DNA of 64,000 bases from Duganella zoogloeoides (GTDB lineage: Bacteria > Pseudomonadota > Gammaproteobacteria > Burkholderiales > Burkholderiaceae_D), in assembly GCF_034479515.1 (NCBI RefSeq), contig NZ_CP140152.1, positions 2,232,001-2,296,000 of the forward strand, written 5' to 3'. Under the pieces are notes generated by a model. That model made no database searches. It saw only the letters and a program-made list of their open reading frames with translations, and had not been told where the DNA came from. Made by a program: the position numbers and the translations under genes. Position 1 is the first letter of the stretch. Each line of letters starts with the position of its first letter. Below are positions 1 to 64,000 of this stretch, piece by piece.

Positions 1-333
1 GCGGCCCGCCAGGTGCTGAGGGCCGGCCAGCAGTCCCGCTTCGATGCGGACGCCATCGAGGCGCCGGTGGCCGCCGGCCGCCATGCCGATGCATGGACGC
101 GCGGCAGGCTGCTCGCGCGGGACCTGCCGCTCGATAGTCTGGTGGCCGACCTGGGACGCTACCGGCGCGGCCTGCTGCGTTGCGATCCGGCGGTGGCGCG
201 TTTGCGCATCAGCGGCGCGTTCCAGTTGAACCGGATCGACGCGGTGCTGGCGGCATTGCCGCGCACCTTGCCGGTCAGCGTGGTATACCGCACGCGGTAC
301 TGGGTAACCATCGTGCCGCGCGGGCAGGCCTGA
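1..333 (+). CDS. FecR-family anti-sigma factor, C-terminal part (5' end outside window)
   Basis: The frame is open from the first base and ends at a TGA at 331-333, giving about 110 residues of a C-terminus. It carries the FecR C-terminal pattern: a tryptophan and 'RGRLLARDLPL', then 'LGRYRRG', then 'RISGAFQLNRID' and a closing 'YWVTIVPRG'. FecR proteins sit in the inner membrane, sense a TonB receptor through their periplasmic C-terminus and control a FecI-type ECF sigma factor. The sigma gene is expected just upstream, outside the window. The siderophore receptor 90 bp downstream has the extra N-terminal signalling domain that such a FecR would read, so the two probably form one surface-signalling unit. 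Confidence 0.85.
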   Translation, partial: AARQVLRAGQQSRFDADAIEAPVAAGRHADAWTRGRLLARDLPLDSLVADLGRYRRGLLRCDPAVARLRISGAFQLNRIDAVLAALPRTLPVSVVYRTRYWVTIVPRGQA

Positions 334-379
334 GCATCAAAAAAATAATCGAATAGTCTGTCACCTTTGCGTGGGTTGC

Positions 380-398
380 GTGTCATCGGTAGTGACAC
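380..398. promoter_or_regulatory. Inverted repeat upstream of TonB receptor
   Basis: GTGTCA at 380-385 and TGACAC at 393-398 are perfect 6-bp arms around a 7-nt spacer, 25 bp before the receptor ATG. It may be an operator or a leader hairpin. It does not resemble a Fur box, so no regulator is assigned. Confidence 0.3.
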
Positions 399-423
399 CC
401 CATCACGACAAGGATCTCCACGC

Positions 424-2907
424 ATGAGCAAACAGCAACTTCCGCAGCAACCGCGCCTGAACCATTTCAATCAATGCCTGCGCGCCGCCGTCATGGCGCT
501 GGCCGTCGGCACGGCCGTGGCGCCGTTGCCGGCGCTGGCCGCGCCGGCCGTCGCCAGCTACCAGGTGCCCGCCGGCCCGCTCGACGAAGCCCTGGCCAGT
601 TTTGCCGCCAGCGCCGGCATCAGCGTGCAAATGCTGCCGGCGCAGGTGGCCGGGCGCAGCACCCCGGGCCTGCACGCCCAGGTCACCGTGGCCGAAGGGT
701 TGGCCGTGCTGCTGGCCGGCAGCGGGCTCGAGGCCGTGGATGCGGGCGGCAGCGTGTGGGTGCTGCGCGCCGCGCCGGCTGTCGACCGCCTTGCCGCCAC
801 GCTGGCGCCGGTGACGGTTACCGCACAGGCGGAGCGTGACGTGCCCACCGAGGGAACCGGTTCGTATGTATCGGCGGCGGTCCTTACCACCGCCACGCCG
901 CTCGGATTGACGTTGCGAGAGACGCCGCAGTCGGTCAGCGTGATGACCAGCCAGCGTCTAGAAGACCAGGGACTGACCACGATCCAGCAGGCGCTGGCGC
1001 AAGTTCCCGGCGTGCGCACAGGTTCACTGGTCAGCGAGCTCGGTAATGCCAGTGCGCGCGGCTATGCGTTCAGCAATTACCAGTTCGATGGGTTGAACAC
1101 CTATGTGGAGGTGCTGGGCGGCGGGGCGGTGCCTGCATCCACCCTGGCCGACATGGCGCTGTACGACCGCATCGAGGTGCTGCGGGGCGCCTCCGGGCTG
1201 GTGACCGGCTCCGGCGACCCGTCCGGAACCATCAACATGGTGCGCAAGAAGCCCACCGCCGTGTTTCAGCGTTCGGTAGAAGCGGGCATCGGTTCGTGGC
1301 ACGGCAAGCGTGGCGCAGCCGACATCTCCGGGCCGCTTAATGACGCCCGCACCGTGCGCGGCCGGTTGATCGCGGTAGCCCAGGACGGCGACAGCTACAT
1401 CGACAATTACGGCAGGAAGAAGGGGATCGTGTATGGCGTGGTGGAGGCCGACCTTGGCGCCACCACCCGCCTGACGGCAGGCTTCGAGCATGAGCGCACG
1501 CGGGTCAGGGGGCAGGGCGCGTACGTGGGCTTTCCGCTATGGTACCGCGATGGCACGCGCACGGATCTGCCGGTGTCGTTTACCGCTGCCAGCCGCGACA
1601 ACTGGCTGCGACTCGATTCGACCAAGGCATTCGCGGCGCTGGACCAGCAACTGGGCGGTGACTGGCAACTGAAACTGTCTGCCAGCCACGCGCGTTCCAC
1701 CCACGAGGACGGCCGGATATTCCTGCGGTTTAACAGCAGTTTCGCCAACCAGGCAGGCGACGGGATTGTGCTCAACGCATCCCAGCGCGATGGACATATC
1801 CGCCAAGATAGCGTGGACGTCAACGTGCGTGGGCCGTTTACCGTGTTCGGCCGCCAGCACGAAGCAGTGCTCGGCGCCACGTACGGGGATTACAAACAGC
1901 CGATCACGGCGACCAACGCCAGCAATGGCGTCAACGGCACCGCCGCCAACCTGTTTACCTGGGACCGGTCCGGTTCGGCGCAGTATGGCGCCGCGCCGGT
2001 CGTCGGCGCCTACGTGATGCGCCAGTCCAGCCTGTACGGGGCGACCCGCCTGCAGCTGGGCGAGCGTTTCAAACTGATCGCGGGCGCGCGGATCTTCTCG
2101 CACGACTACCACTTTGCCGAACAATGGGCGGGCGGCCGCTATGCCACCGACAGTTCGGAGGACGGCGTCGTCACACCCTATGGCGGCCTGGTATACGACA
2201 TCGACGGTATCCACAGTGTATATGCCAGTTATGCGACCATTTACCGGCCGCAGACGGTGCGCGACCGGAACGGCGCGGCGCTCGATCCGACCGAGGGGGC
2301 CAATTTCGAAGCAGGCCTGAAAAGTGCGTGGCTGGGCGGTCGCGTGAACACGTCGGCCGCGCTCTACCAGATCCGCCAGGACAACCTGGCCGAGGCCGAT
2401 GCCGGCTACACCGTGCCCGGCACCGGCAGCACCGCTGCGTACCGCGCTGTCAACGGCGCCCGCACCTCGGGCGCGGACCTGGAAATGTCGGGCGCCATCA
2501 CGCCCGACTGGAACGTCGCTGCGTCGTGGACCTACAGCCAGACCAAGAATGCCAAGGGTGATCGCATCAATACCACGTTCCCGCGCCAGATGGTCAAGCT
2601 GTGGACCACGTACCGCCTGTCCGGCGCCTGGCGAAGCCTGACCGTGGGCGGCGGCGTGAACTGGCAGGGCAAGACGTATTCCACCGTCAACGCCTGGCAG
2701 ATCGGCCGCGACCTGGATTGGGAGCAGAAATCGTTTGCCGTGGCGGACCTGATGGCGCGTTTCGACGTCGATCCCCGACTGGCCGCCACGCTCACTGTCG
2801 CCAATGTGTTCGACCAGCGATACATCGCCTCGGTATCGGACTGGTGGTATGCCGGCGTGTACGGCGCGCCGCGCAGCGTGGCCCTGAACCTTAAACTGCG
2901 GTTCTGA
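424..2907 (+). CDS. TonB-dependent siderophore receptor with N-terminal signalling (STN) domain
   Basis: Outer-membrane receptor of the FpvA/FoxA type, 827 residues. I chose the ATG at 424 because AAGGAT lies 9 nt upstream and it is followed by a signal peptide (about residues 1-40, ending 'LPALAA'). A secretin/TonB short N-terminal domain follows at about 46-117 ('YQVPAGPLDEALASFA'). A TonB-box-like 'APVTVTAQ' comes next, then the plug ('LRETPQSVSVMT', 'YDRIEVLRGASG') and a long beta-barrel ending in 'LKLRF', with the terminal aromatic residue typical of outer-membrane proteins. The STN domain implies signalling to the FecR protein encoded just upstream. The ligand is probably a ferric siderophore; which one cannot be read from sequence. 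Confidence 0.93.
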   Translation: MSKQQLPQQPRLNHFNQCLRAAVMALAVGTAVAPLPALAAPAVASYQVPAGPLDEALASFAASAGISVQMLPAQVAGRSTPGLHAQVTVAEGLAVLLAGSGLEAVDAGGSVWVLRAAPAVDRLAATLAPVTVTAQAERDVPTEGTGSYVSAAVLTTATPLGLTLRETPQSVSVMTSQRLEDQGLTTIQQALAQVPGVRTGSLVSELGNASARGYAFSNYQFDGLNTYVEVLGGGAVPASTLADMALYDRIEVLRGASGLVTGSGDPSGTINMVRKKPTAVFQRSVEAGIGSWHGKRGAADISGPLNDARTVRGRLIAVAQDGDSYIDNYGRKKGIVYGVVEADLGATTRLTAGFEHERTRVRGQGAYVGFPLWYRDGTRTDLPVSFTAASRDNWLRLDSTKAFAALDQQLGGDWQLKLSASHARSTHEDGRIFLRFNSSFANQAGDGIVLNASQRDGHIRQDSVDVNVRGPFTVFGRQHEAVLGATYGDYKQPITATNASNGVNGTAANLFTWDRSGSAQYGAAPVVGAYVMRQSSLYGATRLQLGERFKLIAGARIFSHDYHFAEQWAGGRYATDSSEDGVVTPYGGLVYDIDGIHSVYASYATIYRPQTVRDRNGAALDPTEGANFEAGLKSAWLGGRVNTSAALYQIRQDNLAEADAGYTVPGTGSTAAYRAVNGARTSGADLEMSGAITPDWNVAASWTYSQTKNAKGDRINTTFPRQMVKLWTTYRLSGAWRSLTVGGGVNWQGKTYSTVNAWQIGRDLDWEQKSFAVADLMARFDVDPRLAATLTVANVFDQRYIASVSDWWYAGVYGAPRSVALNLKLRF

Positions 2908-3451
2908 CGGCCTATGCCGACGCCGGTACCGGCGACCTGTATGTCAGTTTCGTCGACCCCGTCTTTGTCAAGGAGGGCGGCGACATCGCGGCGGTGGTGC
3001 CGGCCGATGCCAAGCTGACCTCCGTCGTCAAGCTGGGCAACGGCATTCATCCCGCTGACGAGAGTTTTGCCGCGCTCATCGATGGCGCCAGCAACACCAT
3101 CCTGGCCCATGCGCGCAAGGAGCTGACCCTCAAGCCGCCAAGATCGAGGGTTCGAGCTCGATCCTGCTCACGGCGGTGGACCGCGCCGACGCCACGGCGG
3201 CGCTCACCACGGCCATCGTCAACCAGATCAGCGGCGCCAGCCGCGAGCAAAGCAGCGGCATCGTCGAAGTCGGGATCGCCGTCACGCAAATGGACGAAAA
3301 CACCCAGCAGAATGCGGCCCTGGTCGAGCAGGCTGCCGCCGCCGCGCAGTCGCTGCAGCAGCAGGCCAGCGCACTGGCGGAAGTGGTTGCCGGCTTCAAG
3401 CTGCCGCAGGGCCGGCAGGCGCTTTTGCTGCTGGGCCAATCCGTGCCGTGA
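2907..3451 (+). pseudogene. Methyl-accepting chemotaxis protein remnant (frameshifted, internally deleted)
   Basis: Directly after the receptor stop, frame 3 reads as part of a periplasmic dCache sensor domain ('TAYADAGTGDLYVSFVDPV', then 'LTSVVKLGNG' and 'HARKELTLKP'). Near 3135 the coding sense moves to frame 2. There, 3212-3451 encodes the C-terminal end of a chemoreceptor signalling domain ('QISGASREQSSGIVEV', 'TQMDENTQQNAALVEQ'). The start, both membrane segments, the HAMP domain and most of the methyl-accepting helix bundle are missing. This is a decayed gene rather than two small genes. The last part carries an ATG at 3176 but has no convincing ribosome-binding site. Confidence 0.75.
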
Positions 3452-3569
3452 TCGTGCCGGCGGCGTTGCCAGTTCGCCATCGGCACGGGTGGCCGCTCGC
3501 GCGGCAATGCGCAACGGTGGAAACGATACAAAACAACTGGCGCGCCGCGTGGCGCAGGGGGGAAGCATC

Positions 3570-3930
3570 ATGTCGATGAAATTTGCCCACGGTGGTAGCG
3601 CAGCGCTGCTTGCTGCCGTATCGCTGGACGTGCTATGCGTGCCGGCCGGCCCGGCGTGGGCTGCGTCCGAACCCAGACCGGGGGCGGGCGCGGACCATGG
3701 ACCGTCGCGCTGCGCTGCGCTACAGCTACGGCACCAGTCACGGTGCCGACCAGACCTACGGCGGGCTCGATCCGAACAGCTGCGTGATGCCGGGCGCATT
3801 CGGTTACCCGTACCCGGCGGCTTCGCGGGGCGACATCCATATCGCCAACCTCAGCTACGACTTGCCAGGCGAGCATCAGCTGCCGCCGGGAGCGGACGTG
3901 ATGCTCTATGCCATCCATGCTAAGATTTAG
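3570..3930 (+). pseudogene. Frameshifted remnant of an exported (possibly outer-membrane) protein
   Basis: A purine-rich GGGGGAAG precedes the ATG at 3570. That frame gives a plausible signal peptide (about 32 residues, ending 'PAWAA') and then loses protein-like character. Around 3690 frame 2 reads 'GGRGPWTVALR', and after three tandem copies of GCGCT (about 3706-3720) the sense passes to frame 1 ('YSYGTSHGADQTYGG', 'NLSYDLPGEHQLPPGADV'), ending at the TAG before 3931. The GCGCT expansion looks like the cause of one frameshift. The family is not recognised; the alternating aromatic pattern hints at a beta-barrel. A real 117-residue product from 3570 cannot be excluded. Confidence 0.45.
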
Positions 3931-4022
3931 GAATAAACAAGATTTCCAGGCCTGGTAATCCTGGCAGGCCGCAGTACGACCTCCAGCGCCAGGCCCCACC
4001 AGTCCGCCACGGAGCCCAAGCG

Positions 4023-4949
4023 ATGACGATTTCCGACAGCACCACCACCTTCCGCAATAAAACAGTCGTGCAGTACGATCCCGACAGCGCTTTCGATCCG
4101 TCGCCCGACGTGGTCTATCGCCTGGCGCTGGACTACGACGACACGCGCAAGATGCCGGAGCTGATCGACAGCTTCCTGGCGCGGGCCGACAAGGCCACGC
4201 TGGAGGCGCTGGTGATCGGCATGTGGGGCGAGCCTTACGAAGCGGGCGCCGATGCGGTGATCGCCGCGCTGGTTAGCCATGCGCCGCAGCTGCCCGCGCT
4301 GCGCGCGCTGTTCATCGGCGACATGACGTACGAGGAATGCGAAATTTCGTGGATCGTGCAGGGCAATTACAAGCCGCTGCTCGACGCTTTCCCGCAGCTG
4401 GAAGAGCTGCGCATCCGCGGCGGCAACGAGCTGACCATCGAGCCGTTCGCCCACCAGAACCTGCGCAAGTTCACCATCGAATCCGGTGGCCTGGACCAGA
4501 AGATCGCGCAAGCGCTGGCTGCGTCCAGCATGCCCAACCTGGAACACCTGGAACTGTGGCTGGGCGCCGACGATTACGGCTTCTCTGGCGATGTGGCGCT
4601 GTACCAGCAAGTGCTGGCGCAACTGGCCACGCCCACCTTGCGCTACCTGGGCCTGCGCGATTCGGAGATCGCCGACGACCTGGCTGCGTGGCTGGCCAAC
4701 GAGCCTTTGCTCGCCACCGTCACCACGCTGGACCTGTCGCTTGGCACCATCGGCGACGCGGGCGCCGAGGCGCTGCTCAATGGTACGCAACTCGGCAACC
4801 TCAAACGCCTGGACCTGTCCCACCACTACATCTCGCCAGCGAACCAGGACAAGCTCCGTGCCTTGCCGTTCGATGTCGTGCTGGCCGATCCCCAGGAAGA
4901 GGACCAGTATGACGGCGAGGGCCATCGCTACGTCGCCGTCGGCGAATAA
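4023..4949 (+). CDS. STM4015-family leucine-rich-repeat protein
   Basis: 308 residues, no signal peptide. The C-terminal two thirds carry irregular leucine-rich repeats ('LEELRIRGG', 'LEHLELWLG', 'LRYLGLRDSEIAD', 'LKRLDLSHHYIS'), a solenoid usually used to bind other proteins. It is first in a five-gene operon whose other members match the Salmonella STM4014, STM4013, STM4012 and STM4011 families in order, so I assign it to the STM4015 family by content and position. GGAG lies about 10 nt upstream of the ATG. No biochemical role is established for this family; a scaffold or substrate-recognition role in the operon is inference. Confidence 0.8.
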   Translation: MTISDSTTTFRNKTVVQYDPDSAFDPSPDVVYRLALDYDDTRKMPELIDSFLARADKATLEALVIGMWGEPYEAGADAVIAALVSHAPQLPALRALFIGDMTYEECEISWIVQGNYKPLLDAFPQLEELRIRGGNELTIEPFAHQNLRKFTIESGGLDQKIAQALAASSMPNLEHLELWLGADDYGFSGDVALYQQVLAQLATPTLRYLGLRDSEIADDLAAWLANEPLLATVTTLDLSLGTIGDAGAEALLNGTQLGNLKRLDLSHHYISPANQDKLRALPFDVVLADPQEEDQYDGEGHRYVAVGE

Positions 4950-4964
4950 TCGTTGGTACGTCCC

Positions 4965-6065
4965 ATGACCGCGATGGTCGTGCTGGCAACAGCCGGCAGC
5001 AAGCGTGTGCGGCTGCTGCAGGCGGCGCGCGCGCAGCTGGGTATGTCGCCAGCGCGCATTCTGGAATGGCGCGACTGGCTGAACTTGCCGTCGTTGCTGG
5101 AACAGGCGCTCGATCAGCAATGCCTGTTCAAGATCGAACCGCCCGGCGACGATCCCGCCGCGCACCTGCACCTGCTGCGCGACGGTTGCCGCCTGCTGGA
5201 CCGGCCGGCCCCGCGTGCGCCCGAACACGGCGAATTGCTGGCGATGGACGCCTGGTTTGCCGGTTTTTCCAACGCCATGGCGCGACTGTCGAAGCAGTTG
5301 GTGGACCTGCAAGCCGCCAGCGTGGTCAACGCCCCCGGCGAGATCTCGCTGATGACCGACAAGCTGGCGTGCCAGCACCATTTTCATGAACACGGCGTGC
5401 CCACGCCGGCCCTGCTGGGGCGCGTGGACGGCTACGACCACCTGCAAGCGCTGCTATCTGAACACGACCTCGATCGCCTGTACCTCAAACCGCGCTACGG
5501 TTCCTCCGCCTCCGGCGTGGTGGCCTACCGGCGCAACCGGGCAGGGCGCCAGCAGGCCACTACCTCGGCCCGCGTTGTGCACGCGAACGGCGGCATATGC
5601 CTGTTCAATGACAAGCGCATCGTGCGCCACGAGCGCACCGCCGATATCGCCGCGCTGGTCGATGCCCTGGCCGCGCAGGAACTGTACGCGGAGGCGTGGC
5701 TCGACAAGCCGCGCTGCGGCGACAGCCATTACGACCTGCGCGTGGTCGCCATCGGCGGCCGGCCCGCGCACCGGGTAGCGCGCCTGGGCACGCAGATGAT
5801 GACCAATCTGCACCTCGACAACCAGCGCGGCGACGCTGCCACGCTGCTCCACGCTGCCGATATGGCTTCGCTGGAGGCCACCGTGCAGAAGGCGGCGCGG
5901 GCGTTTCCTGGCAGCGGCGTGGCCGGGTACGACCTGGTGGTGCACCGGGGCCAAACCCACGTGCTGGAGGCGAACGCTTTCGGCGACCTGCTGCCCGGAC
6001 TGTTGTGGCAGCAGCGCGATACCTATGCGGCGCAACTGCAGGAGCTGTCCCCATGCCGGACATGA
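4965..6065 (+). CDS. STM4014-family ATP-grasp-like protein
   Basis: 366 residues from the ATG at 4965, 15 bp after the previous stop; an in-frame TTG at 4953 is less likely. The central part has the ATP-grasp look: 'SLMTDKLACQHHFHEHGVP', then the nucleotide-binding strand 'LYLKPRYGSSASGVV', and near the C-terminus 'GVAGYDLVVHRGQTHVLEAN' with the metal-binding Glu/Asn. ATP-grasp enzymes join a carboxylate to an amine or thiol through an acyl-phosphate. The gene overlaps the next one by 13 bp from its preferred start. In this operon it would be the ligase that joins building blocks or modifies a peptide, but the substrate is unknown. Confidence 0.8.
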   Translation: MTAMVVLATAGSKRVRLLQAARAQLGMSPARILEWRDWLNLPSLLEQALDQQCLFKIEPPGDDPAAHLHLLRDGCRLLDRPAPRAPEHGELLAMDAWFAGFSNAMARLSKQLVDLQAASVVNAPGEISLMTDKLACQHHFHEHGVPTPALLGRVDGYDHLQALLSEHDLDRLYLKPRYGSSASGVVAYRRNRAGRQQATTSARVVHANGGICLFNDKRIVRHERTADIAALVDALAAQELYAEAWLDKPRCGDSHYDLRVVAIGGRPAHRVARLGTQMMTNLHLDNQRGDAATLLHAADMASLEATVQKAARAFPGSGVAGYDLVVHRGQTHVLEANAFGDLLPGLLWQQRDTYAAQLQELSPCRT

Positions 6066-6880
6066 ACCTGGTCGTGGGCAGTCACGACATCGTCTTCATC
6101 ACGCTCGATACCTTGCGCTACGACGTGGCGCAAGCGCTGTTCGAGGCCGGTGAGCTGCCGGTGCTGGGCCGCTTTTTGCCAGCCACCGGCTGGGAGCGAC
6201 GCCACTCGCCCGCCACGTTTACCTATGCCGCGCACCAGGCATTTTTTGCCGGTTTCCTGCCCACGCCGGCGGCGCCGGGCCGCCACCCGCGCCTGTTCGC
6301 CAGCGCCTTTGCCGGCAGCGAGACCACGTCGGCACGCACGTTCGCTTTCGAGCAGGCGAGCATTCCCGAGGCGCTGGCGGCGCGCGGCTACCGCACCATC
6401 TGCATCGGCGGCGTCGGCTTTTTCAACAAGCAGACGGCGCTGGGCAGCGTGCTGCCGGCGCTGTTCCAGGAAAGTTACTGGAGCGCCGGCATGGGCGTAG
6501 CCAGCCGCCACTCCACCGAAAAGCAGGTGGCGCTGGCGCGCGATCTGCTGGCGCAGAACAGCTGCCGCACCTTTTTGTTCATCAACGTGGCCGCACTGCA
6601 CACGCCCAATCGCGCGTATCTGCCGGGCTGCCGCGCCGACAACCTGGAAAGCCACGCGGCCGCCTTGCGCTACGTCGACCAGGCGCTGGCGCCGTTGTTC
6701 GACGCCTGCGCCGCGCGCGCGCCCACCTTTGCGATGGTCTGCTCCGACCATGGCAGCGCTTACGGCGAAGACGGTTACCGTGGCCACCGCGTGGCGCACG
6801 ACAGCGTCTGGAACGTGCCGTATGCGCACTTCTTCATCCCCGCACTTATCGACGCACAAGCAACAGGAGCCGCATCATGA
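6053..6880 (+). CDS. STM4013/SEN3800-family sulfatase-like hydrolase
   Basis: 275 residues of the alkaline phosphatase/sulfatase superfamily. The N-terminus has the metal-binding strand 'IVFITLDTLRYDVA'. A candidate Thr nucleophile region lies at 'SPATFTYAAHQAFF', and the C-terminus has the second metal site 'CSDHGSAYGEDGYRGHRV'. I chose the ATG at 6053 (GGAG 8 nt upstream) rather than the ATG at 6062 that overlaps the previous stop. It lacks a signal peptide, so it acts in the cytoplasm, unlike most sulfatases. Its place between an ATP-grasp and two radical SAM genes fits hydrolysis of a phospho- or sulfo-ester during biosynthesis; the substrate is unknown. Confidence 0.8.
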   Translation: MPDMNLVVGSHDIVFITLDTLRYDVAQALFEAGELPVLGRFLPATGWERRHSPATFTYAAHQAFFAGFLPTPAAPGRHPRLFASAFAGSETTSARTFAFEQASIPEALAARGYRTICIGGVGFFNKQTALGSVLPALFQESYWSAGMGVASRHSTEKQVALARDLLAQNSCRTFLFINVAALHTPNRAYLPGCRADNLESHAAALRYVDQALAPLFDACAARAPTFAMVCSDHGSAYGEDGYRGHRVAHDSVWNVPYAHFFIPALIDAQATGAAS

Positions 6881-8256
6881 ACACCTCCGAACAGCCGGGA
6901 ACCCTGGCGCAGCGCATGCGCCATACGCCGTACCAGGCATATTCGTATTCTTATCCGCACAAGGCTGCGTATCGCCCGTTGTCGCAGGCGACACCGCTCG
7001 CGCCGCTGTGGGCGCAGCAGGACCGCTCGGCGCTGTTCGCCTACATCCACATTCCGTTCTGCGAAATGCGCTGCGGCTTTTGCAACCTGTTCGCCATGGC
7101 GCGGCCCGGTGTCGACATGGTTGAGCGCTACGTGCAGCAGGTGCTGGTGCAAATGCGCGCGATGGACGAAGTGCTTGGTGCGCGCAGCTTTGCCCGCTTC
7201 GCGCTCGGCGGCGGCACGCCGACGTATTTATCTGCGGCGCAGCTCGATACCTTGCTGTGCGGCGCGCGCGATATCCTTGGCATCGATCTGCATGCCACGC
7301 CGGCCGGCATCGAAGCCTCGCCCGAAACCATCACCGCCGAACGGCTGGCTGTCTGTCGTGCGCACGGCATCGACCGCGTGAGCCTGGGCATCCAGAGTTT
7401 TGCCGCCGGCGAGATGCGCGCACTGGCGCGTCCGCAGCAGAACGCCACCGTGCATCACGCCATCGGCTTGATCCGCGCGGCGGGCTTTCCGACCCTGAAT
7501 CTTGACCTGATCTACGGCATCGCGGGGCAGACGGTGGCCAGTCTGCTGGCATCGATCGACAGCGCACTGGCGTTCGTGCCGGAAGAGATTTACCTGTATC
7601 CGCTATACGTGCGCGAGCAGACGGGCCTGGGCAAGGTGGCGCGCCGGCAGGGCGCACAGACCCTCGACCCCATCATGCTGGCGAGCGATGGGGACAGCCG
7701 GCTGGCCCTGTACGCGGCCGCCCGCGACCACCTGCGCGCGCGCGGCTATGTGCAGGTATCGATGCGCATGTTCCGCGCGCCGCATGCACCGAGCGATGCG
7801 GGTCCTTCCTACTGCTGTCAGAACGACGGCATGGTGGGCCTGGGCGCGGGCGCGCGTTCGTACACGTCGCAACTGCATTACTCGAGCGAATACGCGGTGG
7901 CCCGCACCGAGACCATCGGCATCATCGACAACTACCTGGCATTGGACCAGGCGCGCTTCGCCCAGGCCGAACATGGCTACCTGCTCGAGGTGCAAGACCA
8001 GCAACGCCGCTACGTGATCCAGTCGCTGCTGACCGAACCGGGCCTCGATGGCGACGCCTACACCGCGCGCTTCGGCACCGCCTGCGAAGCCGACCTGCCG
8101 CAGCTGGCCGAACTGTTTGCATTGGAACTGGTGGAGCGGGACGGACCGCTGCTGCGGTTGAACGACCAGGGCTACGCCTACGCCGACACCATCGGTCCGT
8201 GGCTGGCGTCGGACACCGTGCGTGCACTGATGGCCGAAAGCGGACAGGCGTGCTGA
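6877..8256 (+). CDS. STM4012-family radical SAM protein (HemN/HemW-like)
   Basis: 459 residues; ATGA overlap with the upstream stop and AGGAG before the ATG. The radical SAM cluster motif CxxxCxxC is at C62, C66 and C69 ('HIPFCEMRCGFC'), followed by HemN-like elements ('ALGGGTPTYLS', 'GIEASPETIT', 'RVSLGIQSF', 'NLDLIYGI'). The C-terminal region resembles the HemN accessory domain. It looks like a coproporphyrinogen dehydrogenase, but its operon partners point to another reaction. HemW-type proteins bind haem and some HemN-like enzymes are methylases, so a C-methylation or other radical transformation is possible. Confidence 0.85.
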   Translation: MNTSEQPGTLAQRMRHTPYQAYSYSYPHKAAYRPLSQATPLAPLWAQQDRSALFAYIHIPFCEMRCGFCNLFAMARPGVDMVERYVQQVLVQMRAMDEVLGARSFARFALGGGTPTYLSAAQLDTLLCGARDILGIDLHATPAGIEASPETITAERLAVCRAHGIDRVSLGIQSFAAGEMRALARPQQNATVHHAIGLIRAAGFPTLNLDLIYGIAGQTVASLLASIDSALAFVPEEIYLYPLYVREQTGLGKVARRQGAQTLDPIMLASDGDSRLALYAAARDHLRARGYVQVSMRMFRAPHAPSDAGPSYCCQNDGMVGLGAGARSYTSQLHYSSEYAVARTETIGIIDNYLALDQARFAQAEHGYLLEVQDQQRRYVIQSLLTEPGLDGDAYTARFGTACEADLPQLAELFALELVERDGPLLRLNDQGYAYADTIGPWLASDTVRALMAESGQAC

Positions 8257-9140
8257 CAGCGGCCGATGGGGCACTGGCGCTGCTGTACCGGGGCACGCTA
8301 TCGAGCTGTAACTACGCCTGCGACTACTGCCCGTTCGCCAAAAAGCAGGACAGCCGCGCCGTGCTGGCGCGCGATGCGCGCGAGGTAGGGCGCTTCACCG
8401 AATGGGTGGCTGCCCAGGACCGCGCCATCAGCGTATTGTTTACGCCGTGGGGCGAAGCGCTGGTGCGGCGCCATTACCGCACCGCCATGCATATCCTGGC
8501 CACGCTGCCCAATGTGCGCCAGGTGGCGCTGCAAACCAACCTGTCCGGCCCATTAAGCTGGCTGGCCGACATGGACGAAGCCTCCCGCGCCAAGATCGGC
8601 CTGTGGTGCACCTACCACCCGGACCAGACCACGCTGGCGCGCTTTGTCGAGCGGTGCGCGCGGCTCGACGCCGTTGGTGTACGCTACTCGGTCGGCGTGG
8701 TGGCGCTGCGTGAACACTACGACGCCATCCGCGCGCTGCGCGCGGCGCTGCCGTCGCACATCTATCTTTGGTTGAACGCGTACGATCGGCGCGGGCCCGG
8801 CTACTACGCGGCTGACGACCTGGCCTGGCTCGACGCCATCGACCCGTGGTTCGCACAAAGCCGCCGCCCGGCGCCGTCACGCGGCAAGGGCTGCCTGGCG
8901 GGCGAGGCTGCACTGTCGGTGGACGGCGACGGCACGCTGACGCGCTGCCATTTCGTGCCCGAGGTGCTGGGGAATTTGTACCAGCATGAGCTGGCGGATC
9001 TGCTGCAGGAACGCAGCTGCCCGCGCTTCAAGTGCGATTGCTACATCGGCTATGCGCAGCGCAAGGACTTGCCGTTTCAGCGGGTGTTCGGGGAAGGGGT
9101 GTTGGCGCGCATACTTCCAATGGCCAGGTCCGCACGATAG
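8250..9140 (+). CDS. STM4011-family radical SAM protein with SPASM-like C-terminus
   Basis: 296 residues from a GTG at 8250 that overlaps the STM4012 stop by 7 bp. The CxxxCxxC motif is at C20, C24 and C27 ('SCNYACDYCPF'). The C-terminal 80 residues hold a second cysteine group ('GKGCLAGEAALSVDGDG', 'CHFVPEVLGNLY', 'CPRFKCDCYIGY'), like the SPASM/twitch auxiliary cluster domains of peptide-modifying radical SAM enzymes. That domain suggests a peptide or peptide-like substrate, yet no precursor peptide gene is evident beside it. Last gene of the STM4015-4011 operon. Confidence 0.85.
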   Translation: MLTAADGALALLYRGTLSSCNYACDYCPFAKKQDSRAVLARDAREVGRFTEWVAAQDRAISVLFTPWGEALVRRHYRTAMHILATLPNVRQVALQTNLSGPLSWLADMDEASRAKIGLWCTYHPDQTTLARFVERCARLDAVGVRYSVGVVALREHYDAIRALRAALPSHIYLWLNAYDRRGPGYYAADDLAWLDAIDPWFAQSRRPAPSRGKGCLAGEAALSVDGDGTLTRCHFVPEVLGNLYQHELADLLQERSCPRFKCDCYIGYAQRKDLPFQRVFGEGVLARILPMARSAR

Positions 9141-9183
9141 AAATACGCGCCATAATGGGTCATCAATCCCCGAGGAGACTGGC

Positions 9184-9405
9184 ATGCCATTTTATCGAGT
9201 GTGGTACCAAAACAAGTCCGAGCCGCTGGAGTTTTCCAGCGCTGCGCGCCTGCCCGAAGCGCAGATTTTCGAGCGGCTGTTCGAGCATGAAAACATCGCG
9301 CTGCCAGACGAAGCCGGGCCGTCGCTGGCCGAACTGGCCGCCAGCCACCAGCTCGCACCAGTGCGCTATACCGAAGACGAGGGCGAGCCTTACACGCTGC
9401 TGTGA
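9184..9405 (+). CDS. Small hypothetical protein
   Basis: 73 residues, ATG at 9184 with GAGGAG about 7 nt upstream. It is acidic and soluble, without cysteine, signal peptide or membrane segment ('MPFYRVWYQNKSEP' at the start, 'EDEGEPYTLL' at the end). It lies 43 bp after the last STM401x gene and just before a strong terminator, so it may be co-transcribed with that operon. I do not recognise a family. The absence of Cys and of a leader/core pattern argues against a radical-SAM substrate peptide, but does not exclude it. Confidence 0.6.
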   Translation: MPFYRVWYQNKSEPLEFSSAARLPEAQIFERLFEHENIALPDEAGPSLAELAASHQLAPVRYTEDEGEPYTLL

Positions 9406-9423
9406 GCGGCCCTTTACGCCAAC

Positions 9424-9455
9424 GACCGCCGCCCACCGGCGGTCTTTTGTTTTTT
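9424..9455 (+). terminator. Rho-independent terminator after STM401x operon
   Basis: GACCGCCG (9424-9431) pairs perfectly with CGGCGGTC (9437-9444) around a 5-nt loop, followed by TTTTGTTTTTT. It closes the STM4015-4011 transcription unit and separates it from the polyketide locus. Confidence 0.9.
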
Positions 9456-9476
9456 CGACACAGCCCCAGTCAGTTC

Positions 9477-9505
9477 TTGACGCCTTGATGTCGTTCGCAT
9501 ACGAT
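9477..9505 (+). promoter_or_regulatory. Sigma-70-type promoter for the polyketide operon
   Basis: TTGACG at 9477-9482 and TACGAT at 9500-9505 are separated by exactly 17 bp. This is the best -35/-10 pair between the terminator and the first PKS gene. Transcription would start near 9512, leaving a leader of about 168 nt before the ATG at 9680. Confidence 0.6.
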
Positions 9506-9530
9506 TGTCCTTATCGCATCCTTGCGAAAG

Positions 9531-9553
9531 GGCGGAGCCGTGGCAATCACGGC
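9531..9553 (+). promoter_or_regulatory. Leader hairpin with ops-like GGCGG motif
   Basis: In the untranslated leader, GCCGTG (9537-9542) pairs with CACGGC (9548-9553) around GCAAT. The preceding bases GGCGGAG (9531-9537) resemble the start of the RfaH-recruiting ops element, known in E. coli as GGCGGTAGCGT. A NusG paralogue is encoded at 24479 in the same locus, so an antitermination site in this leader is plausible. The match is short and gapped. Confidence 0.3.
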
Positions 9554-9679
9554 GTCATTTCCCGCCGCACTGCATCACTCCCCTTGTAGATTCCGCGCCT
9601 GTCCCGGCGCAGCCATGCCGTTCCGACCCGATCCTCACCATCGCCACGCCGATGTCCGCGCGTGTGCAGGAGCATGTCC

Positions 9680-11140
9680 ATGGAAGACCTCACGCTCGAC
9701 CAGCCGTGCGCCAACCGCGCCGACTTCGCCGAACCTTCGGCAGTCGCGCAGTTGCACTGCATAGACCCCGCCACGCGCGCCGATGAAGCCGATACCGTGG
9801 CCATGCGGCTCGGCAGCGCGCAGTTCCGCCGCGATTACGGCCTGCGCTACGCCTACCTGTCCGGCGCCATGTATCGCGGCATCGCCTCGCGGCAGATGGT
9901 AGTGGCGATGGGGCGCGCGGGACTGCTCGGTTTTCTCGGCACCGGCGGCATGAGCCTGGAGCAGATCCGTGCCGACATTATCGCCATCCGCGAACAGCTC
10001 GAGCCGCACCAGGCGTGGGGCATGAACCTGATCGCGCAGGTGGCCGATGATGCCATGGAGCGCGCCACCGTGGCGCTGTACCTGGAGCTGGGCGTGCACG
10101 CCATCGAAGCGTCGGCCTTCATGCAGATCACGCCCGCGCTGGTGCATTACCGCCTGCAAGGGCTGGAGGCAGGGCCGGATGGTGCGGTCGTGTGCCGCAA
10201 CAGGATACTGGCCAAGCTGTCGCGCCCCGAGGTGGCGCGCGAGTTCATGCAGCCGGCGCCCGAACGCATCGTCGCGCGGCTGCTGGCCGAAGGTGCAGTC
10301 ACCGAGCAGCAGGCACGGCTGGCGCGCGACGTCAGCATGGCCAGCGACATCTGCGTGGAAGCCGATTCGGGCGGCCATACCGACCAGGGCGTGGCATTGG
10401 TGCTGCTGTCGGCCATCCAGCGGCTGCGCCGCGAACTGGGGTGTGACCCCGGCTCGCTGCGGGTGGGCCTGGCCGGCGGCATCGGTACGCCGGAGGCGGT
10501 GGCCGCAGCCTTTATCCTGGGCGCGGATTTCGTGCTGACCGGCTCCATCAATCAGTGCACCGTGGAGGCGGGCACCAACGATGCCGTCAAGGACCTGCTG
10601 CAGGAGATCGACATCCAGGATACGGCGTACGCACCGGCCGGCGACATGTTCGAGATGGGGGCCAAGGTGCAGGTGCTGCGCAAGGGCGTGTTCTTCCCGG
10701 CGCGCGCCAACCGCCTGTACCTGCTGTACAGCCAGTACGAATCGCTAGCCGAGATCCCGGCCGCCGTGCGCACGCAGCTCGAAGAAAAATACTTCCGCAA
10801 GCCGCTCGACGACGTATGGCGCGAAACCCGGGCCTTTCTCGCCACGCGCGGCCGCCAGGACGACGTCGACAAGGCCGAGACCAACCCGAAGCACAAGATG
10901 GCGCTGGTATTCCGCTGGTACTTCGGCCACTCGATGCGCGCCGCCATCAATGGCGACACCGCCAACCGCGTCGACTACCAGATCCACACGGGCCCCGCGC
11001 TCGGTGCATTCAACCGTTACGTGAAAGGCACGCCGCTGGAGAGCTGGCGCGCACGCCATGTCGATCGCATCGGCCGCCAGCTGATGCTCGATGCGGGCGC
11101 CCTGATGCTCGAGCGCGTGGCCGCGCTCACCGCCAACTAG
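9680..11140 (+). CDS. PfaD-family trans-acting enoyl reductase
   Basis: 486 residues. AGGAG is 8 nt upstream of the ATG at 9680; earlier in-frame starts (9662, 9674) are too close to it. The FMN-dependent TIM-barrel of the PfaD/trans-AT enoyl reductase family is clear: 'GFLGTGGMSLEQI', 'WGMNLIAQ', the signature 'ICVEADSGGHTDQG', and 'GLAGGIGTPEAVAAAF' for phosphate binding, with the family's C-terminal helical region ('YFGHSMRAAINGD'). In trans-AT polyketide and PUFA pathways it reduces enoyl-ACP intermediates in trans. First gene of a tightly packed operon with an HMG-synthase cassette. Confidence 0.92.
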   Translation: MEDLTLDQPCANRADFAEPSAVAQLHCIDPATRADEADTVAMRLGSAQFRRDYGLRYAYLSGAMYRGIASRQMVVAMGRAGLLGFLGTGGMSLEQIRADIIAIREQLEPHQAWGMNLIAQVADDAMERATVALYLELGVHAIEASAFMQITPALVHYRLQGLEAGPDGAVVCRNRILAKLSRPEVAREFMQPAPERIVARLLAEGAVTEQQARLARDVSMASDICVEADSGGHTDQGVALVLLSAIQRLRRELGCDPGSLRVGLAGGIGTPEAVAAAFILGADFVLTGSINQCTVEAGTNDAVKDLLQEIDIQDTAYAPAGDMFEMGAKVQVLRKGVFFPARANRLYLLYSQYESLAEIPAAVRTQLEEKYFRKPLDDVWRETRAFLATRGRQDDVDKAETNPKHKMALVFRWYFGHSMRAAINGDTANRVDYQIHTGPALGAFNRYVKGTPLESWRARHVDRIGRQLMLDAGALMLERVAALTAN

Positions 11141-11152
11141 AGGAAAGCGAAC

Positions 11153-12403
11153 ATGCTACACGTCGGAATAGAAGCGATGAACGTTTATGCCGGCACGGCT
11201 TGCGTCGATGTGCGCGCGCTGGCGCGGCACCGCCAGCTGGACCTGGCCCGCTTCGACAACCTGCTGATGCTGGAAAAGACCGTGGCGCTGCCCAACGAGG
11301 ATCCGGTCACCTTTGCCGTCAACGCCGCGCGGCCGCTGGTCGATGCGCTGTCGCCGCAAGAAAAAGACCGCATCGAGATGGTCATCACCTGCACCGAGTC
11401 GTCGTTCGACTTCGGCAAGTCGCTCAGCACCTATGTGCACCAGTTGCTGGGACTGAACCGCAACTGCCGGCTGTTCGAATTGAAGAACGCCTGCTATTCT
11501 GGCGTGGCCGGCTTGCAGATGGCGGTCAATTTCATTCTCGCGCAAACCTCGCCCGGCGCCCGGGTGCTGGTGGTGGCCACCGATATCAGCCGCTTCCTGA
11601 TGGACGAGGACACGCACGACCAGGACTGGTCGTTTGCCGAACCCAGTGGCGGCGCCGGCGCGGTGGCAATGCTGGTGGGCGAAGACCCGCAGGTATTCCG
11701 GATTGACGTGGGCGCCAACGGCTACTACGGCTACGAGGTGATGGATACCTGCCGCCCGTCGGCCGACAGCGAGGCCGGCGACGCCGACCTGTCACTGCTG
11801 TCGTACCTCGACTGCTGCGAGAACGCGTACCTCGAATACCGCAAGCGCGTGCCGCAGGCGGACTACGCCAGCTCGTTCCAGTACCTGGCGTTCCACACGC
11901 CGTTCGGCGGCATGATCAAGGGCGCCCACCGCAGCCTGATGCGCAAGCTGGCGCCGGCGGCATCGGCGGAGATCGAGCTGGACTTCAACCGCCGCGTGGC
12001 GCCGGGCCTCGACTACTGCCAGCGCGTGGGCAACACCATGGGCGCGGCGGCAATGGTGTCGCTGGCCAGTACCATCGCCAACGGCCGCTTCGACACGCCG
12101 CAGCGGGTGGGCTGCTTCTCGTACGGGTCCGGCTGCTGCTCGGAGTTCTTCAGCGGCGTGGCCACCAGCGCGGGCCAGGCGCGCCTGCGCACCATGGACA
12201 TCGACCGGCGGCTCGACCAGCGCTACCGCCTGTCGATGGCCGAATACGACGAGATCCTCTCTGGCGGCGGTGTGGTGCGCTTCGGCACCCGCAACGCCAC
12301 GCTGGCCGAACGTTATACGCCGGCGCCAACGGACGGGCAGGGCGCCACGCTGTTCCTGCGCCGCATCCAGGACTACCACCGGGAGTATGCATGGGCGGCC
12401 TAG
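11153..12403 (+). CDS. HMG-CoA synthase-like beta-branching enzyme (PksG type)
   Basis: 416 residues, AGGAAA before the ATG. The three catalytic residues of HMG-CoA synthases are present: Glu in 'CTESSFDFGKS', the acyl-accepting Cys114 in 'KNACYSGVAG', and His in 'YLAFHTPFGGMIKG'. In beta-branching cassettes this enzyme condenses acetyl-ACP with a beta-ketoacyl-ACP to give an HMG-like branch. The cassette partners lie in the same operon: a PksH-like hydratase (overlapping by 13 bp), a discrete ACP (17073) and a decarboxylative ketosynthase (17320). This makes a role in primary mevalonate metabolism unlikely. Confidence 0.92.
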   Translation: MLHVGIEAMNVYAGTACVDVRALARHRQLDLARFDNLLMLEKTVALPNEDPVTFAVNAARPLVDALSPQEKDRIEMVITCTESSFDFGKSLSTYVHQLLGLNRNCRLFELKNACYSGVAGLQMAVNFILAQTSPGARVLVVATDISRFLMDEDTHDQDWSFAEPSGGAGAVAMLVGEDPQVFRIDVGANGYYGYEVMDTCRPSADSEAGDADLSLLSYLDCCENAYLEYRKRVPQADYASSFQYLAFHTPFGGMIKGAHRSLMRKLAPAASAEIELDFNRRVAPGLDYCQRVGNTMGAAAMVSLASTIANGRFDTPQRVGCFSYGSGCCSEFFSGVATSAGQARLRTMDIDRRLDQRYRLSMAEYDEILSGGGVVRFGTRNATLAERYTPAPTDGQGATLFLRRIQDYHREYAWAA

Positions 12404-13173
12404 CGCCGGCAGGCGCCACAGTGGTCACCCGGCGCGATGGCGATGTGTGCTACCTGCAGCTGCACCGGCCCGACGCCGGCAACGCCATCAACGGCGCCCT
12501 GCTGGCGGAATGCGGCGCGGTGCTGCGCGACTGCGCGGCGTGGGCGCGGGTGGTGGTAATCGAGGGCCTGCCGCACGTCTTCTGCCCGGGCGCCGACCTG
12601 CATGAAGCGGCGCAGTCCCGGCCCGACCGCCAGGCCGCTGCGCGCAGCGCCGAGGCGCTGTATGGCTTGTGGCTGCGGCTCAAGCGCGGACCGTTCATCA
12701 GCATCGCGCATGTGCGCGGCAAGGTCAGTGCGGGCGGAGTGGGGTTTGTCGCCGCCTGCGACCTGGTGCTGTGCGCGGACGACGCCACCTTCGCCTTGCC
12801 CGAACTGCTGTTCGGGCTGATGCCCGCCTGCGTGCTGCCGTTTCTGATCGAACGCGTGGGCAGCGCCCGCGCCCACGCCATGATCCTGATGACACAAGCG
12901 GTGTCCGCGCCGCAGGCGGCAGCGTGGGGGCTGGCCGACTCTACCGCCGCCGACAGCGCCAATCTATTGCGCATGCACCTGCTGCGTTTGCGGCTGTTGC
13001 CGCGCGACGCCATCGCCCGTTACAAGCGTTACGCCGCCAGCCTCGATGGTGGCCTCGAAGCTGCCCGCGACAAGGCGGTGGCTGCCAACGCCGAACTGTT
13101 TTCCGATCCGGCCACGCACGACAAGCTGGCGCGCTACGCCGCCACCGGCCAATTTCCATGGGAGGTCGTATGA
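12391..13173 (+). CDS. Enoyl-CoA hydratase-like protein (PksH/ECH1 type)
   Basis: 260 residues of the crotonase fold. It shows the first oxyanion-hole region 'HVFCPGADLHEAA' and the second 'RGKVSAGGVGFVAACD', followed by 'FALPELLFGLMPACVLPFL'. This closely matches the PksH/ECH1 dehydratase subfamily of HMG-synthase cassettes, which dehydrates the HMG-ACP branch to a glutaconyl product. The ATG lies inside the end of the HMG-synthase gene and the stop overlaps the next start, so translation is coupled. A second, decarboxylating ECH2 (PksI type), normally needed to finish the beta-branch, is not seen in the window. Confidence 0.88.
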   Translation: MGGLAPAGATVVTRRDGDVCYLQLHRPDAGNAINGALLAECGAVLRDCAAWARVVVIEGLPHVFCPGADLHEAAQSRPDRQAAARSAEALYGLWLRLKRGPFISIAHVRGKVSAGGVGFVAACDLVLCADDATFALPELLFGLMPACVLPFLIERVGSARAHAMILMTQAVSAPQAAAWGLADSTAADSANLLRMHLLRLRLLPRDAIARYKRYAASLDGGLEAARDKAVAANAELFSDPATHDKLARYAATGQFPWEVV

Positions 13174-14231
13174 AAACCTGTCTGTTCCCAGGCCAGGGCT
13201 CGCAAGCGAAAGGCATGGGCCGCCACCTGTTCGAGCGGTTTCCCGATCTGACCGCGCAGGCGGACCAGGTTCTGGGCTACTCGATCCGTGAACTGTGCGT
13301 CGATGATCCGCGCCAGCAGCTCAATCAAACGCTTTACACCCAGCCGGCAATTTTCGTGGTGAGCGCGCTGGCGTGGTACGAGCACCTGGCCAGCCACGGC
13401 AAGCCCGATTTCGTGGCCGGTCATAGCCTGGGCGAATTCAACGCATTGCTGGCCGCCGAATCGTTCGGCTTCGAGACCGGCCTACGGCTGGTGCGCAGGC
13501 GCGCGGAGCTCATGAGCGAGGCAGCCGACGGCGCCATGGCGGCCGTGCTGAACCTGGACGCGGCCGACATCGAAGCCATCCTGCGCGACCATGGGCTCGA
13601 CCAGATCGACATCGCCAACCTCAATGCGCCGTCGCAAACGGTGATCTCGGGCGCGCGCGAGCAAATTGCCCGGGCCGCGCCATTGTTGGAAGCCGGGAAG
13701 GGGCGCTGCATCCCGCTCAACACCAGCGGCGCCTTCCACTCGCGCCTGATGGAACCGGCGCGCCAGCAGTTCGAGGCCTTCCTCGCCAGCTTCGACTTCC
13801 GCGCGCCGGCCATTCCCGTGATCGCCAACGTCACCGCGCAGCCGTACCAGCCCGGCGCGGTGGCAGCCAACCTGGCGCGCCAGCTCACGGGCACTGTGCG
13901 CTGGAATGAATCCATCGCCTACCTGCTGGCGCTGGACCCCGGCCAGCAGATGGTGGAATTGGGCCACGGCGAAGTGCTGACCAACCTGCTCAAGAAAATC
14001 CGCAGCGAGCGGCAGGTGGCGCCGGTGTCCGCGCCAGCCGCCACCGTCCACGAGCGCGTGCGCGACTGGAATTTGCGCCACCCGGTGGGCACGCGCGTGC
14101 GTTCGGCCATCGTCGCCGGCGCCGTACTGGCCACCCGCACCGAAGCCGTGTTGCTGTTCCAGCACCGCCCCGCCGTGTACCTCGACGGCTACCAGGGCTA
14201 TTTCGACCTCGACGAACTGCAGCCGGCTTGA
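13170..14231 (+). CDS. Trans-acting malonyl-CoA:ACP acyltransferase
   Basis: 353 residues, GTATGA overlap with the hydratase gene. FabD fold: 'CLFPGQGSQAKGMGRHLF', nucleophile Ser86 in 'GHSLGEF', 'VRRRAELM' with the carboxylate-binding Arg, and the catalytic His in 'SGAFHSRLM'. All key residues are intact, so this should be the malonyl loader of the pathway. After the AT domain (about residue 285) there is a roughly 65-residue C-terminal extension ('HPVGTRVRSAIVAG', 'YLDGYQGYFDLDE') that plain FabD lacks; similar tails occur on discrete trans-ATs. Confidence 0.9.
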   Translation: MKTCLFPGQGSQAKGMGRHLFERFPDLTAQADQVLGYSIRELCVDDPRQQLNQTLYTQPAIFVVSALAWYEHLASHGKPDFVAGHSLGEFNALLAAESFGFETGLRLVRRRAELMSEAADGAMAAVLNLDAADIEAILRDHGLDQIDIANLNAPSQTVISGAREQIARAAPLLEAGKGRCIPLNTSGAFHSRLMEPARQQFEAFLASFDFRAPAIPVIANVTAQPYQPGAVAANLARQLTGTVRWNESIAYLLALDPGQQMVELGHGEVLTNLLKKIRSERQVAPVSAPAATVHERVRDWNLRHPVGTRVRSAIVAGAVLATRTEAVLLFQHRPAVYLDGYQGYFDLDELQPA

Positions 14232-14256
14232 TATGCCGGCTGCCCAAGGAGCTAAC

Positions 14257-16233
14257 GTGTCTGAGCTGACCGATCCGCCTGATGACATCGCAATCATCGG
14301 CATGGCTTGCCGCTTTCCCAGCGCGGGCGATTATGAAGCGTTCTGGCGCGCGCAACGCGATGGCCGGTTTTGCGTGGGCGAAGTGCCGGCCGACCGCTGG
14401 CGCTGGCAGCAGCATTATTCCACCCGGCGCGAGGACGAGAACAAGACCATCAGCAAATGGGGCGGCTTCATGGCCGACATCGACCAGTTCGACGCCGCGC
14501 TGTTCCGCATTTCGCCGCGCGAAGCGGAGCTGATGGACCCGCAGCAGCGCATCATGCTGGAACTGGCCTGGTCATGCTTCGAAGACGCCGGCTATGCGCC
14601 CGCCAGCCTGCGCGGCAGCAATACCGGCGTCTATCTCGGCGTGTGCAATTTCGATTACAAGATGCAGGTCGAACGGGCACCGGCCGCCATCGAAGCCCAT
14701 ATGTCCACCGGCGTGCACACCACGCTGATCCCCAACCGCGTGTCGTACGAATTCGACCTGCGCGGCCCCAGCATCCCGTTCGACACCGCCTGTTCCAGCT
14801 CGCTGGTGGCGCTGGCCGAAGCCGTGCACGCGCTGCGGCGCGGCGATTGCGGCGCGGCGCTGGTGGGCGGCGTGAGCGTGCTGCTCAATCCCACCCACTT
14901 CATCTCGTTCTCCAAGGCCGGCATGCTGTCGCCGCGCGGCGTGTGCCGCTCCTTCGACGAAGGCGCAGACGGCTACGTGCGCGGCGAGGGTGCAGGACTG
15001 ATCATGCTCAAGCCGTTGCGCCAGGCGCTGCGCGACGGCGACAAGGTCTATGGACTGGTGAAGGGCGTGGCCGTCAACCATGGCGGCAAGGTAGCCACCG
15101 TCACATCCCCGAATCCATTTGCCCAGGCACGCTGCGTGGAAATGGCGCTGCGCGACGCGGCATTGTCTCCCGCCGCCATCGGTTACATCGAAGCCCACGG
15201 CACCGGCACCCCCAAGGGCGATCCGATCGAGATGAATGCGCTGATCCGCGCCTACGCCAGCCAGGCTAGGGCGCAAGGCGTGGAATTGGCTGCGCGCTCG
15301 TGCGCGATCGGCAGCGTGAAGACCAGCATTGGCCACCTGGAAGCGGCGGCGGGCATCGCCGGCATCATCAAGGTGCTGATGGCCTTCAGGCACGTCACCT
15401 TGCCCGGCATACCCGGCTTTGCGGGGCCACACGCCAACCTGGCGGCGGCCGCCGGCCGCTTCGCTTTCAGCGCCGAGCCGCAACCGTGGCCGGCGCCGGT
15501 GGACCGGGTTGGCATCATCCAGCCGCGCCGGGCGGCGATCAACAACTTCGGTTTCAGCGGCGTCAACGCCCACCTGGTGCTGGAAGAGTACCTGCCGGCA
15601 GCGCGGCAGGAGCTACCGGCACAGCCGGAACTGATCGTGCTGTCGGCCCGCACCGACGCTGCGCTGCGCCAGGGCGCCATCGACCTGTTGCAGGTGTTGG
15701 CGGATGGACCGGTGCCGGCGCTGAGCGATGTCGCGTTTACCCTGCAAACAGGCCGTGCGCCGTTCAATCGCAGGCTGGCAGTGGTGGCAGACAGCCACGA
15801 AACGCTGCGGCGCGAACTGCAACGCCACCTCGACGGCAGCGCTGTCATCACTGGCGCCAACGCCACCAACAACGCCACCATGACCACCACCGGTCGCGCC
15901 GTCGCCGAAGTCGCTGACCGCGCCCAGGCCGATGCATGGGCACGAGAGGGCCATTTGCCGGAACTGGCCCGCCACTGGGTTGACGGCGGCACCGTGGACT
16001 GGCGGCTGCTGCGTGCGGAAGGTTCGGCGCGCAGGGTGTCGCTGCCCGGTCACCCGCTGTCGCCCCGGCCGTACTGGGTCACCGGCGCCACCGGCCTGTC
16101 GGCGCTGCACGGACGGCGCAAGGCCAAACGCGCAGCACGTATCAGCAAGGGCATCAACCAGGGCGTCAACCAGGGCGCCGACAGCCAGGGTGCCGGTCTT
16201 GCCACCGCCACCAGCACCGCGCCCGCCACGTAA
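14257..16233 (+). CDS. Stand-alone polyketide ketosynthase with AT-docking linker
   Basis: 658 residues from the GTG at 14257, chosen because AAGGAG sits 5 nt upstream; an in-frame ATG at 14233 would add 8 residues. The KS triad is complete: C179 in 'DTACSSSLVA', H314 in 'EAHGTGTPKGDP', H360 in 'KTSIGHLEAAAG'. After about residue 430 it carries the post-KS linker seen in trans-AT modules ('SDVAFTLQTGRAPFNRRL', 'VDWRLL', 'VSLPGHPLSPRPYWV') and a basic Gln/Asn-rich tail. No KR, DH, ACP or TE domain follows. It is a single condensing enzyme that must work iteratively or once, with a separate ACP. Confidence 0.9.
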   Translation: MSELTDPPDDIAIIGMACRFPSAGDYEAFWRAQRDGRFCVGEVPADRWRWQQHYSTRREDENKTISKWGGFMADIDQFDAALFRISPREAELMDPQQRIMLELAWSCFEDAGYAPASLRGSNTGVYLGVCNFDYKMQVERAPAAIEAHMSTGVHTTLIPNRVSYEFDLRGPSIPFDTACSSSLVALAEAVHALRRGDCGAALVGGVSVLLNPTHFISFSKAGMLSPRGVCRSFDEGADGYVRGEGAGLIMLKPLRQALRDGDKVYGLVKGVAVNHGGKVATVTSPNPFAQARCVEMALRDAALSPAAIGYIEAHGTGTPKGDPIEMNALIRAYASQARAQGVELAARSCAIGSVKTSIGHLEAAAGIAGIIKVLMAFRHVTLPGIPGFAGPHANLAAAAGRFAFSAEPQPWPAPVDRVGIIQPRRAAINNFGFSGVNAHLVLEEYLPAARQELPAQPELIVLSARTDAALRQGAIDLLQVLADGPVPALSDVAFTLQTGRAPFNRRLAVVADSHETLRRELQRHLDGSAVITGANATNNATMTTTGRAVAEVADRAQADAWAREGHLPELARHWVDGGTVDWRLLRAEGSARRVSLPGHPLSPRPYWVTGATGLSALHGRRKAKRAARISKGINQGVNQGADSQGAGLATATSTAPAT

Positions 16234-16265
16234 CACCTCGAATCCCAACCACTGAAAGGACTGAT

Positions 16266-17039
16266 ATGGCGAACAATATGCAAGCACAGGCCAGGCAGGT
16301 GATCCAGCAGGCCATCCTGCGTCATGGCGGCATGGCGCGTTACGAGCAGGTCGATCGGATTGTCTGCGACGTGACCACCATGGGCGGGCTGGCCATGCGC
16401 CGGCGCGGGCTGCACGCCGATTTCCCGCTGCCTAACCGGGTCACGCTGATGCCGCGCCAGGGCCAGGCGGTGCTGCATGACTATCCGGCGCCGGGACGCT
16501 CCTGCCTGTACGACAACGGCCGCGTGGCAATGGTGGGGGGAGGGCGCGAGACGGTCTTCGACAGCGACAATCACCGCCAGCAGATGCTCAGCGTCTCGCG
16601 CCTGCGGCGTCCATGGACCGTGCTCGATGCTGTCTATTTTTTCGGCTATGCGATGACGCACTACGCCTCGCTGCCGTTTTCGCTGCCAGGGTTGAAAGTG
16701 GTGGGGCTGGCGCGGCGCAGCAGCGGCGACTGGCGCACCCGCATCGATGTCGAGTATCCCGATGGCGCCCACACCCACAGCAAGCAGGAGACCTTCTATT
16801 TCGATGACACCGGCCTGCTGGTGCGCCACGACTACCGTCCGGAGGTGAGCTCGCCGGTCGCGCGCGCCGCCAACTTCCTGCACGAGTACAAGAACTGCGA
16901 CGGCCTGCTGATCACCGAACGGCGCAAGGTCCACTTCCGGCTCGGGCGACTGGTCACGCCGCTGATCGTGATGGACGCCAGCATCAAGGTGCGGGAAGTG
17001 ATGTACAGCTCCCCTGAAATGGCGGTCATCTCGGCATGA
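16266..17039 (+). CDS. Conserved-looking protein of unknown function in PKS operon
   Basis: 257 residues, no signal peptide. SD-like AAAGGA precedes the ATG. The sequence is rich in beta-strand character ('VDRIVCDVTTMGGLAMRR', 'TRIDVEYPDGAHTHS', 'KQETFYFDDTGLLVRHDY', 'LIVMDASIKVREVMYSS'), suggesting an open beta-sheet fold of the LolA or SRPBCC kind. I do not recognise a named family. Its place between the ketosynthase and the ACP, in an operon of biosynthetic enzymes, suggests a tailoring, cyclisation or carrier role; this is inference only. Confidence 0.7.
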   Translation: MANNMQAQARQVIQQAILRHGGMARYEQVDRIVCDVTTMGGLAMRRRGLHADFPLPNRVTLMPRQGQAVLHDYPAPGRSCLYDNGRVAMVGGGRETVFDSDNHRQQMLSVSRLRRPWTVLDAVYFFGYAMTHYASLPFSLPGLKVVGLARRSSGDWRTRIDVEYPDGAHTHSKQETFYFDDTGLLVRHDYRPEVSSPVARAANFLHEYKNCDGLLITERRKVHFRLGRLVTPLIVMDASIKVREVMYSSPEMAVISA

Positions 17040-17072
17040 AGCACTCTTATTGAAAATCAAGGAGGAATCAAC

Positions 17073-17336
17073 GTGGAAACTCAAGCTATCGTCGATATCA
17101 TCGCCGGCCACGCGCGCGAGGTGCTGCCCGACCTGGGCACGCGGCCGCTGGGCAGCGCCGACTCGTTGCGCGAACTGGGCGCCAATTCCATCGATCGCGC
17201 CGAAATCCTGATGCTCACCACGGCCACGCTGGGTCTGCGCATTCCGCTGATCGAGCTGGCGCAGCCGCGCAACGTGGGCGAACTGGCCGAGTTGCTGTGG
17301 GAGCGGCTGGCGGAGCGGGGTGCACGTGTCGCCTGA
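17073..17336 (+). CDS. Discrete acyl carrier protein
   Basis: 87 residues with a GTG start preceded by a near-perfect AAGGAGGA. The phosphopantetheine serine is S39 in 'LGANSIDRAEIL', followed by the helix III region 'LAQPRNVGELAELLW'. The Asn before the Ser, instead of Asp, and Arg instead of Leu/Val after it are typical of the ACPs of HMG-synthase cassettes (AcpK-like), which present acetyl groups. It is the only ACP in the window. It overlaps the decarboxylative ketosynthase gene by 17 bp, a pairing that fits malonyl-to-acetyl-ACP conversion. Confidence 0.9.
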   Translation: METQAIVDIIAGHAREVLPDLGTRPLGSADSLRELGANSIDRAEILMLTTATLGLRIPLIELAQPRNVGELAELLWERLAERGARVA

Positions 17337-18573
17337 CGCCGTGGTCACCGGCCTGGGCGTGGTGTCGGCCGTCGGCCAGGGCAAGCAGGCGTTTTTCGAC
17401 GCCTTGCTGGACGGACGCCAGGCGTTCGGCGTGCTGCGGCGCCCGGGGCGCCAGCTGCCCGCAGGCGACGGTGAAACCGTTGCGCCGCCCTTTATCGGCG
17501 CCGAAATCGCCGACCTGCAACTGTGCGCAACCATGCCGCGCAAGGGCTTGCGCACCGTGTCCCTGGCCGGCCGCGCGGCGTTGGCGGCGCTGCACGAAGC
17601 CTGGCACGAGGCACGCCTCGACCAGGTGCGGCCCGAACGCATCGGCCTGATTATCGGCGGCAGCAATGTGCAGCAGCGCGAACTGGTGCTGGCGCAGGCC
17701 GCGCTGGCGGGCGAGCCGTGGTTCATCGCACCGGCCTATGGCCACACTTTTCTCGACAGCGATGTATGCGGCCTGTGTACCGAGGCGTTCAATATCCGGG
17801 GCTTCGCCTACACCTTGGGCGCGGCGTCGGCCAGCGGCCAGGTGGCGGTGTTGCAGGCGGTGGAGGCGGTGCGTGCGGGCCAGGCCGACGCTTGCATCGC
17901 ATTGGGCGCCTTGACCGACCTGTCGTACTGGGAGCTGCAAGCGTTGAGTTCCATGGGGGCGATGGGTTCCGCGCGCTTTGCCGGCGAACCGGCGATGGCC
18001 TGCCGGCCGTTCGACCGCGATCGCGACGGTTTTATTTTTGGCGAGGCGTGCGGCGCGGTGGTCGTCGAGCGGGTGGAGCGCGGCGCGGCGTTCGAGCGTG
18101 CCGGCGTGCAGCCGTATGCGCGCTGCCTGGGTGGGGCGGTCAACGTGGATGGCAACCGCCATCCCAATCCATCGCTGGCCGGCGAGTGCCTCTCCATCCG
18201 CCGCGCGCTGCGCCGCGCGGCGCTGACGGCGGCGCAGATCGATTACGTCAATCCCCATGCCAGCGGCTCCCGTATCGGCGACGAGACCGAATTGCTGGCG
18301 CTGCGCGAGAGCGGCCTGGCGCACGCCTGGCTCAACACCACCAAGTCGCTCACCGGCCACGGCCTGGCGGCCGCCGGCGCGGTGGAGGTGGTGGCGACGC
18401 TGCTGCAGATGCGCTCCGGGCGGCTGCACCCGTGCCGCAACCTGGACCGGCCGCTGGAAGCCGGCTGGAATTTCGTCGGTACGGCCGCGCAAGCCTGCGA
18501 CGTCGAACACGCGCTCACGGTGAGCATCGGCTTTGGCGGCGTCAACTCGGCGCTGTGCTGGCAGCGCTTGTGA
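17320..18573 (+). CDS. Decarboxylative ketosynthase (PksF type, active-site Cys to Ser)
   Basis: 417 residues of the thiolase-like KS fold, starting within the end of the ACP gene. The position of the catalytic cysteine is S170 ('TLGAASASGQVA' in place of DTACSSSL), while both histidines remain ('VNPHASGSRIGDE', 'TKSLTGHGLAAAG'). Loss of the Cys with retained histidines is the mark of KS enzymes that decarboxylate malonyl-ACP to acetyl-ACP without condensation, as in PksF. It would supply the acetyl donor for the HMG-synthase at 11153. It could also act as a partner subunit for the elongating KS. Confidence 0.9.
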   Translation: MHVSPDAVVTGLGVVSAVGQGKQAFFDALLDGRQAFGVLRRPGRQLPAGDGETVAPPFIGAEIADLQLCATMPRKGLRTVSLAGRAALAALHEAWHEARLDQVRPERIGLIIGGSNVQQRELVLAQAALAGEPWFIAPAYGHTFLDSDVCGLCTEAFNIRGFAYTLGAASASGQVAVLQAVEAVRAGQADACIALGALTDLSYWELQALSSMGAMGSARFAGEPAMACRPFDRDRDGFIFGEACGAVVVERVERGAAFERAGVQPYARCLGGAVNVDGNRHPNPSLAGECLSIRRALRRAALTAAQIDYVNPHASGSRIGDETELLALRESGLAHAWLNTTKSLTGHGLAAAGAVEVVATLLQMRSGRLHPCRNLDRPLEAGWNFVGTAAQACDVEHALTVSIGFGGVNSALCWQRL

Positions 18574-18581
18574 GGCAGCCC

Positions 18582-19121
18582 ATGTCCGTCACAACACACG
18601 GCCTGCTCGAGCACTACCTGCCGCGCTATACCTTTGCCCACCGCTACAAGACCGTGGTGCGTTGCGGCGACATCGGCCGCGTGTACGATATCGCCCGCGA
18701 CGTCGATTTATCGCGTTCGCGCGTGATCGTGCTGCTGTTCCGGCTGCGCGGCCTGCCATGCGACCGCTGGCGCGCGCGGGCGTTTTGCGCTGCCATGCAC
18801 TGGACCGAGCTGGCACAGCGGCGGCCTGCGGAATTCCTGGTCGCCTACTGGCGCGGCGGCGACGGCAACCGCATTCGCCGCATCGAGGACGCCGCGCAGT
18901 TTTGCGGCGCGCTGCCGGGCGCCACGCAAAAAGCGGGCTTCACGTTCCGCTTCCGCCAGATCGATGCCAAGCGCGTGGAAATCGATACCGAAACCCGGGT
19001 GCTGTGCATCGGTGCGCGCAACCGGCTGAGCTTTCTCGGGTACTGGCTAATGATCAAGCCGTTCAGTGGCCTGGTGCGCAAGGAAATCCTGCGCCTGATC
19101 CGCCTGGAGGCCGAGTCATGA
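18582..19121 (+). CDS. SRPBCC-fold protein
   Basis: 179 residues from the ATG at 18582, 8 bp after the ketosynthase stop. The pattern fits the START/SRPBCC helix-grip family: an N-terminal strand with 'VVRCGDIGRVYDIARDVDL', an arginine-rich 'LLFRLRGLP', and a C-terminal 'DTETRVLCIGARN' followed by 'YWLMIKPFSGLVRKEILR'. This fold forms a deep hydrophobic pocket and includes polyketide cyclases/aromatases, but the C-terminal pattern here is that of a broad bacterial group without known function. A product-binding or cyclising role is suggested by the operon only. It ends in an ATGA overlap with the hydrolase gene. Confidence 0.75.
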   Translation: MSVTTHGLLEHYLPRYTFAHRYKTVVRCGDIGRVYDIARDVDLSRSRVIVLLFRLRGLPCDRWRARAFCAAMHWTELAQRRPAEFLVAYWRGGDGNRIRRIEDAAQFCGALPGATQKAGFTFRFRQIDAKRVEIDTETRVLCIGARNRLSFLGYWLMIKPFSGLVRKEILRLIRLEAES

Positions 19122-20005
19122 CGGCGGCAGCCAACCAGTCCAATGCCATGGTGGTCAAACTGCCCTTGATCGTGCTGGCGCCGCTGCGGCTGTATTTTCA
19201 GCTGGCCGGCCGCATCGTGCCGCAGGCGGCAGAGGGGGCGTTCCGCTGGCTGCTGTCGCACATGCCGCGCCGGGGTCTGTCTGCCCACGAGCAGGCGTTT
19301 CTGGATGGTACAGAGCGCCTCGCCTTCGATTGCGGCGATGCGGTGCTGGCCGGCTACAGCATCGGCGCAGGTCCCGTCGTGCTGCTGGTGCATGGCCTGC
19401 AGGGCAGCGCCGCCAATTTCCGCGCGCTGGCGCCGGCGCTGGCGCACGCAGGGTATCGCGCCGTCATGTTCGACGCAGTCAACCACGGCAACTCGCCACC
19501 GGGCACCGCGTTTTCCGGGCGCTCGGTGCAGCACCTGCGGTGCGTGATCAAAAAACTGGGGCCGCTGCACGCCATCGTCTGTCATTCGGCCGGCGCCTAT
19601 CTGACCATGCTGGCGCTGTGCGAACCAGCGGCCAGCGTGGAAAAATGCGTGTACCTGGCGCCGTACCCGGATATCGCCACCACGCTGCGCACGTTTGCCG
19701 ACTACCTGTGGGTGCCGCGAACGATGGAGCCGCGCCTGCGGCGCTGGTTCGAGGACATCGGCGGCATGCCGTTCGAGCAGCAGTCGATGCGTCACTGCCT
19801 GCCGCGCCATGGCACTACCCGCAACCCGCCATGCCTGTTCGTGCACGACACCGACGACCGCCACATCCCGCTCGACTGTACCTACGCCACGCTGCGGCAC
19901 CTGCCGCACGCGCGCCTGCACGTGACCAGCGGCCTCGGACACTTCCACATCCTCAAGGAACCGGGCGTGATCGCCCATATCGTCGAATTTCTCCAACGTC
20001 CATGA
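19118..20005 (+). CDS. Alpha/beta hydrolase
   Basis: 295 residues. The hydrolase core is complete: oxyanion region 'LLVHGLQGSAANF', nucleophile Ser in 'CHSAGAYL', acid in 'HDTDDRHIP', and His in 'GLGHFHIL'. The first 60 residues include a hydrophobic stretch ('LPLIVLAPLRLYFQLAG') that may associate with the membrane. Start ATGA overlaps the SRPBCC stop and the stop overlaps the next start. With no thioesterase domain elsewhere in the locus, this enzyme is the best candidate for releasing the product from the ACP; a resistance or tailoring esterase is the alternative. Confidence 0.82.
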   Translation: MTAAANQSNAMVVKLPLIVLAPLRLYFQLAGRIVPQAAEGAFRWLLSHMPRRGLSAHEQAFLDGTERLAFDCGDAVLAGYSIGAGPVVLLVHGLQGSAANFRALAPALAHAGYRAVMFDAVNHGNSPPGTAFSGRSVQHLRCVIKKLGPLHAIVCHSAGAYLTMLALCEPAASVEKCVYLAPYPDIATTLRTFADYLWVPRTMEPRLRRWFEDIGGMPFEQQSMRHCLPRHGTTRNPPCLFVHDTDDRHIPLDCTYATLRHLPHARLHVTSGLGHFHILKEPGVIAHIVEFLQRP

Positions 20006-20937
20006 CCAGTATCCACGCAATCAAGCCATCCCGCCCCGAGCTGGTGTTCCTGTTCCCCGGCCAGGGTTCGCAGCACTACCAGATGGGGCGCGCGCTGTTC
20101 GACGCCGATCCCGCTTTCCGCGATCTGATGACCGGCCTCGATGCGCAATTCACCGAACGCGAGGGCGTGTCGCTGCTCGCCCGCCTGTACGGTTCGCTCT
20201 CGGCCGCCACGCCGCTCGACGACATCCACCTGAGCCACCCGCTGGTCGTGATGATCGAATACTGCCTGGCCACCGTGCTGCGCCAGCGCGGCCTGCATCC
20301 GACAAGGGTGATTGCGTCCAGCGCCGGTGAGTTTGCCGCGCTGGCGTTCACCGGCCGCATCACCATCGAGACCGCGCTGGACATGATGGCGCGCCAGGCG
20401 CAATGGGCAACGCATTACGTGGAGCCGGGCTTCATGCTGGCGGCCATGGCGCCGCGTGCCTGGTGCGCGGCCGATCCCGACGTGTGCCGGCTGGCGTGGG
20501 TGGCTGGCGTGGGCATGCCGTCGGCCACCGTGCTTACGGGCCGGCGCCAGAACCTGGCGCCGCTGGAGACGGCGCTGCGCGCGCGCGGTGTGGCATTTGG
20601 CCGCCTGCCGGTGCGGGTGCCGTTCCACAGCGCGCTGATGGACCCGATGCGCGCGCACTGGGTGCGGCGCTACAACGGCCATCCGCACGCGGAGGCGCTG
20701 TGGGACGTGATCCGCCAGCCGTTCGACTTTCCGGCGTCGCTGGCCATGCTGGACCGGCAGGCGCCATGCACGCTGGTGGACGTGGGGCCGTCGGCCACGC
20801 TGGCCAACTGGATCCGCCACGGCGCCGTGCCGCATGCCGACCAGTGGCGCGTCCACGGCATCCTCTCGCCCTGGGGCGGCGACCTGCCACGGCTGCAGCA
20901 GGTGCTCGACCTTGCCGATGCCCACACCGCCGCATGA
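20002..20937 (+). CDS. Second trans-acting acyltransferase (or acyl hydrolase)
   Basis: 311 residues, FabD-like fold: 'FLFPGQGSQHYQMGRALF' at the start, nucleophile S107 in 'ASSAGEFAAL', catalytic His in 'VRVPFHSALMDP'. The usual GHSLGE motif is altered: the His before the nucleophile is Ser and the Leu after it is Ala. Discrete second ATs in trans-AT clusters are often proofreading acyl hydrolases (PedC-like) or select another extender or starter unit. An Arg near the malonate-binding position is retained ('MMARQAQW'), so dicarboxyl substrate use is still possible. Overlaps genes on both sides by 4 bp. Confidence 0.82.
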   Translation: MTSIHAIKPSRPELVFLFPGQGSQHYQMGRALFDADPAFRDLMTGLDAQFTEREGVSLLARLYGSLSAATPLDDIHLSHPLVVMIEYCLATVLRQRGLHPTRVIASSAGEFAALAFTGRITIETALDMMARQAQWATHYVEPGFMLAAMAPRAWCAADPDVCRLAWVAGVGMPSATVLTGRRQNLAPLETALRARGVAFGRLPVRVPFHSALMDPMRAHWVRRYNGHPHAEALWDVIRQPFDFPASLAMLDRQAPCTLVDVGPSATLANWIRHGAVPHADQWRVHGILSPWGGDLPRLQQVLDLADAHTAA

Positions 20938-22481
20938 TGACGCGCGGCGCCCGCCTGTTCCTGTTCGGCGTGATGGCGTTCGGCCAGTTCATGGCGCTGG
21001 TCGATATCCAGATCGTGGCCGCCTCGCTCAACGCCATCCAGGCCGGCCTGTCGGCCGCACCGGACGAGATCAGCTGGGTGCAAACCGCGTACCTGATGGC
21101 CGAACTGGTGATGATCCCGCTGGCTGGCTTCCTGGCCAAGGCCCTGTCCACGCGCTGGCTGTTCACGTTGTCCGCCGGGCTGTTCACGCTGGCGAGCGCC
21201 CTGTGCGGGCTGGCGTGGGATATCGATTCGATGATCGCCTTCCGCGTGTTCCAGGGTTTTGTGGGCGGCGCCATGGTGCCCACCGTGTGGGCCACGGGCT
21301 TCATCCTGTTTACGGGCCGCGACCGCGCGCTGGCCTCGTCCATCCTCGGCGTGGTGACCATGCTGGCGCCGGTGTCCGGGCCCACCATCGGCGGCTGGAT
21401 CACGGAGCTGATCGACTGGCGCTGGATTTTTTACATCAACGTCGTGCCGGGCATCGTGGTGACGGTGCTGTCGGCGGCGCTGATCCGCTTCGACGAAGCG
21501 CGGCCGGCGCTGCTGCGCACGCTGGACTGGTCGCACCTGCTGGCAATGGCGCTGTTCCTCAGTTGCCTCGATTATGTGCTCGAAGAAGGCCCGCGTCACG
21601 ACTGGTTCAGTGACACCGGCATCGCCGTGGCGGCGTGGGTGGCGCTGGTGGCGTTCGTGCTGTTCGTCGAACGTTCGCTGCGCTCGGCCACGCCGGTGGT
21701 GCGCCTTACGCCATTCAAGCGGCCGACGTTCGTGCTGGCCAGTATGCTGGCGCTGGCCACCAGCGCGGCCATTTTTGCGGCCACTTACCTGGTGCCGGTG
21801 TTCCTGGGCCGGGTGCGCGGCTACAACAGCCTCGATATCGGCACCACCGTGTGCGTGACGGGACTGGGCATGCTGATCAGCGCGCCGCTGACCATGCGCC
21901 TGCTCAGGCATGTCGATCCGCGCCTGGTGATCGCGCTCGGGGTGCTGATTTTTACCGCCAGCCTGTGGATGTTCTCGTTCATCGGCCCGGAATGGGGTTT
22001 CAAGGAACTGTTCTGGCCCCACGTGCTGCGCGGCGTGGCCGGCATGCTGTGCGTGGTGCCGGCCGCAAACCTGGCGCTGGCCGATCTCGAAGACGAGGCG
22101 CTGCACGAAGCGTCCGGCCTGTTCAACCTGCTGCGCAACCTCGGAGGTGCGTTGGGCATCGCGCTGGTCAATACCTGGCTGCAGGACCACAGCCGGCTGC
22201 ACCTGCTGCGCCTCGGCGAGGCGCTCGGCGCGCGCGGCGACGGCGCCCGGCAACTGCTCGACGGGCTGCTGCACGACCTGTCCACCCGCACTACCGACGC
22301 CGCGCACGCCTGGCTGGCCGCGCAGGCGCTGGTAGAACGGCACGTGCAGCGGCAGGCGCTGGTGCTGGCGTTCGACGACGTCTTCCGCCTGATGGCCTGG
22401 CTGTTGCTGGCCACGCTGGTGCTGGTGCCCTGGTGCCGGCCGGCGCCGCCGTCTTCCAACCCTCATTCGATAGAACCATGA
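20934..22481 (+). CDS. DHA2-family MFS efflux transporter (EmrB-like)
   Basis: 515 residues, about 14 membrane segments. It has the first-helix pattern 'FGQFMALVDIQIVAASLN', 'SWVQTAYLMAELVMIPLAG', and the antiporter motif C-like 'SGPTIGGWITE' in helix 5, which mark the DHA2 drug/proton antiporters. It begins with ATGATG overlapping the acyltransferase stop and ends overlapping the membrane-fusion gene. The EmrB/EmrA pair normally joins an outer-membrane channel to expel hydrophobic compounds, so it is the likely exporter of the polyketide. No TolC-like gene is present nearby. Confidence 0.9.
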   Translation: MMTRGARLFLFGVMAFGQFMALVDIQIVAASLNAIQAGLSAAPDEISWVQTAYLMAELVMIPLAGFLAKALSTRWLFTLSAGLFTLASALCGLAWDIDSMIAFRVFQGFVGGAMVPTVWATGFILFTGRDRALASSILGVVTMLAPVSGPTIGGWITELIDWRWIFYINVVPGIVVTVLSAALIRFDEARPALLRTLDWSHLLAMALFLSCLDYVLEEGPRHDWFSDTGIAVAAWVALVAFVLFVERSLRSATPVVRLTPFKRPTFVLASMLALATSAAIFAATYLVPVFLGRVRGYNSLDIGTTVCVTGLGMLISAPLTMRLLRHVDPRLVIALGVLIFTASLWMFSFIGPEWGFKELFWPHVLRGVAGMLCVVPAANLALADLEDEALHEASGLFNLLRNLGGALGIALVNTWLQDHSRLHLLRLGEALGARGDGARQLLDGLLHDLSTRTTDAAHAWLAAQALVERHVQRQALVLAFDDVFRLMAWLLLATLVLVPWCRPAPPSSNPHSIEP

Positions 22482-23557
22482 CGCAAACCGAAACAAAAAG
22501 CCGGCGGCGTGCTTTGCTGCCGCTGCTGACGGCACTGGCGGTCGGCGGCGCCGGCGCCCTGTGGCTGGCGGCACCCGGCAGCCAGGTCTCGACCGACGAC
22601 GCGTACCTGCGCGCCGACGATACCAGCATCGCCCCGCAGGTGAAGGGGAGGGTGCTGGAAGTGCTGGTGCGCGACCACCAGCGCGTGGTGACCGGCGCGC
22701 CGCTGGTACGGCTCGACGCCGACGACCTGGCCGCGCGCACCCGCGCCGCTGCTGCCGACCTGCAGGGCGCGCGTGCCAACGTGCAGGCCGCGCAGGCAGC
22801 GCTGGACAGCCTCGATGCGGAGGAACAGCTGGCGGCGGCCCAGATCACCACCGTGCGGGCGGGGATCGTCGCGGCACGGGCGCGGGTAGCGCGCACCGCC
22901 GCCGAGCAGGCGCGCCACGAAAAGCTGGCGCAATCGGGCGCCGTGGCCCAGCGCGAACTGGAACTGTCGCGCACCGGCGCGCTGGACGCCACGGCGGACG
23001 CCGACCGCAGCACCGCGCAACTGGCGGTGGCGCAGCGTCAGCTGGAGCTGACACGCAGCCGGCGCGCCAGCCTGCGCGCCGCGCTGGCCCAGGCCGAAGC
23101 GGGCGTGGCCCGCGCCGACGCCGCGCTGGCGCTGGCGCGCCAGGAGCAGGGTTACGCGGTGATACGGGCGCCGGTCGATGGCGCGGTGGGCGCCTTGCAG
23201 GTGCATCGCGGCGATATCGTGCAACCGGGCTCTGCATTGATGACGCTGGTGCCGCTCGAGCGCATGTACGTGGTGGCGTACTTCAAGGAGACGCAAAGCG
23301 AGCGCATCGTCGCCGGCCAGCCGGTGCGGCTCGATATCGACGCGCTGCCCGACCAGCCCTTGCGTGGTACGGTGGAGAGTTTTGCTCCCGGTACCGGCGC
23401 GCAGTTTTCACTGCTGCCGTTCGAGCCAGGGACCGGCAACTTTACCAAGATCGTGCAGCGGGTGCCGGTACGGATTGCGCTTGATGGCGGCCAGGAAAAG
23501 TGGTTGTCGAAACTACGGCCGGGCTTGTCTGTTACGGCCCGGGTCGCCATCAAGTAA
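22478..23557 (+). CDS. HlyD/EmrA-family membrane fusion protein
   Basis: 359 residues. One N-terminal membrane anchor ('LLPLLTALAVGGAGALW') is followed by 'TDDAYLRADDTSIAPQVKG', the classic EmrA beta-barrel/lipoyl half-motif. A long alanine-rich coiled-coil hairpin spans about residues 85-215. The second lipoyl half is 'GYAVIRAPVDGAVG', and the beta-barrel holds 'MYVVAYFKETQSERI'. It bridges the inner-membrane MFS pump and an outer-membrane channel. Its start overlaps the pump stop (ATGA), so the two are co-expressed, and it ends the main PKS operon. Confidence 0.92.
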   Translation: MTQTETKSRRRALLPLLTALAVGGAGALWLAAPGSQVSTDDAYLRADDTSIAPQVKGRVLEVLVRDHQRVVTGAPLVRLDADDLAARTRAAAADLQGARANVQAAQAALDSLDAEEQLAAAQITTVRAGIVAARARVARTAAEQARHEKLAQSGAVAQRELELSRTGALDATADADRSTAQLAVAQRQLELTRSRRASLRAALAQAEAGVARADAALALARQEQGYAVIRAPVDGAVGALQVHRGDIVQPGSALMTLVPLERMYVVAYFKETQSERIVAGQPVRLDIDALPDQPLRGTVESFAPGTGAQFSLLPFEPGTGNFTKIVQRVPVRIALDGGQEKWLSKLRPGLSVTARVAIK

Positions 23558-23703
23558 TCAAGGAGGCCAATACTTGCAAGGCGCGCTTGTCAAGCCGCGT
23601 AATTACTATCGGTGGCAAAATTGTCGCGTAGGCCATTTTTTTGTTTCGTTCAATTTTGCCTGTCGTTACAATCGCTGCATCGGAATTCCAAGGCGTGCGC
23701 ACC

Positions 23704-24321
23704 ATGATTTGCCTGATCGTCGATCATCATCCCGTCATTTCCAGCGGCCTGGCGCAGATGGTGCGCGCCAGCTTTCCCGGCTGGCAGGTGGATATCGCCC
23801 ACACCGTTGCTGCCGCCATCGAACAGGCCGGTGCGCACCAGCCCGATGTCGTGCTGATCAGCCTGCTCATGCCGGACAATTCGGGACTGGCGCTGCTCGG
23901 CCACTTGCAGCAGCACGATCCGAACAGCCGCCGCACGGCCAGCATCGTCATCGCCGATGCGCCCGACGCCGAGACGGCGCGCCTGTGCGAGCGGCTGGGC
24001 GCGCACGGTTTCATGTCGCGCGCCCACGCATTTACCGCGATTGCCGCGGCGATCCGCGCGGTCTGCGCGCGGCAAAAATATTTCGAGCCGGCGCCCGATA
24101 CGGCGACGCCTGTACCGGCGCCGATCCGCTTTACGCCGCGCCAGCGCGACATCGTCGATCTGCTGTTGATCGGCTACTCGAACAAGCAGATCGCGTGCAC
24201 GCTCAACCTCAGCAGCGGCACCGTCAAGAACTACATCTTCGACCTGATGCGGATGATTTCGGTCAGTTCGCGGCTGGAGATGGCGCTCAAGATCCGCGAC
24301 AGCGGCTACCAGCGCTCGTGA
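23704..24321 (+). CDS. LuxR/NarL-type regulator with degenerate receiver
   Basis: 205 residues from the ATG at 23704; an in-frame GTG at 23641 would add 21 unlikely residues. An N-terminal receiver-like domain is followed at about 141-205 by a LuxR helix-turn-helix ('FTPRQRDIVDLLLIGYSNKQ', 'SSGTVKNYIFDLMRMI'). The phosphoacceptor aspartate is replaced by S53 ('PDVVLISLLMPDNSG') and one acidic-pocket Asp is His ('IVDHHPV'), so phosphorylation control is unlikely. It probably responds to a ligand or to its own level, and is a good candidate for the pathway regulator of the PKS locus. No partner kinase is adjacent. Confidence 0.85.
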   Translation: MICLIVDHHPVISSGLAQMVRASFPGWQVDIAHTVAAAIEQAGAHQPDVVLISLLMPDNSGLALLGHLQQHDPNSRRTASIVIADAPDAETARLCERLGAHGFMSRAHAFTAIAAAIRAVCARQKYFEPAPDTATPVPAPIRFTPRQRDIVDLLLIGYSNKQIACTLNLSSGTVKNYIFDLMRMISVSSRLEMALKIRDSGYQRS

Positions 24322-24333
24322 CGCCCACCATCG

Positions 24334-24357
24334 AGACCCTGCGGGGTCTTTTTTTTT
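24334..24357 (+). terminator. Rho-independent terminator after LuxR regulator
   Basis: AGACCC (24334-24339) pairs with GGGTCT (24344-24349) around TGCG and runs into nine T residues. It separates the regulator from the NusG-like gene unit. Confidence 0.85.
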
Positions 24358-24422
24358 GCCTGTCGCCACCCACCGTGCCGGATGGCACCTGCCATCGGGC
24401 AGGTATCCACTGACATCTGTTC

Positions 24423-24437
24423 TTGTCAGTTCGACAA
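24423..24437. promoter_or_regulatory. Small dyad upstream of NusG-like gene
   Basis: TTGTC and GACAA form perfect 5-bp arms around AGTTC, followed by CATAAT at 24441-24446. The spacing does not give a standard promoter with the dyad as -35, so an operator overlapping a weak promoter is only suggested. Confidence 0.25.
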
Positions 24438-24478
24438 AAACATAATGAACCTCGACACCCTAGACCAACGGAGGTTCC

Positions 24479-24976
24479 ATGAACGACGCATCCCCCAATC
24501 CGTGGCTGGTGCTGCGCACCCGCAGCCGCCAGGAAAACGTGGTGCAGGAAGTGCTGCGCCAGCGCCAGATCCATTCCTACCTGCCCAAGCACCGCGAGGC
24601 CGCCAAACCGACCGAAACGGCGCTGTTTCCCGGTTATATCTTCGTGCAGCCGCGCCCCGAGCAGGTCAGCGCGCTGCGCACCGTGCGCGGTTCGTGTGGC
24701 CTCCTGATGAGTTGTGGGCGCCACGCGCAGGTGGCCGCCAACGATGTGCTGGCGATCCGCATCATGGTCGGCAGCGGCGCGCCGCTCGATGTCCATGCCG
24801 ACCTGGTGGCCGGGCAGCCGATGGAAGTGATCGCCGGGCCGTTCAAGCATGCGCAAGGGCAGTTCGTCAGCGTGGGGCGCCAGCGCCGGCTGGTGATCAA
24901 CCTGCACCTGATCGGCCGTGGCCTCAGCGTCGAGATCGACGCCGCCCACGTACGTCCGCTCGCCAACGCCGCCTGA
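24479..24976 (+). CDS. NusG-paralogue transcription elongation factor (RfaH/LoaP-like)
   Basis: 165 residues; GGAGG 6 nt before the ATG. The NGN domain is clear ('WLVLRTRSRQENVVQEVL', 'IHSYLPKHRE', 'LFPGYIFVQPRPEQ', 'VRGSCGLLM'). A C-terminal KOW-like domain follows from about residue 115 ('GQPMEVIAGPFKHAQGQF', 'LVINLHLIGRGLSVEID'). Housekeeping NusG is normally encoded with secE next to ribosomal genes; this copy sits at a polyketide locus. Specialised paralogues (RfaH, LoaP, TaA) prevent premature termination in long biosynthetic operons. The 14-kb PKS operon upstream is the natural target. Confidence 0.88.
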   Translation: MNDASPNPWLVLRTRSRQENVVQEVLRQRQIHSYLPKHREAAKPTETALFPGYIFVQPRPEQVSALRTVRGSCGLLMSCGRHAQVAANDVLAIRIMVGSGAPLDVHADLVAGQPMEVIAGPFKHAQGQFVSVGRQRRLVINLHLIGRGLSVEIDAAHVRPLANAA

Positions 24977-24988
24977 CAGGAGCCAGCC

Positions 24989-26209
24989 ATGTCGATCACC
25001 GAAATCTACCTGCTGGCGATGATGATGATTTTTGCCGTGCCTTACCTGGTGTGGCGCCTGCTCAATTCCGACAACGTGGCGCCGCTGGTGGTGGTGCAGA
25101 TCGTCGGCGGCGTGCTGCTCGGGCCCGGCGTGCTGGGCGCCGCCTATCCCGGGTACCACGCCTTCGTGTTTTCGCCGCAGGTCACGCTGGCGCTGAACGG
25201 CATCGCCTGGTGGGCGGTGATGGTGTTCGTGTGGATTGCCGGCGTCGAACTCGATTTGCGCCAGGCCTGGCGCCATCGCGGCGAGAGCCTGGTGGTGGCC
25301 GGCATGGCGCTGGTCACGCCGCTGCTGCTGGGCGTGGGCGTGGCGCTGGTGCTGCTGGGCTGGCAGTCCGACTGGATCGGCCCGCGCGCCCATACCTGGC
25401 AATTCGTCACCGGCGTGGGCATGGGATGCGCGGTGACGGCGCTGCCGATCCTGGTGCTGTTCCTGGAAAAGCTCGGTGTCCTGCGCAGCACGCTGGGCCA
25501 GCGCCTGCTGCGCTACGCCAGCTTCGACGACCTGGCGATCTGGGGCGTGCTGGCGCTGATCCTGCTCGACTGGGAGCGCATCGGCCGCCAGGGGTTGTTC
25601 CTGTGCGGTTTCGGCATCGCCGCCTGGCTGGTGCGGCGCGTGATGGTGCGCTTGCAGGAGGGCGACCGCTGGTATGCCAGCCTGACCTGGCTGCTGGCCT
25701 GCTCGTTTTTGTCGGACTGGGCCGGGCTGCACTACATGGTGGGCGCGTTCCTGGCGGGCGTGGTGCTCGATGCCGGCTGGTTCGACCGCGCCCGCATGGA
25801 CGCGCTGCGCGAGCAGGTGCTGTTTGCCTTCATGCCGGTGTTTTTCCTCAGCACCGGGCTCAAGACCACCTGGACCGTCGGCGCGGAGACGGTCTTCGTG
25901 GCGGCCGGCTTGCTGATGGCGGCCAGCGTGGCCGGCAAGCTGCTGGGCGTGGGACTGGCCGGGCGCATGCTGGGCTGGCCCCGTGGCGATGCGCGCGTGA
26001 TCGGCTGGCTGCTGCAAACCAAGGGCTTGATTGAGCTGATCTTCGCCAACATCCTGCTCGACAAGCAGATCATCTCGAACCAGATGTTTACTGCCATGCT
26101 GCTGATGGCCATCGGCAGCACCATGCTGGCCTTGCCGATGGTGCGCAACAGCCACCTGGTGCCGGCCCGCGCGCCGGCCGCCATCCCAGGCGGTCCGCTG
26201 CGTGAATGA
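24989..26209 (+). CDS. CPA2-type cation/proton antiporter
   Basis: 406 residues with about 12 hydrophobic segments. It fits the Na+/K+:H+ exchanger family: 'VVVQIVGGVLLGPGVLG' in an early helix, 'MVFVWIAGVELDLRQAWRH' and 'FVTGVGMGCAVTALPILV', with 'YASFDDLAIWGVLAL' carrying the paired acidic residues of the ion site. There is no C-terminal RCK/TrkA-N domain. It lies 12 bp after the NusG-like gene and overlaps the phosphopantetheinyl transferase gene, so it belongs to the secondary-metabolite unit. Antiporters in such loci can protect the producer from ion-disturbing products. Confidence 0.85.
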   Translation: MSITEIYLLAMMMIFAVPYLVWRLLNSDNVAPLVVVQIVGGVLLGPGVLGAAYPGYHAFVFSPQVTLALNGIAWWAVMVFVWIAGVELDLRQAWRHRGESLVVAGMALVTPLLLGVGVALVLLGWQSDWIGPRAHTWQFVTGVGMGCAVTALPILVLFLEKLGVLRSTLGQRLLRYASFDDLAIWGVLALILLDWERIGRQGLFLCGFGIAAWLVRRVMVRLQEGDRWYASLTWLLACSFLSDWAGLHYMVGAFLAGVVLDAGWFDRARMDALREQVLFAFMPVFFLSTGLKTTWTVGAETVFVAAGLLMAASVAGKLLGVGLAGRMLGWPRGDARVIGWLLQTKGLIELIFANILLDKQIISNQMFTAMLLMAIGSTMLALPMVRNSHLVPARAPAAIPGGPLRE

Positions 26210-26906
26210 GGTGAGCGACCTTTGCGTGGTGCTGTGCGTGGCGTTGCCGGACGAATACCACCCGGCAGCGCTCGAGCGCGGGCTGCGCCGCCGCCTCGAC
26301 CGGCCAACGCTGGACCGCATCGACCGCCTGCGCCAGCCGGTGGACCGCTTGCGGTCGATGCTGGGCCGCCTGCTGCTGCGCCACGGGCTGCGGCTGCGTG
26401 GCCTCGACGATGGCGCCGGCGTGACGATCGGCCACTATGGCAAGCCACGTCTGGTTGATGGCACGGCCGAGTTCAACCTCTCGCACGCGGGACGCTGGGT
26501 GGTGTGCGCCATCTCGCGGACGGCGGTTGGCGTCGATGTCGAACAGGTGCGGCCGTTCGACCTGGTGCTGGCGCAGCGCTTCTTTCACCGGCGCGAATGC
26601 GCGGCGCTTGCCGTGCAACCGGCAGCCGCCCGGCACGACTATTTCTTTCGCCTGTGGACCGCCAAGGAAGCGTACATGAAGGCGCTCGGACTCGGTTTTC
26701 AGCGCGACATGGCGTCGTTCAGCGTGGCGCCGCGCGCCGACCTGCACGTGGCGCTCGACGATCCGCAGATGTCGCCGCAGCCCTACGTACTGTCCCACCT
26801 GGAGCTCGATCCCGGTTACCGCCTGGCGCTGTGCCACCACGGTGAGCCGGTGACGGTGCTACTGGTAACCATCGAGCACTTGTTGTCACCAACCATCATT
26901 CATTAA
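26202..26906 (+). CDS. Sfp-type 4'-phosphopantetheinyl transferase
   Basis: 234 residues from a GTG at 26202 inside the antiporter end. It shows the family motifs in order: 'FNLSHAGRWVVCAIS', 'AVGVDVEQVRP' with the Mg-binding Asp/Glu, and 'FRLWTAKEAYMKALGLGF'. The enzyme moves the phosphopantetheine arm from CoA to the serine of carrier proteins, so it would activate the ACP at 17073. Its size and motif spacing match Sfp rather than AcpS. It is the last gene of the polyketide locus. Confidence 0.92.
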   Translation: MNEVSDLCVVLCVALPDEYHPAALERGLRRRLDRPTLDRIDRLRQPVDRLRSMLGRLLLRHGLRLRGLDDGAGVTIGHYGKPRLVDGTAEFNLSHAGRWVVCAISRTAVGVDVEQVRPFDLVLAQRFFHRRECAALAVQPAAARHDYFFRLWTAKEAYMKALGLGFQRDMASFSVAPRADLHVALDDPQMSPQPYVLSHLELDPGYRLALCHHGEPVTVLLVTIEHLLSPTIIH

Positions 26907-26988
26907 CTTACCTTCAGGCTACTGTGCTGTCGTGCCCGCTTTGAAACGGCATAATGCGCAACAGGGTTGGTTGCCTAAAGGACATAAA

Positions 26989-28517
26989 GTGCTGAATGGA
27001 ATGTTGAAACGCGACCTGTCGTGGCTGTGGGCAGCAATCGCTGCGATGGTGTTGCTCATCATCTGGCTGCTGTTGCAACTGGGCCGGCAAGGATCGCAGG
27101 CGCAAATCACGGCCGCCCGCACTCGTGCGGCCGTGATTTGCCAGATCATGCGCGCGGGCGCCCAGCGCCTGGACGGCGAGGAGGCGCAGGCCGAAGCGGT
27201 CGAGCGCGCCGTGGTCGACATGGCGCTGCGCGAAGACAGCGGCGTCGAGGGCGGCCTGTGGCAGGCGCAGCGCGGTGTGTATGCGTACGCCTTTCCCACC
27301 TACGACGGCAGCGGCATCAAGAACGATGCCCCGGCTGCCGAGTTGCCGCGCATCGGCTCGCTGGCGCAGCGCGCTTTGGCCAGCGCCGCGCCGGTGATCG
27401 AGGTACGCCCCGGCCTGCGCGAGGCGGTCGTGTATGGCGCCTGCCCGGTGCGCGATAACGTTGCCGGCTGGACGTTGACGCGCGTCGCCAGCATGGCCGA
27501 CAACGCGCTCGACCACCTGGTCGTGGCCGTCAGTGTGCTGCTCTGTTCGCTGGTGCTGGCCGGAGCCTGGTTCGCGGTGCTGCTCACGCGCTGGGGCCGC
27601 GAAGTGCAGCGGCTGTCGGGCCTGCTGGTGGCCAGCGAACGGATGGCTGCCCTCGGCAGCCTGGCGGCCGGACTGGCGCATGAAATCCGCAACCCGCTCG
27701 GCACCATCCGCATGAAGGTGGACAATGCGCTCGCCGCCGCGCCCGAGCGCCGTCCCGCCCGCACCGAGGCGGCGCTGCACACCACGCTGCTGCAGGTGCA
27801 GCGGCTGGAAACCCTGGTGGCCAGCCTGCTGGCGCTGACGCAGCCGTTCCACCCGCAGCGCGCACCGGTGGCGCTGGCAGACTGGCTCGAGCAGCGGCGG
27901 CTGGACCATGCCGATGCGGCTGCCGATCTCTCGGTGACACTGGCGCTGAAACTCGGGCCTGGCCTTGGCGCTGCCGTCCACCGTGCTGCCACCGTCCAAG
28001 CCGGTACTCACGCGGCCTGCGCGGGCGCCGCTGCGGCCAACGCCGATATCGCCGCAGCTCACGCCGACCGCGATCCAGGCGCCGCTGCCCATGCTGGCGC
28101 TCATGCAGCATCTCCAGACGCTGTCGCTGCCGAGGTCGCCGCCGCGCACGCTCACCGCGGCCCGGGCGCGCGCAGCGCCGTCCACACCGAGCAGGAGGTA
28201 GCGCTGTTCGATCCGGCGCAGATGGCCCGCGTGCTCGACAACCTGCTGATCAACGCGCTGGCTCACACCACGGCCGGCGGGCACGTGGAGTTGGGCGCCG
28301 CCCGCGACGGCGATGTCCTGCGGCTGTGGGTGGCCGACGACGGGCGCGGGGTGCCGCCGGCCTTGCAGGCCAGCTTGTTCGATCCGCTGGTGACGGGGCG
28401 GCCCGGCGGTACCGGCCTCGGGCTGGCGGTGGTGCGCGAAGTGGTCCACGCCCATGGCGGCACCGTCGCCCTCGACCCCGCCCACGTACCCGGCACCCGC
28501 ATCGTGATGGCGCTGCC

Positions 28518-28527
<10 letters not shown>
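26989..28527 (+). CDS. Membrane sensor histidine kinase, partner of NtrC-type regulator
   Basis: 512 residues from the GTG at 26989 (AAAGGA 6 nt upstream). Two membrane helices ('LWAAIAAMVLLIIWLLLQL' near residue 12 and 'VLLCSLVLAGAWFAVLL' near 185) enclose a periplasmic sensor of about 150 residues. HisKA carries the phospho-His in 'GLAHEIRNPLGTIRMK'; HATPase has 'VLDNLLINALAHT', 'VADDGRGVPP' and 'GGTGLGLAVV'. Between HisKA and HATPase (about residues 327-402) lies an Ala/His-rich low-complexity insert. The stop overlaps the regulator start, so this is a cognate pair. Confidence 0.9.
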
Positions 28528-30010
<1,483 letters not shown>

Positions 30011-30014
<4 letters not shown>

Positions 30015-30048
30015 CGCCTGTCCGCAGGACGGACAAGCTGGTGTCACC
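30011..30048. promoter_or_regulatory. Nested dyad, probable binding site of the NtrC-family regulator
   Basis: TGTCCG (30019-30024) and CGGACA (30030-30035) are perfect arms around CAGGA. A second, outer near-palindrome GTGACGCC...GGTGTCAC flanks them at 30011 and 30048. A further CCGGACA copy lies at 30052-30058. It sits about 75 bp upstream of the sigma-54 promoter, the usual place for an enhancer, and overlaps the regulator stop codon. Confidence 0.55.
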
Positions 30049-30107
30049 AATCCGGACAGGTACGGGCAGCGAGCGGTCCAATCCTGCGCTGTACGGCGCT
30101 AATGGCG

Positions 30108-30124
30108 CTGGCACGCTATCTGCA
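30108..30124 (+). promoter_or_regulatory. Sigma-54 (-24/-12) promoter
   Basis: CTGGCACG followed by CTATCTGCA matches YTGGCACGrNNNTTGCW at nearly every position, with the invariant GG (30110-30111) and GC (30122-30123) separated by exactly 10 nt. The gene just upstream encodes a sigma-54 activator and the proline-rich protein ATG follows at 30168. Confidence 0.8.
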
Positions 30125-30167
30125 TAGACATGGTTACCCCGCCTTTTAATGAAACAAGGAGAGAACC

Positions 30168-30728
30168 ATGACTGTACTGAAACTGAAACCCGCCATGCTG
30201 GCCGCCGCACTGTCCATTGCCACCGCCGCCGCCACGGCTGCACCACGGCCACCGCAGCCGCCGGCAGCGCCGTTGCTGGCCCAGGCCGACACGCCGCCAC
30301 CGCCACCAGCAGCCGGCGCGCGCCGGGCCAAACCGCCTGGCCAGCCAGGCCAGGGCGTGCGGCCACCGGCCCCGCCGCGTGATGGCGTGACGCCGCCACC
30401 AGCAGGAGCCGGTGCGCCGCCCCCTCCACCAGCCGGCGGCGGAGCGCCACCACCGCCCCCTCCGGCAGGAGCAGGCATGTCACCGCCAGCTCCGGCAGGA
30501 GCGGGTACGCTACCACCACCACCTCCGCCAGCAGGTGCGGGTACGCCGCCACCAGCCGGTGCCGGTATGCCGCCGCCACCTCCAGCAGGAGCGGGTACGC
30601 CGCCACCACCACCAGCCGGTGCCGATATGCCGCCACCACCACCAGCCGGCGCTGGCGCGCCGCCACCATCGCCTGCTGCCGCCGGCATGCAGCAGCCACC
30701 GGCGCCGCCAGTTGGCGGCCAGCTCTAA
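30168..30728 (+). CDS. Proline-rich repetitive secreted protein
   Basis: 186 residues; AAGGAGA 9 nt upstream of the ATG. A signal peptide (about 1-25, '[16 protein letters not shown]') is followed by a low-complexity body of short Pro runs alternating with 'AGAG' units ('[11 protein letters not shown]', '[11 protein letters not shown]'), repeated more than ten times. No folded domain is visible. Such Pro/Gly/Ala chains are extended and may span the periplasm or coat the cell. It is the first gene behind the sigma-54 promoter at 30108, so it should be strongly and conditionally expressed. Confidence 0.75.
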
Positions 30729-30746
30729 CCGAACGGGACGCGACCG

Positions 30747-31406
30747 ATGCAATGGCATAGTCGCCTGTCCGCCACCTTGCTGACCGCGCTGCTTGGCTGC
30801 GCTGCCGCCGTCGCCAGCGCAGCGCCGCCGGGACCGCCGATGCCGCCAGCGCTGCCAGGCAAGGCGGCGCTGGCGGTCATCGAAGGCCAGGTGCAGCGCC
30901 TGCTGGTCACGCCTTACGGCGAACCGAATGGCCTGCGTTTCGTTGACGGCACGGTGGTGCTGCTGCCGCCGCACCTGGCCGTGCGACTGACCGGTGTCGT
31001 CGCCGTGGGCGACCGTGTGCGCGCGATCGGGCTGTCGGCCAGCGGTGGCGCCTTGCGCGCGCAGGCGCTGGTCAACCTGGCGACCGGCGGCGCGGTGGAC
31101 GAGCAGGGTGAAGGTCCGCCCCGGCCACCAGCGCCGCCGCCACGTCCGCCGTTGCAACAGTACGCAGTGCAAGGCACGATCGATGTCGTCTTGTACGGCC
31201 CGCGCGGGGAGGCCAACGGCGTCATCCTCGCCGATGGCGCCATCATCTATTTCCGGCCCGACCTGGTCGGCTTTGCGCTGGCGCCGGGTCTGCCGTTCGC
31301 GGCGGCGGGCATCGGTACGCGCAGCGCGGCAGGCGTGGCGATCGAGGCGATTTCCGCCGCGGCCGGCAAAACTGACAATCCAGCCAATTCCAACCATGTC
31401 GAGTAA
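30747..31406 (+). CDS. Secreted protein with two related repeats, unknown function
   Basis: 219 residues with a signal peptide ending 'AVASAAPPG'. Two similar segments are visible: 'VQRLLVTPYGEPNGLRFVDG' followed by 'TVVLLPPHLAVRL', and 'IDVVLYGPRGEANGVILADG' followed by 'AIIYFRPDLVGFAL', joined by a proline-rich linker. The shared core is (hydrophobic)-TPYGE/GPRGE-ANG-(hydrophobic)-DG, probably a small beta-barrel made twice. No family is recognised. It lies 18 bp after the proline-rich gene, in the same presumed sigma-54 unit, and ends 11 bp inside the next gene. Confidence 0.7.
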   Translation: MQWHSRLSATLLTALLGCAAAVASAAPPGPPMPPALPGKAALAVIEGQVQRLLVTPYGEPNGLRFVDGTVVLLPPHLAVRLTGVVAVGDRVRAIGLSASGGALRAQALVNLATGGAVDEQGEGPPRPPAPPPRPPLQQYAVQGTIDVVLYGPRGEANGVILADGAIIYFRPDLVGFALAPGLPFAAAGIGTRSAAGVAIEAISAAAGKTDNPANSNHVE

Positions 31407-32646
31407 CACCATCCTGTGGACTATCACCGCCATCACCATGCTGGGCATCGTGGTGCGCCCGTGGCGCCTGCCCGAGGCCGTGTGGGCGGTGCTGGCCGTG
31501 GCCGCGCTGCTGATCTTCGGCCTGATCGACATGGCGCATACCGTGGCCGGCGTGGCGCGCGGCAACGATGTTTATTTGTTCCTGGCAGGCATGATGCTGC
31601 TGGCTGAACTGGGCCGGCGCCACGGCGTGTTCGACTGGCTGGCCGCCCACGCGGCGCGCGCAGCCGGCGGCTCGGGCCACCGGCTGTTCCTGCTGGTGTA
31701 CCTGGCGGGCACGGTGGTGACGGTGCTGCTGTCGAACGACGCCACGGCCGTGGTGCTCACGCCCGCCGTGTACGCGGTGGCGCGCGCGGTCGATGCGCCG
31801 CCGGTGCCGTACCTGCTGATCTGCGCCTTTGTCGCCAACGCGGCCAGCTTCGTGCTGCCCGTGTCCAACCCCGCCAACCTGGTCGTGTTCGGCGAGCACA
31901 TGCCGGGCCTGGCCGACTGGCTGGCGCTGTTCCTGTTGCCATCGCTGGGCGCCATCGTGGTCACGTACGCGATACTGTATTACCGGCTGCGTGCCGGGCT
32001 GCCGCAAGTCATCCGGCGCGCAATCGCGGTGCCGGCCTTGTCCACCGGCGGCCGCGTCACGCTCGGTGCGCTCGCCGGTACGGCGCTGCTGCTGGGTGCG
32101 GCCTCGGCGTTGCGCTTGCCGCTGGGGCCGGTAACGCTGGCGGCCGGACTGGTGGCGCTGCTGCTGGCCAGCGTGGCCGCGCGGGTGTCGCCGCTGGCCG
32201 CCGTGCGGGCGCTGTCGTGGGACGTGCTGCTGATGGTGGCCGGCCTGTTCGTGCTGATCGAGGCGTTGCAGGCGCACGGCGTGGTGGCCGCGCTGGCGGC
32301 GCAATTGCAGCGCCTGCAGGCGGCTGAACCGGTCATTGCCGATGGCATTGCCGGCGCCGTGCTGGCCCTGACCTGCAACCTGTTCAACAATCTGCCGGCC
32401 GGCTTGCTGGGGGCAGCCACGCTCGACCACGTGGCGGCCGACCCGTCGCTGCGCGCTGCCGCCCTGATCGGCATCGATCTCGGCCCGAACCTGTCGGTAA
32501 GCGGTTCGCTGGCCACCATCCTGTGGCTGACCGCGCTGCGGCGCGAGGGCGTGCAGTTCAGCGCGTGGCGCTTCCTCAAGCTTGGCGTGCTGGTGATGCC
32601 GGCCAGCCTGCTGGCTGCGCTGCTGCTGTTGCAGGTGGCTGCATGA
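31396..32646 (+). CDS. ArsB/NhaD-type ion permease
   Basis: 416 residues, about 11-12 membrane segments, from the ATG at 31396 overlapping the upstream gene. Features of the ArsB / ion transporter superfamily are 'GNDVYLFLAGMMLLAELGRR', 'VVTVLLSNDATAVVLTPAV', 'FVANAASFVLPVSNPANLV' and the symmetric 'CNLFNNLPAGLL' with 'DLGPNLSVSGSLATI' near the end. These match ArsB arsenite pumps, but NhaD antiporters and anion permeases share them and no arsR, arsC or arsA is nearby. The substrate (arsenite, another oxyanion or a cation) is therefore open. Confidence 0.8.
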   Translation: MSSNTILWTITAITMLGIVVRPWRLPEAVWAVLAVAALLIFGLIDMAHTVAGVARGNDVYLFLAGMMLLAELGRRHGVFDWLAAHAARAAGGSGHRLFLLVYLAGTVVTVLLSNDATAVVLTPAVYAVARAVDAPPVPYLLICAFVANAASFVLPVSNPANLVVFGEHMPGLADWLALFLLPSLGAIVVTYAILYYRLRAGLPQVIRRAIAVPALSTGGRVTLGALAGTALLLGAASALRLPLGPVTLAAGLVALLLASVAARVSPLAAVRALSWDVLLMVAGLFVLIEALQAHGVVAALAAQLQRLQAAEPVIADGIAGAVLALTCNLFNNLPAGLLGAATLDHVAADPSLRAAALIGIDLGPNLSVSGSLATILWLTALRREGVQFSAWRFLKLGVLVMPASLLAALLLLQVAA

Positions 32647-33929
32647 GCGCGGTACCGGCCGTTATCGGCGCCAGGCCCGCGGGCCCGACCGCCGCCACCC
32701 TGTGGGCACTGGCGCTGCTCAATTTTTTCCTGGCCGATGCGCGCGACGGCCTAGGTCCATTCCTCGACGCTTTTTTGACCACCAAGGGGTGGCAGCCGCT
32801 GGACCTGGGCATGCTGGCCACCATTGGCGGCGCCATCGGCCTTGCGGCCGGGGTGCCGGCCGGCGCTTTTGCCGACCGCACCCGCAACAAGCGCATGATG
32901 ATCGTGGTGCCGATCGCCGTGATCACCGCCATGAGTTTCCTGTGCATCGCCTGGCCACAGAAAGGCTTGGTGTTCGTGACACAAGCGCTGGCCGCGCTGG
33001 CCGGCGTGCTGATCGCACCGGCGCTCACCAGCATCACGCTCGGCGTGGTGGGGCCCAGGCACTTCGGCCGCCAGCTGGGCAGGAACGAGGCCTGGAATCA
33101 CGCCGGCAACGTGGTGCTGCTCGGTGGCACCTGGGGCGCCAGCGCCTGGTTCGGCCTGCCCGGTGTGGCCGGGCTGATGCTGATGACGACCATGGCTGCC
33201 ATCATGGCCACGGTGGCCATCGCCCCGGCCAGCATCGACCATGCGGCTGCGCGCGGGTTGGCGCCGGCCGGTCCCACTGCGGTACAGCAGGCAAGCGGAG
33301 TACCGGCGGAGGCGGCAACGCCGTCGTGGCGCGTGCTGGCCACCAACCAATCGTTGCTGCTCCTGAGCGTGGCCTTGCTGCTGTTCCACTTCGGCAACGC
33401 GCCGCTGGCGCGGCTGATCGCCCAGCAGTTCGCCTTGCAGATGCAGCGCCCGTTCGAGACCACGGCGGTGATCACCATGGTGTCGCAGCTGTCCGCCCTG
33501 GCGGCGGCGCTGGCAGCGCAGCGCATCATCCGGCGCGACTGGGTGCGCGCGGCCGCCGTGCTGGCGGTGCTGAGTTTGCCGCTGCGCGGCGTGCTGGCGT
33601 GGAGCTTTTCCGACTTCGCCATGATTTATCCGGTGCAGTTGCTCGACGGCCTCGGCGTGGGTCTGCTCGGCATCCTGACGCCGTTCCTGGTGGAGCGCCT
33701 GACGCGCGGCAGCGGCCATTTCAACATGGCGCTGGCGGCGGTGATGGTGGTGCAGGGCGTGGGGGCGGCTTCGAGCAACGTGGTGGCCGGCTACCTGGTC
33801 GCGCACTACGGCTATCCGGTCACGTACCTGCTGCATGGCAGTTTCGCGCTGCTGGCGCTGGCGGCCTTGTTGCCGGCGCTGGCTGGCGCCAGGGACAAAT
33901 CGCAAGCTTCGTGCGGCTTGCCGCATTAA
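32643..33929 (+). CDS. MFS transporter
   Basis: 428 residues, 12 predicted membrane helices, ATGA overlap with the permease gene. The motif A loop between helices 2 and 3 is 'AGAFADRTRNKRMM', and 'GLGVGLLGILTPFLVERLTR' lies in the C-terminal half. The central loop between helices 6 and 7 is long and Ala/Pro-rich. The substrate is not predictable. Translational coupling to the ArsB-like gene suggests a shared export role in the sigma-54 unit. Confidence 0.85.
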   Translation: MSAVPAVIGARPAGPTAATLWALALLNFFLADARDGLGPFLDAFLTTKGWQPLDLGMLATIGGAIGLAAGVPAGAFADRTRNKRMMIVVPIAVITAMSFLCIAWPQKGLVFVTQALAALAGVLIAPALTSITLGVVGPRHFGRQLGRNEAWNHAGNVVLLGGTWGASAWFGLPGVAGLMLMTTMAAIMATVAIAPASIDHAAARGLAPAGPTAVQQASGVPAEAATPSWRVLATNQSLLLLSVALLLFHFGNAPLARLIAQQFALQMQRPFETTAVITMVSQLSALAAALAAQRIIRRDWVRAAAVLAVLSLPLRGVLAWSFSDFAMIYPVQLLDGLGVGLLGILTPFLVERLTRGSGHFNMALAAVMVVQGVGAASSNVVAGYLVAHYGYPVTYLLHGSFALLALAALLPALAGARDKSQASCGLPH

Positions 33930-33944
33930 CCGCACTAGCTGCAG

Positions 33945-33970
33945 TGGCCGGCAACGCCGGCCATCTTGTG
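33945..33970 (+). terminator. Probable terminator after MFS gene
   Basis: TGGCCGGC (33945-33952) pairs perfectly with GCCGGCCA (33956-33963) around AAC. The following TCTTGTG is only moderately T-rich, so the hairpin is strong but the U tract weak. Confidence 0.5.
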
Positions 33971-34055
33971 CCGACCGCCGCCCTGCATGGCCAGTGCCAA
34001 GCTCGGCCGGCCAAGGGCACGCCCGGCCCGGTCTGCCGCGCGGGCGGCTTGGCGC

Positions 34056-34061
34056 TATAAT
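34056..34061 (+). promoter_or_regulatory. -10 element (TATAAT) for waaF-hldD
   Basis: A perfect TATAAT within TGGCGCTATAATTC lies 64 bp before the waaF ATG. The same 14-base context occurs before the phytochrome gene at 40566-40579. No good -35 is visible at 17 bp. Confidence 0.4.
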
Positions 34062-34124
34062 TCCGGTTTGCCGGCTCGGCAGCGCCCAGGGCGCCGCGGC
34101 AACCGGCCGGTCTCACTGGAACTT

Positions 34125-35180
34125 ATGGAAAAATCAATCGATACGCGTGCCGTGCGCACGCTGGTGATCTCGCCCAACTGGATCGGCGACGCCGTCATGG
34201 CGCAGCCGCTGTTGCGCGCCCTGAAGGACGCCAATTCGCAGCGCCGCATCGACGTGCTGGCCCCGGCCTGGGTGGCGCCCGTGTGGCGCGCTGCCGCCGA
34301 GGTGAGCGAGGTGCTGGAAACGCCGTTCAAGCACGGCAAGCTGCAATGGGCCGAACGCCGAGAATACGCGCGCATGCTGCGCGAACGCGGCTACGACGAA
34401 GCCTATATCCTGCCCAATACCCTGAAATTCGCCCTGATTCCGTGGATGGCGAAGATCCCGAAGCGGATCGGCTACAAGGGCGAGATGCGCTACGGCCTGA
34501 TCAACGTGATGCACCACGACGATCCCAGGCACAAGCGACCGATGCTGCCGTTTTACGCGGCGCTGGCCGGGCCGGTCTCGAAGACCCCGCCGCAGAACGT
34601 ACCGTTCCCGGTGCTGACCATCAGCGATGAGGACAAGGCCGCCGCGCTGGGCCGGGTGGGCATTGCACCCGGCACCACCATCGTGGCGTTCGCGCCCGGC
34701 GCCGAGTTCGGTCCCGCCAAGCGCTGGCCCAGCGGCTATTTTGCAGGCCTGGCGCGGCTGTTGCAGCAGTCCCGGCCCGAGATCACCATCGTCCTGATGG
34801 GGTCGGCCAAGGATGCAGAGGTGTGCGACGAGATCGTCGCCGCGGCCCCTGGCGTGCGCAGCCTGGCCGGCGTGACGTCGTTATCCGATGCGCTCGCCAT
34901 CCTCGGCAGCGCGGCGGCGCTGGTGACCAACGATTCCGGCCTGATGCACATAGCCGCCGCCTTGAACCGGCCGGTGGTGGCGCTGTACGGTCCGACCGAT
35001 CCGAGGCATACTCCACCGTTGTCGGATATCGCCAAGGTACTGTGGCTGCATCTCGAGTGCGCGCCGTGCCAGCAGCGCGTGTGTCCGCTGGGCCACCAGG
35101 CTTGCATGCACAAGCTCACGGTGGACCTGGCATGGGCGCCGCTGCGCGCGATGCTGCCGGCGCGGCCGGCAGCCCTTTAA
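34125..35180 (+). CDS. waaF: ADP-heptose:LPS heptosyltransferase II
   Basis: 351 residues, glycosyltransferase family 9. The N-terminus has the WaaF pattern '[20 protein letters not shown]'. Later come '[20 protein letters not shown]', the ADP-heptose-binding '[14 protein letters not shown]', and '[20 protein letters not shown]'. It adds the second L-glycero-D-manno-heptose to the inner core of lipopolysaccharide at the cytoplasmic face. The start at 34125 follows a TATAAT promoter and begins the conserved frame; the longer open frame upstream is not protein-like. hldD, which makes the substrate, follows 19 bp later. Confidence 0.95.
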
Positions 35181-35199
35181 TTTTAGAACAGGACAGATC

Positions 35200-36195
35200 A
35201 TGATTTTGGTGACCGGCGGTGCGGGTTTTATTGGTAGTAACATCGTTCACGCGCTGAGCCAGCGCGGCGAAGCGACCTTCGTGGTCGATAACTTGAAGCG
35301 CCCGGAGAAATTCCACAATGTCGTCGATGCCGAGGTGGTCGATTACATGGGCAAGGAAGAGTTCATCGAGCGCCTCGAGCGCGGCGAATTCGCCGGCAAA
35401 TTCTCGGCCGTATTCCACGAAGGCGCGTGCTCCGACACCATGGAAATGGACGGCGAGTACATGATGCGCAATAACTTCCGTTACAGCGTGTCGTTGTTCC
35501 ACTTCTGCCAGAAGGAAAAAATCCCGTTCATCTACGCGTCGTCGGCAGCAGTATATGGCGCCGAGGAAGGCTTTACGGAAGAGCGTTCGGGCGAGCGGCC
35601 GTTGAATGTGTACGGCTACTCGAAATTCCTGTTCGACCAGTACGTGCGCAACTATTGGAAAACCAATGGCGACCGTGGCGCACAAGTGGTCGGCCTGCGC
35701 TACTTCAATGTCTATGGCCCGCGCGAATTCCACAAGGGGAATATGGCCTCGGTGCCGCTGCACCAGTACCGCCAGTTCCTGGCCGATGGCCAGGTAAAAT
35801 TATTCGGAGAGTACGACGGCTACGCGGCTGGCACCCAGACCCGCGACTTCGTCTATATCGACGACGTGGTCAGCGTCAACCTGTTCTTCCTCGACAACCC
35901 GGACAAGAGCGGCATCTTCAACCTGGGCACCGGTCGTGCGCAGCCGTTCAACGATATCGCGGTGGCGGTGGTGAACAACCTGAAACCCGAAGCCGGCGCC
36001 CTGGCACTGGATGCCATCGTCGAGCAGAAATTGCTGGAGTACGTCGCGTTCCCGGACAAGCTCAAGGGCAAGTACCAGAGCTTCACCCAGGCCAACATCG
36101 CCAAGCTGCGCGCGATTGGCTACGACAAGCCGTTTTATGATGTGAGTGCCGGGGTGACCGCGTACATTGCGTGGTTGAAGGCCAACCACAAATAA
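35200..36195 (+). CDS. hldD: ADP-L-glycero-D-manno-heptose-6-epimerase
   Basis: 331 residues, extended short-chain dehydrogenase. The NADP-binding '[19 protein letters not shown]' is at the N-terminus. The catalytic Tyr and Lys are in '[14 protein letters not shown]', and the Ser/Thr site is in '[10 protein letters not shown]'. Family marks include '[17 protein letters not shown]', '[14 protein letters not shown]' and '[13 protein letters not shown]'. It converts ADP-D-glycero-beta-D-manno-heptose to the L-glycero form used by WaaF, encoded just upstream. Length and motifs are those of a normal, intact enzyme. Confidence 0.97.
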
Positions 36196-36198
36196 TCA

Positions 36199-36468
36199 CT
36201 ATTGCAGGCCCAGCTTCCTGAGCAAGCCGGGCAGCAACTGCGCCAGGAAAACGCTGCCGACGACCCAGACGATGATGGTGTTCTTCGCTTCGGCGATCCC
36301 TGCCTTGGTCTCGGCCTTGACCTCGGCGATAGACGACCTGGTGTCTGCATTGACCTTGGCGATGGCCTCGGCAAGGTCGGTTTTAGTGGCGACCGTTGCC
36401 TTGAGGATGCCGAGGTCGAGCTTGATGGCCTCCATCTCGAATTCGAGTTTTGTCACGCGCTGCTCCAT
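36199..36468 (-). CDS. Small coiled-coil protein with C-terminal membrane helix
   Basis: 89 residues on the minus strand. A heptad-like coiled coil ('VTKLEFEMEAIKLDLGIL', 'AEAIAKVNADTRSSIAEVKA') leads into one membrane helix ('IIVWVVGSVFLAQLLPGLL') and a short 'RKLGLQ' tail. This resembles DUF1640/CCDC90-like small membrane proteins, which oligomerise through the coil. It ends 3 bp from the convergent hldD gene. Function is unknown. Confidence 0.7.
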   Translation of the reverse strand: MEQRVTKLEFEMEAIKLDLGILKATVATKTDLAEAIAKVNADTRSSIAEVKAETKAGIAEAKNTIIVWVVGSVFLAQLLPGLLRKLGLQ

Positions 36469-36626
36469 GTTACGCTTCCATTTGCGTCTCGATTATTGCA
36501 AGCTGGGTAGCACTCGCGACAGCGTCGACGGCCCGGATGATGATGGTGCTTCCAGCCTATGTCCATGCTAAAAGAGTGCGCCTACCACGTCAAGCGGCAC
36601 ACGCGCCAGTCCGCAGAAATGCGGTT

Positions 36627-38291
36627 TTAGCGGCGACGCTTGCGCGGCACGAATACCCGCCACGCCACCACGCAGGCGGTCACGCTCATCGCCACCCCCA
36701 GCAACGATAACAACACGACCAGGCTGTCGCGCAGCCATGGCCGCGCCAGCAACGGGGCGAAGTCGAAGCTGTGCAGGCCGTTGTACAGCAGGCGTTGCCA
36801 GCGGTTGGAGTGTTCGGCGCGCAGCACGATGCGGGCAGAGGCCGGATCGGCATAGACCACCACGCCGTCGGCCCAGGCCGCGCGCCACACGGGCAGCGGC
36901 CGGTTCTGGCGGTTGGCAGGTTGGTTGCCGCGCGCGTAGTAGAGTTCGTCATAAGCAGTGAGGCGCGACAGTGTTACCGGTGCTTCTGCGCGCAGGCGTC
37001 CCAGTGCGGCGCTGATGTCGGCAGCGGGCAGGGCGGCGATGACGGCAGCGTCACTGGCCGTAGCCGCAGTCTCATCGACATCGTCGGCCGCAGTGATGCC
37101 GCCGGCAGCAGCGGCTCCATCGGTCGCAACGCTATGACTGGCAGCAACGACGCTGTCGACAGTAGCGACACCATCTGCACGCACGAGCACCGAACCATCC
37201 ACGCCCCTCAGCCGATACCACGCCTGACCATCGAAGCGCAGCGTTTCCAGTTCGCGCACCTGTAGCGGCGCCGCCAGCCGCAACGCTGCCGCCGGCGACA
37301 ATTGTGCAGCCACTTCCTGACCCGACCAGCGCCGCTGTTCGTCCGCCGTGGCGCCGCGTGGCGAGAACACGCTGAACGGATTCATCGACATCAGGCCCGA
37401 AAAAATCCACGTCAGCGTGACCACGCCAACGGCCAGCCCGAGGATATGGTGCCAGCGCATCCAGAAAACCCGGTACGGAATCCAGCGCGAACGGTTGAGG
37501 AATAGTTGCCACACGCCGATGATCAATCCGGTCGCAGCCAGCAGCACGCCCGGCAGCGACAGCCACACCACGACATTGTGCCAGCGCTCGGGCCAGCGCC
37601 GCAGTTCGGTGAAATAGATCCAGTGGGGAATTGCGCCGACCCAGTTCCAGGCGCGTTCGGCGCGACGGGTTGCGCCGACCACTTCGGCCGCGCCGGGAGA
37701 AACGTACAGCTCCAGTCCATCGTCGCCGTCGAGCTCCACCCGGACCAGCGGCCGGTAAGGATTGAAACCTTGCGCCACGGTCCACTGGTCGCGTTCCAGC
37801 GCTTCGGCGTAAATCGCGCGGCGGCCGCTGAAGGCTTCCGCCACGGCCATTGCCTGCGCCGTGCTCAGGTCGGGCAGCAGGGCGCCGGTGCTGGCATCGA
37901 CTGCGATCCAGCGCTTATCGGGTGCGGTACGCAGCAGGCGCCAGACTGGCATATCCGCATGCATGCCCAGCCTGGCCTCGGCAGCGCGAAGGCCGGCGCG
38001 GGCGGCTGCCGCTGACGCCGTCAGGCAACAGCGATTGTCGACCGCCGTGGCCGGCAACCCGGCCAGTTGTTCGGCAGGTCGGTCATCCAGCGCGGGTGCC
38101 GGGAGTCCAGTCAGCGGTTCGACCGCTCGGTGGTCCAGCACCAGCGGCGGCAACCCGGCCAGCCGCTCAGTTGGTGTCAGGCTCGGGAACGGCACGAAGT
38201 ACAGCACGATGCCACTGGCAAACCACACCAGGAACAGCAAGGCCAGCGCCACTCCCAGCCACTTGTGGACGAACAGCAGCGCCTGCTTCAT
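36627..38291 (-). CDS. PepSY-associated transmembrane protein
   Basis: 554 residues, four or five membrane helices. The start 'MKQALLFVHKWLGVALALLF' with 'WFASGIVLYF' is the PepSY_TM entry. Later helices hold conserved His residues ('IPHWIYFTELRRWPERWHN', 'WMRWHHILGLAVGV', 'LLYNGLHSFDFAPLL'), as in proteins thought to move electrons or assemble haem for siderophore-iron reduction. Residues 44-87 contain three copies of a 16-residue repeat. The ATG at 38291 lies 2 bp after the TonB receptor stop, so the pair forms an operon, probably releasing iron from an imported chelate. Confidence 0.85.
   Translation of the reverse strand: MKQALLFVHKWLGVALALLFLVWFASGIVLYFVPFPSLTPTERLAGLPPLVLDHRAVEPLTGLPAPALDDRPAEQLAGLPATAVDNRCCLTASAAAARAGLRAAEARLGMHADMPVWRLLRTAPDKRWIAVDASTGALLPDLSTAQAMAVAEAFSGRRAIYAEALERDQWTVAQGFNPYRPLVRVELDGDDGLELYVSPGAAEVVGATRRAERAWNWVGAIPHWIYFTELRRWPERWHNVVVWLSLPGVLLAATGLIIGVWQLFLNRSRWIPYRVFWMRWHHILGLAVGVVTLTWIFSGLMSMNPFSVFSPRGATADEQRRWSGQEVAAQLSPAAALRLAAPLQVRELETLRFDGQAWYRLRGVDGSVLVRADGVATVDSVVAASHSVATDGAAAAGGITAADDVDETAATASDAAVIAALPAADISAALGRLRAEAPVTLSRLTAYDELYYARGNQPANRQNRPLPVWRAAWADGVVVYADPASARIVLRAEHSNRWQRLLYNGLHSFDFAPLLARPWLRDSLVVLLSLLGVAMSVTACVVAWRVFVPRKRRR
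38031..38162 (-). repeat. Three tandem 48-bp repeats inside the PepSY protein gene
   Basis: They encode 'LAGLPPLVLDHRAVEP', 'LTGLPAPALDDRPAEQ' and 'LAGLPATAVDNR' in direct succession just after the first membrane helix. The third copy is truncated at 12 residues. The repeat sits in the periplasmic loop and looks like a recent in-frame expansion. Confidence 0.75.
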
Positions 38292-38293
38292 GG

Positions 38294-40414
38294 TCAGAAC
38301 GTGGTGCGGGCTGTCAATTGTACCGAGCGCGGGTCGGCCAGCAGCCAGCGCACGCCGGCGCTGCCTGACAAAGCGTAGTCGCGGTCGGCCAGGTTCTTGA
38401 CCGACAGGGTCAGGCCCAGCTTGGGCGACGCAGTCCATGCCAGCGACGCGTCAATCGCCGTGTACGCGGGCAGGTTGGCGGTGTTGGCGGTATTGGCCTG
38501 ACGCTCGCCGACGTAGCGGGCGCCGATCGCCGCTTGCCAGCCCGGCACGAAGCGGTAGCCGGTCCAGATGTTGGCGGTGCGCTCGGGAACGCCGGTGGGC
38601 GTGTTGCCGGCGCGCGAGATCGGCACGCCGCCGACCACTTCGTTGAAGTCGTCGTAGCGGGCGCGCAGCGCGGCCAGATTGGCGTCGATGGTCCAGCCGC
38701 GCACCGGTTCGGCGGCGAACGCCAGTTCGATGCCGGTCGAGGACTGCTGGCCGATCTGCAATGCCACGGTTGGATTGTCCGGGTCGCGCGAGAGCAGGTT
38801 GTTCTTTTCGATTTTATACACGGCCGCGCTCCATTCGCCGCGCAGCGCGGCGATGCCGCCCTTGGCGCCGAATTCGAGTTGCTTGCCACGGGTGAGGTCG
38901 AAGCTGGGGCTGCCGTTCGGCAAGGCCAGCGCGCCGCTGAGCGGATCGGTGGCGGTGCCGTACTGGGCGTAGAGGCTCACGGCGGGATCGAGATTCCACA
39001 CCAGGCCGGCGCGGCCGGTCACCGGCGTGTAGTCTTTTGCTGCGCGCACGCCGGTGCGCAGTTCGTGGTTGTCGAGCGCCATGCGGTCGCGGCGCAGGCC
39101 GGCCACCAGTTTCCAGTGCGGCGCCAGGTCGAGCACGTTCTCGGCAAAGACCGCGGTCGATTCCAGCTCGGCGCGGCGCAGCGGCAGCGTGCGGCTGGGG
39201 ATGGCGCCGGCAAACGTGCCGGGCACGAAGTTGTACGGGTCGATCACCGAACTGCCGGTATATGGCGAATTGTTGGTCAGGAACAGCCTGGTGCGATTCC
39301 ATTCCACGCCCGCCACGAAGCGGTTTTTCAGGCCGGCGACCTGGCCGTCGAGCGTGACGTCGAGGCGGTTGCCCACTTGCTGCTGGTCGTGCAGGATTTC
39401 CAGGTAGCTGTCGCGGTTGATCAGCGTGCCGGTCGGGTCGAGGGTATAGCTCTCGGCGTTGCGCCAGTGGCGCTTGCTGGTCATGTAGTAGCTCTCGTTG
39501 CGCACGCGCACGCCGGCGGCAGCCTGGTAGTCCACCTTGACGCGCCAAACGCGGTCGTTGTACTTGACCAGGGCGTCATCGACGTTAAAGCTCAGGCGTT
39601 TCAGGCTATCGTCCAGCTTGCCGTTGCGCAGCGGCGTGCCGAAGTAGCGGGCGTCGTCGTTGTGGCCGGCAACGACCAGCAAGGTCACCTTCAGGTCGCG
39701 GTTGGGGCGCACGGCGACGGCGCCCGAGATGTTCTGGCGCTGGTAGCCGGAGTCTGCGCGGTAGCCGTTGCTCTTTTGCGCGTCGGCATACAGCGAATAG
39801 GCCACCATGTCGTTGACGGGGCCGCGCACCCCGACGCCGCCGCGCACCGTGTCCCACGAGCCGGCGCTGGCGTAGGCTTCGCCTTCAAACCGGTCGAAAC
39901 GCGGTTGCCTGGTGACGTAATTGACCGCCGCGCCGATGGCGCCATCGCCGTACAGCACCGAGGCCGGGCCGCGCAGCACCTGCACCGATTCCAGTGGCCA
40001 GGTCGAGAACGGGTAGGTGATGGTGCCCACCGCCACCACCAGCCGGGTGCCATCGACCATCTGCGCCACCGAGTTGTGGCCCGAGAAGCCGCGCGCCGAC
40101 AGGCTGGTGCCGCCATTGCCCGGCGACGGCGCTTCGCTCACGCCCGGCATGCGCACGGCGGCATCCTGGGCGCGCACCAGCACCCGTTCGGCCATGTCGG
40201 CGCTGCTCATGCTGCTGACGCTGGCCGGGGTGTCGCGCGCGGTCAAGCCCAGGCGCGAACCGGTGCCGTTTTCTTCGTCGAGACCGAGGCCGCTGTTGGC
40301 GGTGAGGCGGCTTTCGACCACTTCCACCGTGGGCAGGGTGGGGTGGTGGGCGCGGGCGGTGGCGCACACGGCCATGCTGGCGGCGGCCAGTGCGGTCAGT
40401 GTCGAATGTTTCAT
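38294..40414 (-). CDS. TonB-dependent outer-membrane receptor
   Basis: 706 residues from the ATG at 40414; signal peptide about 1-22 ('AAASMAVCATARA'). A TonB-box-like 'LPTVEVVES' precedes the plug ('LTARDTPASVSSMSSADMAE', 'VQVLRGPASVLYGDGAIGAA', 'VNYVTRQP'), then the barrel to a terminal Phe ('VQLTARTTF'). There is no STN signalling domain, unlike the receptor at 424. Coupled with the PepSY protein gene downstream, it probably imports a ferric siderophore or another metal chelate. The promoter region holds a perfect 8-bp inverted repeat at 40482-40503. Confidence 0.92.
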   Translation of the reverse strand: MKHSTLTALAAASMAVCATARAHHPTLPTVEVVESRLTANSGLGLDEENGTGSRLGLTARDTPASVSSMSSADMAERVLVRAQDAAVRMPGVSEAPSPGNGGTSLSARGFSGHNSVAQMVDGTRLVVAVGTITYPFSTWPLESVQVLRGPASVLYGDGAIGAAVNYVTRQPRFDRFEGEAYASAGSWDTVRGGVGVRGPVNDMVAYSLYADAQKSNGYRADSGYQRQNISGAVAVRPNRDLKVTLLVVAGHNDDARYFGTPLRNGKLDDSLKRLSFNVDDALVKYNDRVWRVKVDYQAAAGVRVRNESYYMTSKRHWRNAESYTLDPTGTLINRDSYLEILHDQQQVGNRLDVTLDGQVAGLKNRFVAGVEWNRTRLFLTNNSPYTGSSVIDPYNFVPGTFAGAIPSRTLPLRRAELESTAVFAENVLDLAPHWKLVAGLRRDRMALDNHELRTGVRAAKDYTPVTGRAGLVWNLDPAVSLYAQYGTATDPLSGALALPNGSPSFDLTRGKQLEFGAKGGIAALRGEWSAAVYKIEKNNLLSRDPDNPTVALQIGQQSSTGIELAFAAEPVRGWTIDANLAALRARYDDFNEVVGGVPISRAGNTPTGVPERTANIWTGYRFVPGWQAAIGARYVGERQANTANTANLPAYTAIDASLAWTASPKLGLTLSVKNLADRDYALSGSAGVRWLLADPRSVQLTARTTF

Positions 40415-40481
40415 GTGAGAGCGGTGAGCGCGGAACAAGGCGCGCAGTTTATGACATTGACAACCTTGAGTCATTAGAAAG

Positions 40482-40503
40482 ATTTTCACTTAAACGTGAA
40501 AAT
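40482..40503. promoter_or_regulatory. Perfect inverted repeat between divergent TonB receptor and phytochrome genes
   Basis: ATTTTCAC (40482-40489) and GTGAAAAT (40496-40503) flank TTAAAC in a locally AT-rich stretch, 68 bp before the receptor start. Position and AT richness fit an iron-responsive operator for the receptor, but the match to the Fur consensus is poor. Confidence 0.45.
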
Positions 40504-40570
40504 TATTCATGTAACCGGTTTTCGTTGTATTTCGATGCGTACCGCGCCCGGGTTGGCGCGGCGCTGGCGC

Positions 40571-40576
40571 TATAAT
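40571..40576 (+). promoter_or_regulatory. -10 element (TATAAT) for the phytochrome gene
   Basis: Perfect TATAAT in TGGCGCTATAATTC, 54 bp upstream of the ATG at 40631; the same context precedes waaF. A -35 at the right distance is not clear in this GC-rich sequence. Confidence 0.4.
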
Positions 40577-40630
40577 TCGGTACCGGGGAGTTTGCCCATC
40601 CACGGCTAACCATCACTCCCCCGAAAGCCG

Positions 40631-42853
40631 ATGACCATACCTGATTTTGCTGTCCGTAATGCCGATATGCCCGTCACGCTGGCCAACTGCGCCGACGAGC
40701 CCATCCACATTCCCGGTAGCATCCAGCCACATGGCGCGATACTGGTGTTCAACAGCGCGGCCGAACTGGTCTCGTGGAGCGCCAATGCCCACGCCATGTT
40801 GCAGTTGACGGTGCCGCTGGTGCTGCTCACGGCCCTGGCCGACCTCGGCCTGGCGGACGAAGTGCAAGAGAAGATCCACGAATGCATCGATGACATGGAC
40901 GGCGGCGAAGCTCCGGCCGCGATGGCGGAAACCCTGGTCGGTACCCAGGACTTCGATTGCATCGTGCATGGCCACGAAGGCCTGGTCATCGTCGAATACG
41001 AATGCCGCGAACTGGCGGCCGACAGCGTGGCCACGTTCGCGCTCAAGGCCCACACTGCCATCGAGCGCCTCAAGCGCCAGAAGTCGGTGCCGGCGCTGCT
41101 TAAGGCGGCGGTCGATCAGATTCGCCTGATCACCGGTTTCGACCGCGTGATGGCCTACCGTTTCCGCCATGATGACAGCGGCGAAGTGGCGGCCGAAGCT
41201 AGAGACGAATCGCTCGACCCCTACCTGGGCCGGCGCTATCCGGCCAGCGACATCCCGGCGCAGGCGCGCCGCCTGTACGTGATCAACACCCTGCGCCTGA
41301 TCGGCGACATGGGCTATAACCCGGTTGCCATGCTGGGCCGCACCGGCGCGGCGCCGCTCGACATGAGTTACAGCGTGCTGCGCAGCGTGTCGCCGATCCA
41401 TGTCGAATACCTGCGCAACATGGGCGTGCAGGCGTCGATGAGCATTTCCATCGTCATCAACGGCAAGCTGTGGGGCCTGATCGCCTGTCACCACATGGCG
41501 CCGCGCCGGGTGCCGTACGCGATCCGCATGGCGGCCGACGTGATGGCGCAGGTGCTGGCGGCCTCGGTGCAGTCGCTTGAAACGCGCGAACGCGCGGCGC
41601 TTGCCGAACGCGCAGCCGAGGTACGCACCCAGGTCATGGAATCGCTGCTGCACTTCGACGATGTCGCCGCCGGCCTCACCGCCTGCGCGGCCGAGATCTG
41701 CGGCTCGCTGGGCGCCGGCGCGCTGGTCGTCATGCACAGCGGCCGTGTGGTGGCCCACGGCCCGGTATCGGCGGAAGTGGCGGCGGCAGCGGTGGCGTCG
41801 ATGCAGCTCGAAAATGCCGACGTGGTCGAACGGTCGGCCCGGCGCGATTGGCCCGCCGCACAGCAGCAGGCCTGCGGCAAATGGGTGGGCCTGCTCGGCT
41901 TGCGCTACGACGCCTCTGCCAATGGCTGGCTGCTGGCGCTGCGCGAAGAGCAGGTCGAACTGGTGCGCTGGGGCGGCAAGCCCGACAAGGAAATCGCCCA
42001 TGGCCCGCTCGGTCCGCGCCTCACGCCGCGTGGTTCGTTCGCGGAATGGCGCGAGACCGTGTTCGACCAGGCCGAGCCGTGGGAAGCCACGCGCCTGTCC
42101 ATCGCGCGCCAGCTGCTGGCCGAAATGAACCGCGCTTCGGTCACGCGCCACGAGCAGAACGACCGCGCCCGCGCCCAGTTGTTCGCCATTCTCGGCCACG
42201 ACCTGCGCAACCCGCTGCAATCGATCAGCATGGCAGCCACGGTGCTGGAATTGGGTGGTTCCAAGGAAACCGCCGGCCGCCGCATCAAGGCGTCGAGCGG
42301 ACGCATGGAACGGTTGATTTCCCAGGTGCTCGACATGAGCATGATCAACGGCGGCATGCGCCTGGGGGGCGAAGTCGTGGCAGTGAACCTGGCGCCCATG
42401 CTGGCCGACCTGGCTGACGAATTCCGCACCGCCAAGCCGAATATCGTGCTCAACCTGGAAAGCCCGCCGCAGGTGCTGGTGCCGATGGACGCCGACCGCG
42501 TGGCGCAAGTGGTGAGCAACCTGATCAGCAACGCCTACCACCACGGCAAGGTCGGTGAAAGCATCGACGTGCGCCTGGTGCAGGACGACACCGGCGTGAC
42601 GCTCGATGTGCTCAATGTCGGTGATGAAATCGCCGAGGAAACCGCGCGCACGCTGTACAACCCGTTCAAGCGGCTGTCGGCCAACAATGCCCGCAACAAG
42701 GGCGGCATGGGCCTGGGCCTGTACATCGCGCGCCAGATCATGCTTGAGCACGGCGGTACCATCGAGTACACGTACCAGGCGCCGCATGTGCGCTTTACAC
42801 TGTATCTGCCCGCAGCGCCTGTCGTACCGGCGCCGTCTGCTGCCTCAGCCTAA
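40631..42853 (+). CDS. bphP: Bacteriophytochrome sensor histidine kinase
   Basis: 740 residues in the order PAS-GAF-PHY-HisKA-HATPase. The biliverdin-binding cysteine is C20 ('LANCADEPIHIPGSIQPHG'). The GAF domain has 'YPASDIPAQARRLYVIN' and 'SPIHVEYLRNMGVQASMS'; the PHY tongue has 'LRPRL'-like 'RLTPRGSFAEW'. The kinase has 'ILGHDLRNPLQSISMA' and 'GGMGLGLYIARQI'. It is a complete red/far-red photosensor. No haem oxygenase (bphO) gene to make biliverdin and no dedicated response regulator lie beside it. It converges on the stressosome-like operon, overlapping its last gene by 4 bp. Confidence 0.95.
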   Translation: MTIPDFAVRNADMPVTLANCADEPIHIPGSIQPHGAILVFNSAAELVSWSANAHAMLQLTVPLVLLTALADLGLADEVQEKIHECIDDMDGGEAPAAMAETLVGTQDFDCIVHGHEGLVIVEYECRELAADSVATFALKAHTAIERLKRQKSVPALLKAAVDQIRLITGFDRVMAYRFRHDDSGEVAAEARDESLDPYLGRRYPASDIPAQARRLYVINTLRLIGDMGYNPVAMLGRTGAAPLDMSYSVLRSVSPIHVEYLRNMGVQASMSISIVINGKLWGLIACHHMAPRRVPYAIRMAADVMAQVLAASVQSLETRERAALAERAAEVRTQVMESLLHFDDVAAGLTACAAEICGSLGAGALVVMHSGRVVAHGPVSAEVAAAAVASMQLENADVVERSARRDWPAAQQQACGKWVGLLGLRYDASANGWLLALREEQVELVRWGGKPDKEIAHGPLGPRLTPRGSFAEWRETVFDQAEPWEATRLSIARQLLAEMNRASVTRHEQNDRARAQLFAILGHDLRNPLQSISMAATVLELGGSKETAGRRIKASSGRMERLISQVLDMSMINGGMRLGGEVVAVNLAPMLADLADEFRTAKPNIVLNLESPPQVLVPMDADRVAQVVSNLISNAYHHGKVGESIDVRLVQDDTGVTLDVLNVGDEIAEETARTLYNPFKRLSANNARNKGGMGLGLYIARQIMLEHGGTIEYTYQAPHVRFTLYLPAAPVVPAPSAASA

Positions 42854-43072
42854 TTCACCTGCCACAGCCCCGCCAGCAGCCAGCGCAGGTCGCATTCGGG
42901 GTCGTCGCGGTAGCGCAGGAAGAAGCTGTCGGCCCATTCCTGGTCGAGCGGGGTGTCCCATTTCTCGAAGCTGGAAATCGGGTACTCCTCGCTGAACAGC
43001 AGCAGCAAATCGGTGTGCGCTTCGCGTTCGCTGGCGGCCAGGCCGCGATGCATGCTGAAGCGGACCAGTAAA

Positions 43073-43086
<14 letters not shown>
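42850..43086 (-). CDS. Small protein of unknown function at the end of the stressosome operon
   Basis: 78 residues, minus strand. The start lies 14 bp inside the hybrid kinase gene and the stop overlaps the convergent phytochrome stop. It is rich in Leu, Asp, Glu and Trp ('REAHTDLLLLFSEEYPISSF', 'WDTPLDQEWADSFFLRYRDD', 'LRWLLAGLWQVN') and looks like a compact soluble helical domain. No family recognised. Translational coupling suggests it works with the signalling proteins, perhaps as an adaptor. Confidence 0.65.
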
Positions 43087-44998
<1,912 letters not shown>

Positions 44999-45025
44999 AA
45001 GCGGTCTTTCACAGAATTGAACATG

Positions 45026-46393
45026 CTAAGCGTCCGGCGCGGGCGCGGGCGCGGTGCGGGGCAGGTGCAGGAAGAAGGTCGAGCCCTTGCCGCTGATGCT
45101 CTCGACGTCCACCGACCCGCCCAGCAGCGTGGCCAGCTTGCGGCACAGCGGCAAACCGAGCCCGGTGCCCTTGACCTGGCGCTGCAGCGGATGCTCGATC
45201 TGGGAAAATTCCTCGAAGATCAAGAGCAGGTTGTCGGAACTGATACCGATGCCGGTGTCGCTGACTGCAAAGGTAACATGGTCGGGGCTGTCGTTGGCGC
45301 GCAGCTCGACGCAAATCTGGCCGTGCTCGGTAAATTTGAGCGCGTTCGAGATGAAATTGCGCAGGATTTGCGCCACCATGCCTTCGTCCGACAGCAGCAG
45401 CGGGCCCGGCGGCGGCATCACGAAGACCAGTTCCACGTGCTCGTGGTGGGCCAGCGGGCGCAGCATGCCTTTGAGCGCGCTGAACAGGTTGGCGACGTCG
45501 AGCGGCGCGACCGTCAGTTCCACCTTGCCCGCCTCGATCTTGGCCAGGTCGAGCAAATCGTTGACCAGTTCCGACAGGTCGCTCGCGGCAGTGGCGATGA
45601 ACTGCACCTGCCGTTCCTGCTCCACGGTCAGCTCGCCGTCCATGCGGTCAAGCAGCAGCTTCGACAGCGCCCTGATCGAACTGAGCGGTGTGCGCAGCTC
45701 GTGGCTGGTATTGGACAGGAAGCGCGATTTCATTTCGTCGGCCTTGCGCAGGCGCTCGGCTTTTTCTTCCACCTCGGCATACAGCGCCACCACGCCGCGA
45801 TTGGTGTCTTCCAGTTCGTGGGTGAGCGAGATCAGGTCTTCCTGGCGGTCGCGCAGTTCAGCCAGCGCCATGGCCAGCTCGCGGTTTTGCTGTTGCATTT
45901 CCGCCACCGTGTTTTGTACCGGGCTGGCAGCGAGTTCACCGCCCAGCTGCAGCAGGCGGTCGCGGTCGATATGCTGGCGTGGTCCCAGCGCTTTGAGCAT
46001 CAAGACATGCAAGCCATGCTCGGGCGAGCCTTGCACGCTGCACTCGTCCATCAGGCGGTGCGCAGTGGCGACCGCGTTGTTCAGTTGCGACTGCGGCGAT
46101 TCGCTTTCGATGCCGGATGCCAGTTCGGTGGCGCGCACGGGATCGCCGTCGGCACGGATGGTGACCACCAGCTGCTGCTGGTTGCCGGAGGAGTCAAGTG
46201 CGAACACCGCGCGCCCGCGCGCCAGCCGGCTCGAGGCGCAGCGCGCCACTTCCGAAACTGCCGTGGCGATGCGCACCTGGTCTTGCGCGCCAAAGCCGAG
46301 CAGCGCCGAGATCTGGCGCGCGCGCTGGCGCACTGCCACCACGTCCGGCTCGCTGTCGATGCCTACTTGCAGGATGCGGGTCTGCGGCATCAT
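45026..46393 (-). CDS. Histidine kinase with N-terminal RsbT/RsbW-like ATPase domain
   Basis: 455 residues. The N-terminal 130 residues resemble the anti-sigma-type HATPase fold ('EPDVVAVRQRARQISALLGF', 'QVRIATAVSEVARCASS'), but the N-box Asn is replaced by Cys. A coiled coil (about 165-220) leads to HisKA ('LSNTSHELRTPLSSIRAL') and HATPase ('NFISNALKFT', 'VKGTGLGLPLCRKLA'). It has no membrane segment. Its start overlaps the stop of the PP2C gene upstream. Fusing a stressosome-type domain to a kinase suggests direct contact with the RsbRS complex. Confidence 0.88.
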   Translation of the reverse strand: MMPQTRILQVGIDSEPDVVAVRQRARQISALLGFGAQDQVRIATAVSEVARCASSRLARGRAVFALDSSGNQQQLVVTIRADGDPVRATELASGIESESPQSQLNNAVATAHRLMDECSVQGSPEHGLHVLMLKALGPRQHIDRDRLLQLGGELAASPVQNTVAEMQQQNRELAMALAELRDRQEDLISLTHELEDTNRGVVALYAEVEEKAERLRKADEMKSRFLSNTSHELRTPLSSIRALSKLLLDRMDGELTVEQERQVQFIATAASDLSELVNDLLDLAKIEAGKVELTVAPLDVANLFSALKGMLRPLAHHEHVELVFVMPPPGPLLLSDEGMVAQILRNFISNALKFTEHGQICVELRANDSPDHVTFAVSDTGIGISSDNLLLIFEEFSQIEHPLQRQVKGTGLGLPLCRKLATLLGGSVDVESISGKGSTFFLHLPRTAPAPAPDA

Positions 46394-47412
46394 GCACGCT
46401 CCGGCACGCGGTAGACCAGCACGCTGGCGTCGTCGCGCTGGCGCGCAAAGTCGCGCAGCAGCACGGCCGCCACCACCGACGGATCGCACGCTGCCAGGCC
46501 CGGGTACTGGTCCAGGTCCCACTGGGTGCCGATGCCGTCGGTGGCCATGATCACCAGTGCGCCCGGGCCGCACTCCACGGTAAATTCCTGCACCTTGCGC
46601 ATATTGTTGCCGACAATGCCGTTGTACGACGCCAGCTGGCGGCGGCCGCCAGCGTCGATCACGCAGGCGCTGATATTGCCGATACCGGTGAAGTGCAACT
46701 GGCCGGTGGCCGCGTCGAGCAGTCCCAGCGCCAGTGCCGCACCGCGCGTGTTGCGCAGCGCCGCATGGCACGCCTGGACCTGCTCGGCCGGACGCAGGCT
46801 TGGCTGCAGCGCCACCGTGGCAATTGCGGCGGCGGCGGCCTTGGCCGCTTCCGGCCCGTGGCCCAGGCCATCGACCATCATCAGCGCCGTATGCTGGCGG
46901 GCGCCAGCCACGGCCCAGGCGTCGCCGTTGGCGGTCTCGCCGGCCAGCGGCAGCGAGATGCCGCCGCTGGCCAGTTGCAGGCCCGGCGATGGCGTGCGCC
47001 ACAGGCGCATGAAGAATACCGCGCCCTTGCCGCGCGGGGCATACACGTCGAACTGGTCGGACAGCCGGTGCAGGGCACCGAGGCCGGTGCCGGCGGTGCC
47101 GGCGCTGGAGCTGCCGTCGCGCAGCGCTTGCGCCAGGTTGCCGATGCCAGGCCCGGCGTCATACGCCACCACGTCGATGCCGTCCATGCTGTCGGCATGC
47201 ACGGCAGACAGCACGATGGTGCCATCGCCGGCGTGCTTGAGAATGTTGGTGGCCGCTTCGGTGATCAGGAGGGCCAGCTGGCCGGCACGCACCTCGTCAA
47301 AGCGGGCATTGCTTGCCAGTAATTGGCCTGCGCGACGGGCGGCAGCAATGTCGCTGGCGTGGGTGATCGTGATCCAGGTGGAAGTCTCGACCGATTGATT
47401 TATTTTTTCCAT
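46390..47412 (-). CDS. RsbT-like ATPase fused to PP2C (RsbX/SpoIIE-type) phosphatase
   Basis: 340 residues. The N-terminal domain (about 10-140) is an RsbT/RsbW-type HATPase with an intact N-box ('LITEAATNILKHAGDG') and ATP lid ('AYDAGPGIGNL', 'GTGLGALHRLSDQFD'). The C-terminal domain (about 150-338) is a SpoIIE/RsbX phosphatase ('LMMVDGLGHGPEAAKAA' and 'VIMATDGIGTQWDLDQ' carry the metal aspartates). In stressosomes RsbX removes phosphate from RsbR and RsbS to reset signalling. The start lies inside the RsbT gene end. Kinase-like and phosphatase parts in one chain is a notable arrangement. Confidence 0.88.
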   Translation of the reverse strand: MEKINQSVETSTWITITHASDIAAARRAGQLLASNARFDEVRAGQLALLITEAATNILKHAGDGTIVLSAVHADSMDGIDVVAYDAGPGIGNLAQALRDGSSSAGTAGTGLGALHRLSDQFDVYAPRGKGAVFFMRLWRTPSPGLQLASGGISLPLAGETANGDAWAVAGARQHTALMMVDGLGHGPEAAKAAAAAIATVALQPSLRPAEQVQACHAALRNTRGAALALGLLDAATGQLHFTGIGNISACVIDAGGRRQLASYNGIVGNNMRKVQEFTVECGPGALVIMATDGIGTQWDLDQYPGLAACDPSVVAAVLLRDFARQRDDASVLVYRVPERA

Positions 47413-47870
47413 TTAACAATGGCTACTGCCGTACCTTCTCCGCTGCGGGAATCTATGTCGAACTCGTCGACGAGGCGCTTGGCCCCGCCCAGTCCCAGTC
47501 CCATGCCGCCACCGCTGGTATAACCATCGCGCAGCGCCTGGGTGATATCCGCGATGCCGGGGCCGTCGTCGGCAAATACCAGCCGCAACCCCTGGCGCAT
47601 GCCGCTGTCGATCACTTGCGCCAGCACCATGCCGCCGCCGCCATACTTGATGGTGTTGCGCGCCAGCTCGCTGGCAGCCGTGACCAGCTTGGTCTGCTCG
47701 ACCAGGCTGAGCTTGAGCGCAAGCGCGTGCTCGCGCACCAGCTTGCGCACGCCTACCACGTGCTCGTCGGTGTGCAACGGCAAGGTGATATCGCTCTTGA
47801 CGCGCGCGCCCGGCTCGGTGAGCAGGGTCGAGGCGAAGCGCACCGCGTCTTCGGCGCTGAGCGCGTTCAT
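47400..47870 (-). CDS. rsbT: RsbT-type serine/threonine kinase
   Basis: 156 residues, GHKL ATPase fold of the anti-sigma kinase family, with the N-box 'TAASELARNTIKYGGGG', 'VFADDGPGIADI' and the lid 'GGGMGLGLGGAKRLVDEFDI'. In stressosomes RsbT is held by RsbR/RsbS, phosphorylates them on stress and is released to act on its target. In Bacillus the target is the RsbU phosphatase; here no RsbU is present and the neighbours are a phosphatase and two-component kinases. The start overlaps the rsbS stop. The first 20 residues have no counterpart in short RsbT proteins. Confidence 0.9.
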   Translation of the reverse strand: MNALSAEDAVRFASTLLTEPGARVKSDITLPLHTDEHVVGVRKLVREHALALKLSLVEQTKLVTAASELARNTIKYGGGGMVLAQVIDSGMRQGLRLVFADDGPGIADITQALRDGYTSGGGMGLGLGGAKRLVDEFDIDSRSGEGTAVAIVKWKK

Positions 47871-48217
47871 CGCTTGCCGAGCATGACCATGCCCTTCTCA
47901 ACATTGAGCGCGGTCTTCACGCCGGGCAGGGTCAGGCCCAGCTCGACCAGCGTGATCGCCACCGCCGGCTGCATGCCAACGAGCACCGTCTGGGCGTCGA
48001 GCACGCGCGCCATGGCAGCGGTATTGCTGATCATGCGGCCGATGAAGGAGTCGACCAGGTCCAGCGACGAAATGTCGATCAGCACACCCTTGGCGCGGTC
48101 GCTGACGATGCGCTCGGTCAGATCGTCCTGCAAGGTCATGGCCAGGCGATCATGCATGTCGACCTGGATCGACACCAGCAGCAGGTCGCCGATACGGAGA
48201 ATGGGAATCCGTTCCAT
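47867..48217 (-). CDS. rsbS: RsbS-type STAS-domain antagonist
   Basis: 116 residues from the ATG at 48217. A single STAS domain starts 'IPILRIGDLLLVSIQVDM'. It contains the phosphoserine region 'GVLIDISSLDLVDSFIGRMI', the site RsbT phosphorylates in Bacillus RsbS. RsbS is a core scaffold subunit of the stressosome and binds RsbT. The gene lies 7 bp after rsbR and overlaps rsbT by 4 bp. Confidence 0.93.
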   Translation of the reverse strand: MERIPILRIGDLLLVSIQVDMHDRLAMTLQDDLTERIVSDRAKGVLIDISSLDLVDSFIGRMISNTAAMARVLDAQTVLVGMQPAVAITLVELGLTLPGVKTALNVEKGMVMLGKR

Positions 48218-48224
48218 GCTGGCC

Positions 48225-49088
48225 TCAGGCGGCGATGCGCGTGACGCGCGCGCCCACGCGGGCCAGCGCCACTTCGAAGGCATCGGCCAGAGTGGCCTTG
48301 GTCATCACGTCTTCCAGGTTCACGCCCAGGTGGACGATGGTCTGGGCGATCTGCGGACGGATGCCGGAAATGATGCAGTCAGCGCCCATCAGGCGCGCGG
48401 CGGCGATGGTTTTCAGCAAGTGCTGGGCCACCAGGGTATCCACGGTCGGCACGCCGGTGATATCGATGATGGCAATTGCGGCGCCGGTTTCGACGATTTT
48501 TTCCAGCAAGCTTTCCATCACCACCTGGGTGCGGGCGCTGTCGAGCGTGCCGATCAGCGGCAGCGCCAGCACGTCCTGCCACAGTTTGACCACCGGCGTG
48601 GACAGTTCCAGCAGCTCCTGCTGCTGGCGCACGATGATCTGGTCACGGCTCTTCTGGAATACTTCCACCGTGTACAGGCCCAACTGGTCGAGCAGGGTGG
48701 TGGAGCCCCACAGTGCGTCGGCCAGCACTGCGGGCTCGGCGCTCAATGCTTCGCGCAGCGCGGTAAACAACGATTGCTTGAGCGAGAATACGAAAGTGGC
48801 GGTTTCGCTCGGGGTGGAGCCTTGCTTGGCGCGCTGGTTGGAGATCTCGGCCAGCAGGTTGCGCACTTCGTCCCAGGCGCGGCCTTCGATATTGTCGGTG
48901 CCGCCGGTAACGGTGGCTTCCGGCAGCAAGCCCAGCAATTGCGTGCAATGGCGACGCAGTTGATCGGCGACGGCAGCGTCTTTTCGGAAGGACAGGCTGT
49001 TGAGATGGCCGATCCACGCCTCGAGGATCTGTTGTTCGTGTTCTTGTATGACGGCGCCAAGGCGGCGTGCGGTGTCGTTCGAGCTCAT
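48225..49088 (-). CDS. rsbR: RsbR-type stressosome sensor (RsbRD-like N-terminus plus STAS)
   Basis: 287 residues from the ATG at 49088. The N-terminal half (about 1-160) is helical and RsbRD-like ('LGAVIQEHEQQILEAWIGHL'), without globin, PAS or flavin motifs. The C-terminal STAS domain holds the Thr site region 'IIDITGVPTVDTLVAQHLL' and 'CIISGIRPQIAQTIVHLGV'. RsbR paralogues form the turrets of the stressosome and sense signals through the N-terminus. First gene of a seven-gene minus-strand operon. Only one RsbR paralogue is present, unlike the several of Bacillus. Confidence 0.92.
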   Translation of the reverse strand: MSSNDTARRLGAVIQEHEQQILEAWIGHLNSLSFRKDAAVADQLRRHCTQLLGLLPEATVTGGTDNIEGRAWDEVRNLLAEISNQRAKQGSTPSETATFVFSLKQSLFTALREALSAEPAVLADALWGSTTLLDQLGLYTVEVFQKSRDQIIVRQQQELLELSTPVVKLWQDVLALPLIGTLDSARTQVVMESLLEKIVETGAAIAIIDITGVPTVDTLVAQHLLKTIAAARLMGADCIISGIRPQIAQTIVHLGVNLEDVMTKATLADAFEVALARVGARVTRIAA

Positions 49089-49389
49089 CAATTCCCCAAT
49101 CAACTTTAGATTTATTTCCTGTAAGTATAACAATTGATCAAAATCTACGGTTTCATCAATCGTGTGCAACCTCAAAGCTTAGCCACTTTTTAATCTTTCG
49201 ACTAGGGCGCAGGTCATTAAAATCATGTGATTTGGAAAATAAATGCTGCGCGTGCAAAATCGCGTGCTTTGTCGCCGTAACGTCAAACAAGACTGCTAAG
49301 ATTAAGTTTCCCTTAATTTCAAACCGGATACTGTTGGCGCGGCGTCAACTTGCCGTTAGGGAGTGGACAATTAAATATAGGGAGTGCAA
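49089..49389. promoter_or_regulatory. AT-rich divergent promoter region between rsbR and Ter-type module
   Basis: This 301-bp gap is much more AT-rich than the coding DNA around it (for example TTTAGATTTATTTCC, TTAAAATCATG, AATTAAATATAG). It must hold promoters for both divergent operons. I see no convincing -35/-10 pair, no terminator and no gene in it. Confidence 0.5.
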
Positions 49390-50439
49390 GTGGTCAGTGA
49401 ATCAGTTTTGGCAGCGTCGGTGCAACGGGTGTGGTTCAATCGTGCGTTTTCGTCGGTGTATACCGCCATCAGCCTGATCCGCGAAGCGGACCGGGAACAA
49501 CGTTACCACCTGATTTACTCGCACGTCGCGCCGGCCACTGCCGGCCAGGTTGCGCACCAGTTCGAACTGGAACCGGCCGGTCTCAAGGGTGACGAATACG
49601 TCGAATGGTGCCTGGCGTTCTGCCGCGAGCACGCGGTCGATATCTTTGTCACCGGTAAAGAGGCACGCCTGATCACGGCCGCCGGCGCACAGTTTGCCGC
49701 CCTGGGCGTGCGCGTGCTGTCGGCTGGTTCTGCCGAGACCTTGCAATTATTGCACGACAAGGCCCGTTTCTACGCCACGGTCGAGTGCCCGCAGGCGCCG
49801 CCACCGGAAGCGATCGCCGTCCACACCCTGGCCGAGTTCGATGCCGCCTACACCGAGCTGCGTGGCCGCTACAGCAAGCTGTGTATCAAACCATCGCAGT
49901 CGATTTACGGCCTCGGCTTTGCCCTGATCGACGAGCAGCGCAGCTGCGCCGAGCTGCTGATCGCCGGCGTGCAATACACCATCGGCCTGGCCGACTTGCG
50001 CGCCGGGCTGGCGCTGCTGCCCGAGTTCCGTACCATGCTGGTCATGGAATACCTGGAAGGGCGCGAATACAGCGTCGATTGCGTGGGCGACAATGGCAAG
50101 CTGGTCGTTGCGGTACCGCGCAAGAAGCCGCAATCGTCGTCGGCCACCGGCCAGCGCGTCGACATGCATGCCGACATCCTGGCCGCGTGCGCCACGCTGT
50201 CCGAACATTACGGTTTGAACGGCTGCTTCAACGTGCAGTTCCGTGAAACCGGCGATCAGCCGCGCCTGCTGGAAATCAATCCGCGCATGTCGGGCGGCAT
50301 CAGCATGGCGTGCGCGGCCGGGCCCAATTTGCCGTATATCGCGCTGGCCGGCTTCGACCGCGGTTTTGAACACGTCGCCATCGCGCCGGTGCGCAATGGC
50401 GCGCGCGTGACCGAAGTCTCGATCGCCATGGAGCTGTGA
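49390..50439 (+). CDS. ATP-grasp enzyme of the Ter-associated biosynthetic module
   Basis: 349 residues from the GTG at 49390 (AGGGAG 5 nt upstream; GTG 49384 overlaps that site). It follows the carbamoyl-phosphate-synthase-like ATP-grasp plan: a Rossmann-like start ('VWFNRAFSSVYTAISLIRE'), 'LLHDKARFYATVECP', 'KLCIKPSQSIYGLGFAL' for nucleotide, 'MLVMEYLEGREYSVDCVGD', and the metal site 'CFNVQFRE' with 'RLLEINPRMSGGISMAC'. It should form an amide or similar bond using ATP. It overlaps the phosphoribosyltransferase gene by 4 bp and starts a five-gene operon known from tellurium-resistance loci. Confidence 0.88.
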   Translation: MVSESVLAASVQRVWFNRAFSSVYTAISLIREADREQRYHLIYSHVAPATAGQVAHQFELEPAGLKGDEYVEWCLAFCREHAVDIFVTGKEARLITAAGAQFAALGVRVLSAGSAETLQLLHDKARFYATVECPQAPPPEAIAVHTLAEFDAAYTELRGRYSKLCIKPSQSIYGLGFALIDEQRSCAELLIAGVQYTIGLADLRAGLALLPEFRTMLVMEYLEGREYSVDCVGDNGKLVVAVPRKKPQSSSATGQRVDMHADILAACATLSEHYGLNGCFNVQFRETGDQPRLLEINPRMSGGISMACAAGPNLPYIALAGFDRGFEHVAIAPVRNGARVTEVSIAMEL

Positions 50440-51650
50440 TGGAGCGGCTGGCTGAAAACCTGGCCGTGGCCTTTGCCGGCCAGGACGGCGATAACTTGCG
50501 GGTGGTGGACCTGCCAACCGGCAAGCTCACCGTCTCCGCGCGCGCTGGCGCTTATCCGCTCGACGCGCTGGTGGGCTTTGCCGCCCGCGCCAACGCCAAG
50601 CGTGGTTTCCTGTTCGTGAGCAAGGTGCTGGGCAAGCACTGGCCGGTGCGTCCGAGCGCCATGCGCGGCCTGCACCAGTCGCTGGCGCGCGGTTTGCCGC
50701 TCGATCTGCCGGGACCGGTGCTGTTCATTGCCATGGCCGAGACCGCCATCGGCCTGGGGCAGGGCGTGTTCGAGGCCTGGCTCGATGAAGACTCCGGCCG
50801 CGCGGCGCTGTTCCTGCACACCACGCGCTACCGCGTGGGCGACGCCCCGCTGATCGAATTCGAGGAAGCGCACAGCCACGCGCCGCGCCAGTTCCTGCAC
50901 ATGCCCGACGATCCTGCGCTGGCCGCCAAGTTTGCCCAGGCGCGGTCGATCGTGCTGGTCGATGACGAGGCCAGCACCGGCAACACCTTTGTCAACCTGG
51001 CGGCCGCCTGCCGCGCGGTGGCGCCCGCCATCGAGCATGTGCACCTGGTGACCATCACCAATTTCATGGGCGAGCAGGGCACCAGCCAGTTGCTGGGCCG
51101 CTTCGGCGTGCCGGTCACCCACAACGCCGCGCTCGAGGGCGCGTTCGTGTTCGAGGCCGGTCAGCTCGACACCGGCGCCGCGCCGGCCCAGCGCTACGAC
51201 GCCAGCGCCGACCGCGGCGCCAGCGCCGCGTTCGGCAGGCTGGCGGTGGACCATGCGCTGGCGTTGCCGCCGTCCCTGGTGGCCGGACTGCTTGACCAGG
51301 TGCAGCCGGGTCAGCGCGTGCTAGTGCTCGGCACCGGCGAGTTCATGCACCCGGCCTACCTGCTGGGCCGGGCGCTGGAAGAGATGGGCGCCGACGTGGT
51401 GGTGCAATCGACCACCCGCTCACCGATCCTGGTGTGGGGTGCGGTGGCCAGTGCGGTGACATTCCCCGACAACTATGGCGAAGGCGTGGCCAATTTCATC
51501 TACAACGTCGCGCCCGGCCAGTACGACCACGTGCTGGTCTGCCACGAAACGCCGCCCACGGCAGCGCTGCACGAGCTCGCTGGCAAGCTGGGCGCGCGCC
51601 TGTTCCATTTCAAGTCGGAGAAGCTGGTTGAAGAAATTCCTGTTCGTTGA
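50436..51650 (+). CDS. Phosphoribosyltransferase with C-terminal TRSP domain
   Basis: 404 residues. The PRTase domain has the PRPP-binding loop 'IVLVDDEASTGNTFVNL' (about 170-186). The C-terminal domain (about 285-400) carries the Thr-Arg-Ser-Pro motif that names the TRSP domain ('VVQSTTRSPILVWG') with 'VLVLGTGEFMHPAYLLGRAL' before it. This combination is specific to the biosynthetic module of Ter stress-response loci, proposed in comparative-genomic work to make a nucleoside-like metabolite. Its ATG overlaps the ATP-grasp stop. Confidence 0.88.
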   Translation: MMERLAENLAVAFAGQDGDNLRVVDLPTGKLTVSARAGAYPLDALVGFAARANAKRGFLFVSKVLGKHWPVRPSAMRGLHQSLARGLPLDLPGPVLFIAMAETAIGLGQGVFEAWLDEDSGRAALFLHTTRYRVGDAPLIEFEEAHSHAPRQFLHMPDDPALAAKFAQARSIVLVDDEASTGNTFVNLAAACRAVAPAIEHVHLVTITNFMGEQGTSQLLGRFGVPVTHNAALEGAFVFEAGQLDTGAAPAQRYDASADRGASAAFGRLAVDHALALPPSLVAGLLDQVQPGQRVLVLGTGEFMHPAYLLGRALEEMGADVVVQSTTRSPILVWGAVASAVTFPDNYGEGVANFIYNVAPGQYDHVLVCHETPPTAALHELAGKLGARLFHFKSEKLVEEIPVR

Positions 51651-52380
51651 CCTGGACGATACCCTGTTCAGTACCCTGGGCAAATGCGCCAGCCAGGCCG
51701 ATCTGCACCCGGCCGCGTATTATTCGGACCAGTCGGTGTGTTCGTACACGACTGCGCGCCAGCGCGCCTTTCTGGCGCTGATGGACCCGGCCACCACGCT
51801 GATCCCGGCCACTGCGCGCCACCTCGATGCGTTCGGCCGGGTCGGTCTGCCTTTTAATAGCTACAAGATCCTCAACTTCGGCGGCCTGATCCTCGGTCCC
51901 GACAACCAGCCAGACCCGGCATGGCTGGCGCAGATGCGCGCCGACATGACGATCGCGCTGCCCGGCCTGAACCAGGCGGCAACCGTCATCAACGCGTGGT
52001 GCGAACAGCAGGGCCTGGCCTCGCGCGCCCGCGTGGTGGAAGACGGCGGCGTGCCGTATTACACCTTGATCAAGGACGTGGACAAGCAGGCCGAGCGCCT
52101 GGCGCCGATCGAGCACGAAGCGCTGGCGCCGTGGCTGGCCGGCGCCGGCAGCGGTTTTTATGTGCACCGCAACGGCAACAACCTGGCCGTACTGCCGCGC
52201 ACGCTCGACAAGGCGGTGGCGGTGGCCTATGTGACGCGCCTCTTGCGCGTCGAGCATGGCGAGATTCTGACCCTGGGCATGGGCGACAGCAAGTCCGACG
52301 CGCGCTTCATGGCCGCCTGCGATTACGCCATCATCCCCAGCAACACCCAGCTGGCGGCATTGACGGTGGCGGCGCTATGA
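51628..52380 (+). CDS. HAD-superfamily hydrolase of the Ter-type module
   Basis: 250 residues from a TTG at 51628, chosen because GGAG lies 7 nt upstream and the HAD motif begins six codons later. Motif I is 'FLFVDLDDTLFST' (nucleophile Asp and acid Asp); the C-terminal motif IV is 'LGMGDSKSDARFMAACDYAI'. A cap domain lies between. It would remove phosphate, probably from the nucleotide-like intermediate made by the two neighbouring PRTases. It overlaps the upstream gene by 23 bp and the next gene by 4 bp. Confidence 0.87.
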   Translation: MKKFLFVDLDDTLFSTLGKCASQADLHPAAYYSDQSVCSYTTARQRAFLALMDPATTLIPATARHLDAFGRVGLPFNSYKILNFGGLILGPDNQPDPAWLAQMRADMTIALPGLNQAATVINAWCEQQGLASRARVVEDGGVPYYTLIKDVDKQAERLAPIEHEALAPWLAGAGSGFYVHRNGNNLAVLPRTLDKAVAVAYVTRLLRVEHGEILTLGMGDSKSDARFMAACDYAIIPSNTQLAALTVAAL

Positions 52381-53465
52381 CCGGCGCACCTTTTTCCGGC
52401 AGCTACCAGGCTGGCGACGTGCAGTTTTTGCTGCTCCAGCTGCCGGCACAGCAGTTCACCAGCGTGGCCGACAAGGAAGCGCTGATCCAGTCCGGCCGCA
52501 AGCATTACAGCGAAATGCTGTCGCCCGAATCGCTGCCGTCCGAGCGTTATTTGCAGGTATTCGAGGACGCGTGCGCGGCCAACCTGGCGCAGATGGCCCG
52601 CGATTGCCTGGCGCTGGCCGGCATGATCGCCGCCCGCCGTGCAGGCGACGTCACCGTGGTATCGCTGGCGCGGGCCGGCACGCCGGTCGGCGTGATCGTC
52701 AAGCGCTTGCTCGAGCAACGGTGCGGGCGCGGCGCCGTGCATTATTCGGTCTCGATCGCGCGCGATCGCGGCATCGACGCCGTGGCGCTGCGCCAGATCG
52801 TGCAACACCACGCACCCGAATCGATCGTGTTTATCGACGGCTGGACCGGCAAGGGCGTGATTTCGCGCGAGCTGGCGCACTCGGTGGCGCGCTTCAATGA
52901 CGAACATCGCACCGCGATCGACAGCGGCCTGTACGTGCTGTCGGACCTGGCCGGCTCGGCCGCTTGCGCTGCCAGCGAGGCCGACTACCTGATCCCGTCG
53001 AGCATTCTGAATGCCACCGTGTCCGGATTGGTGAGCCGCACCGTGGTGGGCGCGCCGGACCAGTTGCACGGCTGCGTCTATTACGAAGCGTTCGCGCCGC
53101 ACGACCGCTCGCGCCAGTTTGTCGATGCGGTGACCGCCGCCGCGCTGGCGCTGTCGCTGGATGGGGCAGACTTGCCGCATGCTGCGCTGGACCGCGCAGC
53201 GGCCGCCGCCACCTCGCGCGCCTGCCTGGCGCGGCTGCAACAGGAGTACGGCGTGGCCGACGTCAACCTGATCAAGCCGGGCATCGGCGAGGCTACCCGG
53301 GTATTGTTGCGCCGTGTGCCGCGCCTGCTGCTGGTCCGCGATCCGGCCAGCGCAGACGTGCGTCACCTGACCTTGCTGGCACAGGAAAAAAATGTGCCGG
53401 TCATCATCGATCAATCGCTGCCTTACCAGGCGGTATCCCTTATCAGGAGTGCTTTGGATGGCTAA
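52377..53465 (+). CDS. PRTase-like protein with PELOTA RNA-binding domain (StiP family)
   Basis: 362 residues. The PRTase-like half includes 'VVSLARAGTPVGVIVKRLL' and the PRPP loop equivalent 'SIVFIDGWTGKGVISREL'. The C-terminal domain (about 255-360, 'VNLIKPGIGEATRVLLRR' and 'LTLLAQEKNVPVIIDQSLPY') has the PELOTA-type RNA-binding look. The family is also annotated as 'cysteine protease StiP', but the fold evidence favours a phosphoribosyltransferase. It is the fourth gene of the Ter-type module, ATGA overlap upstream, and overlaps the aldolase gene by 8 bp. Confidence 0.86.
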   Translation: MTGAPFSGSYQAGDVQFLLLQLPAQQFTSVADKEALIQSGRKHYSEMLSPESLPSERYLQVFEDACAANLAQMARDCLALAGMIAARRAGDVTVVSLARAGTPVGVIVKRLLEQRCGRGAVHYSVSIARDRGIDAVALRQIVQHHAPESIVFIDGWTGKGVISRELAHSVARFNDEHRTAIDSGLYVLSDLAGSAACAASEADYLIPSSILNATVSGLVSRTVVGAPDQLHGCVYYEAFAPHDRSRQFVDAVTAAALALSLDGADLPHAALDRAAAAATSRACLARLQQEYGVADVNLIKPGIGEATRVLLRRVPRLLLVRDPASADVRHLTLLAQEKNVPVIIDQSLPYQAVSLIRSALDG

Positions 53466-54378
53466 TTGGACGGTGAACAAGCCGATGGGCGCGTCGTTAT
53501 ACGTACCGACCACCCACAAGGATTTGCTGGAAATTGCCAACGGCATCAAATTGCCGAAGCTGCGCTCGGTGATTTTTTGCACCGAGGACGCGGTGGCCGA
53601 CCGCGAGCTCAGTTATGCGCTGTTCAACCTGTCGGTGATGCTGGAAAACATGGACCCGGTAGGCGTGCTCGACCGCTTCGTGCGGGTACGCAATCCCGAG
53701 GTGCTCGAACGGGTGCTGGCCATGAAGGGTTCCGAACACCTGACCGGCTTCGTGATCCCGAAAGCTACGCGCGACAATTTCGACGCCTACTTCAAGCTGG
53801 TGCGCCAGACCGGGCACATGCTGATGCCCACGCTGGAAACAGCGGAGGTATTCGACGAGCGCGAGATGGTGGCGTTCCGCGACCTGCTGCGCGCGCCGGG
53901 CGTGGTGGGACGCATCCTGGCGCTGCGCATCGGCGGCAACGATTTACTGGCGCTGCTTGGCATACGCCGTCCCCGCAACATGACGATTTACCGCACCCCG
54001 CTGGGATCGGTGATCGCGCGCCTGGTCACGACGTTCGCACCGTACGGCTTCCGCCTGACGGCGCCAGTGTTCGAACACCTGGACCAGGAGGCCTTGCTCG
54101 ACATGGAAGTGCAGGAAGACCTGGCGCACGGCCTGGTGGGCAAGACGGCAATCCACCCAGACCAGCTGCCACTGATCGAAATGCATTACCGGGTCCAGCC
54201 GATCGACGTCGCTGCGGCGGTGCGGATCATGGACGAAGCTAGTCCGGCGGTATTCAAGATGGGGAATTCGATGTGCGAAGTGGCAACGCATCGCGCGTGG
54301 GCGCAGACGGTGCTACAGCAGGCCAATCATTTCGGGACGTATCCCGATAACAGCCTGGCGCCGAATCCGGATAGTTAG
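53458..54378 (+). CDS. HpcH/HpaI (CitE-like) aldolase of the Ter-type module
   Basis: 306 residues; AGGAG about 9 nt before the ATG. It is a TIM-barrel C-C lyase of the citrate-lyase beta family: 'GASLYVPTTHKDLLEIANG' at the start, 'LRSVIFCTEDAVADREL' with the acidic metal ligands, 'MLMPTLETAEVFDEREM', 'LALRIGGNDLLALLG', and 'HGLVGKTAIHPDQLPLIEMH' near the end. It may form or cleave a C-C bond on the module's metabolite. Last gene of the operon; no terD, terC or telA gene follows, and a hairpin lies 65 bp downstream. Confidence 0.88.
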   Translation: MANWTVNKPMGASLYVPTTHKDLLEIANGIKLPKLRSVIFCTEDAVADRELSYALFNLSVMLENMDPVGVLDRFVRVRNPEVLERVLAMKGSEHLTGFVIPKATRDNFDAYFKLVRQTGHMLMPTLETAEVFDEREMVAFRDLLRAPGVVGRILALRIGGNDLLALLGIRRPRNMTIYRTPLGSVIARLVTTFAPYGFRLTAPVFEHLDQEALLDMEVQEDLAHGLVGKTAIHPDQLPLIEMHYRVQPIDVAAAVRIMDEASPAVFKMGNSMCEVATHRAWAQTVLQQANHFGTYPDNSLAPNPDS

Positions 54379-54442
54379 GAAAAGCGAATAAGTTGAGGCT
54401 GGGGCAGGGGTGGCTATCCCCTGAGGTCAATCGAAACACGCA

Positions 54443-54478
54443 GCCGGGCCGTCACTCGGTAGAGGGTGACGGCCCGGC
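54443..54478. terminator. Long hairpin between convergent operons
   Basis: GCCGGGCCGTCAC (54443-54455) pairs perfectly over 13 bp with GTGACGGCCCGGC (54466-54478) around a 10-nt loop. It lies between the convergent Ter-type module and the lipoprotein gene. No clear T tract follows on either side, so it may be a bidirectional terminator or transcript-stabilising hairpin. Confidence 0.6.
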
Positions 54479-54490
54479 ATCACGCCAGGC

Positions 54491-54751
54491 TTAACGCGCT
54501 GGCGGCGGTGCTGCCGGGTCTGGCGTAGTGCCGCCCGGTGGCGTGGTCGTGGTGCCGTCAGCCGGTGGCGTGGTTGCTGGCGGCGGCATGGTGTTGTCAA
54601 CTGGTGGCGAGCCGGTCGGGGCCGTATTGGCCGGTGGTGCTACAACTTCAGGTGCGGGCGGATCAACTTCCTGCTTCTTGCAACCGGTAACAGCGGCGGC
54701 GGTCAGGATCAAGGCGAAAATAAACTTGGCTGGTGCGTGATGCTGTTTCAT
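54491..54751 (-). CDS. Proline/threonine-rich small lipoprotein
   Basis: 86 residues, minus strand; AAGGAG about 9 nt upstream of the ATG. A lipoprotein signal peptide ends in the lipobox 'VTGC' with the acylated Cys at about residue 24, followed by 'KKQEVDPPAPEV'. The rest is low-complexity Pro, Thr, Gly and Ala ('NTMPPPATTPPADG', 'TTTTPPGGTTPDPAA'). It is probably anchored in a membrane with an extended tail that may reach across the periplasm. No folded domain; function unknown. Confidence 0.75.
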   Translation of the reverse strand: MKQHHAPAKFIFALILTAAAVTGCKKQEVDPPAPEVVAPPANTAPTGSPPVDNTMPPPATTPPADGTTTTPPGGTTPDPAAPPPAR

Positions 54752-54859
54752 GTTGAGCTCCTTTTGGTGACAATCGAACTACAGTTTATGCATTCCTCAG
54801 CCCGTGCGCTATCGGCGCGCTTGCGGCCTGTTTGTAGGACTACTCAGCGGTCGGCTGTA

Positions 54860-57800
54860 TCACTTCTTTCCTGATGGCATAGACTTTTGAGCCGGATACA
54901 GCGCCTGCTGGCCCGTCATCGCTCTCGATGGCGCCGGCAGATTGCCACCGGCAGCCTTGATGACCAGGTTGTCGAACCAGGCCATGCTCAGCTTGTCTTC
55001 ATCCTTGTCTTTGTGCGTAGCGGCCAGGATGCCGGCCATGCCGGCGCCGTACAGATCGTCGGTGGCGGCAAGCTGCTGCTTGCCATCGACCAGCCCGGTA
55101 ATCCGGTTGCCGGCAAAGCGCAGCGTCAGCGTATGCCATTGGCCTGCTTTCACGCCTGCCACGCGGCTGGCGGCCAGTTGCTTCTCGCCGCCCTCGGACG
55201 TGTCGTTCATGGCGCGGATCAAAGCCTGCTGCTCGGCATCGCCGACCGCCTTTTTCTTGTCCTTCTTGCCGCGGATGGCCACCAGCCGCAACGCGCCATC
55301 GTGACCCAGTTGCAGAAAGTATCCTTTCGGGATGAAACCGTAGCCGGTGCCGGCATGGTTGATGCGGCCCATGACAGCGGCCGATTCGCCCGCTTGCAGG
55401 TACACGTCCACGCTTACTTCGTAGTCGCGCCAGGCATCGTCGCCGATGATCGAATAAGGCTGCCAGTCGGGCGCCCACGAAATGGTGGGAATCGGCGCAC
55501 TCTGGCGCAAACAGGTGCCAACGCGGGCCGGGCAGCGCGCCAGTTCGAAGGAACCGGCAATGTCGGCCAGGTAGCGCGGCTGGTGGCCCCAGGTGGCTGG
55601 CCGTGGATAGTGTTCAAACGTTTCGCGGTACGGGAACGGGAACGATGCCAGCGCCGGCACGTCGGCCACGCCGCCTTTTTGCTGGCCGCGCGTGGTGGTC
55701 AGCGAATACACGGCGTGCGGCTCGAGCGTGAGCGTCGCCACGCCGTCGCGCACCACGGCGTCGGCCTGGCGTACGAAATGCTCTTGCTCGGTGGTGCGCC
55801 ACACGGCCAAGTCGCCATCCTTCAAGCCTTTGACGTTCAGTCGCAGCTGCTGTGCAGCGGGCGCGTCCTTGGTTTCGATGATCACGCTGTAGTCGCGCTC
55901 GGGCGAGGCCAGCGTGACGAAGGTGCCGCCGCCGGCCAGATCGCCGCTGCCGCCCTGCAGGTAGGTCCAACCCGTTTCGGTGAACTGGCCGTAGTGGGCA
56001 TAGCCCCACAACACCGGGTTGACGCGGTAGTGGCCGCTCCACGGCCAGTTGGCGCGCACCATCGCCTCTTTTTCGCCCGAGTACGCCTGCATCGTGTAGA
56101 GGCCGGCAATGCCGTACCAGTTGACCACCTTGGTCACACCGCTGCGCACATAGTTTTCATTGAAGGACTGGACCATGCTGATCAGCCCGTCGTAGCCGGC
56201 CTTGTACACGTGCTGCTCGGTGTTCCAGATCGGCTTGCCCATGGCGGCCGCTTTGCGTTGCACTTCGACCGGCACCACCGACTTGGGCGGGTTGATGTGG
56301 GCGCCGACGATGTCGATGGCGTCGCGCAGTTCCGCATCCCGGGCCATGTCATCGACAAAGCGGAATTTCCATGGATCGGGCCAGTTGTCGAAGCCGTGCA
56401 GCTTGACCTTGCCGAAGTCGTTGGCATTGAGCGTGGTGCGCAGCGCCTTGGCGAAACCGTAGCTGGCGCCTTTCTCGTTGCGGATGCCGATGGCGTCGAA
56501 CTCCATGCCATAGACGTTGCGCAAGCCCTTGAGCCAGCTGACGTAGTAGTTGGCCGTGTCCTGCGAGAAGAACCGCGCATCGCCCTTGTAATAATCGCCC
56601 GTGCTCTGCTCGAACAGTTGGCCTTGCCGGCCCAGCCAGCCGGGCGCGCTCCAAGCGGCGCCGTCGAGCGTGAGTTGCGGATTGCGGCGCCTGGCCTCGC
56701 GCATTTCCCACCACAGGTAGCCGCGTTCGTAGTTCAGGTCGTCGCGGGCGTGCATGTGGCTGGGCATCGAGCCCTGGGTGGCGTTGCCGTCGCCGGGAAT
56801 TTCCACGTACAGGGCGCTGACCGACGCGCCGAACTTCGGTGTGAACACCAGGTCGAGGATCTCGCTGCGCTGCGGTTCCGGGTAGTCCTTGAGCAGCACG
56901 CCGGTGCCGCCCCCGCCTTCGACGATGCCGATGCCGTCGAAGCGCGGACCGCCGGCGTTGCCGTCGAGGATGATGGTTTGTTCGGCCGGCTGGCGGCACA
57001 GGGTGCCGGGATCGATGCGGTCGGCCATCGGCGTCTCGGCGTCGAGCTTGATGCCCTGGCGGCGCGCCGTGCGTTCGATCACGGTGCCGCCGCCCGGCTC
57101 GGCGTAGGCAGGATCGGACTGCGCCTGTTGCAGCGGCACGTAGCGGGCGCCGGCCGCATCCAGGCGTTGCAGCACGTCGGGCAGGGTCACCGCGCTCCAG
57201 CCGCCCAGGTGGGTGAGCAGCACCTGCGGAATCACGCGGCCATACACGCGCTGCGAGTCGGCCTGCATCTTGGCGATGCCGCGCTCGACCGCCGCCAGGT
57301 ACTGGGTTTTCATGGTCGTGATCGCGGCCTGGTCGCCGCTGGCCACGCAGCGCGCGTAGGCGTCGGTATAGTCCCAGTCGTCGAACGAGAGGCTGACATC
57401 GGCCACGCGGTAGCCGCGTTCGCGTAGCCAGGCCAGCGCGGCGGGGCCACGGGCGCCGCCGCCGTCGAGGAACGGCAGGCGCAAATAGCGCCAGTCAGCA
57501 CCTTGCATGCGCTGCGTTACGGCGGCTTCGCCAGCCTCCACGTCGGCCTGCCAGGCCGCCAGCGACGGCGCTTTCGACAGGCCCAGGTGGGTGGCGGTAT
57601 GGTTGCCCAGCGGGTGGCCGGCGGCGCGCCAGGCGTCGAGCACCCTGGCGTCGTCGGCGGACTTGGTCAGCTTGCCGGCGTTGACGAAGCCGAACGCCTC
57701 GGTCACGCCGTGTCGCTTGAAGGTTTGCAGGTGCGCTTCGGCGATGGCCAGGCGCGTCATGCGCGGCGGCAGCAGGCCGTGGGCGGGCAGGTCATCGACG

Positions 57801-57952
57801 GTGACGGCAACGTCGAAACCCTGGGCGCAAGCGGCGCCGGAGAACAGCAGGGCGGCGGACAGGGCGGTCAGCAGTGGAGCTAGCAGTGAAGGAGCTGCGG
57901 TGGCACGGGCGAAGGTCATGGCGGGCGATAGCGAAGTCGGAGGCAAACGCAT
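54860..57952 (-). CDS. Polysaccharide deacetylase-GH59 (galactocerebrosidase-like) fusion enzyme
   Basis: 1030 residues, exported; an alternative ATG at 57919 gives a shorter signal peptide ('LLAPLLTALSAALLFSGAAC'). Residues about 45-300 form a NodB-type deacetylase ('AVTVDDLPAHG' for the metal Asp, 'GNHTATH' for the His pair, 'RLPFLDGG'). From about 335 onward it reads as a family 59 glycoside hydrolase: 'FDGIGIVEGGGGTGVLLKDY', the acid/base Glu in 'IGIRNEKGASYG', the nucleophile Glu in 'IWNTEQHVYK', and a C-terminal lectin-like part. GH59 enzymes cleave beta-galactosides such as galactosylceramide. Both catalytic sites look intact. Confidence 0.82.
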   Translation of the reverse strand: MRLPPTSLSPAMTFARATAAPSLLAPLLTALSAALLFSGAACAQGFDVAVTVDDLPAHGLLPPRMTRLAIAEAHLQTFKRHGVTEAFGFVNAGKLTKSADDARVLDAWRAAGHPLGNHTATHLGLSKAPSLAAWQADVEAGEAAVTQRMQGADWRYLRLPFLDGGGARGPAALAWLRERGYRVADVSLSFDDWDYTDAYARCVASGDQAAITTMKTQYLAAVERGIAKMQADSQRVYGRVIPQVLLTHLGGWSAVTLPDVLQRLDAAGARYVPLQQAQSDPAYAEPGGGTVIERTARRQGIKLDAETPMADRIDPGTLCRQPAEQTIILDGNAGGPRFDGIGIVEGGGGTGVLLKDYPEPQRSEILDLVFTPKFGASVSALYVEIPGDGNATQGSMPSHMHARDDLNYERGYLWWEMREARRRNPQLTLDGAAWSAPGWLGRQGQLFEQSTGDYYKGDARFFSQDTANYYVSWLKGLRNVYGMEFDAIGIRNEKGASYGFAKALRTTLNANDFGKVKLHGFDNWPDPWKFRFVDDMARDAELRDAIDIVGAHINPPKSVVPVEVQRKAAAMGKPIWNTEQHVYKAGYDGLISMVQSFNENYVRSGVTKVVNWYGIAGLYTMQAYSGEKEAMVRANWPWSGHYRVNPVLWGYAHYGQFTETGWTYLQGGSGDLAGGGTFVTLASPERDYSVIIETKDAPAAQQLRLNVKGLKDGDLAVWRTTEQEHFVRQADAVVRDGVATLTLEPHAVYSLTTTRGQQKGGVADVPALASFPFPYRETFEHYPRPATWGHQPRYLADIAGSFELARCPARVGTCLRQSAPIPTISWAPDWQPYSIIGDDAWRDYEVSVDVYLQAGESAAVMGRINHAGTGYGFIPKGYFLQLGHDGALRLVAIRGKKDKKKAVGDAEQQALIRAMNDTSEGGEKQLAASRVAGVKAGQWHTLTLRFAGNRITGLVDGKQQLAATDDLYGAGMAGILAATHKDKDEDKLSMAWFDNLVIKAAGGNLPAPSRAMTGQQALYPAQKSMPSGKK

Positions 57953-58021
57953 CCTAATCGAAGCGCCGCGCCAGCGGTTCGCTGGCGCCGGAAATAATCA
58001 GCGCCGTGCGTGCGTGCCGGT

Positions 58022-58462
58022 TTATTCGCGTTCGATCGAGGCGCGGATCACGTGTTCGGCCGCCTGGTAGATATTCGGATCGCGCAGGATGTCGTACTGA
58101 AACGCACCGCCCGGCGTGGCCATCAGGTTGCCATCGCAATACACGCGGGCGTTCCAGTCGGCGCCGTGGCCCACGCTGTACGTGCCCAGGTAGCTGATGG
58201 CGCGGCCGTCGCGCTTGCGGGTGAAGGAACCCTTGATCGGCCACTGGTCGAGCCAGTACGACGCCATTTCGGCCGCGTAGCGGTTGGCGCCGTCAACGGT
58301 GCCGAATTCGGCCAATGGATACGATTGTTCATAGACCACGTCGCCGGCAGAAGACGCACCGCGGTAGATGCGGAAACAGGCATAGTAGCCGTTGTCCGCC
58401 GTGCGTTTGGGCGTGCAGACGATGTAGTGGCCTGCGTATGAGTAACTATGTGATTGCGCCAT
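58022..58462 (-). CDS. Hypothetical protein
   Basis: 146 residues, minus strand; GAGG precedes the ATG. No signal peptide. The sequence is compact and aromatic-rich ('SYAGHYIVCTPKRTADNGYY', 'ACFRIYRGASSAGDVVYEQS', 'FGTVDGANRYAAEMASYW', 'GGAFQYDILRDPNIYQA'). It looks like a single soluble alpha/beta domain. Short forms of similar proteins are common in Oxalobacteraceae but I cannot name a family. It is monocistronic. Confidence 0.6.
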   Translation of the reverse strand: MAQSHSYSYAGHYIVCTPKRTADNGYYACFRIYRGASSAGDVVYEQSYPLAEFGTVDGANRYAAEMASYWLDQWPIKGSFTRKRDGRAISYLGTYSVGHGADWNARVYCDGNLMATPGGAFQYDILRDPNIYQAAEHVIRASIERE

Positions 58463-58635
58463 ATAACCTCGCTAAGTGAACTGTTTGGCGCATCGCACCA
58501 AACCACCCGTAAGCTGCCTGGGCGATGTTTATAGAGCAAGAATAGCACAGGATTTCCTGGCAAGCCGGTTCAAACGTGCGCAACGACAAAAATAATATTG
58601 CGACGCAGCATGATGTGGCGCGGCGCGGGACGCGC

Positions 58636-59106
58636 TCAGGGCAGGCGGCCCCGGTAGCTTTGCGGCGCCAGTTCCTGCTGTGGCGCCAGCGCTTGCAGAC
58701 GCTTGTACAGGACCCGGGTTTCCAGCAAATTCCACACGCGCAACATTGCCTCCAGCGTATCGAACGGCTTGGTAAGAAAGTCCTTGGCGCCCAGCGACAG
58801 TGCGCGGCGCTTGGCTTCGGCAGTAGCGTCGGCAGTGATCACCAGCACCGGGCGGAAGTCGTAGGGATCGCCGCGGCGCTTGAGGCGTTCGAGCACCGCA
58901 TAGCCATCGAGGTCGGGCATCATCAGGTCGAGCACGATCAGGTCGGGATCGAAGGCGGTGTACAGGTCGAGCGCGGTGCGGGCGTCGGTGGTGCCGACCA
59001 CGTGGGTCAGGCCCTCGGCAATGAACATGTCTTCCAGCAGCCGCAAATTGGCGGGCTGGTCGTCGATGATCAGGATGCGCGAAGCGAGTACTTGATTTTC
59101 CATCAT
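58636..59106 (-). CDS. Receiver-domain response regulator
   Basis: 156 residues, a receiver domain with intact sites: acidic pair in 'ILIIDDQPANLRLLEDMF', phosphoacceptor Asp in 'LIVLDLMMPDLDGYAVL', Thr in 'VLVITADATAEAKR', Lys in 'DFLTKPFD'. After about residue 125 there is only a helical tail ('LLETRVLYKRLQAL'). Its sequence is closest to receivers that precede HD-GYP domains, but no output domain follows. It is the last gene of a three-gene operon, overlapping the kinase stop by 4 bp, and is probably its partner. Confidence 0.9.
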   Translation of the reverse strand: MMENQVLASRILIIDDQPANLRLLEDMFIAEGLTHVVGTTDARTALDLYTAFDPDLIVLDLMMPDLDGYAVLERLKRRGDPYDFRPVLVITADATAEAKRRALSLGAKDFLTKPFDTLEAMLRVWNLLETRVLYKRLQALAPQQELAPQSYRGRLP

Positions 59107-60971
59107 GTAGATTTTCCGTGAGAATCGAGCAGGGCGAAGAACGCCGGGATATCGAGTGGTTTGGCCAGGTGCGGAACGTCGTTATTCGCCTCGCTGCCCA
59201 GGAGGACCACGGTGCCGGGCAGGGCCAGCCACTGTGCGCCGGCCAGGTTGGCTGCCAGCAGTACCAGGTCGGGCGGTTCGGCCTGCGCCACGGCCAGGCC
59301 TGCGGCGGCGTCGGCCACGGCGGTCACGCGCCAGTGCGGCCGGCGCTGGGCCAGCGTGGCCACCAGGATGCGCGTGGCGGGGTCCGCTTCCACGCACAGC
59401 AGGTGGCGGGTGCTGGCGCTGGTGGCCGGCACGGCCGCAGCGGGCGCTGGCTGGTCGGCCGGTTCCTGTTGGGCGGCCTCGTCGGTGGCCCCGGCGTTGG
59501 TCGCCAGCGGCAAGGTCAGCGTGAAGCGGCTGCCGGGCCCGGGCTTGTCGTGCAGGATGACGTCGCCACCCATGGCCTGCATCAGCGCTTTCGAGACTGC
59601 AAGACCGAGGCCGGCGCCCTCGGTCTTGCCACGTTCGGCGCCGAGGCGGTCGAACGGTGCAAACAGGCGCGTGCGCAGCGACGGCGTGATGCCGGGGCCG
59701 TTGTCGTCGATGTGGATGGCGGCCAGTTCGGCGCCGGGCGCCAGGTGCAGCGCCACGATGCCGTCAAGCGGGCCGTACTTGATGGCGTTCGACAGCAGGT
59801 TGAGCAGCGCCTGCAGCAGCCGCTGGCGGTCGGCCAGCACGGCCACCGCGAGGCCGGCGTGATCGTGGCGCAGCTGCACGCCGCGCTGGCGCGCCAGCGG
59901 CGCCATCAGCATCATCGCCTCGTCGAGCAGCGGCGCCAGCGCCACCGGCACGCATGCCAGGGTGAGCTTGCCGGCCTCGATGCGGCCGATGTCGATCACC
60001 TCGTTGATCAAGGCAAGCAGGTGCTGGCCGGCCTGGCGGATGTGTTCCGCATGTTCGCGTTCGCGCGGTTCGCGCAGGCCCGCTTCCAGCAGTTGCGCGT
60101 AGCCGAGGATGGCATTGAGCGGAGTGCGCAGCTCGTGGCTGGTGCGCGCCAAAAACTCGGTCTTGGCGCGGCTGGCTGCTTGCGCCGCCGAGGCGCGGCC
60201 GGCCAGCAGCACGCTGGCCTGGTGCAGGCGGTCGGCCAGCTGGCCCAGCTCGTCGGTGGTGGCCGGTGTGGGCTTGAGCGGCAGGTCGTTCGACAGGCGC
60301 TCGGCGTTTTCGGCGGCCAGGCGCACGCGCCGCACCAGCCCCAGGGTGAAGGTCAGCGTTGCCATCGCGCCAGCCATGCCGGCGCCAATCACGATCATCG
60401 CCATCCACAGGTTGCGGTTCGACGCCTGTTGCAAGGCCAATGTGCGCTGCTCGACCAGCGCGGCCTCGCGCAAATTCATCACGCCGATTTCGGTACGCAA
60501 CTGGTCGAGAATCTGCTTGCTGCTGAGCAGATGTTCCTGCAACTCCGCCGTGCTGGCGTTGCGCTGCCCGCGCATCAGGTTCAGGCTGGCGAGCTTCTTG
60601 CGCAGCAGCGGTGTGATGCGCGCCAGGCTGGCCAGCTGTTCGGGATCGACGGCGCGCGCCTGCAAGCTGGCCAGGGTGGCCGGCAGTTGTTCGGCAGCGA
60701 TGTGGTATGGCATCAGGAAATCGTCGCGACCGGTGAGCAGGTAGCCGCGCACGCCGGTGGCGGCCTCGGCGATCTGCGTGTGCAGGCGCTGGATATCGGC
60801 CTGGGCCTGCATGGTGCGCAGCATGTCGGCGGTGGCGGCAGCGGTATTGCGCTCGAGCGTGTAGCTGGTGGCGGCCGAGCCCACCAGCAGGGCCAGCGAG
60901 GCGACAATGATTGCGCCGCCCTTGAAGCCGAGCGACCAGTGACGCGGGTTCAGCCTTGCGAGCGCGCTCAT
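59103..60971 (-). CDS. CHASE3-type histidine kinase with degenerate C-terminal receiver
   Basis: 622 residues from the ATG at 60971. Two membrane helices (about 17-38 and 185-210) bracket a CHASE3-like helical sensor ('AATGVRGYLLTGRDDF'). A HAMP-like linker follows, then HisKA ('LARTSHELRTPLNAILGYAQ') and HATPase ('NLLSNAIKYG', 'EGAGLGLAVSKALMQ'). The C-terminal receiver has lost its phosphoacceptor: 'PPDLVLLAANLAG' has Ala where Asp is expected. Phosphotransfer must go to the separate receiver encoded downstream. The start overlaps the LuxR gene stop. Confidence 0.9.
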   Translation of the reverse strand: MSALARLNPRHWSLGFKGGAIIVASLALLVGSAATSYTLERNTAAATADMLRTMQAQADIQRLHTQIAEAATGVRGYLLTGRDDFLMPYHIAAEQLPATLASLQARAVDPEQLASLARITPLLRKKLASLNLMRGQRNASTAELQEHLLSSKQILDQLRTEIGVMNLREAALVEQRTLALQQASNRNLWMAMIVIGAGMAGAMATLTFTLGLVRRVRLAAENAERLSNDLPLKPTPATTDELGQLADRLHQASVLLAGRASAAQAASRAKTEFLARTSHELRTPLNAILGYAQLLEAGLREPREREHAEHIRQAGQHLLALINEVIDIGRIEAGKLTLACVPVALAPLLDEAMMLMAPLARQRGVQLRHDHAGLAVAVLADRQRLLQALLNLLSNAIKYGPLDGIVALHLAPGAELAAIHIDDNGPGITPSLRTRLFAPFDRLGAERGKTEGAGLGLAVSKALMQAMGGDVILHDKPGPGSRFTLTLPLATNAGATDEAAQQEPADQPAPAAAVPATSASTRHLLCVEADPATRILVATLAQRRPHWRVTAVADAAAGLAVAQAEPPDLVLLAANLAGAQWLALPGTVVLLGSEANNDVPHLAKPLDIPAFFALLDSHGKST

Positions 60972-61741
60972 GATCCGAGCCCCAGGTCGGCCGCGCGCAC
61001 GGCGGCCTGGGTGCGGTCGTTCAGGTCCAGCTTGTGCAGGATGCGTTCCACGTGCACCTTGACGGTGCCGGCGGCGATGCCCAGGTGCTCGCCCATGGCG
61101 GCGTTGGTCCAGCCTTGCGGCAGCAGGGCGAGGATTTGCAATTCGCGCGGGGTCAGCGACTTGAGGATGGCGGCGGCCTCGGTGGCGCCCACGCGCGGCG
61201 CCGCCTGGCTGTTCGCCAGCGCCGCACCCAGCAGGGTGGACAGCGCTTGCAGCGTGAGCAAATCGTCGGGGTGGGGCGGCGGCGCGGCCGTGGCGCACAG
61301 CAGGGCCAGGATGCCGCGATGCTTGCCGTCCAGGCACAGCGGCACCAGCACTTCGAGGCCGGTGCGCTGCTCGCGACCGATGCGCAGTCCGCTCGGTACG
61401 TCCTGCCGCACCAGCGGCGCCACCGGCCCCGGCTGCAAGACGGTGTGCAGCGCCATGGCATGCGCCACGCGCGCGCCGACCGGCGGCACGTTGCCGTGGC
61501 TGGCCGCCACGTGCAAGGCGTCGTCCTTGAGCACCAGCAGCAAGCCATCGTCGAGCGAGAGGAAGGCCAGGGTCTTGGCCAGCACGGTGGCAAGCGCGGC
61601 GGGGCGCACGCCATCCTGGGCCAGTGCGCCGGCCGCGTCGGTGAGCAGGCGCCAGCGCGCGGCGCTGCTTTCGCTGTGGCGGTAACGGCTACGGATGGCG
61701 TGGGCGCTATCGGCAGGAGAAGAAGAGCTCATCGCATGCAA
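60968..61741 (-). CDS. LuxR-family regulator with GAF-like sensor domain
   Basis: 257 residues; a start at 61732 would remove three residues. A GAF-like domain spans about 25-175 ('LAFLSLDDGLLLVLKDDAL', 'LEVLVPLCLDGKHRGILAL'). It is followed by a LuxR helix-turn-helix at about 190-255 ('SLTPRELQILALLPQGWTN', 'AAMGEHLGIAAGTVKVHVER'). There is no receiver domain, so it answers a ligand or a protein contact rather than phosphorylation. It heads the operon with the kinase and receiver. A perfect 12-bp palindrome (61779-61790) lies 37 bp upstream of its start and may be its own site. Confidence 0.87.
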   Translation of the reverse strand: MHAMSSSSPADSAHAIRSRYRHSESSAARWRLLTDAAGALAQDGVRPAALATVLAKTLAFLSLDDGLLLVLKDDALHVAASHGNVPPVGARVAHAMALHTVLQPGPVAPLVRQDVPSGLRIGREQRTGLEVLVPLCLDGKHRGILALLCATAAPPPHPDDLLTLQALSTLLGAALANSQAAPRVGATEAAAILKSLTPRELQILALLPQGWTNAAMGEHLGIAAGTVKVHVERILHKLDLNDRTQAAVRAADLGLGS

Positions 61742-61778
61742 CCAGTTTCATGTGTGGAGTCGCGAATTATATGCCACC

Positions 61779-61790
61779 CGGCATATGCCG
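61779..61790. promoter_or_regulatory. 12-bp palindrome between divergent genes
   Basis: CGGCATATGCCG is a perfect palindrome, and a second ATGCC half-site lies at 61771-61775. It sits between the LuxR regulator (minus) and the secreted protein at 61891 (plus), where a regulator could control both. Confidence 0.4.
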
Positions 61791-61890
61791 CAACCCCCGG
61801 CCGGCAGATTTTTCAACGACCCGGGTCCGCGATACTCGATTCATTGGCAGACACCGACTGCCGATGATCCTCAACTACATGGAGCACATA

Positions 61891-62388
61891 ATGAAAAAAG
61901 TCCTGATCGCCCTCGCCCTCGCCGCCTCGACCACCTTCGCTGTCGCCGACATCGCGCCGAAGTTCTACGCCGGCGTAGTCACCGCCCCGGTCAACGCCCA
62001 GGAAGCGGAAATCGCGGCCCTGTTCGACAAATGGAATGCGACCCTGGCCACCGGCAACCCGGCCAAGGTCGCCAGCCTGTACGCCAGCGACGCGGTGCTC
62101 GAGCCCACCGTGTCGAACGAGGTGCGCACCACCCCGGCCGCGATCGAAGACTATTTCGTCAAGTTCCTCAAGATGAAGCCGGTCGGCACCATCAACATGC
62201 GCCAGATCCGCATGCTGGGCAACGATTCGGCACTGGATACCGGTGTGTACACGTTCCGGGTGACGGTCGATGGCAAGCCGCGTGATGTGCAGGCGCGTTA
62301 CACCTATGTGTACAAGAAGGTCGGCGGCGAATGGAAAATCCTGAACCACCACTCGTCGGCAATGCCGGAAGTGATCGCTGCCAAGTAA
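61891..62388 (+). CDS. Secreted SnoaL/DUF4440-like protein
   Basis: 165 residues from the ATG at 61891 (GGAG 7 nt upstream); signal peptide ending 'STTFAVA'. The mature part matches the NTF2-like fold of the DUF4440 / SgcJ / CaMKII-association group: 'EIAALFDKWNATLATGNPAK', 'VASLYASDAVLEPTVSNEVR', 'DTGVYTFRVTVDGKPRDVQA', 'WKILNHHSSAMP'. Proteins of this group bind small hydrophobic ligands in a cone-shaped pocket, and the C-terminal His-His-Ser-Ser is conserved. Periplasmic location is inferred. A strong terminator follows. Confidence 0.82.
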   Translation: MKKVLIALALAASTTFAVADIAPKFYAGVVTAPVNAQEAEIAALFDKWNATLATGNPAKVASLYASDAVLEPTVSNEVRTTPAAIEDYFVKFLKMKPVGTINMRQIRMLGNDSALDTGVYTFRVTVDGKPRDVQARYTYVYKKVGGEWKILNHHSSAMPEVIAAK

Positions 62389-62398
62389 GAAAAATGGA

Positions 62399-62435
62399 AA
62401 AAGCCCCGCGGTAGCAGCAACTACCCGGGGCTTTT
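62399..62435 (+). terminator. Rho-independent terminator
   Basis: AAAAGCCCCG (62399-62408) pairs with CGGGGCTTTT (62426-62435), and an inner GTAG/CTAC extends the stem around CAGCAA. The A-rich 5' side and T-rich 3' side make it usable in both directions. Confidence 0.88.
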
Positions 62436-62636
62436 GGTCAATAGCTGGAGAAAGCATGTTTGACTGCTGACGATGATAATGAGCGATTCTTAAGCCAATC
62501 TTAGCTGCACTGCACCATTTATACATTTTCAACCTTGAAGCCACTTTTTGCCGCACCGTCCGGATGGTGTAGCATGTCGGGTGGCGCAGTGGGCGGGCGC
62601 ATTTTGCCAGCCGCCGCCGGTACTTCAAGGAAAACC

Positions 62637-63473
62637 ATGCAAATTAAAATTAACGACGTGTTGCGGGCCTACATCGAGCCGCTGACCGAGGCCGAGTACA
62701 TGGCGCTCGAGCGCAGCGTTCTGGCCGAGGGCTGCCGCGACGCGCTGGTCCTGTGGCAGGACACCCTGGTGGATGGCCATAACCGTTATCAAATCTGCCA
62801 GGAACACGGCATTCCGTTCAAGGCCGTGGAAAACACCAGCTTTCGCGACCTCGACGACGTCAAACTGTGGATGATCGACAATAACCTGGGGCGCCGCAGC
62901 ATTTCCGACTATCAGCGCGGCGTGCTCGCCCTGCGCAAGAAGGAAATCGTCCGCGCCCGCGCGCTCGAACTGGCCGCTGAGGCCGCCGCCGAAGACGCGG
63001 CCATCGCGCCACCGGACGGCGAAGCCAAGCCCAAGCCAGCCGCCATGCCGCTGACCTCGCGCGAAGACATTGCCCGCGCCGCGCGCCTGTCGAGCGCCAC
63101 CATCAGCCAGATCGAAAAAATCCAGAAGACCGCCACGCCGGAATTGGTGGAAGCCGTGCGTTCGGGCACGATCTCCATCAACGCCGCGGCCACCGTGGCG
63201 TCGCTGCCGGAAGATGCGCAGATTGCCGCTGTTGCCGGCGGCAAGAAGGAATTGCAAAAAGCCGCCAAGGAAGTGCGCGAACTGCGCACGGCCGGCAAGC
63301 CGCCCAAGGAGGCCAAGGGTGCGCGTGAGGACGGCGAGCGCGATTACAATCGCAATCCCACCGAAGCGGACGAGCTGCGCCGTGAAAACGCGGCGCTGCG
63401 CGAAAAGAACGCGGCATTGCTCGAGGAAATTACCGCGTTGCAGCGGCGCATTTCCGAACTCGCATCGAGCTGA
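62637..63473 (+). CDS. ParB-like nuclease/CTPase-fold protein
   Basis: 278 residues; AAGGAAAA before the ATG. The N-terminal ParB/Srx-fold domain holds 'TLVDGHNRYQICQEHGIPFK' in place of the usual GERR box, and 'LWMIDNNLGRRSISDYQRG', a recognisable ParB-N second box. A helix-turn-helix-like region follows ('DIARAARLSSATISQIEKI'), then a highly charged C-terminal coiled coil ('ENAALREKNAALLEEI'). It is not next to a parA gene, so it is not the chromosomal ParB. The family is seen on mobile elements and in chromosomes as a DNA-binding regulator of unknown target. Confidence 0.8.
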   Translation: MQIKINDVLRAYIEPLTEAEYMALERSVLAEGCRDALVLWQDTLVDGHNRYQICQEHGIPFKAVENTSFRDLDDVKLWMIDNNLGRRSISDYQRGVLALRKKEIVRARALELAAEAAAEDAAIAPPDGEAKPKPAAMPLTSREDIARAARLSSATISQIEKIQKTATPELVEAVRSGTISINAAATVASLPEDAQIAAVAGGKKELQKAAKEVRELRTAGKPPKEAKGAREDGERDYNRNPTEADELRRENAALREKNAALLEEITALQRRISELASS

Positions 63474-63507
63474 TCCCTAGGTTGAACTGTTAATCCGGAG
63501 TTTGTCG

Positions 63508-64000
63508 ATGCACCGATGGCGCGCCACGCTGGCCTTGCTTTGTTTTGTTCCCCTCAATGCAGCGCTGGCGGCCACGGCGGCGCCGTTTCCCCTGGCCGGC
63601 GCCGAGCTGGCCCGCATGCAGGCCCAGGCCAAGCGCGTGACCATCGTGCGCGACAAGTGGGGCATTCCGCACGTGTACGGCAACAACGATGCCGACGCCG
63701 TGTTCGGCCTGCTGTACGCCCAGGCCGAGGACGATTTCCGCCGCGTCGAACGCAATTACATCAACGCCCTGGGCCGCCTGGCCGAAGTCGAAGGCGAGGC
63801 CGAGCTGTACCGCGACCTGCGGATGAAGCTGTTCATCAACCCGGACTTTCTCAAGGCCCAGTACCGGCAGAGTCCCGCCTGGCTCAAAAAACTGATGGTG
63901 GCCTTTGCCGACGGCCTGAATTACTACCTGGCCACGCATCCCGAGGTCAAACCCGACCTGATCACCCGTTTCGAGCCGTGGATGGCGCTGGCCTTCAGCG
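63508..64000 (+). CDS. Penicillin acylase-family protein, N-terminal part (3' end outside window)
   Basis: The first 164 residues are present; the frame is open to the last base. A signal peptide ('ALLCFVPLNAALA') is followed by the alpha-subunit start of N-terminal nucleophile acylases: 'VTIVRDKWGIPHVYGNNDAD', 'AVFGLLYAQAEDDFRRVERN', 'ALGRLAEVEGE', and 'FADGLNYYLATHPEV'. These enzymes mature by self-cleavage in the periplasm and hydrolyse amides such as N-acyl-homoserine lactones or penicillins. The catalytic Ser lies beyond the window, so substrate class cannot be judged. Confidence 0.9.
   Translation, partial: MHRWRATLALLCFVPLNAALAATAAPFPLAGAELARMQAQAKRVTIVRDKWGIPHVYGNNDADAVFGLLYAQAEDDFRRVERNYINALGRLAEVEGEAELYRDLRMKLFINPDFLKAQYRQSPAWLKKLMVAFADGLNYYLATHPEVKPDLITRFEPWMALAFS

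Follow-up and report, generated by a model that had tools for sequence, protein, structure and literature searches.

Trans-AT polyketide synthase (PKS) clusters with an HMG-synthase cassette, such as those for bongkrekic acid, kalimantacin and bryostatin, share with the locus described here a PfaD-type enzyme, trans ATs, a donor ACP, KS0, HMGS, ECH1, a PPTase and a KS with linker. The pks cluster of B. subtilis is a further example of this type. PMC12560621 defines the minimal cassette as donor ACP, KS0, HMGS and ECH1. In trans-AT PKSs, recombination near KS ends is established, as are gains and losses of whole module blocks (PMC11260071, PMC7930024). The window analysed here is a stretch of 64,000 nucleotides from Duganella zoogloeoides, and its positions 9680-26906 hold a trans-AT-type helper set running from PfaD to PPTase, with one elongating-type KS and one ACP. 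Unlike the clusters above, the locus has no modular PKS, recognised acceptor ACP, KR, DH or ECH2, and its KS complement is down to one hybrid domain.

Composition of the locus

The genes were assigned from open reading frames and family profile matches, which bore out the inventory of an earlier note made from the sequence alone. They are listed below with amino-acid identities to the same-genus Duganella sp. Leaf126 (G040) and approximate dN/dS values (w).

9680..11140, + strand: PfaD-type trans enoyl reductase (TIGR02814, 655.6 bits, cut-off 449; 82% to Leaf126, w = 0.089)
11153..12403, + strand: HMG-CoA-synthase homologue, beta-branching HMGS (PF08540/PF01154; 93% to Leaf126, w = 0.037)
12391..13173, + strand: ECH1-type enoyl-CoA hydratase, PksH-like (PRK07112, 349 bits, cut-off 250)
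13170..14231, + strand: trans-acting malonyl acyltransferase AT1, GHSLGE (fabD TIGR00128, 308 bits, cut-off 261)
14257..16233, + strand: hybrid KS with C-terminal linker (residues 1-371 KS-A lineage, 375-658 KS-B lineage)
15366..15381, + strand: breakpoint interval in the hybrid KS (codons 371-375); the deletion in Leaf126 has its KS-side end here as well
16266..17039, + strand: UNK, LolA/LolB-fold protein of 257 aa, function unassigned (no Pfam or NCBIfam match)
17073..17336, + strand: donor-type ACP, GANSIDRAEI (PRK07117, 97.2 bits, cut-off 79)
17341..18573, + strand: decarboxylative KS0 with Ser in place of the active-site Cys, GAASAS (PRK07103, 571.7 bits, cut-off 445)
18582..19121, + strand: small conserved protein (82% to Leaf126, w = 0.103)
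19118..20005, + strand: alpha/beta-hydrolase (PF00561)
20002..20937, + strand: second AT-like protein, SSAGE motif (PF00698; 32-35% to the second ATs of loci L050, L051 and L060)
20934..22481, + strand: EmrB-type MFS exporter (TIGR00711)
22514..23557, + strand: EmrA/HlyD-type adaptor (PF16576; TIGR00998 under its cut-off)
23695..24321, + strand: LuxR-type response regulator (PF00072 and PF00196)
24479..24976, + strand: NusG-like protein (PF02357; 92% in Leaf126)
24989..26209, + strand: CPA2-type cation/proton antiporter (PF00999; TIGR00932 under its cut-off)
26202..26906, + strand: Sfp-type phosphopantetheinyl transferase, PPTase (PF01648)

The likely start of AT1 is 13170, with the sequence read from 13215, and UNK was mostly analysed as a 246-aa form starting at 16299. 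UNK has the half-barrel lipid-binding fold of the LolA/LolB superfamily, and no signal peptide was apparent on inspection by eye. The second AT carries SSAGE at the position of AT1's GHSLGE and may possibly be an acyl hydrolase. For the product of 18582-19121 the name SRPBCC, given in the earlier note, found no support in Pfam, where the only match was DUF1731 at E 0.0085. The radical-SAM genes upstream were not counted with the pathway, being members of the STM4011-STM4015 families. They have no match in a 40 kb Leaf126 segment, so that the two species differ in their left flank.

The fabD and PfaD models exceed their cut-offs, and the locus thus holds the trans-acting malonyl AT and PfaD of a trans-AT cluster together with the complete minimal cassette; the AT-less modular megasynthase is missing. 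The genome is a single contig of 6,321,842 bases and 100% complete. Searched in full with PF00109, it gave nine matches: the hybrid KS, KS0, a FabF-like KS, two paired KSs around 1.426 Mb within ORFs of 410 and 400 aa, and four weak ones. Four of the nine are at E<=1e-20, and none of the nine lies in a long PKS frame. With PF00550 the whole genome gave four ACP matches: the donor type at the locus, two at 1.414 Mb and one next to the FabF-like KS. Neither search found a modular PKS, linked or unlinked, anywhere in the 6.32 Mb, and the earlier note's claim that a megasynthase is absent held; so did that of KR, DH and ECH2, which were looked for within the locus. A type II or iterative minimal PKS was considered and rejected: there is no KS-CLF pair with a dedicated extender ACP, the KS is of type I with a linker, and the second KS belongs to PRK07103.

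The breakpoint in the KS

The KS consists of two lineages. We compared it with P0051 (native KS-A) and P0045 (the KS-B form), both known here as protein records without DNA context, at the 273 informative sites where it agrees with only one of them. Up to residue 371 it follows KS-A at 132 of 144 sites (132:12), and from residue 375 on it follows KS-B at all 129 (0:129), so that the crossover interval comprises three uninformative residues. Its N-half is 77% identical to P0051. Its closest C-half is that of P0045 (97%), which sits on a different KS N-half (43% to that of the window); the hybrid is therefore not universal among close relatives. Over segment 372-455 none of six KSs compared from outside the group exceeds 45%. 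In P0050 and P0051 the KS-A N-half is joined to a C-half of a different kind, with 33% identity over 51 positions and 41% over 79, respectively. The P0050 record has a frame shift within the C-half comparison region.

A KS of two lineages is what would be expected if KS-KS recombination had removed the DNA between. The hybrid retains the CSSS, HGTGT and GHLEAA motifs, and its structure model is confident (mean pLDDT 84.4). It is full-length in three sequence clusters: the window, P0043 (95-96%; 19 member sequences) and P0044 (83-85%). In the N-half tree, whose midpoint root serves for drawing only, all five collapsed KSs group apart from the two native KS-As.

In Leaf126, 16 of the 17 genes from PfaD to PPTase are kept in unchanged order, with cassette identities of 62-93% to the window. 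The KS there stops after residue 373, approximately the last 15 residues of UNK are fused on, and the remainder of UNK is missing. The junction lies on a short microhomology and the same fusion recurs in P0049. No megasynthase was found in Leaf126 either (8 PF00109 matches, 4 at E<=1e-20). Hence the gene order without a PKS, whose recurrence the earlier note had set as a test, does recur in one genome, but with a truncated KS. The 11-mer CATCAAGGTGC at 15366 in the KS is repeated at 16982 in UNK. Since a word of at least 11 in common with the KS N-half also occurs in 155 of 300 codon-shuffled UNKs, this is within chance and no evidence in itself, though it could explain the site of a slippage deletion; at that site the KS of Leaf126 has no shared word of at least 10.

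Between the window and Leaf126, 15 of the 16 genes compared are under purifying selection (w 0.03-0.23, approximate values given a dS of 0.48-1.25), and the aligned gene parts contain no stop codon. The cassette has thus not drifted for long. The values were computed by the experimental YN00 of Biopython, falling back on NG86, from one tblastn segment per gene; the segments are partial for ACP (1-69), AT2 (1-290), HlyD (23-347), PPTase (24-224), kinase (1-300) and regulator (1-377).

Relatives of the locus

In 11 of the 12 other HMGS-bearing genomes of the family we found 10-41 PF00109 matches at E<=1e-20, whereas the window genome and Leaf126 have four each at this cut-off. The window HMGS is 64-69% identical to HMGS from nine family loci. 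The clusters in G111, G148, G170, G210, G235 and G340 (HMGS 65-69%; five loci in which KS0, at 50-62%, and ACP, at 49-54%, were also seen) differ from the window: each of their genomes gives 16-41 PF00109 matches, and many of these fall within open frames of 3500-9500 aa. The ACP motif GANSIDRAEI is common to the KS0-adjacent ACPs of four other family clusters. A further difference is that no close UNK homologue was found in the family sample.

Outside the window genome no close UNK relative (E<=1e-30) was found in 74 genus, 399 order and 369 class genomes; among 294 family genomes 11 others match at 28-31% identity. A scan of genome contigs gave nine loci (28-37%), where the stretches of DNA covered showed weak ECH matches in two of the nine and no other cassette gene. 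None was confirmed among viral contigs. On plasmids all 56 UNK records and all 239 KS0 records are below 60% identity. In two KS0 plasmid records inspected, from Ensifer canadensis and Eleftheria terrae, the HMGS cassette adjoins a gene of very large size, 9.6 kb in the one and no less than 14.6 kb in the other, and no UNK-like annotated gene was noted. In P0036, another UNK record, the reading frame changes. A length-adjusted KS search for an intact parent megasynthase found none among the best 120 of 1429 synthases (top identity 50%); its ranking by summed bits over many KSs makes this weak evidence. In the literature searched we found no paper joining Duganella, trans-AT and polyketide, and nothing related on HMGS cassettes without modular PKS.

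Probable loss of the megasynthase, and other explanations

What happened to the megasynthase? Probably a trans-AT PKS cluster with an HMGS cassette once stood here, and the locus is what remained after recombination between KS-A and KS-B had excised the megasynthase. An upstream elongating KS (KS-A) would have recombined with a downstream KS (KS-B) at codons 371-375, removing the intervening megasynthase and leaving one in-frame hybrid KS gene; in Leaf126 everything that starts at this KS-A codon and reaches nearly to the end of the LolA-fold gene is gone. This assumes that KS-A and KS-B were once parts of one synthase, and that an intact megasynthase preceded the hybrid and truncated forms. 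Loss was one of two readings offered in the earlier note and is the better supported, by the hybrid KS, by the larger loss from the same codon in Leaf126 and by the many KS matches in 11 of the 12 other HMGS-bearing genomes of the family. In the rapamycin PKS, laboratory recombination between homologous modular stretches likewise gave new junctions; most of the recombinants described in PMC5663706 were functional, whereas no multimodular synthase is left here. The breakpoint lies approximately 62 residues ahead of the NAHVILEE-type motif (437). Engineered fusions at this motif mostly stalled, according to PMC11260071, and a junction inside the KS may therefore well be unproductive.

Selection on 15 of 16 genes and a full-length hybrid KS in three clusters leave two possibilities for the collapse: a recent, recurrent one that produced a relic, or an old one whose product is still useful. 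An old collapse with a compact set (hybrid KS, AT1, donor ACP, KS0, HMGS, ECH1, PfaD, hydrolase and exporter) kept for a short beta-branched acid is the less likely of the two. Its product might be carboxylated, with the single ACP as its carrier or with intermediates bound to CoA or to a FabC-type ACP; the bryostatin and leinamycin pathways, according to PMC12560621, keep a carboxylated branch and have no trans ECH2. The full-length hybrid KS in three clusters and the N-half tree also agree with such a system. The purifying selection, the intact motifs and confident model of the KS and the failure to find an intact parent synthase count against the excision reading. Against it stand the truncated KS in Leaf126 and P0049, the missing UNK in Leaf126, the frame change in P0036 and the different N-half carrying the closest C-half. 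The single-ACP system proposed in the earlier note gains from the purifying selection, but the locus has a single ACP, a donor-type one, so that the acceptor needed by the HMG-synthase is not recognised; together with the lack of a recognised ECH2 this argues against autonomous beta-branching. It is doubtful that the collapsed cluster still works as a non-modular beta-branching pathway making and exporting a short branched acid. We prefer the recent and recurrent collapse: measured against the split of the two species, the losses would be recent, and the residual cassette probably no longer makes the original polyketide.

That transfer brought together the helper genes and a recombinant KS at a site that never held a megasynthase is improbable: the differing left flank would fit, but a native KS-A with another C-half exists (P0050/P0051), the KS linker is typical of multimodular proteins, and 11 of the 12 other HMGS-bearing family genomes are rich in KS matches. 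Even less probable is an intact megasynthase collapsed by assemblers at repeated KS sequence. KS repeats are hard to assemble, and most of P0043-P0051 come from short contigs; however, the short crossover and the 43% identity of the KS N-halves would, judged from KS-B at the protein level, leave little for a k-mer join, the microhomology junction of Leaf126 recurs in P0049, and the window genome is one contig. Although trans-acting enzymes need not be linked to their synthase in principle, the cassette hardly serves a megasynthase elsewhere in the genome, a possibility also named in the earlier note; the PF00109 and PF00550 matches contradict it for this genome, barring a plasmid absent from the assembly.

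The evolution of trans-AT PKSs has usually been inferred from intact hybrids. The present locus appears to show what KS-KS recombination can leave behind when its product is reduced or fails, and the breakpoint can be placed within a few codons. At this one site the KS is broken in two different ways among five related sequences, with the trans-acting cassette still under selection. It is directly testable here whether a reduced trans-AT cluster is dead, is retained because it serves export or immunity, or works as a small synthase. If the cluster works, one excision would have turned an assembly line into a small synthase of discrete enzymes.

Gene content of the locus and the genome

The gene set that the earlier note described for this locus is real. 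The genes assigned by family models, on the + strand from 9680 to 26906, are given here with the gene for UNK (a LolA/LolB-fold protein) and the group upstream.

Genes of the locus and its upstream flank (window positions)
Within 9680-26906, +: PfaD, HMG-synthase (HMGS), ECH1, malonyl-AT, type I ketosynthase (KS, 14257-16233)
Within 9680-26906, +: discrete ACP, decarboxylative KS (KS0), alpha/beta-hydrolase, second AT
Within 9680-26906, +: EmrB/EmrA-type exporter pair, LuxR-type response regulator, NusG-like protein
Within 9680-26906, +: CPA2-type antiporter, Sfp-type PPTase
16266-17039, +: UNK, 257 aa (mostly analysed from 16299)
4068-9140: LRR protein, ATP-grasp-like, sulfatase-like and two radical SAM proteins (STM4015-STM4011 families)

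Immediately upstream, the STM4015-STM4011 set, a conserved group of genes whose function is unknown, had no match within the 40 kb segment of Duganella sp. Leaf126 (same genus). UNK gave no Pfam or NCBIfam matches and belongs to a wide LolA-fold family, with relatives at 28-37% in Planctomycetota, Polyangia, Rhizobium, Leptospira and others. One homologue (P0036, on a contig of 1.1 Mb) matches at 87% over the first two thirds and loses the match near residue 170, which suggests a frameshift or sequencing error in that other genome.

The window genome is complete in a single contig. It holds nine PF00109 matches, none inside a long PKS frame and four at E<=1e-20 (the cassette KS, KS0, a FabF-like KS and, near 1.426 Mb, one member of a KS pair), together with four PF00550 carrier proteins. 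These whole-genome searches found no megasynthase. Among 392 family genomes, a sample from a larger group that possibly misses some relatives, an HMGS match at E<=1e-40 occurs in 14, the window genome and Leaf126 included. Judged by KS count, a megasynthase is present in 11 of the other 12, where PF00109 matches at E<=1e-20 number 10 to 41 with FabF-type KSs counted in. The remaining genome, G153, has three such matches and an HMGS just 35% identical.

A mosaic ketosynthase

The window KS retains the CSSS, HGTGT and GHLEAA motifs, and its closest full-length relatives are the protein records P0043 (95%) and P0044 (83%). Its C-terminal part is common to P0045 (97%) and P0047 (84%), whose N-half differs: the motifs HGIGS (P0045) or HGIAS (P0047) and GYAEVASG stand against HGTGT and GHLEAAAG in the window. 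The N-half is present in P0050 (86%) and P0051 (76%), whose C-half differs, segment 372-455 matching at 33% (a rough value, given a frame shift near the end of the P0050 record) and 41%, respectively. At informative sites, where the window KS agrees with just one of P0051 (native N-half lineage, A) and P0045 (C-half lineage, B), the lineage switches between residues 371 and 375: to the left, 132 sites follow A and 12 follow B, and to the right all 129 follow B. This breakpoint falls inside a single helix (362-379) of the confidently predicted fold (mean pLDDT 84.4). The window KS very probably arose through recombination between two KS lineages. The crossover is ~62 residues before the NAHVILEE-type motif, at which, according to PMC11260071, engineered fusions mostly stalled, natural sites being placed further downstream. 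Lying upstream of both, the window junction is unusual.

A second collapsed form in Leaf126

Gene order from PfaD to PPTase is identical in Leaf126, at 62-93% identity. There, the KS matches residues 1-373 and continues directly into the ~15 last residues of UNK and a stop; the remainder of both proteins is absent. P0049 carries the same fusion. In Leaf126 the PF00109 search gave eight matches, of which four reach E<=1e-20, and found no megasynthase. In the N-half tree the native P0051 and P0050 fall outside the five collapsed forms (truncated P0049 and P0048; hybrid window KS, P0043 and P0044) with support of 99/95, the inner branching being only partially supported.

Hybrid and truncated KSs break at one place (~codons 371-374) with two different partners (15366 and 16982 in the window; 14490-14515 in the Leaf126 locus L048), possibly a deletion hot spot. 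An 11-mer common to KS (15366) and UNK (16982) is within chance.

The best-supported account is that recombination within the KS coding sequence removed a trans-AT megasynthase; the hybrid KS would be what this left, alongside a helper cassette that was preserved. Purely by analogy, the presence of a NusG-like gene would be in keeping with an operon that was once long: the PKS enzymes for difficidin and macrolactin are produced with the help of LoaP, a NusG paralogue with a specialised role (PMC12691694).

Selection and remaining function

Between the window and Leaf126, dN/dS is 0.031-0.231 in 15 of 16 cassette genes compared and 0.416 in the PPTase, with no stops in the aligned parts; flanking kinase and regulator segments give 0.048 and 0.040. 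The PPTase (26226-26906 versus 4333-4944 of locus L049), at 62% amino acid identity, is more diverged than the other cassette genes. The lowest value, 0.031, belongs to the KS N-half, the part that Leaf126 shares (KS C-half and UNK are absent there), and it is this low despite the truncation; either the truncation is recent or the fragment still matters.

The bongkrekic-acid paper (PMC12560621) describes donor ACP, KS0, HMGS and ECH1 as the minimal beta-branching cassette, acting on a beta-ketoacyl chain on an acceptor ACP of the synthase, and bryostatin and leinamycin as pathways without trans ECH2 that keep the carboxylated branch. The local ACP is a PRK07117 member with the motif GANSIDRAEI; ACPs adjoining KS0 in four other family clusters have GANSIDRAD or GANSMDRAD (G170, a fifth cluster, is left out, its extract being out of frame). 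Judged by gene neighbourhood, its family and position would make it a putative donor ACP. KS0 could therefore still make acetyl-ACP, but no partner for HMGS is recognised at the locus.

That the reduced pathway still works is unlikely, and the locus probably no longer makes its original polyketide. The low dN/dS is the main fact that any simple 'dead relic' reading has to accommodate: either the collapses came late in comparison with the divergence of the species, or the cassette in its compact form is still useful.
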